Part shown: piece after piece, positions 1 to 64,000 of the stretch
How positions within the stretch are numbered: the first letter of the stretch is position 1
Layout of the letters: each line of letters opens with the position of its first letter
Source: Rhodopseudomonas infernalis
Lineage (GTDB): Bacteria; Pseudomonadota; Alphaproteobacteria; Rhizobiales; Xanthobacteraceae
Length of the DNA stretch: 64,000 bases
Assembly (NCBI RefSeq): GCF_022271405.1
Contig: NZ_JAJNAL010000006.1
Span: forward strand, 62,001-126,000
Direction of reading: 5' to 3'
Notes under the pieces: generated by a model
The model's database searches: none
What the model saw: only the letters and a program-made list of their open reading frames with translations
What the model was told of the DNA's origin: nothing
Program-made: the position numbers and the translations under genes

Positions 1-1
1 C

Positions 2-1180
2 AATATCGATCGGCTCAATGCGGGAATGAAGCAGGCGTCGCTCGCGGCGCTGGTCGCGACGATGCCGGAGAACGTCACCTATGCGAGCGGGTTCTGGGCG
101 ATGAGCCAGTGGATCCGCCGCGGCCCGCAGGCTTACGCGCTGCTGCCGGCGCCGGGCAGCGGCGAGCCGGCGGTGATCGCCTCGACCGGCCTGATCGATC
201 TGGTCGCCGACGCCGAAGTCTGGGTGAAGGACATTCGCCGCTTCGGCGGATTTTCGGTGAACAAGACGGAGGGCGTGGAGCTCGAGCCGCATGATCAGCG
301 CATCGACGCCTTGCTGGCGCAGCAGGACGACGGCGACGCCGTCAAGGCGCTGGTCAAGGTGATCAAGGATCGCGGGCTGCAGAACGCGCGCATCGGCGTC
401 GACGAAATCGGCATCCTGCCGCAATATTGGGATCAGCTCGCCGAGGCGCTGCCGGGCGCGACGCTGGTGCGGGCGGCCGACATCTTCCGCTACGCGCGGG
501 CGATCAAGACGACGGAGGAGATCGTGCGGCTGCGCAAGTCCGCGCAGATCGCCGACATGTCGATCAGTGCGGCGCTCGCGGTCGCCAAAGTTGGTGCCAC
601 CGAGAACGATCTGGCGCGGGCGTTTCACACCAAGACCATCGTCGAGGGCGGAATGCCCGTGCTCGGCTGCATCGGCGTCGGCGCGCGCAGCGCCGGCACC
701 AATGTGCAGCCGACCGATCGCGAGCTGATCGCCGGCGACATCATCCGCTTCGACGTCGGCGGGCGCTACAAGCACTACCGCGCCGACATCGCGCGCAATG
801 GCGTGCTCGGCGAGCCGGACGCGAAGACCGTCAAGTATCATCGCGCGATCTGCGTCGGGCTCGACCGCGCCATCGAGATGATCAAGCCGGGCGTCAAGGC
901 CGCCGATGTGTTCAACGCGGCGGTGGAGACCGTGCGCCGCGAGGGCATTCCGCATTATCAGCGCAGCCATGTCGGTCACGGCATCGGGCTCGACGGCTAC
1001 GACGCGCCGAACATCGCGCCGTCCAGCAAGGACGTGTTCGAGGAGGGCATGGTGATCTGCGTGGAGACGCCGTACTACGAGATCGGCTATGCGGGCCTCC
1101 AGGTCGAGGACACGCTGGTTGTCACCAGGGACGGTGTGGATTCGTTCATGCTGTCCGACACGGCGCTGCGGGTGCTCTGA
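2..1180 (+). CDS. M24-family metallohydrolase (Xaa-Pro dipeptidase/ectoine-hydrolase-like), 5' truncated by window
   Basis: The reading frame is open to the window edge. The codons before the first ATG (position 26) read NIDRLNAGM, which fits the usual N-terminal helix of M24 proteins, so the true start lies upstream. An N-terminal creatinase-like domain is followed by the pita-bread fold. All five metal ligands of the family are visible: Asp in IIRFDVGG, Asp in YRADIAR, His in HVGHGIGLD, Glu in CVETPYYE and Glu in GLQVEDT. M24 members cleave X-Pro bonds or open cyclic amidine or amide substrates (creatinase, DoeA ectoine hydrolase). Its place at the head of a catabolic gene train, with the next gene overlapping by one base, favours a ring-opening or amide-hydrolysing role. 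The substrate is inferred, not shown. Confidence 0.9.
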   Translation, partial: NIDRLNAGMKQASLAALVATMPENVTYASGFWAMSQWIRRGPQAYALLPAPGSGEPAVIASTGLIDLVADAEVWVKDIRRFGGFSVNKTEGVELEPHDQRIDALLAQQDDGDAVKALVKVIKDRGLQNARIGVDEIGILPQYWDQLAEALPGATLVRAADIFRYARAIKTTEEIVRLRKSAQIADMSISAALAVAKVGATENDLARAFHTKTIVEGGMPVLGCIGVGARSAGTNVQPTDRELIAGDIIRFDVGGRYKHYRADIARNGVLGEPDAKTVKYHRAICVGLDRAIEMIKPGVKAADVFNAAVETVRREGIPHYQRSHVGHGIGLDGYDAPNIAPSSKDVFEEGMVICVETPYYEIGYAGLQVEDTLVVTRDGVDSFMLSDTALRVL

Positions 1181-2442
1181 TGGCGAAGGTCAAAGGGCTG
1201 CAGTGCCTGCGCTGCGACGCCCTTTATCCCCCGGATCACTACGCCGACGACTGCCCGGTGTGCCGGCCGGTGGTGCGGAGCAATCTGGTGGTCGCCTATG
1301 ATCAGCCGATCGCCTTGCGCAAGCCGGGCGCGGCCGGCGCCGGGCTGTCGACCGGGCTGTGGCGCTACGGCGACGTGCTGCCGGTGAGCGAGGCTGAAGC
1401 CGTGTCGCTCGGCGAGGGCGGCTCGCCTCTGCATCATCTGCGGAACGTTGGTGAGCAGCTCGGCCTCAAGCAACTCTACGGCAAGGACGAGAGCGGCAAT
1501 CCGACCTGGTCGTTCAAGGATCGTCTCGCCTGCATGGCGGTGTCGGTCGCCAAGCAGATGGGCGCCAGGACCATCGTGTCGAGTTCCTCTGGCAACGCCG
1601 GCGCGGCCGCCGCCGCTTATGCGGCGAAGGCCGGCATTCCCTGCGTCGTCTTCACGTTCGGCTGGGCTGCCGGGCCGATGGTGACGCAGATGCGCGCCTA
1701 CGGCGCCAAGGTCGTCACCGTGCCGGAAAAGGAAGACCGCTGGCGGTTCATGGAACACGCCGTGAGGCAGTATGGCTGGTTCCCGACCTCGCCGTTCTTC
1801 GGCCCCGCGGTCGGCTCCAACCCTTACGGCATCGAGGGCTACAAGACGCTGGCCTACGAAACCGTGGAGCAGCTCGGCTGGCGCGCGCCGGATTGGTGCA
1901 TCCTGCCGGTGTGCTACGGCGACGCCCTGATCGGGATGTGGCGCGGTTTCAGCGAGATGATGGCGGCGGGCTGGATCGACCGCATGCCGAAGATGGTCGC
2001 GGCGGAAGTCTACGGCTCGATCGGCCAGGCCATTGACCACGACCTCGAAGCGCCGCCAGCAATGCCCAAGACATTCGATACGGTGTCGGGTTCGATCGGC
2101 GCAGTGCAGGGGACCTATCAGGCGCTGCAGATCGTGAGGACGTCTCAGGGCCGCGCCGTGACGATCTCGAACGATGATACGATGCGCTGGCAGCAGCTTC
2201 TGGCAGCTCGCGAAGGTCGCTATCTTGAGCCGGCTTCTGCCGGAGGGCTGGTTGCGGTCGAGCGATTGGTCAGAGCGGGCGTGATCAAGAGCGATGACAC
2301 TGTCGTCTCGCTTCTCACGGCGTCCGGGTTGAAAGACCCGGCGGTCACCGCGGCGACGCAGGGTGACACGATTCAGGTGCCGTCGGATCTTCCGACGGCC
2401 ACGCAAATCCTGCAGTCCGCGGGAGTGTTTCCGATCATCTGA
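1180..2442 (+). CDS. Threonine-synthase-like PLP enzyme with N-terminal zinc ribbon
   Basis: This is a 420-residue fold-type II PLP enzyme. It begins with a zinc ribbon (Cys9, Cys12, Cys25, Cys28), as in the class of threonine synthases that carry such a domain. The PLP lysine is expected at Lys113 in SFKDR, and the phosphate-binding loop is SSSSGNAGA. The start ATG overlaps the previous stop (TGATG). Threonine synthase catalyses replacement or elimination on O-phosphohomoserine, and relatives act as ammonia-lyases or beta-eliminating enzymes. No other threonine-pathway gene is nearby, and every neighbour belongs to a catabolic and transport train. A lyase acting on an amino-acid-like intermediate of that pathway is therefore more likely than biosynthetic threonine synthase. 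Confidence 0.85.
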   Translation: MAKVKGLQCLRCDALYPPDHYADDCPVCRPVVRSNLVVAYDQPIALRKPGAAGAGLSTGLWRYGDVLPVSEAEAVSLGEGGSPLHHLRNVGEQLGLKQLYGKDESGNPTWSFKDRLACMAVSVAKQMGARTIVSSSSGNAGAAAAAYAAKAGIPCVVFTFGWAAGPMVTQMRAYGAKVVTVPEKEDRWRFMEHAVRQYGWFPTSPFFGPAVGSNPYGIEGYKTLAYETVEQLGWRAPDWCILPVCYGDALIGMWRGFSEMMAAGWIDRMPKMVAAEVYGSIGQAIDHDLEAPPAMPKTFDTVSGSIGAVQGTYQALQIVRTSQGRAVTISNDDTMRWQQLLAAREGRYLEPASAGGLVAVERLVRAGVIKSDDTVVSLLTASGLKDPAVTAATQGDTIQVPSDLPTATQILQSAGVFPII

Positions 2443-2451
2443 GGGGGCGAG

Positions 2452-3417
2452 GTGAAGATGCATATGAAGTCGAAAATCATCGGAGCTGTTGGTCTGGTCA
2501 TCGCAGCGCTGCTGCCGCAAGCCGCGGCCGCGGAGTATCCCGACAAGCCGATCACGCTGATCGTGCCGTGGGCCGCCGGCGGCAGCACGGACCAGACCGC
2601 GCGCGTACTGGCCAAAGCGGCCGAGGCCTCGCTCGGCCAGACCATCGTGGTGATCAACCAGCCGGGCGCCTCGACCTCGATCGGCATGGCCGCGCTCGCC
2701 AAGGCCGCACCGGACGGCTACACCATCGGCACGCTGTCGAGCACCAGCTATCTGGCCGCGCTGCAGGGTCGGCAGCTGCCGTTCGACCCGATCAACGCGT
2801 TTTCGTACATCAGTTACTATGGCGACAATCTGATCGGCATCGCCGTGAAGGCCGATGCGCGCTGGAAGACGATCGACGATCTGATCGCCGAGGGCAAGGC
2901 GAAGCCGGGCGCGATCAAGTACGGCACCGCCGGCGTCGGCACGACCCAGCATCTCACCAGCGAAGCGCTGCAATTCGCCACCAAGGCGAAGTTCGTCCAT
3001 GTGCCGCAGCAGGGCTCCGCCGCTTCGGTGCCGGCGCTGCTCGGTGGCCATGTCGACTTCATCATGGAGACGTCGGTCTGGGCTCCCTTTATTGAGAGCA
3101 AGGAGGTGCGGCTGCTGGCGGTGACCACGCCGCAGCGCTCCAAGATGTATCCGGACGTTCCCAGCCTGTCCGAGAAGGGCCTCAAGTCGCTGCGCTCGGT
3201 TCAGGCGATCATCGGGCCGGCCGGGATTCCGGAGAACGTCCGCATGAAGCTTGAAACCGCGTTCCGCAAGGCGATGAGCGACAAGGCTTTCCAGGACACG
3301 ATGGACCGGCTCGGCATGGTGCCGCTCGACCTGCCGGGCGCCGAGGTCAAGAAGCTGGTCGAAGGCGAGTACAATTCGGCGCGTGAGATCCTGCAGGAAA
3401 TCGGCAAGGCCAAATGA
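2452..3417 (+). CDS. Tripartite tricarboxylate transporter substrate-binding protein (TctC/Bug family)
   Basis: This periplasmic solute receptor is about 320 residues long and starts with a Sec signal peptide (hydrophobic stretch ending PQAAAA, mature protein from EYPDKP). The Bug-family opening EYPDKPITLIVPWAAGG and the later ADGYTIG-like segment match the family. Such receptors bind carboxylates or other small organics and feed a TctAB membrane carrier, which follows at once. The start is uncertain: GTG at 2452, ATG at 2458 and ATG at 2464 are in frame. The GAGG at 2449-2452 gives ATG 2458 a good spacing. The gene overlaps tctB by four bases. Confidence 0.93.
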   Translation: MKMHMKSKIIGAVGLVIAALLPQAAAAEYPDKPITLIVPWAAGGSTDQTARVLAKAAEASLGQTIVVINQPGASTSIGMAALAKAAPDGYTIGTLSSTSYLAALQGRQLPFDPINAFSYISYYGDNLIGIAVKADARWKTIDDLIAEGKAKPGAIKYGTAGVGTTQHLTSEALQFATKAKFVHVPQQGSAASVPALLGGHVDFIMETSVWAPFIESKEVRLLAVTTPQRSKMYPDVPSLSEKGLKSLRSVQAIIGPAGIPENVRMKLETAFRKAMSDKAFQDTMDRLGMVPLDLPGAEVKKLVEGEYNSAREILQEIGKAK

Positions 3418-3866
3418 GCGGCCCTGTCGCCATGGTACGGCTCACCACGCCGACCTACGTCGCCGTCCTGATGCTGCTGGTGCTGGCGCTGACCTTCGGG
3501 CTCGGCGCCTTCCGCCTCGGCTTCTGGGTCGACGACGCGCCGGGCCCGGGCGTGCTGCCGCTGGCGGTGTCGATCGCGCTGCTGGTCCTGTTGGTCCTGG
3601 TCGTGCGTGAGCCGCTGCCGGCGGATGAGAGCGCGTTCGCGCTCGCACCGGCCGCGGCGATCCTGGCGACGATCGTTTACGCGATCGTCGTTCCCTACAC
3701 CGGCTTCGTGATCGCGACGCTGGCGCTGCTGATCGTCTGGATTCGCGGCTTCTATCGCCAGAGCATGCTGCGCGCCGTCGTCGCCGGCGTCGGGCTGACC
3801 GCCAGCGGGCTCGTGATCTTCCCGTTGCTGCTCAAGGTGCCGATGCAATTGGGGCCCGCCTGGTAA
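3414..3866 (+). CDS. Tripartite tricarboxylate transporter small membrane subunit (TctB family)
   Basis: This 150-residue hydrophobic protein has four predicted membrane segments and the short length and position typical of TctB. It overlaps tctC by ATGA and its stop overlaps the tctA start (TAATG), so all three transporter genes look translationally coupled. It forms the inner-membrane carrier together with the large subunit, probably cation-driven as in the known TctCBA system. Confidence 0.88.
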   Translation: MSGPVAMVRLTTPTYVAVLMLLVLALTFGLGAFRLGFWVDDAPGPGVLPLAVSIALLVLLVLVVREPLPADESAFALAPAAAILATIVYAIVVPYTGFVIATLALLIVWIRGFYRQSMLRAVVAGVGLTASGLVIFPLLLKVPMQLGPAW

Positions 3867-5377
3867 TGTTCGAAGCCCTCGAAAAACTCGGCTACGGAAT
3901 CTCGCTGTCGCTCGAGCCGTCGAACCTGCTGTATGCGGCGATCGGCTCGGTGCTCGGCACACTCGTCGGGGTGCTGCCCGGGCTCGGCCCGGTGACGACC
4001 ATCGCGGTGCTGCTGCCGCTCACCTATCACGCCGGCTCGCCGCTCGGCGCCATCATCATGCTGGCCTCGATCTATTACGGCGCGATGTATGGCGGGTCGA
4101 CCACCTCGATCCTGCTCAAGGTGCCGGGCGAAGCCGCCTCGGTGATTACTTGCATCGACGGCTACCAGATGGCCAAGAAGGGCCGCGCCGGTCCGGCGCT
4201 GGCGATCGCAGCGATCGGCTCGTTCATCGCCGGCACCGTCGCGGTGTGTGCGCTGGCGCTGGTCGGTCCGCTGTTCGCCAAATTCGCGGTTACGTTCGGA
4301 CCGCCCGAGTATTTCGCGCTGGCGTTGTTCGGATTGTCGCTGAGTGCGACGCTATCCGGCGGCTCACCGGTGCGTGGCATCACCATGGTGCTGGTCGGGC
4401 TGCTGCTCGGCCTGGTCGGTATCGACACCATCACCGGCGTCGAGCGCTACACCTTCAACATCATGGCGATCACCGACGGCATCGATCTGGTGCCGATGCT
4501 GATGGGGCTGTTCGGCGTCGCCGAGATCCTGCACAATCTCGAGGACAAGTCGCGCGGTTCGCTGCTGTCGACCAAGATCGGCCGGCTGTTTCCGAGCCGT
4601 CAGGATTGGAGCGAGTCCGCCGGTCCGATCGCGCGCGGCTCGGTGATCGGATTCTTCGTCGGCCTGATCCCCGGCGGCGGTGCCATCCTGGCGTCGCTGA
4701 TGAGCTACACGCTGGAGAAGAAGCTGTCGAAGACGCCGGAGCAGTTCGGCCACGGCGCCATCGCCGGCGTCGCCGGACCCGAGTCAGCCAACAATTCGGC
4801 GGCGACGGCCTCGTTCATTCCGCTGCTGACGCTCGGCCTGCCGGGCAATGCGGTGACCGCTGTGCTGTTCGCGGGCCTGCTGATCCAGAACGTGCAGCCA
4901 GGTCCGCTGATGCTGGTGAAGAATCCCGACGTGTTCTGGGGCGTGATCGCGTCGATGTATGTCGGCAACATCATGTTGCTGGTGCTCAATCTGCCGCTGG
5001 TCGGGCTGTGGGTGCAGCTGCTGCGCGTGCCATCCTGGCTGCTCAGCGCCACCATCCTGCTGATCGCGATCTTCGGCACTTACAGCCTGCGCAGCAATTT
5101 CGCCGACGTGACGACGCTGATGCTGTTCGGCGGCATTGGCTATCTGCTGCGCAAGGCCAGCCTCGACGCCGGTCCGCTGATCATGGCGTTCATCCTCGCC
5201 AACATCCTCGACACCGCGCTGCGGCAGTCGATGCTGATGGGCGACGGCAGCCTGATGATCGTGCTGCAGCGGCCGCTGTCGCTGACCATCCTGACGGTCG
5301 CAATGCTCATCCTGGTGGGGCAGCTGTGGTCGTATTTCGGCCGCACCCGCGTCCGCACCGTGCCGTCGGAGAGCTGA
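3866..5377 (+). CDS. Tripartite tricarboxylate transporter large membrane subunit (TctA family)
   Basis: At 503 residues the protein is full length for TctA, with about ten to twelve membrane segments. It has the family glycine-rich motifs LPGLGPVTT near residue 37, YGGSTTSILLKVPGE near residues 73-87, and GLIPGGGAILASL near residue 265. This is the main transmembrane carrier of the TctCBA uptake system. The molybdenum hydroxylase large subunit starts two bases after its stop, which ties uptake to the enzymes downstream. Confidence 0.95.
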   Translation: MFEALEKLGYGISLSLEPSNLLYAAIGSVLGTLVGVLPGLGPVTTIAVLLPLTYHAGSPLGAIIMLASIYYGAMYGGSTTSILLKVPGEAASVITCIDGYQMAKKGRAGPALAIAAIGSFIAGTVAVCALALVGPLFAKFAVTFGPPEYFALALFGLSLSATLSGGSPVRGITMVLVGLLLGLVGIDTITGVERYTFNIMAITDGIDLVPMLMGLFGVAEILHNLEDKSRGSLLSTKIGRLFPSRQDWSESAGPIARGSVIGFFVGLIPGGGAILASLMSYTLEKKLSKTPEQFGHGAIAGVAGPESANNSAATASFIPLLTLGLPGNAVTAVLFAGLLIQNVQPGPLMLVKNPDVFWGVIASMYVGNIMLLVLNLPLVGLWVQLLRVPSWLLSATILLIAIFGTYSLRSNFADVTTLMLFGGIGYLLRKASLDAGPLIMAFILANILDTALRQSMLMGDGSLMIVLQRPLSLTILTVAMLILVGQLWSYFGRTRVRTVPSES

Positions 5378-5378
5378 G

Positions 5379-7646
5379 ATGACCGCCGCGGAGCGTCCCG
5401 ATCGCGTCGACTTCCTCGACAAGGTGACCGGCCGCGCCGCGTTCATCTCCGATCTGGCCGTCCCCGGCATGGTCCACGGCAAGGTGCTGCGTAGCACGAT
5501 GCCGCATGCGCGGATCGTAAGCATCGACATCGACGCCGCGCTTGCGATGCCGGGCGTGATCGCCGTCGTCACCGGCGCGGATTTCGGCGGCATCGACCCG
5601 ATCTGGGGCGTATCGCTGAAGGATCGGCCGCTGATCGCGATGGACCGCGTCCGCTATGTCGGCGAGCCGGTTGCCGTGGTGGTGGCCGAGACCGAAGCCG
5701 CCGCCGAGGAGGCGCTCGACGCGGTGATAGTCGACTACGACCCGCTGCCCTACGTCACCGAGGCGGCTGAGGCCCTGGCGCCGGATGCACCGCTGCTGCA
5801 CGACGCGGTCCAGCCGCTGAAGGACTTCTACTTCAAGGGCGAAGCCAAGCCGGTCCCCGGCACCAACATCTTCCAGTCCTACGCCTACGACACCGGCGAC
5901 GTCGAAGCGGCGTTCGCCTCGGCCGACCGCGTGTTCGAGGACAGCTTCGACTTCCCGATGGTCTATCACTACGCGATGGAGCCGCATTGCGGCATCGCGT
6001 CGTTCGGCGACGACGGCCTGACGGTGTGGAGCTGCGGCCAGGCTCCGACCGCGGTGCAGAAGGTGTTGTCGCGGATCTTCAATTTGCCGATCGCCAGGGT
6101 GCGGATCATCACGCCGCTGATCGGCGGCGGCTTCGGCGGCAAGGCCTCGGTCAAGATCGATCCGCTGGTTGCCACGGTGGCGTGGAAGGTCGGGCGCCCG
6201 GTGCGGATCTGTTTTTCGGCCTCCGAGTCGATGCTGACGGCGCGGCGGCTCAGTGCGACGATCAGCGTCAAGACCGCGGTCAGCGCCGACGGCATGCTGC
6301 AGGCGAAGTCGGTCGACGTGCTGATGAACGGCGGCGCCTATGCCGACACCGGACCGGCGGTGGCGATCAAGGCGGCGATCCGCGCGATCGGTCCGTACAA
6401 GATCCCGAACCTGCGGCTTCGCAGCACGGCGGTCTACACCAACACTGTGCCGGGCGCGGCATTTCGCTCGATCGGCGGCCCGCAGGGCGTGTGGGCGACC
6501 GAGTCCCAGATGGATATCATCGCCGAGGCACTCGGCATCGATCCGACCGAGCTGCGCTATCGCAATATGCTCAAGCGCGGCGAGCACGTCCGGCCTGATC
6601 TGACGCCGATCGACGTGGATATGGCGGAGGCGATGGGGCTGGCGTCGCAGGCGATGAGCCGGCTCGACGCACAGCATCCGCAAGCCCGGATGATCCACGG
6701 CACCGCGCTCGGCGTCGCCGACCCGGCGAACTCGCCGGTGGCCGGCGTGCTGCTGCGGCTGAAGATCGACGGCTCGATCGCGGTGATTTCATCGAGCATC
6801 GAGGTCGGGCAGGGCATTCGCGAGGTGCTGTGCCGCGTCGCCGCCGAGCAACTCAACCAGCCGGTTGCCATGGTCAGCGCGCTGACGCCGGATAGCGCCA
6901 TCGCGCCGTTCGACTGGGGCACCGGCGCCAGCCGCTCATCGCTGATGATGGCGCTGGCGATCGAGGACGCCGCCGCCGACATCAAGGCGCAGATCGGCGA
7001 CATCGCGGCGTCGACGCTCAATCTCGATCCGGCCGGCATCGCGCTGGTCGCGGGCGGCTTCACCGCGGCCGGCAAGCGCTACAGCTTCGCCGATCTGCTG
7101 CATGCTTACGTCGGCATCGACAGCGGCGAACTGATTGGCATCGGCCGGATCTCGCCGCGGTCGCGCGGCGGCGCGCTCGCCAGGGCACCGCTGTTCTGGG
7201 AAACCGCTGCCGGGCGCTGCGGCATCACGCTCGACGAGGACACCGGCGAGATCGCGGTGAAGCGCTATGTCAGCGTCGCCGACATCGGCCGCGCCATCAA
7301 TCGCAGCGGCGCCGAAGGTCAGGACGAAGGCGCCGCGATCATGGGCCTCGGCCACGCGCTATTCGAAGAACTGATCTACGCGGACGGCCAGCCGGTCAAC
7401 GGCACCATGATCGATTATCACGTCCCCACCATCGACGACGTGCCCGAGCAGTTCGAGACCGTGCTGATCGAAAACGGCGGCGGCCCCGGACCGGGCGGCA
7501 TGCGCGGCATGGGCGAGGGCGCAATCTTGCCGATCGCGCCGGCGATCGCCAATGCGCTGGCCACCGGCTTCGGCATCCGCGTCAAGCAGCTGCCGCTGAC
7601 GCCGGAGCGTGTCTGGCGCGCGCTGAAGGACAAGAAGGACAGCTGA
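5379..7646 (+). CDS. Molybdenum hydroxylase large subunit (xanthine dehydrogenase/CoxL family)
   Basis: This 755-residue molybdopterin-cytosine-dinucleotide type subunit has the N-terminal 'hammerhead' domain (about residues 10-120) followed by the cofactor-binding region. GGGFGGK lies near residues 248-254, AAFRSIGGPQ near 365, and the C-terminal GMGEGAILP segment holds the expected catalytic glutamate. The loop that defines true aerobic CO dehydrogenase (AYRCSFR) is absent and AAFRSIG stands in its place. It is therefore a hydroxylase of a carbon centre, probably next to nitrogen in a ring, not a CO oxidiser. It forms a complex with the FAD and 2Fe-2S subunits encoded downstream. The exact substrate cannot be read from the sequence. 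Confidence 0.93.
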   Translation: MTAAERPDRVDFLDKVTGRAAFISDLAVPGMVHGKVLRSTMPHARIVSIDIDAALAMPGVIAVVTGADFGGIDPIWGVSLKDRPLIAMDRVRYVGEPVAVVVAETEAAAEEALDAVIVDYDPLPYVTEAAEALAPDAPLLHDAVQPLKDFYFKGEAKPVPGTNIFQSYAYDTGDVEAAFASADRVFEDSFDFPMVYHYAMEPHCGIASFGDDGLTVWSCGQAPTAVQKVLSRIFNLPIARVRIITPLIGGGFGGKASVKIDPLVATVAWKVGRPVRICFSASESMLTARRLSATISVKTAVSADGMLQAKSVDVLMNGGAYADTGPAVAIKAAIRAIGPYKIPNLRLRSTAVYTNTVPGAAFRSIGGPQGVWATESQMDIIAEALGIDPTELRYRNMLKRGEHVRPDLTPIDVDMAEAMGLASQAMSRLDAQHPQARMIHGTALGVADPANSPVAGVLLRLKIDGSIAVISSSIEVGQGIREVLCRVAAEQLNQPVAMVSALTPDSAIAPFDWGTGASRSSLMMALAIEDAAADIKAQIGDIAASTLNLDPAGIALVAGGFTAAGKRYSFADLLHAYVGIDSGELIGIGRISPRSRGGALARAPLFWETAAGRCGITLDEDTGEIAVKRYVSVADIGRAINRSGAEGQDEGAAIMGLGHALFEELIYADGQPVNGTMIDYHVPTIDDVPEQFETVLIENGGGPGPGGMRGMGEGAILPIAPAIANALATGFGIRVKQLPLTPERVWRALKDKKDS

Positions 7647-7647
7647 G

Positions 7648-8100
7648 ATGGAATTCCGCATGGAGGCCGATCTGCCCTGCGCGCCCGACCGGCTGTGGCC
7701 GATCATGCTCGACATCCGGGAGATGGCCGGCTGCATCCCGGGCATCGAGACGATCGAAGAGAAGGAGCGGCTCAGAGCCTATTCGGCGCTGATGAAGCAG
7801 AAGATCGGGCCGTTCAAGCTGGAGGTGCCGGCCGAGATCGTGGTCGAGGACTATCGCGAGCTCGAATTCGTGATCGCGCAGGCAACCGGCCGGGACAAGT
7901 TCACCGGTACGACGCTGCGCGTCAATTTCGACCTGCGGCTCGAGGCGGTTGAAGCGCAGCTGACGCGGCTGGCGGTGACGGCCGATCTGCAAATCGCCGG
8001 CCGACTGGCGTCGCTCGGTCACTCGATGATCAAGAAGAAGGCGCAGGAGAACTTCGCCGAATTCGAAACCAATTTCCGCAAGCGGCTGGAAGAGATCTGA
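7648..8100 (+). CDS. CoxG-like SRPBCC protein
   Basis: The protein has 150 residues and an SRPBCC/CoxG fold. It opens with MEFRMEADLPCAPDRLWPIM, typical of the family, and contains the conserved DIREMAGCIPGIE stretch. CoxG-type proteins accompany molybdenum hydroxylases; in CO dehydrogenase systems CoxG anchors the enzyme to the membrane, and others may help assembly or substrate handling. It sits inside the hydroxylase gene set, one base after the large subunit and two before the FAD subunit. Confidence 0.85.
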   Translation: MEFRMEADLPCAPDRLWPIMLDIREMAGCIPGIETIEEKERLRAYSALMKQKIGPFKLEVPAEIVVEDYRELEFVIAQATGRDKFTGTTLRVNFDLRLEAVEAQLTRLAVTADLQIAGRLASLGHSMIKKKAQENFAEFETNFRKRLEEI

Positions 8101-8102
8101 TC

Positions 8103-8966
8103 GTGCGACTGGCCCCGTTCCAATTGCATCGTCCGAACGAGCTGCAAGCTGCACTGGCGCTGCGCGAAAAATTCGGCGACGACAGCGCTTACTACGCGGG
8201 CGGGACGGAGCTGCTGCTGGCGCTCAAGGCGCGTGTGCTGCGCTATGACCATCTGATCGATCTGAAGCGGATCGCCGGGTTCGACCGGCTCGCCCTCGAC
8301 GGCAACGAAGTGGTGATCGGGCCGCTGGTGACGCATCTGCGGCTGGCCACCGATCCGCTGATCCGCGACCGGCTTCCCGCTTATGCGAAGCTCGCCGACA
8401 ACGTCGGCAACATTCGCGTGCGGGCATCGGGCACGCTCGCCGGCAATCTTTGTTTCTCCGAGCCGCACGCCGATCCGCCGGCGCTGCTCTGCCTGCTCGG
8501 CGCAACGCTGATGTTGCACGGGCCGGACGGCGAGCGCAGCGTGCCGATGGCCGAATTCATCCTCGGCCCGTTCACCACCGCGCGCGCCGACGACGAGATC
8601 CTCACCGCGATCCGCATTCCGCTGCCGGCCGCGGATGAGCGGATCTGCTATCGCAGCTTCGGTCATCTCGAATATCCCGCCGTCGGCGTGGCGGCGTCGT
8701 ATCGCGCGCAGGCGAAAGGGCGCTACCGCGTCTGGATCGGCTGCATCGGCGACAATCCCATCCAAGCCGAAGCGGTCGAGGCCGCGCTCGACGGCGTGCC
8801 GCCCGGTGCGTTGTCCGACGTTCTGCCGCAAGCGGCCGATGCGATGGCGGCGGACCTGCCGGCCACCGACGACATCTACGGCAGCGCCGACTACAAGCGG
8901 CATCTCGCCGCCGTTTTTATCAAGCGCGCGGTGCTGGAAAGCGCCGGCGTCGAGGCAGGGCGCTGA
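8103..8966 (+). CDS. Molybdenum hydroxylase FAD-binding medium subunit (CoxM/XDH-B type)
   Basis: This 287-residue protein begins at GTG. The FAD-binding PCMH-type region includes AYYAGGTELL near the N-terminus (family AGGxxLL) and the conserved VGNIRVRASGTLAGNLCFSE segment, normally TIGGN(I/L). A C-terminal CO-dehydrogenase flavoprotein domain follows. It passes electrons from the iron-sulfur subunit to an acceptor. It lies between the CoxG-like gene and the 2Fe-2S subunit with gaps of one or two bases. Confidence 0.92.
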   Translation: MRLAPFQLHRPNELQAALALREKFGDDSAYYAGGTELLLALKARVLRYDHLIDLKRIAGFDRLALDGNEVVIGPLVTHLRLATDPLIRDRLPAYAKLADNVGNIRVRASGTLAGNLCFSEPHADPPALLCLLGATLMLHGPDGERSVPMAEFILGPFTTARADDEILTAIRIPLPAADERICYRSFGHLEYPAVGVAASYRAQAKGRYRVWIGCIGDNPIQAEAVEAALDGVPPGALSDVLPQAADAMAADLPATDDIYGSADYKRHLAAVFIKRAVLESAGVEAGR

Positions 8967-8967
8967 C

Positions 8968-9435
8968 ATGGCCGATTCCGCTTCGCTCGACATATCCTTC
9001 ACACTGAACGGCGCGCCGCAAACCCGTACGGTGGCGGCGTTCGCGTTGCTGATCGATTTCCTGCGCGACGATCTGGCGCTGACCGGCACCAAGCGCTCCT
9101 GCGACGTGCAGGTGTGCGGCGCCTGCACGGTGCTGGTCGATGGCCTGCCGGTGAGCAGCTGCACGTCGCTCGCCGCCGACATCGACGGCAAATCGGTCAT
9201 CACGGTCGAAGGCCTGGCGCAGCACGGCGAGCTTAGCCCGGTGCAGCAGGCGTTCGTCGATCACGCGGCGATGCAGTGCGGGTTCTGCACGCCGGGTATG
9301 GTGCTGGCGACGACGGCTTTGCTGGAGAGCCATCCGCATCCGACCGAGCAGGAGATCCGTCACTATCTGCGCGGCAACATCTGCCGCTGCACCGGCTACA
9401 TCAAGATTCTCGAAGCGGTGAAAAGCCTTGTCTGA
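8968..9435 (+). CDS. Molybdenum hydroxylase 2Fe-2S small subunit (CoxS type)
   Basis: The 155-residue subunit carries two [2Fe-2S] clusters. The plant-type cluster uses Cys45, Cys50, Cys53 and Cys65 (motif CDVQVCGAC...C). The second, helical cluster uses Cys104, Cys107, Cys139 and Cys141 (QCGFC and ICRC). Length and spacing are normal. The start is ATG 8968, one base after the FAD subunit stop; a longer upstream frame has no support. With the large and medium subunits it completes a three-subunit hydroxylase. Confidence 0.95.
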   Translation: MADSASLDISFTLNGAPQTRTVAAFALLIDFLRDDLALTGTKRSCDVQVCGACTVLVDGLPVSSCTSLAADIDGKSVITVEGLAQHGELSPVQQAFVDHAAMQCGFCTPGMVLATTALLESHPHPTEQEIRHYLRGNICRCTGYIKILEAVKSLV

Positions 9436-10381
9436 GCTCTCCATCTCCAGCGACGGCCGCGACGATCCGGCCGTGTTTCGTGACAAGGTCGCGGCCGGCG
9501 AGGCCGGCGGTGCCGACACGATCTGGATCGCCAACCATCTTTTTCTGCGCGATCCGTCCGTGCTCGGTGCACTCACGCTGTCGGAGACGCAGCGTCTCAA
9601 AGTGGCGCTGATGGCGGTGAGCCCGCTCACTCAGCATCCGGTGCAGATCGCCATGGCGACGGCGACGCTGGCGGAGCGCTTCCCGGGGCGGGTCAAGCTG
9701 TGCCTCGGCGTCGGCGCGCCGGCCGATCTCTCGGCGATCGGCGTCGACGGCGCCAAGCCGCTGCGGGCGATGCGCGAGGCACTGCAGCTGGTCCGCGCGC
9801 TCCTATCCGGCGAGAGCGTGACGTTTCAGGGCGAGAGCTTTCGTGTCGATCGTCGCCGGCTTGCGGCCGCGGCGGCCCACATTCCGATCGTGCTGGCGGC
9901 GTCCGGGCCGCAGATGCTCGAGCTCGCCGGCGCCGAAGCCGACGGCGTGCTGATCAGCGCCGGAGCGTCGGTGCCGTTCGTGCAGCAGACGCTGGGCAGC
10001 GTCGCGCGCGGCGCCAAGGGTCGCAAGGTCAAGACCTCGGGTCTGGTCTATGCGTCGGTCGATGCCGAGGAGCAGCGCGCCAACGACCGCGTCCGCCGCA
10101 TCCTGGCGATCCTGCTGCGCGGCGCGCACCATAAGGCCAATCTCGATCTCGCCGGCAGTGTGCTGGACCAGAGCGCGCTCAACGCCGCCGTGGTGGCGGA
10201 GGATTGGAGCCGCGCCGAGGCGTTGATCGGCGACGACATCGTCGCGCGCCACGCGGCCAGCGGCACGCCCGAGCAGTTGCGCCGCCGGCTCGCCGAGTAT
10301 CACGCCTCCGGCCTCGACGAGATCGTCATCGCCGGGGTGCGAGACGGCGCCCAGATCAAAGCCATCCTAAAATCGTCATGA
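9428..10381 (+). CDS. LLM-class oxidoreductase, probably F420-dependent (Mer-like)
   Basis: The protein has 317 residues and the luciferase-like (bacterial luciferase/LLM) fold. It starts at TTG and overlaps the end of the 2Fe-2S subunit gene. Family features visible are GGADTIWIANH near the N-terminus, the ERFPGRVKLCLGVG segment, and IPIVLAASGPQMLELAG in the middle. LLM enzymes use F420 or FMN. Linkage to F420 biosynthesis genes and to an F420 reductase argues for F420, as in methylenetetrahydromethanopterin reductase (Mer) and related F420 enzymes. A two-component FMN monooxygenase is the alternative, because a flavin reductase lies two genes on. Confidence 0.85.
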   Translation: MSELSISSDGRDDPAVFRDKVAAGEAGGADTIWIANHLFLRDPSVLGALTLSETQRLKVALMAVSPLTQHPVQIAMATATLAERFPGRVKLCLGVGAPADLSAIGVDGAKPLRAMREALQLVRALLSGESVTFQGESFRVDRRRLAAAAAHIPIVLAASGPQMLELAGAEADGVLISAGASVPFVQQTLGSVARGAKGRKVKTSGLVYASVDAEEQRANDRVRRILAILLRGAHHKANLDLAGSVLDQSALNAAVVAEDWSRAEALIGDDIVARHAASGTPEQLRRRLAEYHASGLDEIVIAGVRDGAQIKAILKSS

Positions 10382-10389
10382 GGAAACGC

Positions 10390-11397
10390 ATGAAGTTCAG
10401 TGTCTGTCTATCGACCGGTTTCGAAGGCGTGATGTATCCGATCCCGTTCGCGCGACCCGAGGATTTCATCGCCCAGGCGCAGCTCTGCGAACGGCTCGGT
10501 TACGATTCGGTGTGGGGCAACGATCACATCACCACGCAGAACTACGTCCGCGACCTGTTTCCCGGCAAGCCGCCGAATTTCTACGAGCCGCTGATCGTGC
10601 TGGCCGCGATCGCCGGCGCCACCAAGACCATCAAGCTCGGCACCGCGCTGACCGTGTTGCCGATGCGCGATCCGGTGTATCTCGCCAAGCAGGCGATCTC
10701 TCTCGACCAGATGTCCAACGGCCGCTTCATCATGGCGGTCGGGCTCGGCGCGTATCGCGAAGAGTTTCTCGCCTGGGGCGGATCGCGCGCCGCCAAGGCG
10801 CGGCGCGGCGACATGATGGACGAGGGGCTGAAGGCGCTCGACATGCTGTTCACCGAGCCGAGCGCCAGCCACGAGGGCGCTTACTACTCGTTCAAGGACG
10901 TCGAGATGTTCCCGAAGAGCAGGGCGCAGCCGTTCCCGCTGTACATCGGCGGACACAATCTCGAAGCGATCGAGCGCGCCGCGCGCTACGGCCAGGGCTG
11001 GCTGCCGGGCTGGCGGCCGCTCACCGAAATGGAGCAGCGCATCAAGGATCTCAAGGCGCGGGCGGCCGAGCTCGGCCGCGATCCGGACTCGATCGAGATC
11101 GCCCCGCAGTTTTCCTGCACCATCGCCAAGACGATGGAAGAGGCCGAGAAGCGCTATATGGAGAGCGGTCTGGTCGCGCACCGCGTGTCGCTCGCCTACA
11201 CCGGCCGCGACCTCAGCCATCAGGTCGTCGCCAATCTGGTCGGCTCGCCCGACGTCATCCTCGAGAAGATCGAGAAGCTGCGCGCGATCGGCATCCAGCA
11301 TTGCAGCGCGCTGATGTTCCCGGCCGACACGGTCGAGGAGATGAACGAGCAGATCGAATGGTTCGGCACCGAGGTGATGGCCAAGGTGCCGGCATGA
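10390..11397 (+). CDS. LLM-class oxidoreductase, probably F420-dependent (second copy)
   Basis: This 335-residue LLM-fold protein is distinct from its neighbour. It shows GYDSVWGNDHI near the N-terminus, TIKLGTALTVLP, the GRFIMAVGLGAYREEF motif of F420/FMN LLM enzymes, and PFPLYIGGHNLEAIERAARY. ATG 10390 was chosen because GAGG at 10380-10383 lies six bases upstream; an in-frame ATG at 10378 overlaps the previous stop. Two different LLM enzymes in one train suggest two redox steps on the same substrate, or one F420H2-dependent reduction and one oxygenation. Confidence 0.88.
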   Translation: MKFSVCLSTGFEGVMYPIPFARPEDFIAQAQLCERLGYDSVWGNDHITTQNYVRDLFPGKPPNFYEPLIVLAAIAGATKTIKLGTALTVLPMRDPVYLAKQAISLDQMSNGRFIMAVGLGAYREEFLAWGGSRAAKARRGDMMDEGLKALDMLFTEPSASHEGAYYSFKDVEMFPKSRAQPFPLYIGGHNLEAIERAARYGQGWLPGWRPLTEMEQRIKDLKARAAELGRDPDSIEIAPQFSCTIAKTMEEAEKRYMESGLVAHRVSLAYTGRDLSHQVVANLVGSPDVILEKIEKLRAIGIQHCSALMFPADTVEEMNEQIEWFGTEVMAKVPA

Positions 11398-12026
11398 GCG
11401 ATCCGGCGGCAGGCGCGGCAGACGAGCAGCGGTTCGATCAGATCGATCTCGCCGCGCTCAGCCGCGCCGACCGCTACAAGATGCTGACCGGCGCGGTGAT
11501 CCCGCGGCCGATCGCGTTCGTCACCTCGCTCGGCCCGGGCGACATCGTCAACGCCGCGCCGTTCAGTCAATTCGTGATCCTCGCGGTCGATCCTGGCCTG
11601 CTCGGATTTTCGGTCGGGCCGCGCACCGGCAGCGACGCCGCCAAGGACACGCTCGCCAATGTGCAGCGCACCGGCGAGTTCGTGATCAACATGGTGCCGG
11701 AGGGCTGGGAAGAGATCGTCCAGCAGGCGAGCGAGGAGTATCCGCCGGATGTCAGCGAGGTCGATCTGCTCGGCTTCACGACGCTGCCGTCGTGCCACAT
11801 CCGGACGCCGCGGCTCGCCGGCAGCAAGATCCAGTTCGAGTGCACGCTCGACCAGGTACTGACCTTCGGCGACGCGCCCAACCATCTGGTGGTGGGACGG
11901 ATCGTCGACATGCACGTCGCCGCAGGGCTGACGCAGAACCACAAGATCGATCCCAGGGCCTATGCCCCGGTCGCCCGCATCGGCGGCCGCAACTACGTGC
12001 GGCTCGGCGACATCGTCGGGGTGTAA
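11394..12026 (+). CDS. Flavin reductase-like FMN-binding protein
   Basis: The 210-residue protein has a flavin-reductase-like domain (DIM6/NTAB type). It has the family opening with YKMLTGAVIPRPIAFVTS and then NAAPFSQFVILAVDPGLLGFS, which forms the FMN pocket. It overlaps the previous gene by ATGA. Members reduce FMN for partner monooxygenases or act directly on flavin-like substrates. Here it could supply FMNH2 to one of the two LLM proteins. It is followed by a 45-base gap, the largest inside the train. Confidence 0.85.
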   Translation: MSDPAAGAADEQRFDQIDLAALSRADRYKMLTGAVIPRPIAFVTSLGPGDIVNAAPFSQFVILAVDPGLLGFSVGPRTGSDAAKDTLANVQRTGEFVINMVPEGWEEIVQQASEEYPPDVSEVDLLGFTTLPSCHIRTPRLAGSKIQFECTLDQVLTFGDAPNHLVVGRIVDMHVAAGLTQNHKIDPRAYAPVARIGGRNYVRLGDIVGV

Positions 12027-12071
12027 AGGCCGGCGCAGCCTGCGCTGCCGGCGTCAAGAACAGAGGATGCC

Positions 12072-12737
12072 ATGACTACAAAAACTCATACGATCTGTGT
12101 CGTCGGCGGCACCGGCGCCGAAGGCGGCGGCCTGGCGCTGCGCTGGGCCAAGCACGGCCACCGCGTGATCATCGCCTCGCGCGACGCCGCGAAGGCCAAG
12201 GCGGCGGCCGACGAACTCAATGCCCGGCTCGGCAGCGGCACAGCGGAAGGCGCCGACAGCGCGACCGGCGTCGCGCAGGCCGATATCGTGGTGCTGACCG
12301 TGCCGTACCGGGCACAGATCGCGACCGTGCAGGGGCTGAAGGACGCGCTGCAGGGCAAGATCCTGGTCGACGTCACGGTGCCGCTGGTGCCGCCGAAGGT
12401 CACGCGGGTGCAATTGCCGGAAACCGATTCCTGCGTCGTCGCGGTGCAGACGCTGCTCGGTGAGGGCGTGCGGGTGGTGTCGGCGTTCCAGAACGTGTCG
12501 GCCCACAAGCTCAAGGACCCGGACTACGCCATCGATTGCGACGTGCTGGTTGCCGGCGACGACAAGGAGGCGCGCGCCACCGTGATGCAGCTTGCCGTCG
12601 ACGCCGGGCTGCGCGGCATCGACATCGGGCCGCTGGCGAATTCGGTGGTGTCGGAGAGCCTCACTTCGGCGCTGATCTGGATCAACAAGTTCTATAAGAT
12701 TCCCGACGCGGGAGTGCGGATCACCGGCCTCCCCTGA
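12072..12737 (+). CDS. npdG: NADPH-dependent F420 reductase (F420H2:NADP oxidoreductase, NpdG-like)
   Basis: At 221 residues this is normal length for the F420:NADP oxidoreductase family. The N-terminal Rossmann motif reads VVGGTGAEGGGLA, and IIASRD follows the second strand, consistent with NADP binding through the Arg/Ser pair. The central SAFQNVSAHKL segment is characteristic of the family. The enzyme regenerates F420H2 from NADPH, which would power the LLM reductases upstream. It lies directly before the F420 biosynthesis genes cofE and cofD, a strong functional link. Confidence 0.9.
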   Translation: MTTKTHTICVVGGTGAEGGGLALRWAKHGHRVIIASRDAAKAKAAADELNARLGSGTAEGADSATGVAQADIVVLTVPYRAQIATVQGLKDALQGKILVDVTVPLVPPKVTRVQLPETDSCVVAVQTLLGEGVRVVSAFQNVSAHKLKDPDYAIDCDVLVAGDDKEARATVMQLAVDAGLRGIDIGPLANSVVSESLTSALIWINKFYKIPDAGVRITGLP

Positions 12738-12748
12738 GGAGGGCCATC

Positions 12749-13504
12749 TTGGTCAGACGTGCTGTCGAGCTTTATGCCGTAGAGGGGCTGCCCATGGTGG
12801 CCCCGGGTGATGACCTCGCGGGTCTGATCCTGGAGTCATTGACGTCGGCCGAGGCGCGGCTGCAAGACGGCGACATCGTCGTCATCGCCCAGAAGGTGGT
12901 GTCCAAGGCCGAGGGCCGCAGCGTCGATCTGGCGGCGGTGACGCCGTCACCGCGCGCCGTCGAGATCGCCGCGCAGGCGCATAAGGATCCGCGCGTCGTC
13001 GAACTGATCCTTGCGGAGTCGAGCGAGGTGCTGCGCGTTCGGCCGGGCGTGATCATCGTCGAGCATCGGTTGGGCCTGGTGCTCGCCAATGCCGGCATCG
13101 ACCGCTCCAATGTCGAAGGCGAGGCCGCGCTGCTGCTGCCGCTTGATCCCGACGCTTCGGCCGAACAAATCCGCGCGCGGCTGGTCGCCGAAACCGGCGC
13201 GGCGGTCGGCGTGATGATCATCGACAGCATCGGCCGCGCCTGGCGCAACGGCACGATCGGCACCACGATCGGCGCAAGCGGCATCGTCACGATGAGCGAC
13301 CTGCGCGGTCAGCCCGACCTGTTCGGCCGCAAGCTCGAAACCACCGAGGTCGGCGCCGCCGACGAAGTCGCGGCAGCCGCATCGCTGGTGATGGGTCAGG
13401 CCGCCGAGGCCACGCCAGTGGTGGTGGTCCGCGGGATCGATCTCGCCGGCTCCGGCACCGCGCGTGATCTGTTGCGGCCAAAGCGCATGGATATGTTCAG
13501 ATGA
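12749..13504 (+). CDS. cofE: Coenzyme F420-0:L-glutamate ligase
   Basis: The 251-residue protein starts at TTG with GAGGAGGG twelve bases upstream. It has the CofE opening VEGLPMVAPGDDLAGLI, then LQDGDIVVIAQKVVSKAEGR, and the conserved metal/GTP region IIDSIGRAWRNGTIGTTIG. The enzyme adds gamma-linked glutamate to F420-0 using GTP. This is the short, single-domain form; the C-terminal reductase domain of actinobacterial FbiB is absent. It overlaps cofD by four bases. CofC/FbiD and the deazaflavin synthase CofGH/FbiC are not in this window and must be encoded elsewhere if F420 is made. Confidence 0.93.
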   Translation: MVRRAVELYAVEGLPMVAPGDDLAGLILESLTSAEARLQDGDIVVIAQKVVSKAEGRSVDLAAVTPSPRAVEIAAQAHKDPRVVELILAESSEVLRVRPGVIIVEHRLGLVLANAGIDRSNVEGEAALLLPLDPDASAEQIRARLVAETGAAVGVMIIDSIGRAWRNGTIGTTIGASGIVTMSDLRGQPDLFGRKLETTEVGAADEVAAAASLVMGQAAEATPVVVVRGIDLAGSGTARDLLRPKRMDMFR

Positions 13505-14490
13505 CCACGACCGCAGCGAACGATCGCATCATTGCGTTGGCCGGCGGTGTCGGCGGCGCCAAGCTGGCCGACGGCCTGTCGCATCTGCTTGGCGACAAGC
13601 TCACCGTCGTCGTCAACACCGGCGATGATTTCGAGCACCTCGGATTTCACATCAGCCCCGATCTCGACACGGTCACCTACACGCTCGGCGGCGTCGCCAA
13701 CAGCCAGCAGGGCTGGGGGCTCGAAGGCGAAACGTGGCGCTTCATGGAGCAGCTGGCGCGGCTCGGCGGGCCGGCCTGGTTCAAGCTCGGCGACCGCGAT
13801 CTCGCGACGCATGCCTACCGGACCAATCGGCTCCGCGAGGGCGCGACGCTGACCGAAGTTACCGCCGAGCTGAGTGCCGCACTCGGCGTCACCTCGCGCC
13901 TGCTCCCGATGTCGGACGATGCGGTGCGGACCGTGATCCACAGCGGCGGCCGCAGTATCGCCTTTCAGGAATATTTCGTCCGGCTGGCCTGCGGCGTCCC
14001 GGTCGATCGCATCGCGTTTGCCGGCGCCGCGGCAGCGCAGCTCAATCCTGCGATCGGCGCGCTGCCTCGGCCGGCGGCCGTGATCATCTGCCCGTCGAAT
14101 CCCTATCTCAGCATCGATCCGATCCTGGCAGTGCCCGGCGCCCGGGATTGGCTGAAGGGGCTCGGCGTGCCGATCGTGGTGGTGTCGCCGATCGTCGGCG
14201 GCGCTGCCATCAAGGGCCCGGCGGCCAAGATCATGCAGGAGCTCGACGCGCCGGTGTCGGCGCTCGGCGTCGCTGCGCATTATCAAGGTCTCGCCGACGG
14301 CATCGTCATCGACAGCTGCGATGAAGCGCTGGCGCCGGAGATCGCCGCGCTCGGCATCGCCGTTCACGTGGTGCCGACCGTGATGCGCTCGAAGGCCGAT
14401 CGGGTGGAGTTGGCCGGCAGTTGCCTTGCCTTCGCCCGCACGCTGCCCCGAACACCCGGTGCGGAAGCGGCCCCGGCCTCGACCAAATAG
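13501..14490 (+). CDS. cofD: 2-phospho-L-lactate (or phosphoenolpyruvate) transferase for F420 synthesis
   Basis: The 329-residue CofD/FbiA family protein opens with IIALAGGVGGAKLADGL. NTGDDFEHLGFHISPDLDTV follows, the signature of the Fo-binding region, and VIICPSNPYLSIDPIL and SPIVGGAAIKGPAAKI lie later. It transfers the lactyl- or pyruvyl-phosphate moiety to Fo to give F420-0 or its dehydro form. The start ATG overlaps the cofE stop. It is the last gene of the packed train. The following 85 bases lead to an IclR regulator on the same strand. Confidence 0.94.
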   Translation: MTTTAANDRIIALAGGVGGAKLADGLSHLLGDKLTVVVNTGDDFEHLGFHISPDLDTVTYTLGGVANSQQGWGLEGETWRFMEQLARLGGPAWFKLGDRDLATHAYRTNRLREGATLTEVTAELSAALGVTSRLLPMSDDAVRTVIHSGGRSIAFQEYFVRLACGVPVDRIAFAGAAAAQLNPAIGALPRPAAVIICPSNPYLSIDPILAVPGARDWLKGLGVPIVVVSPIVGGAAIKGPAAKIMQELDAPVSALGVAAHYQGLADGIVIDSCDEALAPEIAALGIAVHVVPTVMRSKADRVELAGSCLAFARTLPRTPGAEAAPASTK

Positions 14491-14575
14491 GCTTTGAAAT
14501 GATCCCGGCAACCGAGTATCCGCATCGCTCGTCGAAGCGGCTGGATCGCGGGCGCGGCAACCGTTTGTCACGGGG

Positions 14576-15364
14576 ATGGCAATCCGAATGATCAGCGTGG
14601 GAAAGACCTCGACCGGCAGCCAGACGGTCGCGCGTGCCTTGGCGGTGCTGGAGTTGCTCGGCCGCGAAGGCGAACTCGGCGTGCGCGAATTGGGCCGTCA
14701 GCTCGGCGTCGCGCCGAGCATCGCGCAGCGGCTGATCAATACCCTGGCCGAAGCCGGCTTCGTCGAGAAGTCGCTCGGCAATTCGAAGTGGAAGATCGGC
14801 TACAAGGCCTTTCAGATCGGTTCGGCATTTCTGGCATCGACCGATCTCAACGCCGCCACCGCGCCGGAACTGCATCTGCTAGCCGAGCAGCATCAGGTCA
14901 ACAGCTTCCTCGGCGTGCTGCGCGCGCCGGACGTCGTGTATTTGGCGGCGGTGCAAAGCGGCGGCCCGATTTCGATTACCAATGCGCCGGGCTCGCGGAC
15001 CTACATCCATTCGACGGCGCTCGGCAAAGCCCTGCTGTTCGACTGTCCGGACGACGAGGTCCACGCGCTGATCGGCGCGGCTCCGCTCAAACAGCTCACC
15101 AAGAAGACAAAACGCTCGGTCTCCGCGATCCTCAAGGATCTCAAGGAAGGTCGTCGGCTCGGCTACGTCATCTGCGACGAGGAGAACCTCGATAACGTCT
15201 TCGCCGTCGGAGCTCCGATCCGTGACGCGACCGGCGGCATCATCGCGGCCCTCAGCGGCGCCGTGCCACGCCAACGCCTATCGTCCCGCGCGATCGAAGA
15301 GCTTTGCGAACTGGTCAAGGCATCGGCCACCCGCGCGTCGCGGAGGCTCGGGTCGCTGAAATAA
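14576..15364 (+). CDS. IclR-family transcriptional regulator
   Basis: The 262-residue protein has an N-terminal winged helix (about residues 15-75, with VRELGRQLGVAPSIAQRLINTL as recognition region) and a C-terminal IclR effector-binding domain containing STALGKALLF and GYVICDEEN. IclR proteins usually control catabolic operons in response to a pathway metabolite, and this one lies at the 3' end of the F420/hydroxylase train on the same strand. The start is either ATG 14576 or ATG 14588; neither has a strong ribosome site. Its likely target, the promoter of the train, is outside the window. Confidence 0.9.
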   Translation: MAIRMISVGKTSTGSQTVARALAVLELLGREGELGVRELGRQLGVAPSIAQRLINTLAEAGFVEKSLGNSKWKIGYKAFQIGSAFLASTDLNAATAPELHLLAEQHQVNSFLGVLRAPDVVYLAAVQSGGPISITNAPGSRTYIHSTALGKALLFDCPDDEVHALIGAAPLKQLTKKTKRSVSAILKDLKEGRRLGYVICDEENLDNVFAVGAPIRDATGGIIAALSGAVPRQRLSSRAIEELCELVKASATRASRRLGSLK

Positions 15365-15662
15365 CGACCCGGTTGCGGTCCTTTCCGCGAGTCGGACACT
15401 GCGGCCCGTGTGGGCGCTCGCAGTTTGAGCGAAGCGCATCCGGCGTCGACGACGGACCTTCTTCGATCAGGCGTGAGTTTTCGACCTTCCTGAAATGTCG
15501 CCATGACGGCCATGCGCATCAAGGCCAGTGCGGGCAGGTGGCGTCTTTGGTCGGCTGGCGCGAGTTCCATGCTGGGAATGCCGCAATTTCGGCTCGGCAT
15601 TGCCGCGTTTGTCGGATGTCCATTTCTCCGAACGTCTGTGCTAGACGGTCCGCGGTGGAGAA

Positions 15663-16691
15663 ATGGATGTGATGCGACGCCTGTGGATTCTGACGAGTTG
15701 CGCGGTGGTTGCGGCGATCTGCTGTTTCGCCGGCGGCCGGGCCGAGGCCGGCGGCTGGGACACCGTGCATCGGTATGTGCACAAAACCAACAGATGCGGC
15801 CCGCACACTGAAGTTCTGGCGTCGATGTACTCGATCGGAACACGGACGGCGAGCGGCGAACCGCTCACCCGCGACGCCCTGACCGCGGCGTCCCACGATT
15901 ATCCGCTCGGCACCACCGTCATGGTCACCAATCCGGTCAACGGGCGCACCTGCGGCATCCGCGTCAATGATCGCGGCCCGTACGGAAAGTCGCGGCAGGT
16001 CGGCGTGAAGATCGACTTCGCCACCGGCGCGGCGCGATGCCTCGGGATGCGGAACACCCAATACGTTTGCCTGCACGGCAACGAGGCCATCGAGGTCGCC
16101 GGCGTCCCGCAGATCGTCGACGGCGACACGGTCGAGATCAGCGGCGCGAAGATTCGGCTGCGGGGGATCGACGCGCCCGAGATGGATCAGCTGTGTTTCG
16201 ATGCCAAAGGCGATCGCTGGAGCTGCGGCATCGCCGCGCGCGACCAGCTTGCGCGGCGGTTCGGCGACAAACCCTGGACCTGCAGGGTCTCCGGTGCCGA
16301 CGAAGACGGCCGATCGCTCGGGACGTGTCTGGTGCAATCCGAGAGTGTCGAGGAGTGGATGGCAGGCTCAGGCTGGGCGTTGGCGTTCACCCGCTACACG
16401 CGCAACTACGAGAAGCCGGAAGCCGTCGCCCGCGAGGCACGGTCCGGGCTCTGGGCCGGAGCTTTCATTCCGCCCTGGGACTGGCGCAGCCGAACCCGCG
16501 AGACCATCGTCCTCGGGGCCGTCATCGTGCCGACCGAAGCAAGGGAAATCCTGCTCGGCCCGGCCGTGGTGGCCGAGGTCCCGTCGCCGGGATGTGGAGC
16601 GAAAGGCAAGGCCGACAAGCGCGGCAAGTGCCGCGTGACCGCCTGCCGCGATTGCGGTCGCGCGAGCGCACATCCTGCGCCACCGCGTTGA
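15663..16691 (+). CDS. Secreted fusion of an RlpA-like double-psi beta-barrel and a thermonuclease (SNase) domain
   Basis: The 342-residue protein has a Sec signal peptide (hydrophobic stretch ending GGRAEAGG near residue 35). Residues about 55-125 match the RlpA double-psi barrel (SMYSIGTRTASGEPL, LPLGT-like YPLGTTVMVTN, VNDRGPYGKSR). Residues about 145-280 match the staphylococcal-nuclease fold: VDGDTVEI, then IRLRGIDAPE with the catalytic Arg, and ARSGLWAG near the end. The tail is Cys/Lys-rich. RlpA proteins act on the cell wall and septum; SNases cut nucleic acids. The pairing in one exported polypeptide is unusual. It stands alone, with about 300 bases of apparently empty sequence before it. 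Confidence 0.85.
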   Translation: MDVMRRLWILTSCAVVAAICCFAGGRAEAGGWDTVHRYVHKTNRCGPHTEVLASMYSIGTRTASGEPLTRDALTAASHDYPLGTTVMVTNPVNGRTCGIRVNDRGPYGKSRQVGVKIDFATGAARCLGMRNTQYVCLHGNEAIEVAGVPQIVDGDTVEISGAKIRLRGIDAPEMDQLCFDAKGDRWSCGIAARDQLARRFGDKPWTCRVSGADEDGRSLGTCLVQSESVEEWMAGSGWALAFTRYTRNYEKPEAVAREARSGLWAGAFIPPWDWRSRTRETIVLGAVIVPTEAREILLGPAVVAEVPSPGCGAKGKADKRGKCRVTACRDCGRASAHPAPPR

Positions 16692-16725
16692 GGACCTTTG
16701 GCTTCGGCTCCCGGTGGGATCGTCG

Positions 16726-16947
16726 ATGAAGTCGATCTCGTCTGATCCAAATCGCAGCGACTTCTACACGGCCGATGAGATCGCCACGTACCGCTCGTCC
16801 CGCCGGCGCGAAAGGCGTTGCGTCTGTCTTGAACTACATGCCCTCTATGAAGGGGTGATATGCCCCTTAGCCGGATTATGCAGGACGCTGGATCTAATTG
16901 CCTCGTGTGGACGCGCCGTCACCTTTCGTTCAGTGCTTGATCATTAG
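16726..16947 (+). CDS. Doubtful small hypothetical ORF
   Basis: This 73-codon frame starts at ATG 16726 (GTG 16714 also in frame). It begins MKSISSDPNRSDFYTADEIATYR, which looks protein-like. It then becomes Cys-rich without a recognisable fold. No clear ribosome site is present and the following 450 bases are degraded. It could be the remnant of a gene or chance coding. Confidence 0.2.
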   Translation: MKSISSDPNRSDFYTADEIATYRSSRRRERRCVCLELHALYEGVICPLAGLCRTLDLIASCGRAVTFRSVLDH

Positions 16948-16962
16948 CTGGCTTGGTAGAAC

Positions 16963-17175
16963 TCAGGAGATCTTGTTCACGTCGACGTCGTACTTCGCCG
17001 CTCGAAGTTCGCGGGCAAGTAAAAGCTTCCAAGCACCGTTCAGATCGTCGTCGCGCTCGTTGATTATGCCCGCCCAATCGCTTGGAATTTCGACCTCGCC
17101 CTTTATAAATCTGAAACTCGGCCGCGCCCTAGGACCGGTTGCGGATCGCCGAGCGAACTGCTGCAGACCGCCCAT
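16963..17175 (-). pseudogene. Possible gene remnant, unknown family
   Basis: The last 45 codons of this leftward frame (FIKGEVEIPSDWAGIINERD and on to DVDVNKIS) have a charged, folded-protein composition. The upstream part is Arg/Gly/Ala-rich noise typical of antisense reading, and no start is convincing. It may be the tail of a gene truncated by rearrangement. I do not recognise the family. Confidence 0.2.
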
Positions 17176-17250
17176 CTCGCACTCTACGCGGCTAAAGGTG
17201 CCTGGCGCGGCACGTCCCGGACTTACGCCTCGGTCAGCCTTGAGCTGACG
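17131..17250 (+). pseudogene. Possible remnant of a GGDEF (diguanylate cyclase) domain C-terminus
   Basis: Frame 1 around 17158-17229 reads LLQTAHLALYAAKGAWRGTS, closely matching the end of GGDEF domains (LL..AD.ALY.AK..GRN..). No start, no upstream GGEEF motif and no long frame surround it, so it can only be a decayed fragment if real. The match is short. Confidence 0.3.
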
Positions 17251-17399
17251 TTGCAACCGTCACCCGTCCTGTCTGTCACGTATCCGCCGATTGTGGTTCG
17301 TCGGGCAGGTAAGCAAGCCTTCGCAGGCGCTGCGAGCTGCCGTGAGAGCGGCGACCTGCGGGGTGAGCGCTATGTTGGGGAAGGCGGCACCGGCGCCCG

Positions 17400-18347
17400 T
17401 CAGCCCGAACGGCCCCGGGTCGACCGGCAGGGTACGATTGCCGGCGCAGGGGCGATAATGCAATCATCGGTTCCAACGAAGCGGCCGAACAGTTGCCAGA
17501 GCCACGATATCAATTGCTCGGCGGACGGATCGGACAGTCCGTCCCGTTTGCAAACCACCAACCGCGCCTGCGCCAGTTTCGGCAGATAGTAATCGTGCGC
17601 TTTGACCAAATCCGGCGGGAGAGCGGGACTTGGGATCGCGGTAATTCCGAGCCCGGCGCGAACGGCGCTGAGTCGCGCCGCCGAGTCCGTGCTGCTCATA
17701 ATGACCCGATAGCCGGTTCCAGCGCGATCGAGGGATCCGACAATCCATTCGTCGCCAGGATGGGTGACGAGAGGCACTGGCGCGCCAGGGCTGAGAACGA
17801 AAGCTTTCGATTTGATCCAGCAGGTGTCGATTTCAGCCTGCCGGACAATCATGCGGTCGACCTCGGGCTGATAGCGGTCATACAGAAACAGGCAGGCGAC
17901 ATCGATGAACCCCTCGGTCAGACCGCGCTGGATCTCATTTGCTCGTTCGGCCAGTAGGAAGACGTTAGACAGACGCTCCCGCTTCAAATCTTCGAACAGA
18001 AGCGGAGCCAGGAGCTGACTCATGCCAAGCCTGAGCACCGGCGCTAAATCGGACCCGCACAGTCGAAGCAGTTGATCGTTTGATTCGAGGATTCGACGGG
18101 CGTGCTGCAGCGCGAGTTTGCCGAGCTCCGTGAGCATCGTGCCGTTCGCCCCTCGGATGAACAACTCACCCCCGACTATGCCTTGCAGCCGTCTAATCTG
18201 GGCGCTGATCGCCGGCTGCGTCAGGTTGAGTCGTGCTGCGGCCTTTGAAAGGCTGCCGGTCTCCGCGATAGCAACAACCGTGCGTACGACATCGATCGGA
18301 ATATTCGCGGCCGGCTTGCGAAGCATCTTCGCCTCACTGAAATGCAA
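17400..18347 (-). CDS. LysR-family transcriptional regulator
   Basis: The 315-residue protein has the N-terminal LysR winged helix (SLSKAAARLNLTQPAISAQI with the usual recognition helix) and a C-terminal periplasmic-binding-like effector domain. Start ATG 18347 is used; an in-frame ATG at 18326 (MLRKPAANIP) is equally possible. It is transcribed away from the TadE/TadG pair with 215 bases between them, so it may control that pair or itself. The last 15 residues have no clear family match and may read beyond the conserved domain. Confidence 0.88.
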   Translation of the reverse strand: MHFSEAKMLRKPAANIPIDVVRTVVAIAETGSLSKAAARLNLTQPAISAQIRRLQGIVGGELFIRGANGTMLTELGKLALQHARRILESNDQLLRLCGSDLAPVLRLGMSQLLAPLLFEDLKRERLSNVFLLAERANEIQRGLTEGFIDVACLFLYDRYQPEVDRMIVRQAEIDTCWIKSKAFVLSPGAPVPLVTHPGDEWIVGSLDRAGTGYRVIMSSTDSAARLSAVRAGLGITAIPSPALPPDLVKAHDYYLPKLAQARLVVCKRDGLSDPSAEQLISWLWQLFGRFVGTDDCIIAPAPAIVPCRSTRGRSG

Positions 18348-18486
18348 TTAATTATCGGTGTCAGTATAGGGGAGCCCAAAATCGGGTTCAACTGTGTACT
18401 TAAGTGGAGAGTTGCGGGCAATCTGCCGGGCGTGGCTCGTCCCGGTGTTTATGGCCATATAGAATGCGATAGCGCCATCACGCGGC

Positions 18487-18501
18487 CGACGATAATCGTC
18501 G
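18487..18501. promoter_or_regulatory. Inverted repeat between lysR-type gene and tadE
   Basis: CGACGATAATCGTCG is a perfect inverted repeat with seven-base arms around a single A. It lies 62 bases before the tadE start and within the divergent promoter region, so it is a candidate operator. Which regulator binds is unknown. Confidence 0.35.
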
Positions 18502-18562
18502 ACTCATTGTCAAGACGCTCCTTTTATGGTCCGGCCTCCACGGTAACACCCGAGGCGGTCCC

Positions 18563-18973
18563 ATGAGGTTCGATCAAGACGATCGCGGCGCGACCGCGGT
18601 CGAATTCGCGATGATCCTGCCGGTCTTTCTGACGATCGTGTTTGGCATCGTCACGTTCGGCTCGTATCTGGCCATCGTGCACGGCGTTCAGCAGCTTGCC
18701 GCCGAAGCCGCGCGCAAGTCGGTGGCCGGGCTCACCGATGCCGAGCGGAGCCAGCTGGCGACGGGGTATGTGACGTCGAGCGTGGGCAGCTATCCGCTCC
18801 TGGAGCCGGCCAAGATCGACGTCGTCGCCGGACCATCGCCTGCCCCTGCGAACGCCTATATCGTGACGATCAAGTACGACGGGTCTTCGGATTTCCTCTT
18901 CAGCCTGCCGTTTGTGCCGCGTCCTCCGTTTCCGGTCACACGCTCGGCCGTGATTCCATACGGAGGATTCTAA
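18563..18973 (+). CDS. TadE-like pseudopilin/pilus assembly protein
   Basis: The 136-residue protein has the TadE signature: RGATAVEFAMILPVFLTIVF at the N-terminus, with the conserved Glu in the prepilin-like membrane segment, then a short extracytoplasmic domain. TadE-family proteins are minor pseudopilins of Tad (Flp) pili. The TadG-like gene follows one base later. The other tad genes (cpaB, cpaC, tadA, tadBC) are not here. Confidence 0.88.
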   Translation: MRFDQDDRGATAVEFAMILPVFLTIVFGIVTFGSYLAIVHGVQQLAAEAARKSVAGLTDAERSQLATGYVTSSVGSYPLLEPAKIDVVAGPSPAPANAYIVTIKYDGSSDFLFSLPFVPRPPFPVTRSAVIPYGGF

Positions 18974-18974
18974 G

Positions 18975-20633
18975 ATGGCCTGGCAGCTGCTGCGTCGTTT
19001 CGCTGGCGATCGGTCCGGCAATATTGCCATCATGGGGGCGGGCGTGATGACGCTCGTGCTCGGATGCACGGCGCTCGGCGTCGATGTCGGTACGATCTTC
19101 GCAGACAGGCGTAAGGCCCAGAGCGTGGCCGATCTCGCTGCGATCGTCGCCGCGAGCAATCTCGGCAACGCTTACAACGCCGCGTCGGCGACGGTCGTGC
19201 AGAACAAGCTTCCGGCGAGCGCGCTGCTTGCGGTCGATCTCGGGACTTATACGGCGAACAGCGGCGTTGCTCCGCAGGCCCGGTTCGTCGCGCCGGCCGC
19301 GGGCGTGACCAATGCGGCCCGCGTTAGCGTGCAGATGCAGACGCCGCTGTACTTTGCGCGGCTGTTCACGGGCAGCAATGCCTTCACCATCACGACGAGC
19401 GCGACCGCGTCGAACACGGCGATCGCATCTTTCTGGATCGGTTCGCGTCTGGCGTCGCTCAATGGCGGGCTGCTGAACGCGATGCTGGGCGCTCTGCTGG
19501 GGACGTCGGTGTCGCTGTCGGCGATGGATTATAGGGCGCTCGCCGATGCGCGGATCGATGCGTTCGACTTCCTGTCCGGGGTGGCGACGCGCGCGAACGT
19601 GACCGGCGGGAGCTACGACAACTTGCTCTCGGCCAATCTCAAGGTCTCGGACATTCTGGCCGCGACGCTCGCCACTCAACAGGCGACCAACGGGGCGAGC
19701 CCGGCGACGACCGCTCTGTCGTCGCTGTCGCGCGCCGCATCGAGCTTGTCGACGAAGGCAAGTCTGCGCTCATTGGTGGATCTCGGGCCCTACGGCGGCA
19801 TGACGACGGACCAGAGGCCGCAGGTCGGCGTCAAGGTCTCGCTGTTCGATCTGGTCTCAGCGATCGCCCAGGTCGCTAACGGCAAGAACCAGGTTGCGGC
19901 GGCGGTCGATCTTGGTCTTCCCGGCATTACATCCGCGAGCCTGATGGCGACGATCGGCGAGCGGCCGGCCGGATCGAGCTGGATCGCCGTCGGGAACGAG
20001 GGCGCGACCGTTCATACGGCGCAGACGCGGCTGCTCCTGACGCTCAAGATCGGCGGATCGGGGCTGATCCCGTCGGTGAACCTGCCGCTGTATGTCGAGG
20101 TCGCGCAGGGCACGGCGACGCTCGATTCGGTTTCCTGCACACGGCCGGATGTGTCCAATTCGTCGGTGACGCTTGGCGTCACGCCGGGCGTAGTCGATGC
20201 CTGGATCGGCACGGTCGCGCCCGCCCAGATGATGAACTTCGCCAGCAAGCCGACCGCAACTCCGGCGACGCTGGTGAGCGTCGCGGGACTGAACGTCAAC
20301 GGCATCGCCCATGCGCAGATCGCCAATACGTCGCCGACGCCGACGCGCTTCAGCTATTCGGAGATCAATCCCGCCACGATCAAGACCGTCAGCACCCGCA
20401 ACTTCACGTCGTCATTGACGGCGAGCCTGCTCGGCGATTTGTCGCTCAGCGTCGCGGGCATCGGCCTGCCGATTGGCGGCCTGACGTCCTCGGTCACCAA
20501 TTTGCTCTTCGCCACGTTGCCGTCGATCGATCTGTCGATCTCGAGCGTGCTGGCGGCGCTCGGAGTCGGTGTCGGCCAGGCGGACGTTTCGGTCAACGGC
20601 ATCCGGTGCGACGGCGCGGTGCTGGTGAACTGA
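18975..20633 (+). CDS. TadG-like membrane-anchored protein
   Basis: The 552-residue protein begins with the TadG-type N-terminus (FAGDRSGNIAIMGAGVMTLV... and ADRRKAQSVADLAA). This is one membrane segment followed by a long Ser/Thr/Ala-rich secreted region with repeated weak beta-like patterns. The von Willebrand factor A domain seen in many TadG proteins is not evident. It forms a two-gene unit with tadE. An envelope or pilus-associated role is inferred from the family. Confidence 0.8.
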   Translation: MAWQLLRRFAGDRSGNIAIMGAGVMTLVLGCTALGVDVGTIFADRRKAQSVADLAAIVAASNLGNAYNAASATVVQNKLPASALLAVDLGTYTANSGVAPQARFVAPAAGVTNAARVSVQMQTPLYFARLFTGSNAFTITTSATASNTAIASFWIGSRLASLNGGLLNAMLGALLGTSVSLSAMDYRALADARIDAFDFLSGVATRANVTGGSYDNLLSANLKVSDILAATLATQQATNGASPATTALSSLSRAASSLSTKASLRSLVDLGPYGGMTTDQRPQVGVKVSLFDLVSAIAQVANGKNQVAAAVDLGLPGITSASLMATIGERPAGSSWIAVGNEGATVHTAQTRLLLTLKIGGSGLIPSVNLPLYVEVAQGTATLDSVSCTRPDVSNSSVTLGVTPGVVDAWIGTVAPAQMMNFASKPTATPATLVSVAGLNVNGIAHAQIANTSPTPTRFSYSEINPATIKTVSTRNFTSSLTASLLGDLSLSVAGIGLPIGGLTSSVTNLLFATLPSIDLSISSVLAALGVGVGQADVSVNGIRCDGAVLVN

Positions 20634-20782
20634 GGGGGCGGGCAGGGTGAGAGCCACCAAGCACGCGCTCATCTGCAGAAAACCCGCCGAAGGAGAGCTG
20701 CTAGCGCGTCCGCGATCAGGAGGCGCTCAAACTCGGAAATCTGTGAGCGTTGTTGTTGCCCGGGATGTTGCCCAGACTATAA

Positions 20783-20804
20783 GCTCGTCCGTTTTAGAAC
20801 GAGC
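20783..20804 (-). terminator. Hairpin downstream of tRNA-Asn
   Basis: In the tRNA direction GCTCGT...ACGAGC forms a six-base-pair stem with a ten-base loop followed by TTATAG. It is a weak candidate terminator about 30 bases past the tRNA 3' end. Confidence 0.35.
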
Positions 20805-20833
20805 ACGACGCTAGATAAGTGCCTGAATTGAAA

Positions 20834-20908
20834 TGGCTCCCCGGGCCGGATTCGAACCAGCGACCAACCGGTTAACAGCCGGTTGCTCTACCACTGAGCT
20901 ACCAGGGA
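20834..20908 (-). tRNA. tRNA-Asn (anticodon GTT)
   Basis: Read on the minus strand this folds as a cloverleaf: acceptor TCCCTGG pairing with CCGGGGA, D-arm AGCTC...GAGC, anticodon stem around TGTTAAC giving anticodon GTT, and T-arm with GGTTCGAATCC. CCA is encoded at the 3' end. The length is 75 bases. A perfect eight-base inverted repeat (CGCGAAGC/GCTTCGCG, 20914-20931) lies just upstream. Confidence 0.96.
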
Positions 20909-21152
20909 ACGAGCGCGAAGCTTGCTTCGCGGGGTGCGTATAACAAAGCCGTTCGGGGATGGGAAGGGGAAATCCACGCTTCGTGAATGTCCCGCGACAG
21001 CTTTGTTGGCCGCGGCCTCGATCTGCTCCATGTAGCAAACATCCACAGGGTGAAAAGGGCCGTGGGCATTGGGCCTCGCAAGATCCCGGGATGTTGCGTT
21101 TTTAGCCGCATTGCATCATGGATGGCGCGGCTTCACTCCACAGGAAACACCG

Positions 21153-21818
21153 ATGTCGGATTTCGCGCGCGCTCGCCTGAACATGGTCGATGGTCAGATT
21201 CGGCCGCACAGCGTGACCGACTGGCGAATCATCGACGCGATGCGGTTGGTTCCGCGCGAGCTGTTCGTCGGCGAGGGCCAGGAATCGCTGGCCTATCTCG
21301 ACCAGGACATCGATCTCGGCGGTAAAGGCGACTTCCGCCACGTCATCCTCAATCCGACCGTCACCGCGCGGATGCTGCAGGAAGCGGATATCGCGCAAGG
21401 CGACCGCGTGATGGTGGTGGGCGGCGCGACCGGCTATCTGGCGGCGGTGGTGGCGAAGATCGGCGCCTCGGTGGTCACCACGGTGGACGACCCGGAGATC
21501 GCGGCGCGGGCCAGCCAGACGTTGTCGGCGCTCGGCCTGGGTGACATCACTGTGCGGGTGGCGCCGAATCCGGACGGCGCTCCGGCAGATGGGCCCTATG
21601 ACGTCATCGTGCTCAACGGCGCGACCGAGATCGAGCCGGTGAAGCTGTACGAGCAGCTCAAGCTTGGCGGCCGGCTGGTCGGGGCATTCGCCATGACCCG
21701 TCCGCAGAAGGCGACGGTTGTCACCCGCTCTCCGCACGATTTCGGACCGCGGGTCCTGTTTGATACCTCGGCGCCGGTGTTGCCGGGCCTGCATCGCGCG
21801 CCCGCGTTCGTGTTCTAG
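21153..21818 (+). CDS. pcm: Protein-L-isoaspartate O-methyltransferase family protein
   Basis: The 221-residue SAM-dependent methyltransferase is of the PCMT family. The family N-terminus (NMVDGQIRPHSVTDWRIIDA, ELFVGEGQESLAYLD) is followed by the SAM motif VMVVGGATGYLAAVVA near residues 90-105. ATG 21153 follows AGGAAA at 21142-21147. The second motif residues (LGLGDITVRV, PYDVIVLNGATEIEP) are in place. It precedes tolC, an arrangement shared with other alphaproteobacteria. The repair role for isoaspartyl residues is inferred from the family; the SAM loop reads GGATGY instead of the classic GSGTGY. Confidence 0.88.
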   Translation: MSDFARARLNMVDGQIRPHSVTDWRIIDAMRLVPRELFVGEGQESLAYLDQDIDLGGKGDFRHVILNPTVTARMLQEADIAQGDRVMVVGGATGYLAAVVAKIGASVVTTVDDPEIAARASQTLSALGLGDITVRVAPNPDGAPADGPYDVIVLNGATEIEPVKLYEQLKLGGRLVGAFAMTRPQKATVVTRSPHDFGPRVLFDTSAPVLPGLHRAPAFVF

Positions 21819-21891
21819 CGGCCACCGGCCCTTGCCCCGGGCGAGGGCTTGAGGAGTGGCGCAGCGTGCGCGCCGAGGAACCTCCCAGATG

Positions 21892-21913
21892 GTCCGGCGG
21901 GGCCATTTTTCTG
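21892..21913 (+). terminator. Rho-independent terminator candidate after pcm
   Basis: GGTCC GGCG GGGCC forms a five-base-pair stem with one G:T pair, followed directly by ATTTTTCT. A second GC-rich hairpin (21829-21849) lies just after the pcm stop. Confidence 0.45.
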
Positions 21914-22102
21914 TGTTGAATCAGAAGTGTGGCTTAGAGGTCCCAGCCCACAAGTTTCGTTCATGCCGGTCCCGCGGGTGGTTCCTTCGCCGCGTGCCCT
22001 CCCTTATGGTGAGCGGGGACTCACGTCGGCCTCTGCACGTCGCGTTATATGGCGTGTGCCCGTGAGCCGCGCGGTTTAGTAAATGCAGATTGGACCTCCA
22101 GT

Positions 22103-23494
22103 ATGAATCGGATGAAGCGCTTCTCGGGCCTCGCCACTGCCGGCCTCATTCTGGCGTGTCTGGGACCGGTGCCCGTGCTGGCCGATACCATGGAAGCGGC
22201 GCTGGTCCGCGCCTACCAGACCAATCCGCAGCTGAATGCCCAACGCGCCTCGGTGCGCTCCACCGACGAGTCGGTTCCCCAGGCGCTGTCCGGATACAGG
22301 CCCAAAGTGTCGATCACCGCGAGCGGCGGCTATCAGTACACCGACGTCAATTCGGTGGTGGGTGGCAACAATATCCATCTCAACGGCAGCAACTATCCGC
22401 GCGCCGTCGGCGTCACCGCCACGCAGACGCTGTTCAACGGCAATCAGACCGCAAACCGCACGCGCGCGGCCGAGAGCCAGGTGTCGTCGGCGCGCGAGGG
22501 ATTGCGCGTGCTGGAACAGTCGGTGCTGCTCGCGGCGGCGACGGTCTACATGGACTATCTGCGCGACTCGGCCACCGTCGAAGTGCAGAAATCCAACGTT
22601 CGGGTGCTCGAGCAGACGCTGAAGCAGACCAACGACCGCTTCAATGTCGGCGAGGTGACCCGCACCGACGTCGCCCAGTCGCAGGCCCAGCTCGCCGCCG
22701 GCAACACCCAGTTGCTCACCGCCGAATCCAACCTCACCACCACCCGCGCCAATTTCCGTCGCATCATCGGCAGCGAGCCGACCGCGCTGGCACCCGGGTC
22801 GCCGGTCGATCGTTTTCTGCCCTCGACGCTGGCGCAGGCCGTCGAGCTTGGTCTCACGCAGAATCCGAACGTCACGGCGGCGATGTTCGGGATCGACGTC
22901 AGCTTCCTGAACGTCAAAATCAACGAGGGTGCGCTGTTCCCGGTCGTGACGCTGCAGGCCAATGCCCAGCAAGGCTACGAGCAGTCGATCACCACGCCGC
23001 GCCAGTTCACCGCATCGGCGCTCGCCCAGGTCACGGTTCCGATTTATCAGGGCGGCGCCGAATACGCGCTGATCCGCCAGTCCAAAGAGTCGCTGGCGCA
23101 GCAGCGTCTCAATCTGGAGCAGGTCCGCGACCAGGCCCGCGCCACGGTGGTGCAGGCGTGGGGCCAGCTGCAGGCTGGACGGGCGCAGGTGCTTTCGGCG
23201 CAGTCCCAGGTGAAGGCTTCGGAGATTGCGCTGAACGGCGTGCGCGAAGAGGCGCGGGCAGGGCAGCGCACCACGCTCGACGTGCTGAACGCGCAGCAGG
23301 CCTTGGTGAATGCCCGCGTGTCGCTGGTCACCGCGCAGCACGATCGCGTGGTCGCGTCCTACGCCGTGTTGAACGCGGTGGGCCGGCTGTCGCCGCAGGT
23401 CCTCAACCTGAAGACTGAGGTCTACGATCCCAGCGTTCACTATCAGCAGGTTCGTGACTCCTGGGTCGGCGTCCGGACGCCGGACGGCCGCTGA
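22103..23494 (+). CDS. tolC: TolC-family outer membrane efflux protein
   Basis: The 463-residue protein has a signal peptide ending near PVLADTMEAAL. Two outer-membrane efflux repeats follow, each with the long alpha-helical hairpins rich in Gln, Ala and Asn (for example TRTDVAQSQAQLAAG in the first and QRTTLDVLNAQQALVNARV in the second). TolC trimers form the exit duct for efflux pumps and type I secretion. Start ATG 22103 was chosen because it begins the signal peptide; ATG 22112 is also possible. No pump genes are adjacent. Confidence 0.94.
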   Translation: MNRMKRFSGLATAGLILACLGPVPVLADTMEAALVRAYQTNPQLNAQRASVRSTDESVPQALSGYRPKVSITASGGYQYTDVNSVVGGNNIHLNGSNYPRAVGVTATQTLFNGNQTANRTRAAESQVSSAREGLRVLEQSVLLAAATVYMDYLRDSATVEVQKSNVRVLEQTLKQTNDRFNVGEVTRTDVAQSQAQLAAGNTQLLTAESNLTTTRANFRRIIGSEPTALAPGSPVDRFLPSTLAQAVELGLTQNPNVTAAMFGIDVSFLNVKINEGALFPVVTLQANAQQGYEQSITTPRQFTASALAQVTVPIYQGGAEYALIRQSKESLAQQRLNLEQVRDQARATVVQAWGQLQAGRAQVLSAQSQVKASEIALNGVREEARAGQRTTLDVLNAQQALVNARVSLVTAQHDRVVASYAVLNAVGRLSPQVLNLKTEVYDPSVHYQQVRDSWVGVRTPDGR

Positions 23495-23508
23495 TCGATC
23501 CACTGGCG

Positions 23509-23526
23509 ACGCGCCGATCGGCGCGT
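23509..23526. terminator. Perfect palindrome after tolC
   Basis: ACGCGCCGATCGGCGCGT is an 18-base perfect palindrome 15 bases after the tolC stop. It may act in transcription termination; it lacks a T-tract. Confidence 0.3.
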
Positions 23527-23869
23527 AGTTAATGCCTGGTTTCTTGCCGCTCATTTCTTGGCCGTGCGCTTCCAGAGCATCGGTTTCCCGGCTATCCGTT
23601 TCCAGGCTATCGGTCCTTGCGCGCCGTTCCTTGCCAGCTGTTCGCCCTGTGCCGTAGCGTATCGTTTGTGATGCGGGCGATTCGTGTCGCTATGCGTGTG
23701 CATTGCGCGCTGCGGCGCTGACCAACCGGGGCGTCCGCGGCGTGGCACTTCTGCTGGGGACAAGTCGGGCGTTCGCGATTGAAAGTCGCGCGGGTCGATC
23801 CGGAACTGGGCAATCCTGCAGCGCTTTGGTGTACAACGCCGAAGACAGCGTGATGATGTGGAGTCGGAA
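23527..23869. other. Intergenic region between tolC and popZ
   Basis: About 340 bases with no supported gene. It contains a short imperfect direct repeat (TTTCCCGGCTATC / TTTCCAGGCTATC near 23585-23612) and presumably the popZ promoter. Confidence 0.5.
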
Positions 23870-24709
23870 ATGACGCAGCCTGCAAAGGCCCAAGAGCCCT
23901 CGATGGAGGAGATTCTCGCGTCGATCCGTCGTATCATCGCGGATGATGAAGCCAAGCCTGCGAACACGGCGAAGCCGGTCGCCGCGGTCGCTCCGAAGCC
24001 CGAGCCGCCGAAACCGGCTCCTCCGCCGAGCAAGCCCGCGGCCATGACACCACCTTCCGCTCCTCCGCAAGCCGTTGCGCCGAAGCCCGCCGCGCCGAAG
24101 CCCGTCGCTGCCAAACCCGATGCGCCGAAGCCCGTGCCCGCGCCGCCGCCGGCCGCGGAGGGCAACAGCCAGGACGATATCGACGCGCTGCTTGCCGGCC
24201 TCGACGCGGCCACCGCCGAGGACGAGGTGCGGCCGCCGCAGCCGGACGGCGATGTGCTGGAATTGACCGACGAGATGGCGCTGCCGGAGCCCGAGCCGTC
24301 TGCCGCGCCGACGCCGTTGCCGCACGCCCAATTCAACAAGGCGCGCCCCGACGATCTGGAATTCGCCGAGGCCGCGCCGAAGCCGCGTGCCCCGGAACCG
24401 CGCGTGCAGGACCAACGCCCACCGGAACCGCGCGCCCCGGAGCCGGCCTTTCAGGTTTCGCCGCCGTCGCAGGCCGCCTGGTCGGAGGAGCCGCAGGCGG
24501 CGATCATGTCGAACGCGACGATGTCGGCGGTTGAATCCGCCTTCAATTCGCTTGCCAATACCGTGCTCAGCAACAATGCCCGCACCCTGGAGGATCTCGT
24601 CAAGGAGATGCTGCGGCCGATGCTGAAGTCCTGGCTCGACGACAATCTGCCGACCCTGGTCGAGCGCATCGTTCGCCAGGAAATCGAGCGGGTGTCTCGG
24701 GGACGCTAG
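23870..24709 (+). CDS. popZ: PopZ-like polar organising protein (DUF2497 family)
   Basis: The 279-residue protein has the two conserved ends of PopZ: an N-terminal short helix ([17 protein letters not shown]) and a C-terminal helical assembly region ([20 protein letters not shown]... to [15 protein letters not shown]). Between them is a long Pro/Ala/Lys-rich disordered linker with APKP-type repeats, so the protein is clearly longer than the 177-residue Caulobacter form. PopZ forms polar condensates that hold the chromosome origin and signalling proteins. Position between tolC and valS matches other alphaproteobacteria. Start ATG 23870 fits the conserved [11 protein letters not shown] opening; GTG 23858 is in frame upstream. 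Confidence 0.88.
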
Positions 24710-24869
24710 GCCGGGACTTCGCTCTCACCCCGCTGCAGAACGTCTCCGGGGCCCCTCCGACCGGCAGCCTCGACCTGTGCCGTTGACTTGCGCCGTTGAC
24801 TCGCGGCGCCACGGAAGGTTTTTAGCCGCTACCGCGCGTCTGCCGCCCGCACGCGCATTATCTGATTGC

Positions 24870-27746
24870 ATGGCCATGATCGAGAAAACCTATCAGCCCG
24901 CCGAGATCGAAGGCCGCATCGCGCGCGCCTGGGACGAAGCCGACGCCTTCAAGGCAGGGCGCCCCGACCGCCGCAACGCCGAACCGTATTCGATCGTGAT
25001 CCCGCCGCCGAACGTCACCGGCTCGCTGCACATGGGCCACGCGCTCAACAATACGCTGCAGGACATCCTGTGCCGGTTCGAGCGGATGCGCGGCCGCGAC
25101 GTGCTGTGGCAGCCCGGCACCGACCACGCCGGCATCGCCACCCAGATGGTGGTCGAGCGCCAGCTGATGGAGCGCCAGGAGCCGGGCCGGCGCGACATGG
25201 GCCGCGCCAAATTCCTCGAGCGGGTGTGGCAGTGGAAGGCCGAGAGCGGCGGCGTCATCGTCAACCAGCTCAAGCGGCTCGGCGCGTCGTGCGACTGGTC
25301 GCGCGAGCGCTTCACCATGGACGAGGGGCTGTCGCGCGCCGTCGTCAAAGTGTTCGTCGAGCTGCACCGCCAGGGCCTGATCTACAAGGACAAGCGGCTG
25401 GTCAACTGGGACCCGAAGCTGCTCACCGCGATCTCCGATCTCGAAGTGCAGCAGATCGAGGTGAAGGGCAATCTCTGGCACCTGCGCTATCCGATCGAGG
25501 GCAAGAGCTTCGATCCCGCCGATCCGTCGAGCTTCATCGTCGTCGCGACCACGCGGCCCGAGACGATGCTGGGCGACACCGCGGTCGCGGTGAATCCCGA
25601 GGACGAGCGCTACACCCATCTGATCGGCAAGCACGTCGTCCTGCCGCTGGTCGGCCGGCGGATTCCGATCGTCGGCGATGAGTATTCCGATCCCGAGAAG
25701 GGCTCGGGCGCGGTGAAGATCACGCCGGCGCACGACTTCAACGACTTCGAGGTCGGCAAGCGGCATCATCTGCCGCAGATCAGCGTGCTCGATATCGAGG
25801 GCAAGATCTCGATCGCCGACAATAGTGCGTATCTCGAAGGCCTGCCCGAAGGCGCCCATGAATTCGCCGATGAGATGGAAGGCACCGACCGCTTCGCCGC
25901 GCGAAAAATCATCGTGCAGCGGCTCGACGATTTCGGCTTCCTGGAGAAGATCGAGCCCAACGTCCACATGGTGCCGCATGGCGACCGTTCGGGCGTGGTG
26001 ATCGAGCCGTTCCTGACCGACCAGTGGTACGTCGACGCCAAGACCATGGCGCAGCCGGCGATCGCCGCGGTGCGCTCGGGCGCCACCACCTTCGTGCCGA
26101 AGAACTGGGAGAAGACTTACTTCGAGTGGATGGAGAACATCCAGCCGTGGTGCATCTCGCGCCAGCTGTGGTGGGGCCATCAGATCCCGGCCTGGTACGG
26201 CCCGGACGGCAAGGTGTTCGTCGCCGAGACCGAGGAAGAGGCGATCGGCAACGCGCTCGGCTATTACGTCGAGCAGGAAGTCATCACGCCGGCGCAGGCG
26301 CACGAGATGACGCAGGACGCCGGCAAGCGCGACGGCTTCATCACCCGTGATGAGGACGTGCTCGACACCTGGTTCTCCTCGGCGCTGTGGCCGTTCTCGA
26401 CGCTCGGCTGGCCCGACGAGGCGCCGGAGATTGCGCGCTACTACCCGACCAACGTGCTGGTCACCGGCTTCGATATCATCTTCTTCTGGGTCGCCCGGAT
26501 GATGATGATGGGCCTGCACTTCATGGACGACGTGCCGTTCCCGACCGTCTACATCCACGCCCTCGTCCGCGACGAGAAGGGCGCCAAGATGTCGAAGTCG
26601 AAGGGCAACGTCATCGATCCCTTGAACCTGATCGATCAGTACGGCGCCGACGCGCTGCGCTTCACGCTGGCCGCGATGGCGGCGCAGGGCCGCGACATCA
26701 AGCTCGCCTCATCCCGCGTCGAAGGCTATCGCAACTTCGCCACCAAGCTTTGGAACGCATGCCGCTTCGCCGAAATGAACGGCTGCGCGACGCCGGCCGG
26801 CTTCGACTACACATCGGCCAAGGAAACGCTGAACCGCTGGATCGCGCACGAGACGGTACGTGCCGTGCGCGAAGTGACGGAAGCGATCGAGACCTATCGG
26901 TTCAACGACGCTGCGGGCGCGGCCTATCGGTTCGTCTGGAACGTGTATTGCGACTGGTATCTCGAACTCGCCAAGCCGGTGCTGATGGGCGAGGACAGCC
27001 CCGCCAAGGCCGAGACCCGCGCGATGGTGGCGTGGGCGCGCGACGAGATCCTCAAGCTGCTGCATCCGTTCATGCCGTTCATCACCGAGGAGCTGTGGGC
27101 CGTCACGGCGCCGCGTGACAACCTGCTGGTGCTGGCGCCGTGGTCGCGCAAGGCCGGCTTCAGTGACGAGCAGCTCGCGGTGATGACCGCGTCTGCGGCG
27201 AGCGATCCGATGGTCGCGCCGGCGCTGCTCAACATCCCGACCGAGCAGCCCGACTTCACCGACGATGCGGCCGAGGCCGAGATCGGCTGGGTAGTCGATC
27301 TCGTCACCGCGATCCGCTCGGTGCGCGCCGAGATGAACATCGCGCCGTCGACGCTGACGCCGCTGGTGCTCGCCGGCGTGCCCGCCGAGACGCAGCTCCG
27401 CGCCGAGCGTTGGAGCGACGTGATCAAGCGGCTGGCGCGCGTCGGTGATATCTCGTTCGCCGATGCGGCGCCGCAGGGCGCGGTGCAGCTCTTGGTCCGC
27501 GGCGACGTCGCGGCGCTGCCGCTGAAGGGCGTGATCGACTTCGCGGTCGAGCAGGCCCGGCTCGAAAAGGAACTCGGCAAGGCCGAAGCCGACATCAAGC
27601 GTGCCGAGGCCAAGCTGGCGAACGAGAAGTTCGTCGCCAACGCCGCCGAAGAGGTGGTCGAGGAAGAACGCGAAAAGCGCGAAGCCGCGCTCGCCCGTAA
27701 AATGAAGATCCTCGAAGCGCTGCTGCGGATCAAGAACGCGTCGTAG
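24870..27746 (+). CDS. valS: Valyl-tRNA synthetase
   Basis: At 958 residues this is a full-length class Ia synthetase. It shows [16 protein letters not shown] with the HIGH-type motif (HMGH near residue 54), the editing domain with [15 protein letters not shown], the KMSKSKG motif near residue 573 and a C-terminal coiled coil ([20 protein letters not shown]). ATG 24870 begins [10 protein letters not shown], where homology begins; the frame extends further upstream without support. It charges tRNA-Val and proofreads threonine. Confidence 0.97.
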
Positions 27747-27785
27747 GCGCTGCTCAGCGAGTGAAGGGCGTCGCCCCACAACCAA

Positions 27786-27890
27786 CCGTCACCCTCCGCG
27801 AAAGCGGAGGGCCCAGTATTCCAGAGCGTTCGTTATTTAGCCGCGGCGCTCTGGAATACTGGGTCGCCCGGTCGAGCCGGGCGATGACGG
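27786..27890. repeat. 105-base triple-hairpin palindromic element, copy A
   Basis: The element is bounded by CCGTCA...TGACGG. It contains three perfect or near-perfect hairpins: CCCTCCGC-GAAA-GCGGAGGG (27792-27811), a 17-base-pair stem starting CCCAGTATTCC (27812-27863), and TCGCCCGG-TCGAG-CCGGGCGA (27864-27884). An inverted second copy of the same length lies at 30313-30417. It lies in the gap between the convergent valS and glycosylase genes and may serve as a terminator there. Confidence 0.9.
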
Positions 27891-27913
27891 GTTTTGTTGG
27901 GGGCCAGCTTCGA

Positions 27914-28600
27914 TCAAATTGATCGCGGAAACGGCTTGCTCAAAAACCGCGAGCCCTTCAGCCCGAACCGCCACGGATAGTCCGCTGCCTTGGTGATGCC
28001 GATGCGCGGGCCGGTAACGATCTCGGGCGTCGTCGTGCGCCGATGGATCGCGAATGGCGGCGCGTCGAGCGGCACGGCATTGGCGGCAATGGTGATGCTG
28101 AGTGCCTGGGTCAGCTTGCCGGGACCGGAGCAGAGCAGGCGGGCCTCGTCGAGGCCGCGGCGCGTGCGCATCTCGGCCAGCCCGTGGGTCGGCTCCAGCG
28201 CGCGGATCAGCACCGCGCTGGCGGAGCCCTCGGCCTCGCAGACAAAGTTCACGCACCAATGGATGCCGTAGGACCGGTACACATAGGCGAAGCCCGGCGG
28301 GCCGAACATCACCGCGTTGCGCGGCGTCTGTCCGCCGAACGAATGCGCCGCCGGGTCGGTGTGGTGATAGGCCTCGACCTCGACGATGACACCGCCGACA
28401 CCATCGAACAGCAGCGTTGCCCCGATCAGGTCCGGCGCGACCTCGTGCACGCTGCGGGCGAAGAATCTCTTCGTCAGCAACGGGCCGAGACGGGCAGGCG
28501 TCGCCTCGGTTGGTGCGGCGGGAACGCGGAGGCGGGCCATCATGCCGGGCAGGGTGCGGTGTGAGACGTCGGCAGCGCAATTTGCCGAGAATTCGAGCAT
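27914..28600 (-). CDS. 3-methyladenine DNA glycosylase (AAG/MPG family)
   Basis: The 228-residue protein is of the alkyladenine glycosylase family. It has [23 protein letters not shown] near the start, the catalytic-Glu segment [39 protein letters not shown], and [11 protein letters not shown]. It excises alkylated purines from DNA. The first 20 residues before MMARLR (ATG 28543) lack homology, so the true start may be there. It is divergent from lipA. Confidence 0.9.
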
Positions 28601-28691
28601 TATTCCAAGGGATAACGGCCTGCAAGCGCGGCGGGTTGCGGGACGCTGGCGGGGGGATTAGGTAGGGTTCTCGCATCCAATCGGGGCCAGC

Positions 28692-29651
28692 ATGGTCGTT
28701 CTCGTCGATACCGTCTCCGCCAATCCCGTCCGCCCCCGGCATCCGGAGAAGGCGGCGCGGCCGGATACGCTGTCGCCGAAGAAGCCGGACTGGATCCGCG
28801 TCCGCGCGCCGACCACCCGCGGCTATGGCGAGACCCGCAGCATCGTCAAGGAGAACGGCCTCGTCACGGTGTGCGAGGAGGCCGGCTGCCCGAATATCGG
28901 CGAGTGCTGGGACAAGAAGCACGCCACCTTCATGATCATGGGGGACACCTGCACCCGGGCCTGCGCGTTCTGCAACGTCAAGACCGGCATGCCCGGCGCG
29001 CTCGACGCCAACGAGCCGGCCTACGTCGCCGAGGCGACCCGCAAGCTCGGCCTGCAGCATCTCGTCATCACCTCTGTCGATCGCGACGATCTCGCCGACG
29101 GCGGCGCGGCGCATTTCGCCGCGACGATCCGCGCGGTGCGTGCGGCGTGCCCGACCACCACGATCGAAATCCTGACGCCGGACTTCCTGCGCAAGGACGG
29201 CGCGCTCGAAGTCGTCGTCGCCGCCAAGCCGGACGTGTTCAACCACAATCTCGAAACCGTGCCGTCGCGCTATCTGTCGGTGCGGCCCGGCGCGCGCTAT
29301 TTCCATTCGATCCGGCTGCTGCAGCGCGTGAAGGAGCTCGATCCGACCATCTTCACCAAGTCCGGCATCATGGTCGGGCTCGGCGAGGAGCGCCACGAGG
29401 TGCTGCAGGTGATGGACGATTTGCGCTCGGCGGACGTCGACTTCCTCACCATCGGCCAGTATCTGCAGCCGACCCGCAAGCATCACGCGGTGATGCGCTA
29501 CGTCACGCCGGACGAGTTCGCCGGCTATCAGACCACCGCTTATGCCAAGGGCTTCCTGATGGTGTCGGCGTCGCCGATGACGCGCTCGTCGCATCATGCC
29601 GGCGAGGATTTTGCCAAGCTGAAGGCGGCCCGCGCCGCGCTGGCGCGCTGA
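28692..29651 (+). CDS. lipA: Lipoyl synthase
   Basis: The 319-residue radical SAM enzyme carries both expected clusters: the auxiliary cluster [12 protein letters not shown] (near residues 61-72) and the SAM cluster CTRACAFC (near residues 87-94). Sulfur insertion into octanoyl groups makes lipoyl cofactor for 2-oxoacid dehydrogenases. The C-terminal region has the conserved SSHHAGED with the Ser that ligates the auxiliary cluster. The Coq10-like gene follows nine bases later, a common pairing in this group. Confidence 0.97.
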
Positions 29652-29660
29652 GTTTCGACC

Positions 29661-30134
29661 ATGCCGCAGTTTTCCAGCAAGCGCCGCGTGCCGCACAGCG
29701 CCCAGCAGATGTTCGACCTCGTCGCCGACGTCGAGCGCTATCCGCAATTCGTGCCGCTGTGCAAGGCGCTGAAGATCCGCGAGCGCAATGTGCAGCCGGA
29801 CGGCACCGAAGTCGTGATCGCCGACATGACGGTGTCGTTCAAGCTGGTGCAGGAAACCTTCACCAGCCGCGTCACGCTCGATCCCGCGAACCTGAAAATC
29901 CTTGTCGAGTACTTGCGGGGGCCATTCTCGAATCTCGAGAACCGCTGGACCTTTGTGCCGAAGACCGAGCGCGCCTGCGAGGTCGGCTTCTTCCTCGCCT
30001 ATGAATTCAAGAGCCGGATGCTGGCGACCCTGATGGGCGCGATGTTCGACACCGCCTTCCACCGCTTCGCCGCGGCTTTCGAAACGCGCGCCGATCAGGT
30101 CTATGGCGGCGCCCCGAAGCTGTCGCGGGCGTAG
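29661..30134 (+). CDS. Coq10/RatA-like START-domain protein
   Basis: The 157-residue SRPBCC/START protein starts MPQFSSKRRVPHSAQQMFDL. It contains VERYPQFVPLCKAL and the C-terminal RMLATLMGAMFDTAFHR typical of the Coq10 family. Family members bind ubiquinone or a related lipid and support respiration; the RatA 'toxin' label applied to some homologues is not supported here. It is probably co-transcribed with lipA. Confidence 0.88.
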   Translation: MPQFSSKRRVPHSAQQMFDLVADVERYPQFVPLCKALKIRERNVQPDGTEVVIADMTVSFKLVQETFTSRVTLDPANLKILVEYLRGPFSNLENRWTFVPKTERACEVGFFLAYEFKSRMLATLMGAMFDTAFHRFAAAFETRADQVYGGAPKLSRA

Positions 30135-30159
30135 TTAGTCTCCGTCGCCACCAGTCCCG

Positions 30160-30278
30160 CCGTCATTGCGAGCGCAGCGAAGCAATCCAGCCCCAGTGCT
30201 CGGCGCTGGATTGCTTCGTCGCGGAGCCTGTGCTCGGACGGCGCAGAGCGCCGATCCGAGTGCTCCTCGCAATGACGG
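30160..30278. repeat. Interspersed palindromic repeat (CCGTCATTGCGAG type)
   Basis: The ends CCGTCATTGCGAG and CTCGCAATGACGG are exact inverted repeats of 13 bases. The interior contains further inverted segments (GAAGCAATCCAG...CTGGATTGCTTC and ATCGG/CCGAT types). It lies just after the coq10-like gene. Elements of this type are common between genes in Bradyrhizobium and Rhodopseudomonas. Confidence 0.88.
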
Positions 30279-30312
30279 AGAGGTTGAGCACTGAATGATC
30301 CACACACTCCGT

Positions 30313-30417
30313 CGTCATCGCCCGGCTTGACCGGGCGACCCAGTATTCCGGAGCGGCTGCGGCTCAGTAACGAGCGCTCTGGGATACTGGGCCCTCCGCT
30401 TCCGCGGAGGGTGACGG
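30313..30417. repeat. 105-base triple-hairpin palindromic element, copy B (inverted relative to copy A)
   Basis: It has the same three hairpins as the copy at 27786-27890 but in reverse order: TCGCCCGG/CCGGGCGA first, then the 17-base stem with CCCAGTATTCC, then CCCTCCGC-TTCC-GCGGAGGG, ending TGACGG. Loops and a few stem bases differ while pairing is kept. The remaining sequence to 30505 shows no gene. Confidence 0.9.
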
Positions 30418-30505
30418 CGGTGGTGGGGAGATGCCGTGCATCTCAGGCTCCCCCAAGATTGGCTTCGTCGCGAAGACTGGCGTTTCCGCCAAATGACCTT
30501 CGTCG

Positions 30506-31129
30506 CTAAGTCTTCTTCGGCTTCACCGTCCGCTTCGGCGCGACGCGTTTGACGGCCGCTGCTCGTCGCGGCGTGCGGGCGACGCGTTTGTGGACGCCGG
30601 CGGTGGGAGTGGGCTTGGGTTTGGCCGGCGGCTTCGGGCCGCGCGCCAGTTCCAGCAGCATCCGCAGCGCTTCCACTACCGAGCGTTGGCGGACGTTGCT
30701 GCGGCCGATCGCGCCGAAGCGGTGTTCGCGATGCGCGATGCGGCCGTCGCGCGCGGCGACGCTGAAGTGCACGAGGCCGACCGGCTTGCCCGGCACGGCG
30801 CCGCCGGGGCCGGCGATGCCGGTGATCGACACCGCCAGATCGACGTCGGCCTTTTCGAGCGCGCCGACCGCCATCGCGATCGCCGTCTCCTTGCTGACGG
30901 CGCCGAACGTATTCAGCGTCGCGGTCTCGACGCCGAGCAGGTCGTGCTTGGCGGCGTTCGAGTAGGTCACGAAGCCGCGGTCGATGACGTCGGACGAGCC
31001 GGGGATGTCGGTGAGCGCGCCGGCGACCAGGCCGCCGGTGCAGGATTCAGCCGTCGCGATCATCAGCTTGCGCGAACGGCACAGATCGAGCAACGCGCGG
31101 GCGAGGGTGCGGGCGTCGTTGCTGGCCAT
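30506..31129 (-). CDS. CinA C-terminal-domain protein (nicotinamide-nucleotide amidohydrolase family)
   Basis: The 207-residue protein carries only the CinA C-terminal amidase domain: MIATAESCTGGLVAGALTDIPGSS with the family TAESCTGG motif, then SVTGIAGP-like SITGIAGPGG and KPVGLVHF. The domain deamidates NMN in pyridine-nucleotide recycling. After about residue 160 comes a Lys/Arg/Pro/Ala-rich tail (KPPAKPKPTPTAG... KPKKT) that is not part of the enzyme fold and resembles nucleic-acid-binding tails. The start is one base from the ispDF stop, so the two genes are coupled. Confidence 0.87.
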   Translation of the reverse strand: MASNDARTLARALLDLCRSRKLMIATAESCTGGLVAGALTDIPGSSDVIDRGFVTYSNAAKHDLLGVETATLNTFGAVSKETAIAMAVGALEKADVDLAVSITGIAGPGGAVPGKPVGLVHFSVAARDGRIAHREHRFGAIGRSNVRQRSVVEALRMLLELARGPKPPAKPKPTPTAGVHKRVARTPRRAAAVKRVAPKRTVKPKKT

Positions 31130-31130
31130 C

Positions 31131-32327
31131 TCAGCCGGCCAGTCCGTCGGCGCCCCAGGGCAGCCGGATGGTCGCGCTGGCGGTGGCGGCGATGCCTTCC
31201 TCGCGGCCGGTGAAGCCGAGCCGCTCGCTGGTCGTCGCCTTCACGGCAATCCGCGACACCGGCAGGCCGGTGATTTCGGCAATGCGGGCGCGCATCGGAT
31301 CGCGCAGCGGACCGATCTTCGGCCGCTCGCAGATCATCGTCACTTCGAGATTGGCGATGCGGCCGCCGCGCGCGGCGACGCGGTCGACTGCGTACTTCAG
31401 AAACTTGTCGGACGCCGCGCCCTTCCATTGCGGATCGGTCGGCGGGAAGTGCGAGCCGATGTCGCCATCCGCCAGCGCGCCGAGGATCGCGTCGACCAGC
31501 GCATGCAGTCCGACGTCGCCGTCGGAATGCGCCAGGAAACCGCGATTGTGCGGCACCTTGAGGCCGCACAGCCAGACGTGGTCGCCGTCGCCGAACGCGT
31601 GGACGTCGTAGCCGGTGCCGGTGCGGATATCACCGAGCATCGCCGTCAGACGGCTCTCTTCGCGGGCAAAATCGTCCGGCGTGGTCAGTTTCATGTTGGC
31701 AGCATCGCCTTCGAAAGTTGCAACCGTCAATCCCGCCCATTCGGCGATCGCGGCGTCGTCGGTGAAATCGTCACGGCCGTCCTGCGCGGCGCGGCGGTGG
31801 GCGTCGAGGATGACGTCGTAGCGGAAGGCCTGCGGCGTCTGGGCGATTCGCAATGTGGCGCGGTCCGGGGTGGCTTCGACCTCGCCGGCGGCGTTGATCT
31901 GCTTCACGGTGTCGCTGATCGCCACCACCGGCAGCGCCGCGCCGGTCGAGCCTGCGGCGGCGATTGCGCGTGAGATCAGCGCAGGCGTGACAAAGGGACG
32001 CGCCGCATCGTGGATCAGCACGATGTCCGGTGCGAGTTCGGCAACAGCTTCCAGCCCGGCGCGGACCGAAGCCTGCCGGGTCGCGCCGCCGCCGACGGCG
32101 GGACGGAAGCTGAGGCCGGCGACTGCCTCATTGAACAGCGCGGTATCATCCGGGTTGGTCACGGGCTGCACCGCCAGGATTTCCGGTTGGCTGCAGAACG
32201 GCTGCAAAGACCGCGCAATCACGGGCCGTCCGGCGAGAGTGCGGTATTGTTTGGGGCCGCCAGCGCCGGCGCGCAGGCCACGGCCGGCGGCGACAATGAT
32301 GGCGACGGTACGGGGAGAGTTAGACAT
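31131..32327 (-). CDS. ispDF: Bifunctional IspD/IspF enzyme of the MEP isoprenoid pathway
   Basis: The 398-residue fusion starts with the IspD domain (residues about 1-230: [26 protein letters not shown]). The IspF domain follows from about residue 240 ([15 protein letters not shown] with its metal-binding Asp/His, [15 protein letters not shown], and the C-terminal [15 protein letters not shown]). It makes 4-diphosphocytidyl-methylerythritol and later the 2,4-cyclodiphosphate; the fusion is usual in alphaproteobacteria. ATG 32327 begins [10 protein letters not shown]. The frame upstream to 32447 encodes low-complexity sequence and is rejected as start. Confidence 0.95.
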
Positions 32328-32357
32328 CGGTCTCGGGGTCAGCTGAGCGCAAGGCGA

Positions 32358-32416
32358 GGGGACGAAGGGCGAAGGGCAAGGGGCAAGGGGCAAGACAGGG
32401 GGGCAAGGCAAGGGGG
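32358..32416 (+). repeat. G-run tract with G-quadruplex potential
   Basis: Seven runs of three or more G (32358-61, 367-69, 374-76, 380-83, 387-90, 398-403, 412-16), separated by three to eight bases, form a degenerate GGGCAAG-type tandem tract on the + strand. It lies in the divergent region between ispDF and dusB. Confidence 0.7.
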
Positions 32417-32583
32417 ACAAATCGGCAGGCGGGCAACCCCTTAGCACGCCGTGACGGGTTTCAGCAGGTTTCGGCCGGTGTCCACTGGGGACGAATGCTG
32501 CAACGCACTTGCATGTCTGCTATAACTGGCTAAACTGTAGGCAATGGCATATGATGCTCAAACATTGAGCTAGGCCAGTCGCA

Positions 32584-33648
32584 ATGGAGCGCTGGCGACA
32601 GAATGAGCAGCTTGTGACCCGCTCCACAATAACAGGTTCGCCGCCTTTGAAAATCGGCAAAATTGCGGTGGCCAACCGGGTTCTGCTGGCGCCGATGTCC
32701 GGGATTACCGACGCACCTTTTCGCAACCAGGTCGCAGCACTTGGAGCCGGTCTGGTCGTCTCAGAGATGACTGCCAGCGAAGACCTTGTGCACGGTCGTC
32801 CGATGTCGATCCGACGCTGTGATGCGATCGAGGGCGGTCCGCATGTCGTTCAGCTTGCCGGCTGCGCACCGCGTTGGATGGCGGAGGGGGCCCGGATTGC
32901 CGAGGGCAGCGGAGCAGACATCATCGACATCAACATGGGCTGCCCGGCGCGTCATGTGACCGGCGGCCAGTCCGGCTCGGCGTTGATGCGTGATCTCGAT
33001 CACGCGCTGACGCTCATCGAGGCGACGATCGGCGCCGTCCGCGTGCCGGTGACTCTGAAGATGCGACTCGGCTGGGACGATCGCTCGCGCAACGCGCCGG
33101 AGCTGGCGCGCCGCGCGCAGGATGCCGGCGTGCAGCTCGTCACGGTGCACGGCCGCACCCGCAGCCAGTTCTACAAGGGCGATGCCGATTGGGCTGCGGT
33201 TCGTGCGGTGCGCGAGGCGATCAGCATCCCGCTCGTGGTCAACGGCGACATCACGACCTATGAGGCCGCGGTCGCGGCGCTCGATCAATCCGGCGCCGAC
33301 GCGGTCATGATCGGCCGCGGCGCGCAGGGGCAGCCGTGGCTTCCCGGCCAGATCGGCCGGCGACTCGCGGGCGGCGCCGCCGAGGCGACGCCGCCGCTCG
33401 CCGATCAGTTCGCTTATCTGCGCGAGCTCTATGACGGTGTGCTCGGCCTGTATGGCGAACGCATCGGCCTGCGCCATGCCCGAAAACATCTCGGCTGGTC
33501 GCTCGACGTCGCCGCCGCCGCCAGCGGTGCACCTGCGCCGACGCTGAAGCAGTGGCGCACGCAGATCCTGACTGAAGACAATCCGGCCCGTGTGCATCGC
33601 GCGCTTGCCGATGCCTACGATGACTTTGCCTGGAGAGCCGCAGCATGA
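32584..33648 (+). CDS. dusB: tRNA-dihydrouridine synthase B
   Basis: The 354-residue FMN enzyme has the Dus TIM barrel: [15 protein letters not shown], the SGMASED-like [29 protein letters not shown] with the catalytic Cys, and [11 protein letters not shown] with the FMN phosphate region. It reduces uridine in tRNA. It is the first gene of the ntr operon in this lineage and overlaps ntrB by four bases (ATGA). An in-frame GTG at 32614 is an alternative start, since the first ten residues lack homology. Confidence 0.94.
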
Positions 33649-34817
33649 ACGCCATCCTCGAACCGCGCGCATCCAAGCCGAACGAGAGCGATGCGATCCT
33701 CAACGCGCTGCCGAACCCGGTGCTGCTGGTCGGCCCGGACGGCAAGATCATCGACGCCAACATGGCGGCCGAATCGTTTTTCGAAATCTCGACGCAGTTG
33801 TTACGTCGGCAGTCGCTGACCGAGCTGGTGCCGTTCGGCAGTCCGCTGCTGGCGCTGATCGAGCAGGTGCGCAGCGGCAATTCGCCGGTCAACGAATACA
33901 AAGTCGATCTCGGCACGCCGCGCATCGGTGCCGACCGTCAGGTCGATCTGCACGTCGCGCCGCTCAACGAGCGGCCGGGCCACATCGTGGTGATGCTGCA
34001 GGAGCGCACCATCGCCGACAAGATGGATCGTCAACTCACTCATCGCAGCGCCGCCCGCTCGGTGATCGCGCTGGCGGCGATGCTGGCGCACGAGATCAAA
34101 AATCCGCTGTCCGGCATTCGCGGTGCGGCGCAGCTTCTCGAACAGCAGGCGTCGTCGGAAGACCGTATGCTGACGCGGCTGATCTGTGACGAGGCCGACC
34201 GCATCGTCACGCTGGTCGACCGCATGGAAGTGTTCGGCGACGACCGCCCGGTGGCGCGGGGGCCGGTCAACATCCATTCGGTGCTCGATCACGTGAAGCG
34301 GCTGGCGCAGTCCGGCTTCGCGCGCAATATCAAGTTCGTCGAGGACTACGATCCGTCGCTTCCGCCGGTGCTGGCCAATCAGGATCAGCTGATTCAGGTC
34401 TTTCTCAATCTGGTGAAAAACGCCGCCGAGGCACTCGTCGATCTCGGCACTGAGGGCGAAATTCAGCTCACCACCGCGTTCCGCCCCGGGGTGCGGTTAT
34501 CGGTGCCGGGCAAGAAGACCCGCGTGTCACTGCCGCTGGAGTTCTGCGTCAAGGACAACGGCCCGGGCGTGCCCGAGGACTTGCTACCAAACCTGTTCGA
34601 TCCGTTCGTCACCACCAAGGCGTCCGGCAGCGGCCTCGGCCTCGCGCTGGTCGCCAAGATCGTCGGCGACCACGGCGGAATCATCGAATGCGAATCGCAG
34701 CCGCGCAAGACCACGTTCCGCGTGCTGCTGCCGATGTACAACACGGCAAAAGCCTACAATCAGGGTAGCGGCGAGGACGAGCCGGCGTCGTCGTCGGCCT
34801 CACAGAACTCAAGATGA
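33645..34817 (+). CDS. ntrB: Nitrogen regulation sensor histidine kinase NtrB
   Basis: The 390-residue soluble kinase has a PAS domain near residues 20-120 ([18 protein letters not shown]), the dimerisation/phosphoacceptor helix with the His in [19 protein letters not shown], and the ATPase domain ([29 protein letters not shown]). It phosphorylates or dephosphorylates NtrC according to nitrogen status relayed by PII protein. It overlaps dusB, and ntrC follows ten bases later. Confidence 0.97.
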
Positions 34818-34827
34818 GGACTAACTA

Positions 34828-36270
<1,443 letters not shown>

Positions 36271-36327
36271 GAAACGGCGTGTTCTGAGGATACTGGATTT
36301 AACTTCGGACAGATTCCTCACGGTTTC

Positions 36328-36418
36328 CGTCATGGCCGGGCTTGTCCCGGCCATCCACGCCTTTTCTGCGTCGCCTTCAGCAAAGGCGTGGATGCCCGGC
36401 ACAAGGCCGGGCATGACG
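36328..36418. repeat. Interspersed palindromic repeat (CGTCATGGCCGGG type)
   Basis: Two nested hairpins: CATGGCCGGGCTTGTCCCGGCCAT-type at the left and ATGCCCGGCACAAGGCCGGGCAT at the right, with CCACGCCTTT/AAAGGCGTGG pairing between, ended by CGTCA...TGACG. It lies between ntrC and ntrY and could separate their transcripts. Confidence 0.85.
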
Positions 36419-36656
36419 TGTGGAGGCGGATTGCCCCACACAAGGGCGCACGGCCGTCCTGCCTTAATCAATCGAATAAACGTCGGGTAAGCGCGTAGGT
36501 GACCCGTCTTTTGGCTGTGGACCGCGTAGTCGCCCGAGGTGGTTTGGGCGACGCGCCGCGATATTGTCGCAATTGAGCAACAATGTTGTAGGAATGCATC
36601 ACCTGGTTGCCTGATAGGGCGGCTGTTCGCATCGCATTCACTGATCCATTGCCAGA
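36419..36656. other. Region upstream of ntrY
   Basis: Without the palindromic repeat, the ntrC-ntrY gap is about 290 bases and carries no supported gene. It should hold the ntrYX promoter. No clear sigma54 (TGGCAC-N5-TTGC) site was seen. Confidence 0.5.
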
Positions 36657-38945
36657 ATGACCAGCGCAGAGGCCTCGGCCCAAACCGTTGAAGACACGTC
36701 GATCGCCGAGCCGCGCACCGCCACCTGGCGCAAGCTGCTGGCGCCGATCGCCGTTGGGCTGGCGCTGCTGTCGGCCTTCCTGACCTTCGTGGTCCTGACC
36801 GGACTGACGCCGATCTCGCCAAGCCGCGAGGTGGTGGTCACCTTTCTGCTGATCAACGGCGCCACCATCCTGCTGCTGGTCGGGATCATCGTCCACGAGG
36901 TCTGGAAGATCATCCAGGCCCGACGGCGCGGCCGGGCGGCGGCGCGGCTGCACGTCCAGATCGTCAGCCTGTTTTCCGTGATTGCCGTTCTGCCGGCGGT
37001 GCTGGTGTCGATCGTCGCCAATGTGACGCTCGACCGCGGCCTCGACCGGCTGTTCTCCGGTCCGACCCGCGCGGTGATCCAGAATTCGCTGATCGTCGCC
37101 AACGCCTATCTGCACGAGCACGGCCAACTGATCCGCGGCGACATCCTCGGGATGGCGAACGATATTTCGCATGCGCGGCCGCTGTTCGATCAGGACCGCA
37201 AGTCGTTCCAGGAATTTCTGACTGCCAGCGCCAAGACCCGCAACCTGCCGGGCGCAATGCTGATCGACAAGGACCGCCATATCCTGGCCTCGGCACAGAC
37301 CGGCATCCAACGCGAGTTCGATACGCCGGCGCCGGAATTTCTCAGCAATGTCGACGACAACGAACCGCAGATCGCGGTGTTCATCGAGGCCAACTACGTC
37401 GCCGCGGTGATCCGGTTGCGCGGTTTCGAAGACACCTTCCTTTACGTGGCGCGGCTGCTCGATCCGCGGGTGGTGGCGCAACTGCGCCAGACGCAGGCGA
37501 GCGTCGCCGAATATGCCGAGATCGAATCGCGCCGGCTCGGCGTGCAGGTCGCCTTCGCGCTGATGTTCACGGTGATCGCGCTGACGGTGCTGATGTCGGC
37601 GGTGCTGATCGGTCTGAACTTCGCCAACTGGCTGGTCGCGCCGATCCGTCGGCTGATGGGCGCCGCCAAGCTGGTCTCGACCGGTGACCTGCAGGTGCAG
37701 GTGCCGGTGTTCAAATCCGAGGGCGACCTGTCGCAGCTCGGCGAAACCTTCAACAAGATGACCCAGGAGCTGCGGACCCAGCGCAACGAATTGGTCAGCG
37801 CCAGCGACCTGATCGACAGCCGTCGCCGCTTCATCGAGGCGGTGCTGTCGTCGGCCAGCGCCGGCATCATCGGGGTCGACGGTTCGCTCTCGATCGGCAT
37901 CCTCAACCGCTCGGCCGAGAAGCTGATCGGCCATTCGGAGTCGGAGACGCTCGGCCATCCGTTGTCGGAGGTCATTCCCGAGCTCGACGAGATGATGGCC
38001 AATGCGCGCGAAGGGTCGCAGCGTCTGATCCAGGGCCAGATCACGATCAATCGCGAAGGTCGCGAGCGCATCCTGTCTGTCCGGGTGACGCCGGAGCAGA
38101 CCGGGCACACCCGAGACAGCTACATCATCACGCTCGACGACATCACCGAGCTGGTGTCGGCGCAGCGCACCTCGGCGTGGGGCGACGTCGCGCGGCGTAT
38201 CGCGCATGAAATCAAGAACCCGTTGACGCCGATCCAGCTATCCGCGGAGCGCATCAAACGCAAGTTCGGCAAGGTCATCGTCGAGGATAAGGGCATCTTC
38301 GAACAGTGTACCGATACCATCGTGCGCCAGGTCGACGATATCCGTCGCATGGTGGACGAGTTCTCGCGCTTCGCCCGGATGCCGAAGCCGGTAATCGAGG
38401 GCGAGGATGTCGCCGATACGGTGCGGCAGGTGGTGTTCCTGATGCGCGTCGGTCATCCCGACGTCGATATCGAGGCCGATATCAAGGACGATCCGCTACG
38501 CGCGCGGTTCGACCGCCGATTGATCTCGCAGGCGCTGACCAACATCATCAAGAACGCCGCCGAGGCGATCGAAGCAGTGCCGCAGGACGAACTCGGCAAG
38601 GGCAAGATCGAAGTCGTCGCTGCACGCGACGGCGAGGATATTATCATCGACGTCATCGACAATGGCATCGGTCTGCCCAAACAAAGCCGTTCGCGTCTGC
38701 TCGAACCCTACGTGACCACGCGCGAGAAGGGCACCGGGCTCGGGCTCGCGATCGTCGGACGCGTGCTGGTCGACCATGGCGGCGGAATTGAACTCAACGA
38801 CGCATCCGATATTCGGCCCGGCCAGCGCGGGGCGTGGATGCGATTGCGGTTCGCGATGTCCGGCCAGCCCGTGGCACCGCCAGCCGGTGAACCAAAAGCC
38901 AAAGCGGGCAACGAACCAACGAGAGAAGTCGCGAGCAGCGGCTGA
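36657..38945 (+). CDS. ntrY: Membrane sensor histidine kinase NtrY
   Basis: The 762-residue protein has about three N-terminal membrane segments, an extracytoplasmic region (about residues 110-290), another membrane segment, a HAMP linker (NWLVAPIRRLMGAAKLVSTGDL), a PAS domain, and the kinase core with the His in [18 protein letters not shown], then NAAEAIEAV and GTGLGLAIV. It pairs with NtrX, 17 bases downstream. In related bacteria NtrYX links nitrogen, redox and envelope responses. The Pro/Lys-rich C-tail is variable. Confidence 0.96.
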   Translation: MTSAEASAQTVEDTSIAEPRTATWRKLLAPIAVGLALLSAFLTFVVLTGLTPISPSREVVVTFLLINGATILLLVGIIVHEVWKIIQARRRGRAAARLHVQIVSLFSVIAVLPAVLVSIVANVTLDRGLDRLFSGPTRAVIQNSLIVANAYLHEHGQLIRGDILGMANDISHARPLFDQDRKSFQEFLTASAKTRNLPGAMLIDKDRHILASAQTGIQREFDTPAPEFLSNVDDNEPQIAVFIEANYVAAVIRLRGFEDTFLYVARLLDPRVVAQLRQTQASVAEYAEIESRRLGVQVAFALMFTVIALTVLMSAVLIGLNFANWLVAPIRRLMGAAKLVSTGDLQVQVPVFKSEGDLSQLGETFNKMTQELRTQRNELVSASDLIDSRRRFIEAVLSSASAGIIGVDGSLSIGILNRSAEKLIGHSESETLGHPLSEVIPELDEMMANAREGSQRLIQGQITINREGRERILSVRVTPEQTGHTRDSYIITLDDITELVSAQRTSAWGDVARRIAHEIKNPLTPIQLSAERIKRKFGKVIVEDKGIFEQCTDTIVRQVDDIRRMVDEFSRFARMPKPVIEGEDVADTVRQVVFLMRVGHPDVDIEADIKDDPLRARFDRRLISQALTNIIKNAAEAIEAVPQDELGKGKIEVVAARDGEDIIIDVIDNGIGLPKQSRSRLLEPYVTTREKGTGLGLAIVGRVLVDHGGGIELNDASDIRPGQRGAWMRLRFAMSGQPVAPPAGEPKAKAGNEPTREVASSG

Positions 38946-38962
38946 ACTGACAGGCGTGACAC

Positions 38963-40330
38963 ATGGCGAATGAAATCCTGATCGTCGACGACGAAGCGGA
39001 CATCCGCGATCTCGTTGCCGGCATTCTCGAGGACGAGGGCTTCAGCACGCGGACCGCGCGCGACAGCGATTCCGCGTTGGCGGAGATCGCGACGCGTCGG
39101 CCGAACCTGATCTTCCTCGACATCTGGCTGCAGGGCAGCAAGCTCGACGGTCTGCAGCTGCTGGAGCAGATCAAGCGGGATCATGCCGAAGTGCCGGTGG
39201 TGATGATCTCCGGTCACGGCAACATCGAAACCGCGGTCGCGGCGATCAAACGTGGCGCTTACGACTTCATCGAAAAGCCGTTCAAGGCCGATCGCCTGAT
39301 CCTGGTGGCGACCCGCGCGCTCGAAACCTCGCGGCTGAAGCGCGAGGTGCGCGAGCTCAAGCAGCAGGCGCCATCGGCCTCGACGCTGATGGGCCGCTCG
39401 GCCTGCATGAATCAGCTGCGGCAGACCATCGAGCGCGCCGCCAAGGCCAACAGCCGTATCATGATCGTCGGCCCGTCCGGCTCCGGCAAGGAATTGGCCG
39501 CGCGCACGCTGCACAACGCGTCGAGCCGCGCCGATGGCCCGTTCGTGGTGATCAACGCTGCGGCGATCACGCCGGAACGAATGGAGGTCGAGCTGTTCGG
39601 CATCGAGCCGAACGGCGAACATCCGCGTAAGGCGGGGGCGCTCGAAGAGGCGCATGGCGGCACGCTGTTCATCGATGAAATCGCCGACATGCCACGCGAA
39701 ACTCAGAACAAGATTTTGCGCGTGCTGGTCGAGCAGACCTTCCAGCGCTCGGGCGGATCCGCAAAGCTCAATGTCGACGTCCGCATCGTCTCGTCGACGG
39801 CGCGCAACCTCGAAGAGGAGATCTCGGCTGGGCGATTCCGCGAAGATCTGTATCATCGGCTTTCGGTGGTGCCGATCCGGGTGCCGCCACTGTCGGAGCG
39901 GCGCGAAGACATTCCCGAGCTGATCGAGTACTTCATGGATCAGATCTCGGCCGCGACCGGCTTGCCGAAACGGCAGATGGGGCAGGACGCGATGGCCGTG
40001 CTGCAGTCGCACGTCTGGCCCGGCAACGTCCGCCAGTTGCGCAACAACGTCGAGCGGGTGATGATCTTGGCCGGCGGGGGGCCCGACGCGGTGATCACTG
40101 CCGACATGCTGCCGCAGGACGTCGGCTCGATGGTGCCGACGATGCCGACCGGCAACAATGGCGAGCACATCATGGGGCTGCCGCTGCGCGAGGCGCGCGA
40201 AGTGTTCGAGCGCGATTACTTGATCGCGCAGATCAGCCGGTTCTCGGGCAACATCTCGCGCACCGCCGAATTCGTCGGCATGGAGCGCTCGGCACTGCAT
40301 CGCAAGCTGAAGGCGCTCGGCGTCGGCTGA
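38963..40330 (+). CDS. ntrX: Response regulator NtrX
   Basis: The 455-residue NtrC-family regulator has a receiver with phosphoacceptor Asp53 (LIFLDIWLQGSKLDG), an AAA+ domain (Walker A GPSGSGKEL, LFIDEIADMP) and a Fis-type helix-turn-helix at the end (RTAEFVGMERSALHRKLK). The GAFTGA loop is missing: the segment between ELFG and the Walker B reads IEPNGEHPRKAGALEEAHGG. It is therefore unlikely to activate sigma54 in the normal way, as has been noted for other alphaproteobacterial NtrX proteins. Confidence 0.95.
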   Translation: MANEILIVDDEADIRDLVAGILEDEGFSTRTARDSDSALAEIATRRPNLIFLDIWLQGSKLDGLQLLEQIKRDHAEVPVVMISGHGNIETAVAAIKRGAYDFIEKPFKADRLILVATRALETSRLKREVRELKQQAPSASTLMGRSACMNQLRQTIERAAKANSRIMIVGPSGSGKELAARTLHNASSRADGPFVVINAAAITPERMEVELFGIEPNGEHPRKAGALEEAHGGTLFIDEIADMPRETQNKILRVLVEQTFQRSGGSAKLNVDVRIVSSTARNLEEEISAGRFREDLYHRLSVVPIRVPPLSERREDIPELIEYFMDQISAATGLPKRQMGQDAMAVLQSHVWPGNVRQLRNNVERVMILAGGGPDAVITADMLPQDVGSMVPTMPTGNNGEHIMGLPLREAREVFERDYLIAQISRFSGNISRTAEFVGMERSALHRKLKALGVG

Positions 40331-40368
40331 TCGTCGTCTCGAACAATAATCAACATTGGACCGAACCG

Positions 40369-41226
40369 ATGTCGCGTATCGCCTATGTGAACGGCCGCTA
40401 TCAGGAGATGCGCGACGCCAGCGTGAATATCGAGGACCGCGGCTATCAGTTCGCCGACGGCGTCTACGAAGTCTGCGAGATCCGCGGCGGCAAGCTGGTC
40501 GACATGCCGCGGCATCTGGCCCGGCTGCAACGCTCGCTCGGCGAATTGCGGATCGCCGAGCCGATGCCGCTGGCGGCGCTGTCGGTGGTGATGCACGAAG
40601 TGGTTCGGCGCAACCGCGTGCGGTTCGGCATCGTCTATCTGCAGGTCAGCCGCGGCGTCGCGCGGCGCGATCACGGCTTTCCGGCGAGCACCGTGAAGCC
40701 GAGCGTGGTGGTGACGGCGCGTAGCATCGACCCGGCCAAGGGCGCCGACAATGCGGCGCGCGGCATCAAGGTGATCACCGTGCCGGAGAATCGCTGGCCG
40801 CGGGTCGACATCAAGAGCACGGCGCTGCTGCCGAACGTGCTGGCCAAGCAGGCCGCGCGCGAGGCGGGGGCCTACGAGGCCTGGTACGTCGACGGCGACG
40901 GGTTCGTGACGGAAGGCTCGTCCAGCAACGCCTGGATCGTCACCCGGGAAGGCCGCGTCGTCACGCGCTCCGACAACTCGGGCATTCTTTCGGGCATCAC
41001 CCGGGGCGTACTGATCGAAGCCTTGGAAGCGCTGCAGCTCCGATTCGAGGAACGCCCGTTCACGCCTCAGGAGGCCGCCGGCGCAGCCGAAGCCTTCACC
41101 ACCGCGGCGAGCATGATCGTGATGCCGGTCGTGGCGATCGACGGCCAGGCCATCGGCAGCGGCCAGCCCGGACCGATTGCGCTCCGGCTCCGCGAGCAGT
41201 TTCACCGCTTCGCGGTCTTTTCCTGA
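40369..41226 (+). CDS. dat: D-amino-acid aminotransferase (class IV PLP enzyme)
   Basis: The 285-residue fold-type IV aminotransferase has the opening AYVNGRYQEMRDASVNIEDRG and YQFADGVYEV. The likely PLP lysine is in DIKSTALLPNVLAKQ, followed by FVTEGSSSNAWIV. It interconverts D-alanine and D-glutamate or related D-amino acids. A branched-chain or aminodeoxychorismate lyase relative is possible, but the position between ntrX and hfq is typical for the gene annotated dat in this group. Confidence 0.88.
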   Translation: MSRIAYVNGRYQEMRDASVNIEDRGYQFADGVYEVCEIRGGKLVDMPRHLARLQRSLGELRIAEPMPLAALSVVMHEVVRRNRVRFGIVYLQVSRGVARRDHGFPASTVKPSVVVTARSIDPAKGADNAARGIKVITVPENRWPRVDIKSTALLPNVLAKQAAREAGAYEAWYVDGDGFVTEGSSSNAWIVTREGRVVTRSDNSGILSGITRGVLIEALEALQLRFEERPFTPQEAAGAAEAFTTAASMIVMPVVAIDGQAIGSGQPGPIALRLREQFHRFAVFS

Positions 41227-41405
41227 TTTTTCGTCTCACGGAAGGCGGCGTGTCCGATTTAGCTGCTTGCCTAAAAAGCACGCGTACCCTCTAATCGACT
41301 CTCGGCTTCCGGAGGGGGATCTCAGGGAAGACGGCAACCGCGGCGAAGCTCCGAAGAGAGATGCGCTGTGGCAAGAAAATACCAATTCCAATTGCGGGAA
41401 TAAAA

Positions 41406-41654
41406 ATGGCGGCAGACCGCGCACAAAATCTACAAGACACCTTCCTCAACCATGTTCGTAAGACGAAGACTCCTTTGACGATTTTTCTTGTGAACGGAGT
41501 CAAGTTGCAAGGCATTGTCACTTGGTTCGATAATTTCTGCCTATTGCTGCGACGCGATGGTCATTCACAACTTGTGTACAAGCATGCAATCTCGACGATC
41601 ATGCCCGGCGCCCCGATCCAGTTGTTCGAGGGCGGTGAGGATTCTCCAGCTTGA
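41406..41654 (+). CDS. hfq: RNA chaperone Hfq
   Basis: The 82-residue protein has the Sm1 motif ([36 protein letters not shown]) and the Sm2 motif ([12 protein letters not shown]). It starts at ATG 41406 in [10 protein letters not shown]; longer upstream reading lacks support. Hfq hexamers pair small RNAs with mRNAs. The short C-tail ([11 protein letters not shown]) is acidic, as in other Rhizobiales. hflX begins 11 bases on. Confidence 0.97.
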
Positions 41655-41665
41655 GACGGTTCTGA

Positions 41666-43039
41666 TTGGAACCCCGTAGCTTCGACGGGGGCGCCGACCG
41701 CCCGCAGGCGTCGGCAGACGGCCAGACCGGACGCGTGATCGTCGTCGGGCCGTATTTGCGTGTCCGCAAGGGCGACCCCGACGCTGTCGATCACCGCGCT
41801 GTGCGCGACAACGACGCACGCCTCGACGAGGCGGCGGGGTTGGCGCGCGCCATCGATCTGGAGATCGCCGAGGCGGTGCTGACGCCGATCAGCCAGATCA
41901 GGCCGGCGACCTATCTGGGCAAAGGCAAGGTCGAGGAAATCGTCGGCCTCATCGCGGCGCATCACGTCGATCTGGTGGTGATGGACTGCGCGCTGTCGCC
42001 GATCCAGCAGCGTAACCTCGAGAAGGCCTGGAATACCAAGGTGCTCGATCGCACCGGCCTGATTCTGGAAATCTTCGGCCGCCGCGCCAAGACCAAGGAA
42101 GGTTCGCTGCAGGTCGAATTGGCGCACCTCAACTATCAACGCTCGCGGCTGGTCCGGTCCTGGACCCATCTCGAACGCCAGCGCGGCGGCTTCGGCTTCA
42201 TGGGCGGCCCCGGCGAGACTCAAATCGAGGCCGACCGCCGGTTGATCGGCGAACGCATCACAAGGCTCGAGAACGAGCTGAAGAAGGTCCAGGCGACGCG
42301 CCGGCTGCACCGTGCAGGCCGGCAGCGGGTGCCGTACCGGGTTGTCGCGCTGGTCGGGTACACCAATGCCGGCAAATCCACGCTCTTCAACCGCCTGACG
42401 CGCGCCGACGTGCAGGCGGCCGACATGCTGTTCGCCACGCTCGACCCGACGCTGCGTGCCTTGAGTTTGCCTCATGGTGGAAAAGCCATGTTGTCGGACA
42501 CGGTGGGCTTCATTTCCAACCTGCCGACCCAGCTCGTCGCGGCCTTCCGCGCCACGCTGGAAGAGGTTCTCGAAGCCGACCTGATCCTGCACGTCCGCGA
42601 TATCAGCCACGAAGACGCCGACGCCCAGGAGAACGACGTCGACACCGTGCTACGTCAGCTCGGCGTCGATTCGAGCGGCGGCCGCATCCTCGAAGTTTGG
42701 AACAAGATCGATCGCTTCGAGCCGGAAAAGCGCGAGGAACTGGCCAATATCGCGGCTCGGCGCGATCCGGATCGTCCGGTGTTTCTGGTCTCCGCCGTCA
42801 GCGGAGAAGGCGTCGATGATCTGCTACACGCGATCGAGCAGCGCCTCGCCGCGACCCGCACGGTGCTCGATCTGACCATCGACGCCGCCGACGGCGCCGG
42901 CGTCAGCTGGCTGCATCGCAACGCCGAGGTGCTCTCGAAAGAGCTGCAGGACGGCCGCTACGCCATGACGGTGCGGGCCGATGAGACCAAGCGCGACGCC
43001 ATCATCGAACGCTTCGGCGCGCTGCCGCGCGAGAATTAG
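41666..43039 (+). CDS. hflX: GTPase HflX
   Basis: The 457-residue protein begins at TTG 41666. The N-terminal HflX domain contains ATYLGKGKVEEI and DCALSPIQQRNLEKAW, then FMGGPGETQIEADRRLI; the GTPase domain follows with G1 GYTNAGKSTLFN, DTVGFISNLP (G3) and NKID (G4). HflX splits stalled or heat-damaged ribosomes. It is the usual partner of hfq in one operon. Confidence 0.96.
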   Translation: MEPRSFDGGADRPQASADGQTGRVIVVGPYLRVRKGDPDAVDHRAVRDNDARLDEAAGLARAIDLEIAEAVLTPISQIRPATYLGKGKVEEIVGLIAAHHVDLVVMDCALSPIQQRNLEKAWNTKVLDRTGLILEIFGRRAKTKEGSLQVELAHLNYQRSRLVRSWTHLERQRGGFGFMGGPGETQIEADRRLIGERITRLENELKKVQATRRLHRAGRQRVPYRVVALVGYTNAGKSTLFNRLTRADVQAADMLFATLDPTLRALSLPHGGKAMLSDTVGFISNLPTQLVAAFRATLEEVLEADLILHVRDISHEDADAQENDVDTVLRQLGVDSSGGRILEVWNKIDRFEPEKREELANIAARRDPDRPVFLVSAVSGEGVDDLLHAIEQRLAATRTVLDLTIDAADGAGVSWLHRNAEVLSKELQDGRYAMTVRADETKRDAIIERFGALPREN

Positions 43040-43219
43040 CGGGGCGTTTCCGGGCGCAGCCGGAGTCGCCGCAAGCGAGTGTTTGAGAGCTCTGCTCACG
43101 CGGCCGCTAAGTCATTGGAAAAACGGCAATAAAAACCTGCTCGGGTGAGCCCGTCAGGGTGGCTTGACCCGGCCCGATGCGGTATATGAGTCGCATCAGA
43201 TTCTGACCGGAACTCACCC

Positions 43220-45961
43220 TTGTCCGACAAAGACGACGAGAAGACCGGGGAGCCGCAGGCCCCCTCGGATATCCGCCCCGTTTCCATTCTCGATGAGATG
43301 AAGCGGAGCTACCTCGATTACGCGATGAGCGTGATCGTGGCGCGCGCGCTGCCGGATGCCCGCGACGGGTTGAAGCCGGTGCACCGGCGCATTCTCTACG
43401 GCATGTACGAGAACGGCTTCGAGTGGAACAAGCCGTATCGGAAATCTGCGCGCACCGTCGGCGACGTCATCGGTAAGTATCACCCGCACGGCGACCAGTC
43501 GGTTTACGACGCGATGGTCCGCATGGCGCAGGACTTTTCCATGCGCGTGCCGCTGATCGACGGTCAGGGCAATTTCGGCTCGGTCGACGGCGATGCGCCG
43601 GCCGCGATGCGATACACCGAATCGCGACTGACCAAGATCGCGCAACTGCTGCTCGACGATCTCGACAAGGACACCGTCGACTATCAGGACAACTACGACG
43701 GCTCGTTCCGCGAACCGCAGGTGTTGCCGGCGAAATTCCCGAACCTGCTCGTCAACGGCGCCGGCGGCATCGCCGTCGGCATGGCCACAAACATCCCGCC
43801 GCACAATCTCGGCGAGGTGATCGACGCCTGCATCGCACTGATCGACGATCCGGCGCTATCGATCGAAGATCTCAACGGCATCATACCCGGTCCCGATTTC
43901 CCGACCGGCGGCATCATTCTCGGCCGCGCCGGCATTCGCTCTGCTTACAACACCGGCCGCGGCTCTATCGTGATGCGCGGCAAGGTCGAGATCGAGACGG
44001 TCCGCAAGGATCGCGAAGCGATCATCGTCTCGGAGATCCCATATCAGGTGAACAAGGCCACCATGGTCGAGCGCATCGCCGACCTGGTACGCGAGAAGAA
44101 GATCGAAGGCATCTCCGACCTGCGCGACGAGAGCGATCGCGACGGTTTCCGCGTGGTGATCGAACTGCGCCGCGATGCAGTGCCGGACGTGGTGCTGAAC
44201 CAGCTCTATCGCTTCACGCCGCTGCAGACCAATTTCGGCGCCAACATGGTGGCGCTCGACGCCGGCCGTCCGCAATTGATGAACCTCAAGGATCTGCTGA
44301 CGCTGTTCGTCGCGTTCCGCGAGCAGGTCGTCACGCGGCGGACCAAGTATCTGCTCAACAAGGCGCGCGACCGCGCCCACATCCTCGTCGGCCTCGCGAT
44401 CGCGGTGGCGAATATCGACGAGATCATCAGGGTCATTCGTAATTCGCCCGATCCGAACACGGCACGCGAAACCCTGATGTCGCGCGACTGGCCGGCGGCC
44501 GACGTTGCGGCGATGATCACGCTGATCGACGATCCGCGTCACAAGCTCAACGAAGACGGCACCGCACGGCTGTCGTTCGAGCAGGCGAAGGCCATTCTCG
44601 ATCTGCGGCTGCAGCGCCTGACGGCTCTGGGCCGCGAGGAGATCTCCGAAGAGCTCGACAAGCTCGCCGTCGAGATCGCCGACTATCTCGACATCTTGCG
44701 CTCGCGCGCGCGGGTGCAGACGATCGTTAAGGACGAACTCGGTGCTGTGAAGGCGGAGTTCGCCACGCCGCGCAAGACCGTGATCATCGAGCAGGAAGGC
44801 GAGGTCGAAGACGAAGACCTGATCCAGCGCGAGGACATGGTGGTGACCGTGTCGCACGCCGGCTACGTCAAGCGCGTGCCGCTGTCGACCTATCGGGCGC
44901 AGCGCCGCGGCGGCAAGGGACGCTCCGGCATGGCGACCCGCGAGGAGGATTTCGTCTCCAGGCTATTCGTCGCCTCGACGCACACGCCGGTGCTTTTCTT
45001 CTCGTCGCACGGCCAGGTCTACAAGGAGAAGGTCTGGCGTCTGCCGATCGCGCCGCCGAACGGCCGCGGCAAGGCGCTGATCAACATCCTGCCGCTGGAG
45101 CAGGGCGAGCGTATCACCACGATCATGCCGCTGCCGGAGGACGAAGAGTCCTGGGCCGCGCTCGACGTGATGTTCGCCACCACCGGCGGCAATGTCCGCC
45201 GCAACAAACTCTCCGACTTCGTCGACGTGCGCCGCTCCGGCATCATCGCGATGAAGCTCGACGAGGGCGAGGCGATCGTCGACGTGCAGATCTGCACCGA
45301 ACGCGACGACGTGTTGCTGACCGCCTCCGGTGGCCAATGCATCCGCTTCCCCGTGCCGGATGTCCGCGTGTTCAGCGGGCGTACGTCGATGGGCGTGCGC
45401 GGCATCGCGCTCGCCTCCGGTGACAAGGTGATCTCGCTCTGCATCCTGCGTCACTTCGAAGCGACCCCGGCCGAGCGAACCACCTATCTGAAGCAATCCG
45501 GCGCCTTCCGCCGTGCCGCGACAGGCGAGGAAGCCGAAGTCGTCGAGACGCCCGAGGTGGAAGCCGAGGAGGGCGAGGTGCCGACGTCGTTGTCGCAGGA
45601 CCGCTACGCCGAGATGTCGGCCTCCGAGCAGTTCGTGCTGACGATCTCGGAAAACGGCTACGGCAAGCGGACCTCGTCGTACGAGTACCGCACCACGGGC
45701 CGCGGCGGCAAAGGCATCGGCGCGATGTCGGTGAACAGCCGCAATGGCAAGCTGGTGGCGTCGTTTCCGGTCGAGGACTCGGACCAAATCATGCTGGTGA
45801 CCGACGCTGGCCAACTGATCCGCTGCCCGGTCGAAGGCATCCGCGTCGCAGGCCGCTCGACTCAGGGCGTGATCGTGTTCGACACCGCGGACGACGAGAA
45901 GGTGGTGTCGGTCGAGCACATTCCGGAAGCCGAAGAGGCGGAGACCAGCAACGGCGGCTGA
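43220..45961 (+). CDS. gyrA: DNA gyrase subunit A
   Basis: At 913 residues with a TTG start, the protein has the winged-helix/tower core and the active-site Tyr in [10 protein letters not shown]. The GyrA box QRRGGKG is present in the C-terminal wrapping domain, which separates it from ParC. The quinolone-contact loop reads [17 protein letters not shown]: Gln93 stands at the position of E. coli Ser83, Ser94 at Ala84, and Asp97 matches Asp87. An acidic insertion ([18 protein letters not shown]) lies between blades of the C-terminal domain. Confidence 0.97.
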
Positions 45962-45983
45962 GCCGCCGCTCGGCTGTACGAAT

Positions 45984-46018
45984 CGAAAGGCCCCCGGTGG
46001 GCATACCGAGGGCCTTCG
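45984..46018 (+). terminator. Hairpin after gyrA
   Basis: AAGGCCCCCGGT and ACCGAGGGCCTT pair over 12 positions with one mismatch around a six-base loop. Both gyrA and the leftward small secreted-protein gene end around it, so it could serve both directions. A T-tract is lacking. Confidence 0.6.
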
Positions 46019-46074
46019 AAGAGCGCTCCTGGAGGGAAGGCGCTTGGTGAACTCAGAGTCTTAACGCACAAATC

Positions 46075-46332
46075 TCACGGACGTTCCGCCGTCACCAGGC
46101 GGGCCTGATTGATGGGGGCGGTGCGGCGATTGGCGTTACGCAGGCAGGACGGCTCAAAGTTCGGCCAGGCCTGCTCGGAACAGCTGGTGCCGAGCGGACG
46201 GATGTCCAGGCGGTCGCCCTTGGCGAGTGCGACCGGCACGCTGGCTTCCACGCGCGGCGCAAAGCCCGGCAAGATCGTGAGGGCGGCGGCCACGAAGGCT
46301 GCAATTGCCACTGCAGAAAAAGCCTTGATCAT
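46075..46332 (-). CDS. Small secreted hypothetical protein
   Basis: The 85-residue protein starts MIKAFSAVAIAAFVAAALTI, a clear signal peptide ending near VEASVP. The mature part of about 50 residues has two Cys (TSCSEQAWPNFEPSCLRN) that could form a disulfide. I do not recognise a named family. It is convergent with gyrA. Confidence 0.7.
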   Translation of the reverse strand: MIKAFSAVAIAAFVAAALTILPGFAPRVEASVPVALAKGDRLDIRPLGTSCSEQAWPNFEPSCLRNANRRTAPINQARLVTAERP

Positions 46333-46659
46333 AGCGGTCCCCTGTGTTCCAGCCCCGGGCTGCCTAGATGGTGGTCCCGGACGTATTCGTCGCTTCTCAG
46401 TGAGGGTGGTTTAGCCAAAGCCGGTTTCAGAACGTCTTCGTCGCCGCCCAATATGGTTTCGTCGCGCCGCCGAATTGTTTGTCCGCCAAGGCCGATGAAA
46501 CAATCCGATCAAAAACCGTAGATATTTCAGCGCTCCCGTTGTGCTGAGGTAGACGCGCAGGCCCGGTATTCGGTTCGATCCGCAGTGCGAAATAAAAGCT
46601 GCCTTAACGCCGGAACCAGACCGGCTTGCGGGCGTCTTGCGACCGCGCTAGACGGAGGT
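46333..46659. other. Divergent intergenic region before coaD
   Basis: About 327 bases with no supported gene; it should hold promoters for the small secreted protein and for coaD. Nothing else is recognised. Confidence 0.5.
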
Positions 46660-47157
46660 ATGTCCCGTATCGCGCTGTATCCTGGCTCCTTCGATCCCGT
46701 CACCAATGGTCACCTCGACGTCGTCCGCCAAGCGGTCGCGTTATGTGACAAACTTGTGGTGGCGATCGGCATCCATCCCGGCAAGAAGCCGCTGTTCACC
46801 ACCGACGAGCGGCTAGAAATGGTGCGCGCGGTGTTCGAGCCGGTTGCCCGGCAGGCCGGCTGTGAGTTCGATTGTACCACCTACGATAACCTCACCGTGA
46901 CCTCGGCACAGCAGGTCGGGGCCACCATCATGATCCGCGGTCTGCGCGACGGCACCGATCTCGACTATGAGATGCAGATCGCCGGCATGAACGAGACCAT
47001 GGCGCCAGCGATCCACACCGTGTTCGTGCCAGCGTCTGTCGCGGTCCGCCCGATCACCGCCACACTGGTGCGGCAGATCGCTGCCATGGGCGGTGACGTC
47101 TCGGCGTTTGTGCCGGCGGAGGTCGCGGTCGCCCTGAAATCAAAAGTGGCCGGCTGA
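46660..47157 (+). CDS. coaD: Phosphopantetheine adenylyltransferase
   Basis: The 165-residue nucleotidyltransferase has the family signature [16 protein letters not shown] with the (H/T)xGH-type motif near residue 17 and [19 protein letters not shown], ending in the [18 protein letters not shown] segment. It makes dephospho-CoA. The GGAGG at 46654-46658 lies only one base before the ATG, unusually close; no alternative start fits the family. Confidence 0.96.
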
Positions 47158-47187
47158 GCCGGCTGCGTTTTTCCGATCGGAGTTTGC

Positions 47188-47751
47188 ATGATCCGTCTGA
47201 TGGGCCTTTTCGCCGCGCTGCTGTTTGCCGTGCCGGCGCTGGCGCAGCCGCTGCCCGCCAATCTCGACAAGGCCAACGCCCTCGTCATCGACAGCACCAA
47301 GGGGCGCATCGTTATTCAGGTCCGGCCGGATATCGCGCCGCAGCATGCCGAGCGGCTGAAGCAGCTGGCGCGCGAGGGCTACTACAACAACGTGCCGTTC
47401 CACCGCGTGATGGCCGGCTTCATGGCGCAGACCGGCGACGGCGAGAAGTTCAACGGCACCGGTGGTTCGAAATATCCGAACCTGAAGCAGGAATTCTCGA
47501 ACGTGCCGTTCAAGCGCGGCGTGGTCGGCATGGCCCGCCGTGGCGACAGCGTCGACAGCGCCAACTCGCAGTTCTTCATCATGTTCGACGACGGCCCGAG
47601 CCTGAACGGCCAGTACACGGTGGTCGGGCAGGTGGTGTCGGGCATGGACGTGGTCGACAAGCTGAAGAAGGCCTCGGCCGGTTCGCCGGGCGGTTCGGTG
47701 ACCGACCCGGACAAAATGGTCAAGGTGCAGGTCGCCTCCGACATCAAGTAA
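47188..47751 (+). CDS. ppiA: Periplasmic peptidyl-prolyl isomerase (cyclophilin A type)
   Basis: The 187-residue cyclophilin has a signal peptide (MIRLMGLFAALLFAVPALAQ). Core motifs are VPFHRVMAGFMAQTGDG with catalytic Arg, then SQFFIMFDDGPSLNGQYTVVG. It speeds proline isomerisation of exported proteins. It lies 30 bases after coaD and is followed by a cytoplasmic paralogue. Confidence 0.94.
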   Translation: MIRLMGLFAALLFAVPALAQPLPANLDKANALVIDSTKGRIVIQVRPDIAPQHAERLKQLAREGYYNNVPFHRVMAGFMAQTGDGEKFNGTGGSKYPNLKQEFSNVPFKRGVVGMARRGDSVDSANSQFFIMFDDGPSLNGQYTVVGQVVSGMDVVDKLKKASAGSPGGSVTDPDKMVKVQVASDIK

Positions 47752-47781
47752 TCGGCAGTCACGCGCCGTGCTGACTTGACG

Positions 47782-47799
47782 TCGGCGCGGCGACGCCGA
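47782..47799 (+). terminator. Hairpin after ppiA
   Basis: TCGGCG CGGCGA CGCCGA forms a six-base-pair stem about 30 bases after the ppiA stop, followed by TCGTGTTGAT. It is a weak terminator candidate between the two cyclophilin genes. Confidence 0.35.
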
Positions 47800-47940
47800 T
47801 CGTGTTGATAGAAACAGATAGCTCCGTTCACGCTTGTGTCGTCGCAAGACGGCATCGGCCACGCCGTCGCGGGACGACGGCGCCTGCACGCTGCGGTTCT
47901 TCGATCGCAGGACATTCCCCAAACCAGATGAGAAGACACC

Positions 47941-48408
47941 ATGGCTGACAACGACAACATCCTGATCCTCGAAACCACCCAGGGCCCGGTCAAGATCGAG
48001 ATGCGCCCGGATCTGGCGCCGAACCACGTCGCCCGGATCAAGGAGCTGGTGCGCGAGGGCTTCTACGACGGCATCGTGTTCCATCGCGTGATCGAAGGCT
48101 TCATGGCGCAGACCGGCTGCCCGCAGGGCACCGGCACCGGCGGCTCGGGCAAGAAACTGAAGGCCGAGTTCAACAAGGAGCCGCACGTCCGCGGTACCAC
48201 CTCGATGGCCCGCGCCGCCAATCCGGACTCCGGCGACAGCCAGTTCTTCATCTGCTTCGACGACGCCCGCTTCCTCGACAATCAGTACACGGTGTGGGGC
48301 AAGGTGATCGAAGGCATGGACAACGTCGACAAGATCAAGCGCGGCGAGCCAGTGCAGAACCCCGACAAGATCGTCAAGGCCTCGATGGCCGCCGACGCGG
48401 CGGCGTAA
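47941..48408 (+). CDS. ppiB: Cytoplasmic peptidyl-prolyl isomerase (cyclophilin B type)
   Basis: The 155-residue cyclophilin lacks a signal peptide. It shares VFHRVIEGFMAQTGCPQGTGTGG and SQFFICFDDARFLDNQYTVWG with the family and is a paralogue of the exported protein before it. Length is normal. A palindromic repeat separates it from queA. Confidence 0.95.
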   Translation: MADNDNILILETTQGPVKIEMRPDLAPNHVARIKELVREGFYDGIVFHRVIEGFMAQTGCPQGTGTGGSGKKLKAEFNKEPHVRGTTSMARAANPDSGDSQFFICFDDARFLDNQYTVWGKVIEGMDNVDKIKRGEPVQNPDKIVKASMAADAAA

Positions 48409-48459
48409 GCTGCTGCTGGCGTTGGCACGCTGTCGCCGCCGCCGTCTCAACTAAGAAGG

Positions 48460-48534
48460 TGTCATGCCCGGGCTGGACCCGGGCATCCATCTTTTTGAAG
48501 AGGATGGATTGCAGGGTCGAGCCCGGCAATGACG
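48460..48534. repeat. Interspersed palindromic repeat (GTCATGCCCGGG type)
   Basis: GTCATGCCCGGGCTGGACCC folds with GGGTCGAGCCCGGCAATGAC, enclosing CATCCAT/ATGGAT pairing. It ends only about ten bases before the queA start and so forms part of its 5' leader if queA is transcribed from upstream. Confidence 0.82.
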
Positions 48535-48544
48535 TACTGGGATC

Positions 48545-49627
48545 ATGCGCACCGACCTGTTCGACTTCGATCTGCCGACGGACAACATCGCGCTGCGGCC
48601 GGTGACCCCGCGCGATGCCGCGCGGATGCTGGTGGTGCGTCCCGGTGCGCAGCTCGAGGATCGCGTCGTGCGCGATCTGCCGGCGCTGCTGCAGCCGGGC
48701 GATCAGCTCGTCGTCAACGACACGCGGGTGATCGCGGCGCAGCTCAGCGGGCGGCGCATCGGCCGCGCCACCGAGCCCAAGATCGACGCCACCCTGATCA
48801 AGCGGCTCGATGGCTCGCGCTGGCAGGCGCTGGTGAAGCCGGCCAAGAAGCTCAGCGAAGGCGATGTGGTGCGGTTCGGCCATGACGGCCGGGTCTGCCT
48901 GCTCGGCCATCTCGACGCCACCGTCGAGGCCAAGGGCGACGCCGGCGAGGTGACGCTCAGCTTCAGCTTCCACGGTCCCGCGCTGGATCAGGCGATCGCC
49001 GAACTCGGCGCGACGCCGCTGCCACCCTACATCGCGTCGAAGCGCGCTCCGGACGCGCAGGATGCTGCCGATTATCAGACCATGTTTGCCGCCAACGAGG
49101 GCGCCGTCGCGGCGCCGACCGCGGGGCTGCACTTCACGCCCGAACTCGACGCCGCACTGGCGGCGCAGGGTGTGACGGTGCACCGGGTGACGTTGCATGT
49201 CGGGGCAGGGACGTTCCTCCCGGTGAAGGCCGACAACACCGCCGAGCACAAGATGCACGCCGAGTGGGGGACGATCAGCAAAGCCACCGCCGACGCGCTC
49301 AACGCGGCGCGAGCGCAGGGCGGCCGCATCATTGCGGTCGGCACCACCTCGCTGCGCCTGCTGGAGAGTGCCGCGCGCGCAGACGGCACGATCGCGCCGT
49401 TCGCCGACGAAACCTCGATCTTCATCACGCCGGGCTATCGGTTTCGCGCCGTGGATATCCTGATGACCAACTTCCATCTGCCGCGCTCGACGCTGTTCAT
49501 GCTGGTATCGGCGTTCTGCGGGCTCGAGACGATGCAGGCGGCCTATCGCCACGCCATCGAAACCGGCTATCGCTTCTACTCCTATGGCGATGCCAGCCTG
49601 CTATTCCGGGAGCCTGCCTCCGCATGA
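48545..49627 (+). CDS. queA: S-adenosylmethionine:tRNA ribosyltransferase-isomerase
   Basis: The 360-residue protein is of the QueA family. It has the [19 protein letters not shown] opening, [14 protein letters not shown], and the later ERYQTMFA-like [21 protein letters not shown] and [10 protein letters not shown]. It builds epoxyqueuosine on tRNA. It overlaps tgt by four bases, so the two queuosine steps are coupled. Confidence 0.96.
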
Positions 49628-50769
49628 GCGTGCCGAACCATTTCGAACTTCTCGGGACTGACGGCACGGCGCGCACCGGCCGGCTGACCACGCCGCATGG
49701 TGTGGTGCGCACGCCGGCCTTCATGCCGGTCGGCACCGCCGGCGCGATGAAGGGCCTGCACTGGCGCGAGGTGCGCGACGCCGGCGCCGATATCGTGCTC
49801 GGCAACACCTATCACCTGATGCTTCGCCCCGGCGCGGAGCGGATCGCCGCGCTCGGCGGCCTGCAGCGCTTCACCACCTGGAACGGGCCGATGCTGACCG
49901 ACTCGGGCGGCTTCCAGGTGATGTCGCTGGCGCAGCTGCGCAAGGTGTCCGAGAAGGCGGTGAATTTCCGCTCGCATATCGACGGCGCCGCGATCGAATT
50001 GTCGCCGGAGCGCGCCATCGAGGTGCAGCTGCTGCTCGGCAGCGACATCGCGATGCAGCTCGACGAATGCGTGCGTCTACCCGCGGAGCATGCCGACATC
50101 GAACGCGCGATGCAGCTGTCGCTGCGCTGGGCGGAGCGCTGCAAACGCGCGTTCGAGCGCGCGCCCGACGGCCACATGCTGTTCGGCATCGTCCAGGGCG
50201 GCGACGTGCCGGAGCTGCGCCACGCCTCGGCGCGGGGCCTGATCGAGCTCGGCTTCCACGGCTACGCGATCGGCGGCCTCGCGGTCGGCGAGCCGCAGGA
50301 GGTGATGCTGGCGATGATCGAGGAGGCGGCCCCGATCCTGCCGGCCGACCGGCCCCGCTATTTGATGGGCGTCGGCACGCCCGAGGATATTCTCGAAGCC
50401 GTCGCCCGCGGCATCGACATGTTCGACTGCGTGATGCCGACCCGGAACGGACGCCACGGCGTCGCCTTCACGAAATTTGGTCCGGTCAATCTGCGCAACG
50501 CCCGCCACGCCGACGATCCGCGTCCGCTCGACGAGACCAGCGACTGGCCGTCGACCCGGAGCTGTTCACGGGCCTATCTGCATCACCTGATCAAGTCGGG
50601 CGAGACGCTCGGCGCGATGCTGCTGTCCGAGATCAACATCGCGTACTACCAGCACATGATGCGCGACATGCGCGGCGCGATCGCGGCCGGCACCTTCGAG
50701 GAATTTCGCGCGCAGACGCGGGACGGGTGGGCCCGCGGCGACATCGCACCCCGGGACAGCACATCCTGA
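49624..50769 (+). CDS. tgt: tRNA-guanine transglycosylase lacking the canonical zinc site
   Basis: The 381-residue TIM-barrel enzyme has [28 protein letters not shown] with the general-base Asp, FGIVQGG and [14 protein letters not shown] with the nucleophile Asp. Aligned to Zymomonas TGT, the zinc ligands Cys318, Cys320, Cys323 and His349 correspond to Ser306, Trp308, Thr311 and Ile337. All four are lost, in an otherwise normal sequence ([13 protein letters not shown] between them). Catalysis should remain. It inserts the queuine precursor at tRNA position 34. Start ATG 49624 overlaps queA. Confidence 0.94.
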
Positions 50770-50788
50770 CGCTGCTCGGCGCTACGTG

Positions 50789-50857
50789 CCTCGAAGGATG
50801 AGCATCAAGCCTTGGCCGCATCCTTCGAGGCGCGCTACGCGCGCACCTCAGGATGAC
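50789..50857. repeat. Interspersed palindromic repeat (CCTCGAAGGATG type)
   Basis: CCTCGAAGGATG (50789-50800) and CATCCTTCGAGG (50819-50830) are exact inverted 12-mers. A GCGCGC-TAC-GCGCGC hairpin and GGATGAC follow. It sits between the convergent tgt and FAD-oxidoreductase genes. Related sequences are widespread in this bacterial family. Confidence 0.85.
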
Positions 50858-50876
50858 GACTCAGCATTTTCTTCAA

Positions 50877-52250
50877 CTAAAGTGCGCTGCCGCTTTTCTT
50901 CATCTGGTCTGCGATCGAGCGAGGCTCGAGAGCATGAAGCGGAACGTCGCTGGAGATCGAAAGGGCTGCTGCAACACCGGCGGCGTGCCCGTATTCGAAG
51001 CATTGAGCAGTCACGCGCGCGGAGGCCAAAGCTTCATGTTCGGCTGACAGGCAGCGGCCGGCGACGATGATGTTTTCCCCGACCGCGGGCACCAGCGTTC
51101 CGAACGGGACGTCGTAGTAATCGTCCAGCAGCCAATGCAGCTTCGGCTTCTCGCCGGCGTGCAGCTCGATCGGCCAGGGCGAGCGGCAGATCGAATCCGG
51201 CCGCTTCGTCCCCTCGACGACGTCTTCGTTCTTCAAGGTCTCGAGCCCGTCGATGGATCGCGTCTGCCGAACGCCGCACTCGACGCCGGTGTCGATGACG
51301 AAGCTGCGTTCGCAGCCCTCGACGTGAGCCGCCAGGAAGCGGGCGTATTCGCGAACCTGACGACGCCCGTCGATTTCGGCGACGGTCCAATCCTCCGGGT
51401 TGATCACATTGAGCATCGAGCCGTTGCGCGCCGAGAGCCTGGTCGCGTTGACGAGCAGTTCACCGGGCTGCGTGGTCGGAAAGATCCAGATCTTCTTTCG
51501 AGGAAGATCGTAGTTCCTGCGCCCGGCCGTGGTGAGCGCCTCGACGATGTCCGGCGGAGAGATCGTGTCCTCGCCCCAATGTGCTACAAACCGTTCGACG
51601 TCGACGCCGCCGAGTCGAAAGAACATCGTCGGATTCTGGATGCGGCCCTGATCGCCGAAGCGCCATGGGTGACCGGCGCGGGCCACGACCGCCGCATCGC
51701 CGGATGCGTCGATCGTGCGCTTCGCGAGGATCACCGAGCGACCTGCATTCGATTCGATCACCACGCCGAGGTGGCGATCGCCGTCCATGATCACCGCGAC
51801 CACGACGGTGTGGAACAGGATTCTCACGCCCGACATCATCAGCAGGGAGTCGGCGGTCTCGCGCCATTTCAAGGGGTCGTGCGTGACGACGAAGGTCTTG
51901 CCGTATTTCTGCGGCGCGGTGATGCCGCCGCGCCTGGCGAGCTCGGACCTGAAGCGCTCGGAAAATCCGAACACGACCTGCTTCGGCTTGCTCTGGTCGC
52001 TGGCGAGAAACAGTCCGCAGATCGTGCCTGACAGGCCTGCAACGGCCGCACCGCCGCAGAACCCGTAGCGCTCCACTAGGATGGTGGAGCAGTTGGACTC
52101 TGCCGAAATGGTCGCTGCAGCCACGCCGGATGCGCCGCCACCAATGACGAGGACATCGGTCTCCGCAAGACACGGTAACGAACTGGCTTCATCAAGGGAT
52201 ATCCGGTTTCGGATTTCCCAGGCCGGAATGTTGACGCATGTGGAGTCCAT
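50877..52250 (-). CDS. FAD-dependent oxidoreductase (PF12831-type)
   Basis: The 457-residue flavoprotein has the dinucleotide fold ETDVLVIGGGASGVAAATIS near residues 30-50 and YGFCGGAAVAGLSGTICG, a signature of the FAD_oxidored family, whose members include putative dehydrogenases of organic acids. C-terminal GENIIVAGRCLSAEHEALAS contacts FAD. ATG 52250 begins MDSTCVNIPA; longer reading upstream lacks homology. It is the last gene of a leftward set with an IlvD-type dehydratase (49 bases apart) and a transporter, suggesting a joint pathway. Substrate unknown. Confidence 0.87.
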   Translation of the reverse strand: MDSTCVNIPAWEIRNRISLDEASSLPCLAETDVLVIGGGASGVAAATISAESNCSTILVERYGFCGGAAVAGLSGTICGLFLASDQSKPKQVVFGFSERFRSELARRGGITAPQKYGKTFVVTHDPLKWRETADSLLMMSGVRILFHTVVVAVIMDGDRHLGVVIESNAGRSVILAKRTIDASGDAAVVARAGHPWRFGDQGRIQNPTMFFRLGGVDVERFVAHWGEDTISPPDIVEALTTAGRRNYDLPRKKIWIFPTTQPGELLVNATRLSARNGSMLNVINPEDWTVAEIDGRRQVREYARFLAAHVEGCERSFVIDTGVECGVRQTRSIDGLETLKNEDVVEGTKRPDSICRSPWPIELHAGEKPKLHWLLDDYYDVPFGTLVPAVGENIIVAGRCLSAEHEALASARVTAQCFEYGHAAGVAAALSISSDVPLHALEPRSIADQMKKSGSAL

Positions 52251-52299
52251 CAGAATAACCTCGCGTGTAACTAACGTCCCGGGGGGTGCACGGTCTCGG

Positions 52300-53982
52300 C
52301 TATCGGCGCGTGGTCCGATCGCCGAGCACGGCTCCCTTCGAGAGCGGCTGGACGAGCTGGGCGTATTGCGCGAGCCAGCCATATTCGGCGGGCAGGGTGC
52401 GCGGCGTCCATTCGGCCAGTCTGGTGGCGAGTTCGTCGGCGGAAATCATCAGTTCGATGGTTTCGGCCGCGAGATCGATCGTAATGCGATCGCCATCGGC
52501 GATCACCGCGAGAGGGCCGCCCTCGGCAGCCTCCGGCATGATCTGGCCGACAGTGATGCCGGAGTTGAGGCCGGACAACTCACCGTCCGTCAGAACCGCG
52601 ACCCCGCTCGAGAGGCCGGCGCCGACCAGAGCCGCCATGAACGAGCAGGCGAACACGGTGCCCGGGCCGCCCTTCGGGCCCATGTGCCGCAGGACGATAG
52701 CCTGGCCCTTCTGGATCGAGCCGTCGCTGAGGCCTGCGATCGCCTGGTCCTCGTCTTCGAACACCTTCGCCACGCCCTCGAAGCGGCGGATCGAGCTCGG
52801 GACCGCGGAGAGCTTCACCACGGCGCCGTCCGGCGCGAGGTTGCCGCGGATGATGATGAGACCCGGCTCCCTCCGGAACGGATTGGACAGCGGCCGGATC
52901 ACACGTTCGTCGGGTGCAGGAGCTTCATCCAGATTCTCGCCGAGAGTCTTTCCGGTGACCGTCATCGCCGTGAGATCGAGCTTGCTGGCGAGCTGCTTCA
53001 TCGCGCCGCGGACGCCGCCGGCGGCTTCCAGCATCTCGATCCGATGGGGACCGTTGGGACGAACATGCGTGATCTGGACGGCGCCCTTCGACAGCGCTTC
53101 GTATTCCGCAACGACGTCCATCTCGATGCGGCTTTCGATGGCGATCGCCGTCAAATGCCGCACCGTGTTGACGGAAAGGCCCAGCGCCTGCGCGATTCGG
53201 ATTCCGTTCTGGATCGACGCCTTGGTCAGGATTTGCCGCGGCCTCAGATCCTGTTCAATGAGGCGGACGATCGCCTGGCCGACCTGCGACGCGTAGTCGG
53301 CCAACCGCTCTCCGCCAGCGCGGATCGGTGAATTGCCGGGGAGGGCCATGCCCAGTGCCTCGGCGAGGCAGTGCATGGAATTGGCGGTTGCGAGACCGGC
53401 GCAAACGCCGGGTCCCTTGATCGCAACGCAGGACATGTCGGTCAGATCCTGCAAGCTGATCTGGCCCGATTTGTAGGTGCCGACGCTGTTGTAGAGGTCT
53501 TCGATATCGACGTCCTTGCCGGCGCAATGGCCGCCGAGCTGATAACCGCAGGCCAGCACGATCGACGGAATGTTCAAGCGACCCGCGGCCATCAGCTGGC
53601 CGGGAGTGGTCTTGTCGCATGAGGCGAGCAGGACCATGCCGTCCAGCTCGGCGCCTTCGACCTGGACCTCGACGTCGTTCACGAGGAGATCGCGCGACGG
53701 CATCAGATAGCGCGCCTTGCGCCCGGCGGAGGTGACGAAGTCCGACGGCGCGACGGTGCGGATTTCAAACGGAAGCCCGCCTGCGTCGCGGATCGCCTGC
53801 TGCACCGTCTTGGAGATCCCGTCGAGATGCTGGTAGCAGACCGACAGACCGCTGGACGAGTTCACGACCGCGATCTTGGGCTTGTGGAAATCTTCTTCCT
53901 TGATGCCCATCGCCAGCCATTGCGCACGCCGCACGGCCCACCGGGTCGAACCCGGCTCGAAGTTGCTTCTGAGTTCGTTCAT
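52300..53982 (-). CDS. IlvD/Edd-family dehydratase (sugar-acid or dihydroxyacid type)
   Basis: The 560-residue dehydratase keeps the three Cys of the iron-sulfur cluster: in NSSSGLSVCYQ, ASCDKTTPG and GPGVCAGLATANS. The catalytic Ser region reads DGELSGLNSGITVGQIMPEA, closer to sugar-acid dehydratases (SGLxNxG type) than to the branched-chain enzyme (FSGGTHG). The usual GGSTN becomes GLSVN. It removes water from a polyhydroxy acid to give a 2-oxo acid. Its neighbours, an MHS-type transporter and an FAD enzyme, point to catabolism. Confidence 0.9.
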   Translation of the reverse strand: MNELRSNFEPGSTRWAVRRAQWLAMGIKEEDFHKPKIAVVNSSSGLSVCYQHLDGISKTVQQAIRDAGGLPFEIRTVAPSDFVTSAGRKARYLMPSRDLLVNDVEVQVEGAELDGMVLLASCDKTTPGQLMAAGRLNIPSIVLACGYQLGGHCAGKDVDIEDLYNSVGTYKSGQISLQDLTDMSCVAIKGPGVCAGLATANSMHCLAEALGMALPGNSPIRAGGERLADYASQVGQAIVRLIEQDLRPRQILTKASIQNGIRIAQALGLSVNTVRHLTAIAIESRIEMDVVAEYEALSKGAVQITHVRPNGPHRIEMLEAAGGVRGAMKQLASKLDLTAMTVTGKTLGENLDEAPAPDERVIRPLSNPFRREPGLIIIRGNLAPDGAVVKLSAVPSSIRRFEGVAKVFEDEDQAIAGLSDGSIQKGQAIVLRHMGPKGGPGTVFACSFMAALVGAGLSSGVAVLTDGELSGLNSGITVGQIMPEAAEGGPLAVIADGDRITIDLAAETIELMISADELATRLAEWTPRTLPAEYGWLAQYAQLVQPLSKGAVLGDRTTRR

Positions 53983-54045
53983 CGCGAAATCTCCAAAGAT
54001 GCGGGAGCAGGAGCGTTCCGGCGCGATGCCGGAACGCGTCCGAAC

Positions 54046-55353
54046 TCATCCCAGTTTCTTGCTGACCGTTTCCGGCCCGAGCTTCAAACCGATCAGCGTG
54101 ATGATGCCGAGCAGCCACATGTAGGCAACGATCGGCCACCAATGATGTGCCCATGCGGCAAGCGCCGTGGCGATGAAGGGGGCGACGCCGCCCGCGAGCA
54201 ACGAACCGAGCTCCCGGGAGAACGCAAACCCCGAAAGCCGGAATTGCGTGTCGAACAGTTCGGCATACCAGGAGGCTTGCGGTGCGAGCATCGCCGGATA
54301 CGCGATGCCGAGGCCGACTCCGAATCCCAGGATGATGGCCGCAGCGCCGCCGGTGTCGAGCAGAAGGAAGAACGGCACCAGCCACGCCATCGAGAGCAGC
54401 GTCCCGGCCAGATAGACCGTCTTGCGGCCCAAGCGGTCGGACAGCACGCCGAAGAACGGGATGGTGGCGACCTGAATCATCGATGCGATGATGACTGCCC
54501 ACAGCGCCGTGGAGCGGGGCTGCCCGAGCGTCGTGATCACATAGGAGACGCAGAACACCGGATAGAGATACGCAAAGCCGTTCTCACCCATCCGCGTCAG
54601 AAGGACGATCACGAAGCTGCGCGGGTTGCGCTTGATCGACGAGAACAGACCGATCTTCTCAGTCTTGGCCTGCTCGACCGCGCGTTCATAGACCGGCGGC
54701 TCTTCGACACCCCGGCGGATGAAGTAACCGACCAGCACACAGACGCCGCCGAACAGGAAGGGAATGCGCCAGCCCCACTGCAGGAAGTCATCTTCGGGCA
54801 TCAACGCAATGACGGAAAAGAACACGGCGTTGGCCAGCAAGGTCGCGAGCGCGAAGCCCATCGGAGCCCACGCGCCGGCGGCGCCGCGCTTACCGTCCTG
54901 AGCGTGTTCGACCGAGAGGACCACGGCGCCAGCGTACTCGCCGCCCGCACCGAACCCTTGCAGAAGGCGCAAGGCGACGAGGAGCACCGGGGCCCAGATT
55001 CCGATTTGCGCGTAGGAGGGCAGGCAGCCCAGCAGGAACGTCGCGGTGCCCATGATGACGAGCGTCAGCACGAGAACCAGCTTGCGGCCATATCGATCGC
55101 CGAGATAGCCGAGGAACAGACCGCCCAAGGGCCGCGCGAGGAAGCCGACCGCATAGGTCGCGAACACGGCGAGCGTTCCGACATAGGGGTCGCTCGATGG
55201 GAAGAAGACCTTGTTCAGGACGATCGCTGCGGCGGTGCCGTAGATGATGAAGTCGTACCACTCCAGCACGGTGCCGATCAAAGCGGCGAGCGCCGCCCTG
55301 CGCGATTTCTGATCTCTGCCAACAGTGTGTTGGCGCTGTAAAACCTCAGCCAT
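54046..55353 (-). CDS. MFS transporter, metabolite:H+ symporter (MHS) type
   Basis: The 435-residue protein has 12 predicted membrane segments and the MHS signatures: ALIGTVLEWYDFIIYGTAAA in helix 1, RPLGGLFLGYLGDRYGRK between helices 2 and 3, and RLLQGFGAGGEYAGA in helix 4. The family imports organic acids or quaternary amines with protons. It heads the leftward operon facing gntR, and three TGATATAT boxes lie 42-72 bases before its start. Confidence 0.93.
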   Translation of the reverse strand: MAEVLQRQHTVGRDQKSRRAALAALIGTVLEWYDFIIYGTAAAIVLNKVFFPSSDPYVGTLAVFATYAVGFLARPLGGLFLGYLGDRYGRKLVLVLTLVIMGTATFLLGCLPSYAQIGIWAPVLLVALRLLQGFGAGGEYAGAVVLSVEHAQDGKRGAAGAWAPMGFALATLLANAVFFSVIALMPEDDFLQWGWRIPFLFGGVCVLVGYFIRRGVEEPPVYERAVEQAKTEKIGLFSSIKRNPRSFVIVLLTRMGENGFAYLYPVFCVSYVITTLGQPRSTALWAVIIASMIQVATIPFFGVLSDRLGRKTVYLAGTLLSMAWLVPFFLLLDTGGAAAIILGFGVGLGIAYPAMLAPQASWYAELFDTQFRLSGFAFSRELGSLLAGGVAPFIATALAAWAHHWWPIVAYMWLLGIITLIGLKLGPETVSKKLG

Positions 55354-55394
55354 GGATGTTCCCCCTTCTCGACGGACTTATCGGTTCATCGCTC

Positions 55395-55425
55395 ATTGAT
55401 ATATCAATGATATATGCTGATATAT
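55395..55425. promoter_or_regulatory. Candidate GntR operator: three phased TGATATAT boxes
   Basis: TGATATAT occurs at 55397, 55408 and 55418, that is with 11- and 10-base spacing, about one helical turn each. The first is part of the perfect palindrome ATTGATATATCAAT (55395-55408). It lies between the divergent MFS operon and the GntR gene, the expected place for the regulator's binding site. Confidence 0.55.
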
Positions 55426-55778
55426 TACAGATATGGCAGTAGAGTCCAGCGCGTTGAAGCGGTTCGCTTGCGCTTCGCGTGTGGATTGCGGAGCCGGCAC
55501 TGGGAGCGGCAGGGGGACAATGGCGAGCCAGATAATGAGCCGGGACGGCCTGCGAACAGTCACGTGCGTTCGCAGCCTCCGCCGTCGGCATTCATGCGCT
55601 TGCGGAAGGCAGCCGATGGCGACATCCGTTTCGGCCAAATGTGCGACGCCCGGATTGATGATTCGCTGACCAGCGGCACCGAATCATTCAGCCTCAGCGG
55701 CTCGCGGGCCGACGCCCTGCGGTCTGGCCTCACGCCAAGGCGGAACCAGGCGACAGTTTCCCACCGGACGGCCCATCG
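55426..55778. other. Intergenic region between operator and gntR
   Basis: About 350 bases. Frames present here have antisense-like composition (Arg/Cys-rich) and no ribosome site. No gene is supported. Confidence 0.45.
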
Positions 55779-56459
55779 ATGACCGAGCACACGAACAAAT
55801 CCGAACAGGTCTACGACGTGATCGAACGCATGATCACGTTCCAGGAGCTGAAGCCCGGCCAGATGGTCAGCGAGGTGACGCTGATGGAGGCGACCGGTTT
55901 CGGCCGAACGCCTGTGCGCGAAGCCCTGCAACGTCTCGCATGGGAGCGGATGGTCGAGATCCATCCCAGGAAGGGCGCTTTCATCCCGTTGATCTCGGTC
56001 GAGGTGCAACTCAAGCTTCTCGAACTGCGCCGGGTCGTCGAGGAATTTGCGGTGCGAACATGCGTGCATCGCGCCACCTCCGTGCAGAAGCAGATGATGC
56101 TCGAACTGGCCCGGGAGTTTGATGAAGTCGCAGAGGCCGACGACGTCGTCCTGTACGGCGACCTCTTGAAGCGGGTTCACCAGATCACCGTTGCGGCGGC
56201 ACAGAACGAATATCTGACGTCCAGCATGGCGCCGCTGCAAAGCCTGTCGCGCCGCTTCTGGTTCGCCAACATTTCGGATCGCCGGAAGGAACTAAGGGCC
56301 GCATCCCAAAGACATTCGGCGACCCTGAGGGCCATCAGCGAGGGCGACGAGGAAGCCGCTGCCGCCGCATCGCTGGCGCTCAATGATTATCTCACGGAGT
56401 TTGCCTATCGCACGCTTCGCGGAGCAGATGCCCGGATCGCTCAGAAACAACTCCGCTAG
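55779..56459 (+). CDS. GntR-family regulator with FCD effector domain
   Basis: The 226-residue protein has the GntR winged helix (EQVYDVIERMITFQELKPGQMVSE, TGFGRTPVREALQRL) and an all-helical FCD domain with metal-type His/Asp positions (LRRVVEEFAVRTC, LLKRVHQITVAAAQNEYL). FCD regulators usually respond to organic acids or sugar acids. It is divergent from the MFS-dehydratase-FAD oxidoreductase operon and likely controls it through the TGATATAT boxes. Confidence 0.92.
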   Translation: MTEHTNKSEQVYDVIERMITFQELKPGQMVSEVTLMEATGFGRTPVREALQRLAWERMVEIHPRKGAFIPLISVEVQLKLLELRRVVEEFAVRTCVHRATSVQKQMMLELAREFDEVAEADDVVLYGDLLKRVHQITVAAAQNEYLTSSMAPLQSLSRRFWFANISDRRKELRAASQRHSATLRAISEGDEEAAAAASLALNDYLTEFAYRTLRGADARIAQKQLR

Positions 56460-56512
56460 AACAGGGTTTGATGTTGCGTGACGCAACCGCCCACATGGGA
56501 AGGACGAGGTGC

Positions 56513-56830
56513 ATGGACGCGCGAGACTTCGAGATGCAGCTGAAGGCGGACGGCTTCGACGAAATCGAGTATCAGAAGCTCGACCCGCGTCCCGGTAAGG
56601 GGCGGCATCGCCATCACTTCGAAATCCGCGGGCTTGTCCTCTCGGGCGTGTTCGTCGTGCGGCAGGCCGGCGAGCCCGTCGTCTATCGTTCGGGACAGGT
56701 CTTCGCCGTGGCCGACGGCGAACTGCACGACGAGTGGATCGAAGCCGAGGGCGCCCACGTTCTCGTGGGCCGGAAGTTCGCAAAACCCGAGTCCATGCGG
56801 ACGCAAGAGCAGGTGCCGACGCAACAGTAG
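56513..56830 (+). CDS. Small cupin-like protein
   Basis: The 105-residue protein starts at ATG 56513 after GGACGAGG. It has a single cupin-like barrel: GRHRHHFEIRGLVLSGVFVV with a cluster of His, then GQVFAVADGELHDEW with the second His/Glu set. Single-domain cupins can isomerise, dioxygenate or bind small acids. It lies 53 bases after gntR on the same strand and probably belongs to the same pathway. The upstream in-frame ATG 56468 lacks a ribosome site. Confidence 0.75.
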   Translation: MDARDFEMQLKADGFDEIEYQKLDPRPGKGRHRHHFEIRGLVLSGVFVVRQAGEPVVYRSGQVFAVADGELHDEWIEAEGAHVLVGRKFAKPESMRTQEQVPTQQ

Positions 56831-57128
56831 GTGCAATTGGGCAGGCGCGGAAACGGGCTGCGTCGCGTCAACGGTCCGACCATTAGAAATCGGATCGTCA
56901 GCAACATCCGAAATATCAAGCAGTCGTGGTGCCGATCCGGCCGTCATGGTCTCGCGCGACACGCGTGGGGAGGGTGCGGATAACGATCCGGCGCCCTGAT
57001 TCAAAAGCCGGCCATGTTGATCTGGCTATTTTGCCCATATTGTTTAAGCATCCGATTCCGCTGGTCATCGGACACGTTGCAAGATGGTCAAACAGGACAC
57101 CCAGATGGCCGGCTTTGTCGGCTTCCCA

Positions 57129-57344
57129 TCAATTGCAGGCGAACCGCTTCAGTGCATGCTTGGTCACGAAGCCGAACCCGCAGGTGTCGCAGGTCCACAG
57201 ATAGCTGATGACGTTCTCGGTCAGGTACGCAGAGGCTTCGGCCGCGATCATCGAGTCGGCGCAGACCGGGCAGGCCGGCAGATCGCAACCACGCGGCGCC
57301 GGACGAGGGGTTTTGGTCGACAGGAATTCAGCAAGCGCTGGCAT
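57129..57344 (-). CDS. Small zinc-ribbon hypothetical protein
   Basis: The 71-residue protein starts at ATG 57344 behind AGGAGG, a strong ribosome site that decides the start. It has two CxxC pairs (CPVC and CDTC, plus an earlier Cys) spaced like a zinc ribbon, and the end reads CGFGFVTKHALKRF. The function is unknown; DNA binding or a structural role is possible. Confidence 0.72.
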   Translation of the reverse strand: MPALAEFLSTKTPRPAPRGCDLPACPVCADSMIAAEASAYLTENVISYLWTCDTCGFGFVTKHALKRFACN

Positions 57345-57651
57345 CGTGACCTCCTCACATCCTGTGGGACTGATCTTCCGAGTTGCCCTAACTATACACC
57401 TGGAACTCTGACGATGTCGCAACAGAAATGCGTTGCTTTCGAGAAATTCGATTTTGCAATGCAGCGCATGCGTCGCAGCGCTCGGCTCTGTGCACGGTTC
57501 GCGCGCGTGTCGGCCGCGCATGAGGCGTGTCGCATGCCTGCGTGGTGAACGGTTAGTCACCAACTCGCGCCGGTTTTGTTTGAGTTCAAACGTCCGACGA
57601 TTTTCGTTTATTTGTCAGCGCTGCTGACACACACTACGCCGAGAGGACACT
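57345..57651. other. Divergent region between zinc-ribbon gene and brnA
   Basis: About 307 bases without a supported gene. Two inverted repeats lie close to the rightward gene: GTTTGA-GT-TCAAAC (57578-57591) and GTCAGC-GCT-GCTGAC (57614-57628). They are candidate operators for the BrnA-like protein, since BrnA antitoxins repress their own promoters. Confidence 0.45.
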
Positions 57652-57894
57652 ATGGCTCAACTGCCCCGCCGCCCCCGCACATTGAACGACGCCCGAACCG
57701 AAGCGGAGGCCGCCTTCAAGAAGGTGACCACCAAGCCGGTCGAAGCGCCGATGCTGAAGCGGCAGACGCTGCCCGGCGTCAAGGAAATGGTGTCGCTGCG
57801 GATCGATCAGGACGTGCTCGAACACTTCCAGTCTGACGGCCCCGGCTGGCAAGACCGCATCAATGTCGCGCTACGCAAGGCCGCGGGGTTGTAA
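57652..57894 (+). CDS. BrnA-type antitoxin without an adjacent toxin
   Basis: The 80-residue protein's C-terminal half matches BrnA ribbon-helix-helix antitoxins: VSLRIDQDVLEHFQSDGPGWQDRINVALRKAA. The BrnT toxin gene normally lies directly upstream; no such frame is present here or downstream. It may be a stand-alone repressor or a solitary antitoxin acting on a toxin elsewhere. Confidence 0.82.
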   Translation: MAQLPRRPRTLNDARTEAEAAFKKVTTKPVEAPMLKRQTLPGVKEMVSLRIDQDVLEHFQSDGPGWQDRINVALRKAAGL

Positions 57895-57924
57895 CGATCG
57901 CGCGACGTCGTGCTGCCGCGTCGC

Positions 57925-58806
57925 TTATGGCGCCTTGCCGGCGGGCGGTGAGCGAGGTGCGCTGCGGAGGTTCAGCAGATTGCCGGACAGGATCAGAACG
58001 GCGCCGAGCACGGTGTAGAGGTCGAGCCGCTCGCCGTAGATCAGCCAGCCGGCGGTCGCGGTGAGCGGTACGCGCAGGAAATCCATCGGAATTACGATCG
58101 TCGCGTCCGCATAGGTCAGCGCCCGCGCCATGCAGTAGTGCGAGAACGTGCCGCAGAATGCGATCACCACGATCCATATCCAGCCGATCGTCGACGGCCA
58201 CTGCCAGACATAGATCGCCGGCAGGAACCCAATTGCAGATTGGATGACGAGCATCCAGAACATGATGGTCAGGGTGCTGTCGATCCGGGTCAGCGACTTC
58301 ACGAGCGTGATCGAAATCGCGAAGCCAAACGCCGCCGCAAGGGCGATCAGTTGGCCGGGTTCGACCGAGCCCGTCGCGGGACGCACGATCACGATCACGC
58401 CGATCAGGCCGAGCACGACAGCGGTGATCTTGCCGAGGTTGAGGCGCTCGCCCAGAAACAACGCGGCGAGGATCGCGATCCAGATCGGCATTGTGAACTC
58501 GATTGCGACCACTTGGCCGATCGGGATCATCAGCAGGGCCGCGAACCAGCAATATTGGGCCGCATAGTGCACCACGTTGCGGCCGACATGCGACCATGGC
58601 CGCGCTGTGCCCATAGCGGCGAAGCCGCCGGCGGCGTGAATCAGCGGATACAGCAGCAGGAAGCCGATCGTCGAGCGCAGTTCCATGACCTGGAATAGAT
58701 GCAGCCCACGCGCTGCTTCGCGCCCGGCGACGGCGATGATCACCATCAGGCCGAGCCAACCGGCCATCCACAGCGCGGCCATGCTCTTCGAAGGTTGTCG
58801 GGTCAT
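57925..58806 (-). CDS. EamA/DMT-family transporter
   Basis: The 293-residue protein has ten predicted membrane segments in two EamA repeats (second-half motif LRVPLTATAGWLIYGERLD). It exports or imports small metabolites; the substrate is unknown. ATG 58806 (MTRQPSKSMAALWMAG) begins the hydrophobic part. An in-frame TTG at 58884 would add 26 polar residues. Confidence 0.88.
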   Translation of the reverse strand: MTRQPSKSMAALWMAGWLGLMVIIAVAGREAARGLHLFQVMELRSTIGFLLLYPLIHAAGGFAAMGTARPWSHVGRNVVHYAAQYCWFAALLMIPIGQVVAIEFTMPIWIAILAALFLGERLNLGKITAVVLGLIGVIVIVRPATGSVEPGQLIALAAAFGFAISITLVKSLTRIDSTLTIMFWMLVIQSAIGFLPAIYVWQWPSTIGWIWIVVIAFCGTFSHYCMARALTYADATIVIPMDFLRVPLTATAGWLIYGERLDLYTVLGAVLILSGNLLNLRSAPRSPPAGKAP

Positions 58807-58990
58807 GGGCGGTGGCTTTTTCTGCTGTTCTGATCGCCGCGGCGTTTCCGTCTGCTCTATCGGCGACAGCGCCGCGCTTGGCAACCGCTGCGCGTATCCG
58901 CGCGGTTGATTTCCGCGATGTCCTGTGTCCCGATGTCGATCTTCAAGTCAAAAAGAGCCGCTGAAGTCGGCTCAACAAAGGGGGAAATGC

Positions 58991-59392
58991 ATGCGGACTT
59001 TGCAGCCGGCGGATTGGGCGAAGCCGAAGGGCTTTTCGCACGGCGTGGCGTTCATCGGGCCGGGACAGTGGCTGGTGCTCGCTGGCCAGACCGGCACCAA
59101 CGATCAGGGCGAATACGAATCGGACGATCTCGCGGCCCAGGTCAGCGCGGCGCTGAAGCGTATCGTGACGCTGCTGCGTGAGGCGGGGGCAGGGCCGGAG
59201 CACGTCGTGCGGCTGACCTGGTATCTGACCAGCCGCGAGGACTACGCCGCCGCGGGCGCAGGCATCGCCGCGGCGTGGCGCGAGACGCTCGGGCGGCATT
59301 TCCCACCGTCGACGCTGCTGTACATCTCCGGGCTGGTCGATCCCCGCGCCAAGGTCGAGATCGAGGTCACCGCTTTCGTGCCGGCGCGCTAG
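58991..59392 (+). CDS. RidA-like (YjgF/YER057c/UK114) family protein
   Basis: The 133-residue protein has the RidA-like fold: FSHGVAFIGPGQWLVLAGQTG, LKRIVTLLREAGAGPEHVVRLTWY, and ALGRHFPPSTLLYISGLVDP with the region where the active Arg usually lies. The last segment reads VDPRAKVEIEVTAFVP. RidA deaminates reactive enamines and imines. The gene stands alone, following a ribosome site AAAGGGGGAAAT. An out-of-frame ATG at 58987 is rejected. Confidence 0.87.
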   Translation: MRTLQPADWAKPKGFSHGVAFIGPGQWLVLAGQTGTNDQGEYESDDLAAQVSAALKRIVTLLREAGAGPEHVVRLTWYLTSREDYAAAGAGIAAAWRETLGRHFPPSTLLYISGLVDPRAKVEIEVTAFVPAR

Positions 59393-59473
59393 GGGCGTCC
59401 CGGACGGCGAAGCGGCTTGCAAGGCCGGCGGGTTTCGGCCAACAAGCCCGCCAGCTTGCAAGGAGTTCGACCC

Positions 59474-59677
59474 ATGACCCAGCGTTCCACCGCGGCCGAT
59501 TTCGTCCAAGGCTTCGCCACTGGCTGGCCGGAGAACCAGCCCGAGGTGATGATCCTGTCGCTGACCACGCAGAAGGGCGTGCAGGACTTCGCGCTGACCA
59601 AGGAGCAGGCACTGCTGGTGGCCAAGACCATCAAGCGTACTGCGACGCAGCTCGCCGCGCCGAAGCAGCGGGCCTGA
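59474..59677 (+). CDS. Small hypothetical protein
   Basis: The 67-residue protein is preceded by AGGAG (59461) at eight bases. It reads as a small alpha/beta protein (EVMILSLTTQKGVQDFALTK EQALLVAKTIKR). No family is recognised, but the composition is that of a real gene. Confidence 0.62.
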   Translation: MTQRSTAADFVQGFATGWPENQPEVMILSLTTQKGVQDFALTKEQALLVAKTIKRTATQLAAPKQRA

Positions 59678-59736
59678 GCCGCGCGCGCACCCGACCGATC
59701 AGGCCGGGCGCACGTTGTCTGCGCCGAGCAGCGGCG

Positions 59737-61074
59737 TCAGTTCCAGACGCCGCTGCGTCGATCCTCGACGCGCTTGGCCTTGTGGGTGGCGCGGGGCAGC
59801 GTGTCGGGCTTCAGCACCGAGACCGCGGCCGAGACGCCGGTGACAGCCTTGAGCTTGCGGCCGAACCGGTCGGCCAGATGCTCGGGCGCGCCGTTGTAGC
59901 CGTGGATGTGCTCGACCTCGACGGTGAGGCTGTCGAGGTGGTTGATGCGGTCGACCACCAGCCGGTACTCGCCGGTCAGCTCGTGGTCCTGCCGCGCCAC
60001 CGCCTCGACGTCGCTCGGGAACAGGTTGACTCCCTTGATGATCAGCATGTCGTCACGGCGGCCGTGGACGCCATTGAGGCGGATCGCGGTGCGGCCGCAG
60101 CGGCACGGCTCGGGATTGAAGCTGACGATGTCGCCGGTGCGGAAGCGGATCATCGGCCGCGCCGTCTTCTGCAGCGTGGTCAGCACCATCTCGCCGCGGT
60201 CGCCGGGCTTCACCGGCTCGCCGCTATCGGGGTCGATCACCTCGACCAGGATGTGATCCTCGGCCCAGTGCAGCCCGTCCTTGTGCTCGCACATGCCGGC
60301 GCACGAGCCGAAGATATCCGACAGCCCGTAGTAATCGTAGACCGAGGCGCCCCAGAGCTGCTCGATGCGGTCGCGCGTCTCCGGGATCGAGCCGCCGGGC
60401 TCGCCGGCGACAAAAATGCGGCGGACGGCGAGGTCCTTGCGCAGATCGTAGCCTTCCTTGATGGCGGTCTCGCCGAGGTACCAGGCATAGGACGGCGTGG
60501 TCCAGATCACCGTGGCCTGGAACTGCTTGAGGATCTGCAGCAGCCGGTCGGACGGCAGCGTGCCGGCGTGGATCGTCAGCGCGCCGAGCTTCTGCGCGCC
60601 GAGCACGCAGGGGCCGCCGATGAATAGCGAGAAGTTGAGCGAATGCACGTAACGATCGGACGGCCGCATCCCGGACGACCAGAACTGCCGCGCTTCGTAG
60701 TCGATCCAGCCGTCGAAATCGGCTTGCGTAAACGGCGAGGCGGTCGGCACGCCGGTCGAGCCGGAGGAGGCGGAGATGTAGACGATGTCGCGCTCCGGCA
60801 CGGCGACAAGATCGCCGAACGGCGGCAACGCAAGCTGACGGTCGCGCAGGGTGCGCTTGTCGATCATCGGGAAGCGGCGGATGTCATCGAGCGATTTGAT
60901 CTGGCCCGGCGTCACCTTGGCGGCGTCGAACGCGGCCCGATAGGCCGGCGAGCCCGCATAGGCGTGGGCGACGTGGGTTTGCAGCAGCGACAGTTTCAAC
61001 GCGTCCCAGTCGGCGCGCGACTGGGTTTCGAGCTTGGCGTCCCAATAGGGACGATCGTCGGCGGAATGAGTCAT
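59737..61074 (-). CDS. AMP-forming phenylacetate-CoA ligase-like enzyme
   Basis: The 445-residue adenylate-forming enzyme is of the PaaK family. The nucleotide loop is ISASSGSTGVPT, and later come YDYYGLSDIFG, the hinge region RFRTGDIVSF, and the C-terminal ATHKAKRVED with the likely catalytic Lys. It has the CRCGR Cys pair seen in PaaK. It activates an aromatic or other carboxylic acid as a CoA thioester. It lies 67 bases downstream of the MetQ-like gene on the same strand; no other degradation genes are adjacent. Confidence 0.88.
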   Translation of the reverse strand: MTHSADDRPYWDAKLETQSRADWDALKLSLLQTHVAHAYAGSPAYRAAFDAAKVTPGQIKSLDDIRRFPMIDKRTLRDRQLALPPFGDLVAVPERDIVYISASSGSTGVPTASPFTQADFDGWIDYEARQFWSSGMRPSDRYVHSLNFSLFIGGPCVLGAQKLGALTIHAGTLPSDRLLQILKQFQATVIWTTPSYAWYLGETAIKEGYDLRKDLAVRRIFVAGEPGGSIPETRDRIEQLWGASVYDYYGLSDIFGSCAGMCEHKDGLHWAEDHILVEVIDPDSGEPVKPGDRGEMVLTTLQKTARPMIRFRTGDIVSFNPEPCRCGRTAIRLNGVHGRRDDMLIIKGVNLFPSDVEAVARQDHELTGEYRLVVDRINHLDSLTVEVEHIHGYNGAPEHLADRFGRKLKAVTGVSAAVSVLKPDTLPRATHKAKRVEDRRSGVWN

Positions 61075-61141
61075 ATATTTGTCCTGAACGCAGACCGGCC
61101 GCGCAGCGGCGGCCGGTCGTCACGATGTGGCGAGGGAGCTG

Positions 61142-61927
61142 TTACCAGGTCGTCAGAATGCTGCCGTTGAAGCGCTTGTCGGTGAATTCCTTCACCTCCG
61201 GCGAGCGATAGATCTCGACGAATTTCTTCAGCGTCGGATTGTCCTTGTTCTTGGCCCGCACCGCGAACACCAGATTCCAGTTGGTGTCGGCGCCTTCCAG
61301 CAGCAGCGCGGACTTGGGATCGAGCCCGGCGCTCAGCGCGTAGTTGAGGTTGACGGCCGAGATGTCGAGGTCGTTCAGCGAGCGCGGCAGCTGTGCGGCG
61401 TCGAGTTCGATGAATTTCAGCTTCTTGGGGTTCTCGGCGATGTCCGCCGGCGTCGCCTTGATGCCGATGCCCGGCTTCAGCTTGATAAGCCCGGCCTTCT
61501 CGAACAATTGCAGCGCGCGTGCACCGTTCGACGGATCGTTCGGGATCGCGGCGGTGGCGCCGTCCTTGATCTCGGCGATGCTCTTGACCTTGTTCGAGTA
61601 GATCCCGATCGGCACGATGATGCTCTTGGCGATCGACACGATGTCGTAGCCGCGCTGCGCCACCTGGTTGTCGAGATAGGGCTGGTGCTGGAAATTGTTG
61701 ATGTCGAGATCGTCCTGCGCCAGCGCCGCGTTGGGCACCGTGTAGTCTGTGAACTCGGTGATCTTCAGCTCGATGCCCTGCTTGGCGGCGAGATCGCCGG
61801 CATAGCGCAGGATCTCCGCATAGGGGCCGGCGGTGGTGCCGATGCGGACCACTTCGCTGCCCCAGGCGGGCGAGAGGGCCGACAGCGCGGCGAGCGCGGC
61901 GGCGGCGAAACCAAACTTCCGTGTCAT
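61142..61927 (-). CDS. MetQ/NlpA-family substrate-binding protein
   Basis: The 261-residue protein begins with a signal peptide (ending near SPAWGSEVV). It has the NlpA domain: VRIGTTAGPYAEIL, then DLDINNFQHQPYLDNQ, GIYSNKVKSIAEIKDGATAAIP and VNLNYALSAGLDP. MetQ proteins bind methionine and deliver it to MetNI. There is no lipobox Cys after the signal peptide, so it seems soluble, and no metN or metI is adjacent. A binding protein for Met or another sulfur amino acid is the best reading. Confidence 0.9.
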   Translation of the reverse strand: MTRKFGFAAAALAALSALSPAWGSEVVRIGTTAGPYAEILRYAGDLAAKQGIELKITEFTDYTVPNAALAQDDLDINNFQHQPYLDNQVAQRGYDIVSIAKSIIVPIGIYSNKVKSIAEIKDGATAAIPNDPSNGARALQLFEKAGLIKLKPGIGIKATPADIAENPKKLKFIELDAAQLPRSLNDLDISAVNLNYALSAGLDPKSALLLEGADTNWNLVFAVRAKNKDNPTLKKFVEIYRSPEVKEFTDKRFNGSILTTW

Positions 61928-62039
61928 GTGATGCGAACCTTCGAGTGGTGACCAGCGCGGTGGTCAAGGTGGACGGAAACTACAAGCCGCTGCAGCCAGC
62001 GGCCATTTTGAATTCGGCCCTGAAACAAGGCTGATGTTT

Positions 62040-62059
62040 TCCCGGCGATGCCGCCGGGA
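62040..62059. other. GC hairpin between the 63-residue gene and the MetQ-like gene
   Basis: TCCCGGC-GATGCC-GCCGGGA is a perfect seven-base-pair stem. On the + strand it is followed by GATTTTCGTTTT, so it looks like a rightward terminator although no rightward gene is seen; in the leftward direction it lies in the MetQ leader. Confidence 0.4.
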
Positions 62060-62160
62060 GATTTTCGTTTTGCGAGGGTGAGAGATCGCTCGGAACCGGC
62101 GGCCGCCGCCAACGAGGCGGAGGCGGCCGCGTGGTTCAGCGCCGAAGCGCGGTGCCGGGC

Positions 62161-62352
62161 CTATTGCAGCCGCGGGCGTGCTTCTTTCGCGCAGCGCGTC
62201 GCCGCCTTCTGGGCCGCGACCAAAGAGCCGAATTCCTGGCGCTCCAGGCTGTTGAAGTCGCGATGCGAAGCGAAGAAGCAGTAGTTGCGGCCTTCCCGGA
62301 CGACGATGCCGGCGGTGCGCGAGTAGACTTCGATGACGTATGCGTCGGACAT
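62161..62352 (-). CDS. Small hypothetical protein (63 residues)
   Basis: It reads MSDAYVIEVYSRTAGIVVRE then GRNYCFFASHRDFNSLERQE. The composition is normal and a GAGAAC site stands before the ATG. A hairpin ACTGGC-TTC-GCCAGT lies between an AGGAGG and the start codon. Fold unknown. It is downstream of the candidate cysteine leader and upstream of the MetQ-like gene. Confidence 0.65.
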   Translation of the reverse strand: MSDAYVIEVYSRTAGIVVREGRNYCFFASHRDFNSLERQEFGSLVAAQKAATRCAKEARPRLQ

Positions 62353-62361
62353 GAGTTCTCA

Positions 62362-62376
62362 ACTGGCGAAGCCAGT
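62362..62376 (-). promoter_or_regulatory. Hairpin before the 63-residue gene
   Basis: ACTGGC-TTC-GCCAGT (read leftward) is a perfect six-base-pair stem lying nine bases before the ATG and just after AGGAGG. It could modulate translation start. Confidence 0.4.
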
Positions 62377-62422
62377 GCCTCCTGAAGATCGGTGATGTTC
62401 GATGTGCTGGTGAGCGCCGAGA

Positions 62423-62527
62423 TCAGTCGAGCGCGCGAGGACAGCAACAACAACACCGCGACGAGGAGGTGATCAGTCCGGGGGCGATGCGATGAGATGA
62501 AAGGGCCGTCGAGACGATGGCTTTCAT
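62423..62527 (-). CDS. Candidate cysteine leader peptide
   Basis: This 34-codon ORF starts at ATG 62527 behind TTGGAGAAC. Near its end are five consecutive Cys codons (TGT TGT TGT TGC TGT), giving SSSRCCCCCPRALD then stop. Runs of one amino acid in a short upstream ORF are the mark of leader peptides that sense supply of that amino acid. The following gene is a small protein and then a MetQ-like sulfur-amino-acid binding protein. The Cys run could also be a chance GTT/AAC repeat. Confidence 0.4.
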   Translation of the reverse strand: MKAIVSTALSSHRIAPGLITSSSRCCCCCPRALD

Positions 62528-62886
62528 GAGTCGTTCTCCAAGTAACAAGGAGCCCACGACCATGTCGTGGCGCTTTAGCGATTAAACCCGCGGCGCAAGC
62601 TGCTCCGTCAAATCCCGCGATCCGACCCGAAACCGGATCGAACGAGGCAAACTCTGCCAGACGCGCACGGCAAGTCAACGCGGCCCGAAAAATAAGGTCG
62701 ATATCCCTCGGCCGCGCGCCGGGATGAAACTTCGCGTGCGAGGCGGAATGGCTGATGAGGAAAATGTGCTGCTGCGCAAGTACGAACGCGTCGCATCAGA
62801 ACACGACTCGACTGGCGCATGGCGTTTCGCGCGGAACGGGCAGGTGGGTGGTCAGGCGTTTTTGAGGGGCACCGTCGCAGGGCCAG

Positions 62887-63132
62887 TCAATTGCTCCAGC
62901 GATACAGCAGCGCAATCCCGAGTGCGATCGCTAGCCAGATCGCGCCGTGCTTGAGCCAGTTCGTCGACGTCCCGCGTCGGAACAATCCGCGGCCGATGAA
63001 CAACGCCAGCGCCATCAGCACCGCGGTTCGAACCACGAGGTCGGTCTCGAACAGATTGCCCGAATAGACCCCGTCATTGACGACCGCCGCCACACCCGCG
63101 ACGACCAGAATGGCTAAAAGAGCCCAAAGCAT
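62887..63132 (-). CDS. Small membrane protein
   Basis: The 81-residue protein has three hydrophobic segments (LWALLAILVVAGVAAVV; VVRTAVLMALALFIGRGLF; IWLAIALGIALLYRW). ATG 63132 follows GAGGAGG by six bases, which favours it over GTG 63138. It resembles the membrane anchor that precedes clan AA aspartic protease domains in some alphaproteobacteria, but no protease follows. Confidence 0.6.
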   Translation of the reverse strand: MLWALLAILVVAGVAAVVNDGVYSGNLFETDLVVRTAVLMALALFIGRGLFRRGTSTNWLKHGAIWLAIALGIALLYRWSN

Positions 63133-63307
63133 GCGCACCCTCCTCAGGGCATCCCAGACGGAGGAGATGGCAAGCGCGGGCCCCGAAAGCCATGCGTCAG
63201 AACGAAGCTTGCGCGACCGCCAAGCCGGCTTGGCGTGACCCGCAACGAAGCGATCCGTCAGCAGAGCCGACCCTCGGCGGATCCATTGGTGCCGGACATG
63301 GATTTCA

Positions 63308-63383
63308 TGGTGAGCGCGGAGGGACTCGAACCCTCGACCCCATGATTAAAAGTCACGTGCTCTACCGGCTGAGCTACGCGCTC
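63308..63383 (-). tRNA. tRNA-Lys (anticodon TTT)
   Basis: On the minus strand the acceptor GAGCGCG pairs with CGCGCTC, followed by discriminator A and encoded CCA. The D-arm is GCTC...GAGC, the anticodon loop CTTTTAA gives TTT, and the T-arm contains GGGTTCGAGTCCC. Length 76. Confidence 0.96.
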
Positions 63384-63558
63384 ACGTGGGGCGCTGTGTA
63401 GGGGGCGCGCGCGCGCGGGTCAATAGGCCGGGAGCGGCGTCGGTTCCGTGTTTGGTCCCGATTGGCTCGTTTGCACAGGGATTTGCGGGGGGATGCTCAT
63501 CCGGCTCCGCAGCGGCGAAAATGCGCGGCGGGAGCGTTGTGGAGCAGGCTCGCGACCC

Positions 63559-64000
63559 TCACGCCGCGTCCGTGTGGATCTCCTGGGTGACCTTCTGCCG
63601 CGCCGGGATGGCGGGGGGCAGCGGGACCGGGCGCAGGCCGATCAGTTCGGCGGTGCGGATGCGGGTGTCGGTCCACCACTGGAACGCGTTGATTCGCGAA
63701 TTCTCCAGGATCGCAATCGCTACCGCGGCCAGGAACGGCAGGCTCTGCAGCACCAGGACGCCGGCGAATATGTAGATTTCGGTGATCTGGCGGAAGCTGT
63801 TGGACGCCACCAGCACGCCAGCGCCGATCAGCAGCAGCACGCCGATCACCGCCTCCCAGAACGCCTGGAATTCGACCGACATCATCGTCAGGCCGCCCTT
63901 GGAGGTGCGGTTGAAGGCGAGGTGCTCGGTGATCAGGCCCTGGGCGACGGCGCGGCACACCGTCCACTGCACCGACATTGCGGCGATCATCGCGCCCAGC
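63559..64000 (-). CDS. C-terminal part of a multi-pass membrane protein, possibly a family 2 glycosyltransferase; 5' end beyond window
   Basis: The frame is open to the window edge (codons before MIAAMS continue LGA), so the start is missing. At least three hydrophobic segments are seen (AVIGVLLLIGAGVLVAS, IYIFAGVLVLQSLPFLAAVAIA). The phrase HLAFNRTSKGG resembles the cytosolic loop of membrane glycosyltransferases ('F..T.KGG'). The C-tail ends RQKVTQEIHTDAA. The family is tentative. Confidence 0.7.
   Translation of the reverse strand, partial: LGAMIAAMSVQWTVCRAVAQGLITEHLAFNRTSKGGLTMMSVEFQAFWEAVIGVLLLIGAGVLVASNSFRQITEIYIFAGVLVLQSLPFLAAVAIAILENSRINAFQWWTDTRIRTAELIGLRPVPLPPAIPARQKVTQEIHTDAA

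Follow-up and report, generated by a model that had tools for sequence, protein, structure and literature searches.

The island described here has 29 genes over ~30.6 kb, and a train of 15 genes makes up its second half. With a probability that we put at roughly 55%, the island produces coenzyme F420 together with enzymes that use this cofactor to break down an N-heterocycle or a cyclic amide. Given the complete F420 pathway, the conserved gene block and the co-occurrence of that block with F420 synthesis, there are good grounds for regarding the island as F420-linked and catabolic. Computation showed which genes are present, that the F420 pathway is complete, that the block is conserved and co-occurs with cofH, and that LLM1 has the Mer fold.

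The train occupies the start of the window (the whole stretch of DNA analysed, 64,000 nucleotides), with family calls made by Pfam and, for ten proteins, by NCBIfam. The fifteen-gene single-strand train of the original prediction was confirmed by the ORF coordinates, and the families it named are present. All genes lie on the + strand. The first encodes an M24 family metallohydrolase (M24a; 2..1180; PF00557, 2.1e-41, and PF01321) that is conserved in the block; its ATG is at 19482 of locus L002 and the window begins at 19502, so the start codon falls ~20 bp outside the window. It is followed by a PLP fold-type II enzyme of a separate, threonine-synthase-like subfamily (1180..2442; PF00291, 7.8e-70; motif NPTWSFKDR) and by a TctCBA transporter, comprising the solute-binding protein TctC (2452..3417; PF03401, 5.1e-61), the small membrane protein TctB (3414..3866; PF07331, 4.5e-14) and the large membrane protein TctA (3866..5377; PF01970, 6.3e-155). 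Next come the large subunit of a xanthine-oxidase-type Mo hydroxylase (CoxL; 5379..7646; PF02738, PF20256, PF01315), a CoxG-like protein (7648..8100; PF06240, 2e-13), the CoxM-like FAD subunit (8103..8966; PF00941, 7.2e-43, and PF03450) and the CoxS-like 2Fe-2S subunit (8968..9435; PF01799, 1.5e-33, and PF00111). LLM1, a Mer-like and probably F420-dependent oxidoreductase (9428..10381), precedes LLM2, a luciferase-family oxidoreductase that would use FMN or F420 (10378..11397; PF00296; TIGR03619, 195 vs 166.9 bits), and a flavin reductase-like protein (11394..12026; PF01613, 3.1e-23) with no NCBIfam match. Both LLM genes that had been claimed are thus in the train, and the whole island holds four. 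The train ends with the NADPH:F420 reductase FNO (npdG; 12072..12737; TIGR01915, 195 bits, cut-off 149.8), the F420-0:glutamate ligase CofE (12749..13504; TIGR01916, 293 bits, cut-off 180.7) and the 2-phospholactate transferase CofD (13501..14490; TIGR01819, 281 bits, cut-off 257.5).

The intergenic gaps from M24 to cofD are -1, 9, -4, -1, 1, 1, 2, 1, -8, -4, -4, 45, 11 and -4 bp, and 85 bp separate cofD from a sixteenth gene, which encodes an IclR-family protein (14576..15364, + strand; PF01614, PF09339), probably the regulator of the train. The best NCBIfam match of this protein is BhcR (168.5 bits, under its cut-off of 350). Judging from gene spacing and one operator-like palindrome 5' of M24, the train is putatively co-transcribed. 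Six loci were tried for the palindrome: L008 (R. palustris 2.1.18) has it unchanged, L009 has a version with one change, and the pattern was not found in L010, L011, L012 and L014. A scan for promoters and terminators over positions 1-16000 of the window yielded no more than shuffled sequences did.

A fused cofGH (fbiC) and cofC lie directly upstream of the train, together with a further set of catabolic genes. The cofGH and cofC genes that the original prediction presupposed in the genome were therefore both found within the island, fbiC at 58768-61146 of contig C56 (NF006687, 1170 vs 1018 bits) and cofC at C56:61143-61742 (TIGR03552, 135.7 vs 105 bits). In the profile search of this genome cofGH, cofC, cofD and cofE each exceed the curated cut-off, which makes the F420 pathway complete. 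The CofC of Oligotropha, like others assayed, used 2-phospholactate best, according to the cited part of that report (PMC8764529), and forest-soil isolates of Rhizobiales with a complete F420 pathway are described in PMC5794936, whose cited part gives no catabolic route.

The conservation claimed for the block holds across the loci of relatives: further copies of the core are found in Rhodopseudomonas, Afipia, other Rhizobiales and one Betaproteobacterium, and six of the 21 loci (L023-L028) are distant LLM matches without the block. The presence of the LLM1 block tracks F420 synthesis. Of the same-family genomes, 18 have a close LLM1 (E <= 1e-80, a limit chosen after the list was seen), and every one of them has cofH, which is found in 90 of the 391 genomes overall; at the preset E <= 1e-30, 23 of 25 LLM1 genomes have cofH, and the two without a cofH match are G023 (31% identity) and G175 (36% identity; genome 69% complete). 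Few candidates were scored per genome in these searches (at most 5 in the cofH and LLM1 counts), such that matches may be missed; one further genome search gave cofH at E <= 1e-80 in six genomes, four of them over the cut-off. The co-occurrence also holds where the locus stretch examined contains no cof gene. Within Rhodopseudomonas, LLM1 and cofH are both present in the same 5 of 16 genomes, and the other 11, which lack these genes, are natural negatives: the search of these cofH-less genomes gave no island-type LLM match, LLM2 included. Most cofH genomes of the family (72 of 90) lack a close LLM1, so F420 serves other purposes in them.

The surroundings of cofH in such relatives were compared with control stretches. 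Among 20 cofH neighbourhoods (20 of the 72 eligible genomes, in handle order, one cofH each where there were several), LLM genes occur in 14-15, Mo hydroxylase in 9 and cyclic-amide hydrolases in 12, as against 0, 2 and 0 in 20 control stretches. Two of the scored loci, L104 and L112, had themselves supplied some of the queries (YcsF, amidohydrolase, one PALP and two LLM). The hydrolases in these sister clusters are HyuAB, LamB/YcsF and amidohydrolase. The controls, chosen by hand in the genomes that supplied the neighbourhoods, total 375 kb vs 381 kb; four lie on other contigs and two are shorter (11.6 and 6.6 kb). G066 (weak LLM1) and G112 (cofH fragment below the cut-off) were left out of this set; among the genomes with a close LLM1, the neighbourhoods covered do not include that of G036.

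Mer is the nearest relative of LLM1 and LLM3 among solved sequences, and LLM1 shows the Mer fold. When the top 1000 Foldseek chains were re-examined, the first 13 rows by fold were all F420 enzymes; as ranked by Foldseek itself, the list opens with 8 Mer chains and continues with a mixed set. Alike as the two proteins are in sequence and fold, LLM1 scores 121 bits against the Mer family TIGR03555 (cut-off 348.7) and residues of Mer are replaced in it. In Mer, Glu6 is catalytic and Asp96 contacts the substrate at the C1-carrier site, as the cited part of PMC11094777 has it; Gln178 of the same source was left out of the comparison, as it did not match the alignment count. Glu6 corresponds to Ser in LLM1 (aligned profile position; residue Ser7 in the window) and Asp96 to Ala, in a GvGaP stretch (our count on the printed alignment). 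The two replacements rule out that LLM1 is Mer itself. The Mer fold without the catalytic Glu suggests that LLM1 probably binds F420 and acts on a substrate other than that of Mer.

An F420 enzyme may also work in the oxidative direction. The LLM proteins would then be F420-dependent dehydrogenases acting on a hydroxylated substrate, and FNO would return the electrons to NADP. The dehydrogenases Adf and FGD are the folds that rank after Mer for LLM1 among the top 1000 chains, and a BhcC-like aldolase in the island and the BhcR-like regulator, both below their cut-offs, hint at hydroxy-acid chemistry. However, Mer is a reductase, and the occurrence of HyuAB, YcsF and amidohydrolase in sister clusters fits a ring that is saturated before it is hydrolysed; we consider the oxidative direction unlikely.

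LLM2 raises the question of FMN. RutA/RutF and TgnB/TgnA are two-component FMN monooxygenases, and LLM1 and LLM2 could together be FMN enzymes of this kind, served by the flavin reductase, with the F420 genes nearby by chance and in another role. The best folds for LLM2 among the top 1000 chains are of the luciferase, SfnG and SsuD type, with RutA in the list; it is slightly closer to the FMN monooxygenases, with Mer nearly level, and the flavin reductase gene comes directly after it. For LLM2 alone the FMN assignment may apply. Extended to both proteins it is quite improbable, as it leaves aside the F420 enzymes that fill the first rows for LLM1, the co-occurrence of LLM1 with cofH (also at loci without a cof gene) and the lack of island-type LLM matches, LLM2 included, in the 11 cofH-less genomes. 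Alternatively, the island could serve the biosynthesis of a small molecule, with F420 in the part that it plays in streptomycetes; the cited part of a review connects F420 reductases with the making of antibiotics and secondary metabolites (PMC8498797). This is very improbable: CofE aside, the scan of the 29 island genes named no ligase, synthetase or exporter, and a pair of uptake systems with their binding proteins, along with hydrolases and IclR regulators, is typical of catabolism.

The enzymes around the LLM proteins were characterized further. CoxL is xanthine-oxidase-like: GMGEG is present with its Glu, which we take to be the catalytic residue, alongside the MoCo domains and the FAD and 2Fe-2S subunits, and no NCBIfam equivalog cut-off was reached. 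CSFR is the motif of aerobic CO dehydrogenase, an identity ruled out for CoxL by AFRSIGG with no CSFR and by a TIGR02416 score of 279.6 vs 991 bits; of the CoxL/G/M/S-type hydroxylase first proposed, the Mo hydroxylase subunits are thus present and CoxL is not a CO dehydrogenase. No GMGEG is found in the translated stretch of the L014 CoxL. The core occurs in G113 without any Cox match (20 kb of the locus covered) and in L014 with CoxL and no match to CoxG/M/S, so hydroxylation is not universal and the serial Mo hydroxylation step that had been proposed may not be obligatory. The motifs of M24, presumably metal ligands, are kept in six of six aligned sequences, and NPTWS(F/H)KDR of the PLP enzyme in six of six compared. 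The enzyme is similar to threonine synthase, as predicted, but falls below the thrC cut-off (151.6 vs 167.1 bits) as a distinct subfamily; that it is the housekeeping threonine synthase is ruled out, and a separate thrC above the cut-off lies at C46 (268.5 bits).

With F420H2-driven ring reduction as the preferred reading, we infer cofactor binding, substrate class, step order and regulation as follows. TctCBA would import the compound, and the Mo hydroxylase, where present, would put a carbonyl on the ring. FNO would reduce F420 to F420H2 with NADPH, and the Mer-like LLM1 would use F420H2 as hydride donor to reduce a C=N or C=C bond of the ring. A second redox step would fall to LLM2, aided by the flavin reductase should LLM2 be an FMN enzyme. 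M24 would open the saturated ring, a step that HyuAB, LamB/YcsF or amidohydrolase would take in the sister clusters, and the PLP enzyme would form a keto acid by eliminating ammonia or some other group. The IclR protein would control the train via the candidate operator before M24. Oxazole, imidazole, hydantoin and lactam carboxylates were weighed as candidate substrates on chemistry only, and no sequence feature decides among them. The F420-linked degradation pathway of the original prediction thus stands in its F420 pathway, conservation and co-occurrence, whereas F420 use by LLM2, the substrate and the serial order are putative.

It is possible, and we propose it tentatively, that Proteobacteria of this group make F420 chiefly for a modular reduction of N-heterocycles. 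The modules would be uptake, a Mo hydroxylase, Mer-like LLM enzymes that reduce the ring with F420H2, an interchangeable hydrolase (M24, HyuAB, LamB/YcsF or amidohydrolase) and the fold-type II PLP enzyme, and cofactor synthesis would be encoded in the same islands. The island and the catabolic pairing in relatives may explain F420 synthesis in some Proteobacteria; why Proteobacteria and Chloroflexi make F420 is a question posed by a 2021 review, according to the cited part of which no bacterial F420-dependent enzyme outside Actinobacteria had then been studied experimentally (PMC8498797). Since 2021, at least the structure of an F420-dependent dehydrogenase of Thermomicrobium (Chloroflexi) has been solved (9hav). 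If the proposal is true, F420-driven ring reduction would be a catabolic strategy that recurs among Alphaproteobacteria and runs parallel to the reductive uric acid pathway; it could help to degrade N-heterocyclic pollutants such as hydantoins and lactams, and could yield new reductases. The island supplies named genes, a regulator with a candidate operator, 11 negative genomes and a host whose nearest named relatives are strains of the readily cultured R. palustris.

Among the open-access literature matches listed, no description of such an island was found. The reductive uric acid (yanthine) pathway of E. coli and C. difficile, with a putative F420 variant in Chloroflexota in which a PF00296 enzyme would perform reductive dearomatisation, is described in the cited part of PMC12507026, which concerns anaerobic bacteria. 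The route proposed for the island follows the same logic and shares enzyme classes with that pathway, namely a xanthine-oxidase-type Mo enzyme, reductive dearomatisation, cyclic-amide hydrolysis and a PF00291 PLP lyase. The hydrolases differ, with the uricolytic HyuA (IPR011778) and YgeY families on one side and M24, or HyuAB/YcsF in the sister clusters, on the other, and unlike that pathway the island has dedicated uptake and full F420 synthesis within it. A reductive uricolytic cluster proper is ruled out, as the marker SsnA is under its cut-off (best 152 vs 455.5 bits in the whole genome), and neither YgeW nor YgeY was found among the island genes scanned. Ectoine degradation (DoeA/EutD as M24, EutB as PLP enzyme) shares the pairing of M24 with PLP fold type II, through weak matches (72-91 vs 575-613 for M24 and 37-40 vs 413 for EutB, NCBIfam cut-offs). 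The npdG-type F420 loci serve picrate and dinitrophenol degradation in actinobacteria, and likewise place F420 genes, with FNO (npdG), next to catabolic genes. Compared with these loci by gene content, the island joins complete F420 synthesis to a Mo hydroxylase, M24, a PLP enzyme and transporters.

The window spans G000:C56:62001-126000 in the 5.5-Mb host genome, and the fifteen-gene train of the original prediction is present there in full. Its order is M24 hydrolase, PLP fold-type II enzyme, TctC, TctB, TctA, molybdenum (Mo) hydroxylase L, G, M and S, two luciferase-family oxidoreductases (Mer-like LLM1, then LLM2), flavin reductase, NADPH:F420 reductase (FNO), CofE and CofD; the intergenic gaps are −8 to 45 bp, and an IclR regulator gene lies 85 bp past the CofD end. 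The island extends upstream of the window into the stretch C56:42500-62200 (L002), which carries, in order toward the window, a further M24 hydrolase (M24b, C56:46766-47953), an LLM2 paralogue of 64% identity (about C56:47995-48993), a minus-strand IclR gene (C56:49022-50023), an ATPase and a permease of ABC type, another Mo hydroxylase (CoxM, S, L) and a binding protein of the NMT1/THI5 type. Next come LLM3, which is also Mer-like, and a protein resembling BhcC/D-threonine aldolase, followed by the CofG-CofH fusion FbiC (C56:58768-61146) and CofC (C56:61143-61742). In all, the island spans about 30.6 kb and has 29 genes, of which 28 share one strand. The lack of cofGH or cofC had been set beforehand as refuting the proposed F420 link; both were found in the island, and since CofGH, CofC, CofD and CofE, the known steps of F420 synthesis, are all there, each over its curated cut-off, that objection fails. 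Directly past the island, a 342-aa frame (window 15663-16691) begins, as judged by eye, with an RlpA-like part and continues with a thermonuclease-like one. Farther on, an FAD-dependent oxidoreductase, an IlvD/Edd-like dehydratase and an MFS transporter, also identified by eye on the minus strand (window 50877-55353), form a possible small catabolic set.

The motif GMGEG is present in CoxL and CSFR is absent, so the protein is hydroxylase-like; CO dehydrogenase identity is ruled out. Metal-ligand motifs of the M24 protein are kept in 6/6 aligned sequences, as is NPTWS(F/H)KDR of the PLP enzyme in the 6/6 compared, and a separate thrC, over cut-off, lies elsewhere in the host genome. A palindrome (ACGTTCCGAAAAACGGAACGT, C56:61952-61972) lies directly before M24. 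Its core is conserved in locus L008 and, apart from a single change, in L009, and 83.5 kb of sequence contain two occurrences of the core pattern. The palindrome is a candidate operator that IclR may bind.

The block had been expected to be conserved, and its core (M24, PLP enzyme, LLM1 and LLM2) was indeed found together in 13 of the stretches compared (G000, the host; L008, L009, L010, L011, L012, L014, G121, G212, G117, G179, G076 and G113). LLM1 shares 94% identity with a protein of Rhodopseudomonas palustris 2.1.18, which makes Rhodopseudomonas the most likely genus of the host. Scanning species genomes yielded 21 loci, 15 of them relatives at 49-94% identity. CoxL lies within the block in 12 of the 13 core loci, that of G113 giving no Cox match; L013, which ends at a contig end, retains CoxL through flavin reductase. 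L014, from a Betaproteobacteria MAG, has the core block with CoxL followed directly by LLM1 (7733-10942). Because no CoxG, M or S match was found in this locus, either its small subunits are encoded elsewhere or its large subunit has other partners.

The F420 genes vary in position relative to the core. FbiC, FNO, CofE, CofD and CofC lie downstream of the block in Afipia massiliensis (L010); in G117, CofE, CofD and CofC follow LLM2, with FbiC and FNO some 22 kb further. No F420 genes were found in the available stretches of L012, L013, L014, L017, L019 and L020; four of these six (L013, L017, L019 and L020) are short contigs or lie at the end of a contig. CofH scores over cut-off in all 13 genomes behind L008-L020, including the six without any cof gene in the locus stretch. 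CofH occurs in 90 of 391 genomes of the family. It is present in 18/18 family genomes with close LLM1 (E <= 1e-80, a line drawn after the list was seen; Fisher P = 7.9e-13), and in the genus LLM1 and CofH occupy the identical 5 of 16 genomes (P = 2.3e-4), both p-values overstating independence because the genomes are related. At the preset LLM1 threshold of E <= 1e-30, CofH is found in 23/25 family genomes. In a PF00296 scan of the 16 genus genomes (E <= 1e-20), the band containing the island LLMs, picked afterwards (E about 1e-49 to 1e-58, 22 matches), occurs only in the 5 with CofH; other LLM types occur both with and without it. A sample of 398 genomes from across the phylum contains 4 with CofH over cut-off; LLM1 (E <= 1e-40) is present in 2 of these 4 and in no others. 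The stronger evidence comes from cases whose cof genes are distant or missing locally, and from G539, a genome outside the family. Taken together, the genomic evidence for the island's F420 link is strong.

A sister cluster type combines a Liv-type ABC transporter, the hydantoinase/oxoprolinase subunits HyuA and HyuB (PF01968 and PF02538) and diverged LLM2 and LLM1, often with a PLP enzyme and in places with a threonine-aldolase-like lyase (PF01212). It was found in L016, L018, L022, G121, G212, G182 and G539, the last of these from outside the family. L021 gave no HyuAB match; LLM2, FNO, RidA, PLP enzyme and LLM1 are consecutive there. In G121, G212 and L022 the HyuAB cluster adjoins fbiC in divergent orientation, thus two catabolic modules can share one F420 gene set.

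In same-family genomes that lack close LLM1, 20 neighbourhoods of cofH were set against 20 hand-chosen control stretches from those genomes. Queries taken from this island and from the HyuAB type matched LLM in 14 neighbourhoods versus 0 controls, FNO in 11 versus 0, CoxL in 9 versus 2, and ABC transporters, common anyway, in 12 versus 7. When queries from L104 and L112 were added, both loci then matching themselves, cyclic-amide hydrolases (HyuAB, LamB/YcsF, amidohydrolase, M24) were found in 12 versus 0 (10/18 leaving out L104 and L112), PLP fold II in 11 versus 0, LLM in 15 versus 0, and LLM, Mo hydroxylase and hydrolase jointly in 8 versus 0. A third conserved island type emerged in same-family loci L104, L096, L098, L103, L108, L110, L111 and L113, with CoxLMS, LamB/YcsF (5-oxoprolinase subunit A family), FNO, CofE, CofD, CofC, FbiC, a PF00291 protein, LLM, a Liv transporter and, by eye, two CoA-transferase-like subunits, not every part in each. 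In L112 the F420 genes adjoin three amidohydrolases (PF01979) and, by eye, an M20-like hydrolase, LLM, flavin reductase and NMT1-type transporter, possibly another F420-linked N-heterocycle cluster. Of the genomes outside the family, G539 combines HyuAB with LLMs; in G558, amidohydrolase, M20-type hydrolase and LLM are matched weakly near fbiC; and G596 has LLM and FNO, with no match to such a hydrolase. Several LLM-like matches, many weak, crowd near fbiC in L141-L142 (G539, about C1:1239700-1251600) and L106, which suggests local LLM expansion.

The partners that recur (uptake, Mo hydroxylase, LLM, PLP fold II enzyme and ring hydrolases belonging to four unrelated families) are consistent with a single chemistry: lactam formation would be the first step, a strong hydride donor would then saturate the ring, the saturated ring would be hydrolysed, and the amino acid product would finally be split. 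No description of this cluster was found among the open-access papers listed. A 2021 review states that no F420-dependent enzyme from bacteria other than Actinobacteria had then been investigated, and treats the reason for F420 in Proteobacteria as an open question (PMC8498797). F420-linked catabolic islands are a known kind, and the gene combination here is new. According to one study, the reductive uric acid pathway relies on a Mo enzyme, a reductive dearomatisation step, hydrolases and YgeX, a PF00291 lyase whose substrate is diaminopropionate; Chloroflexota uricolytic clusters carry what its authors call a putative F420 luciferase-family enzyme (PMC12507026). The present island is not itself such a cluster, since SsnA is not over cut-off in the host genome; it would share the logic of that pathway and may work in the same way.
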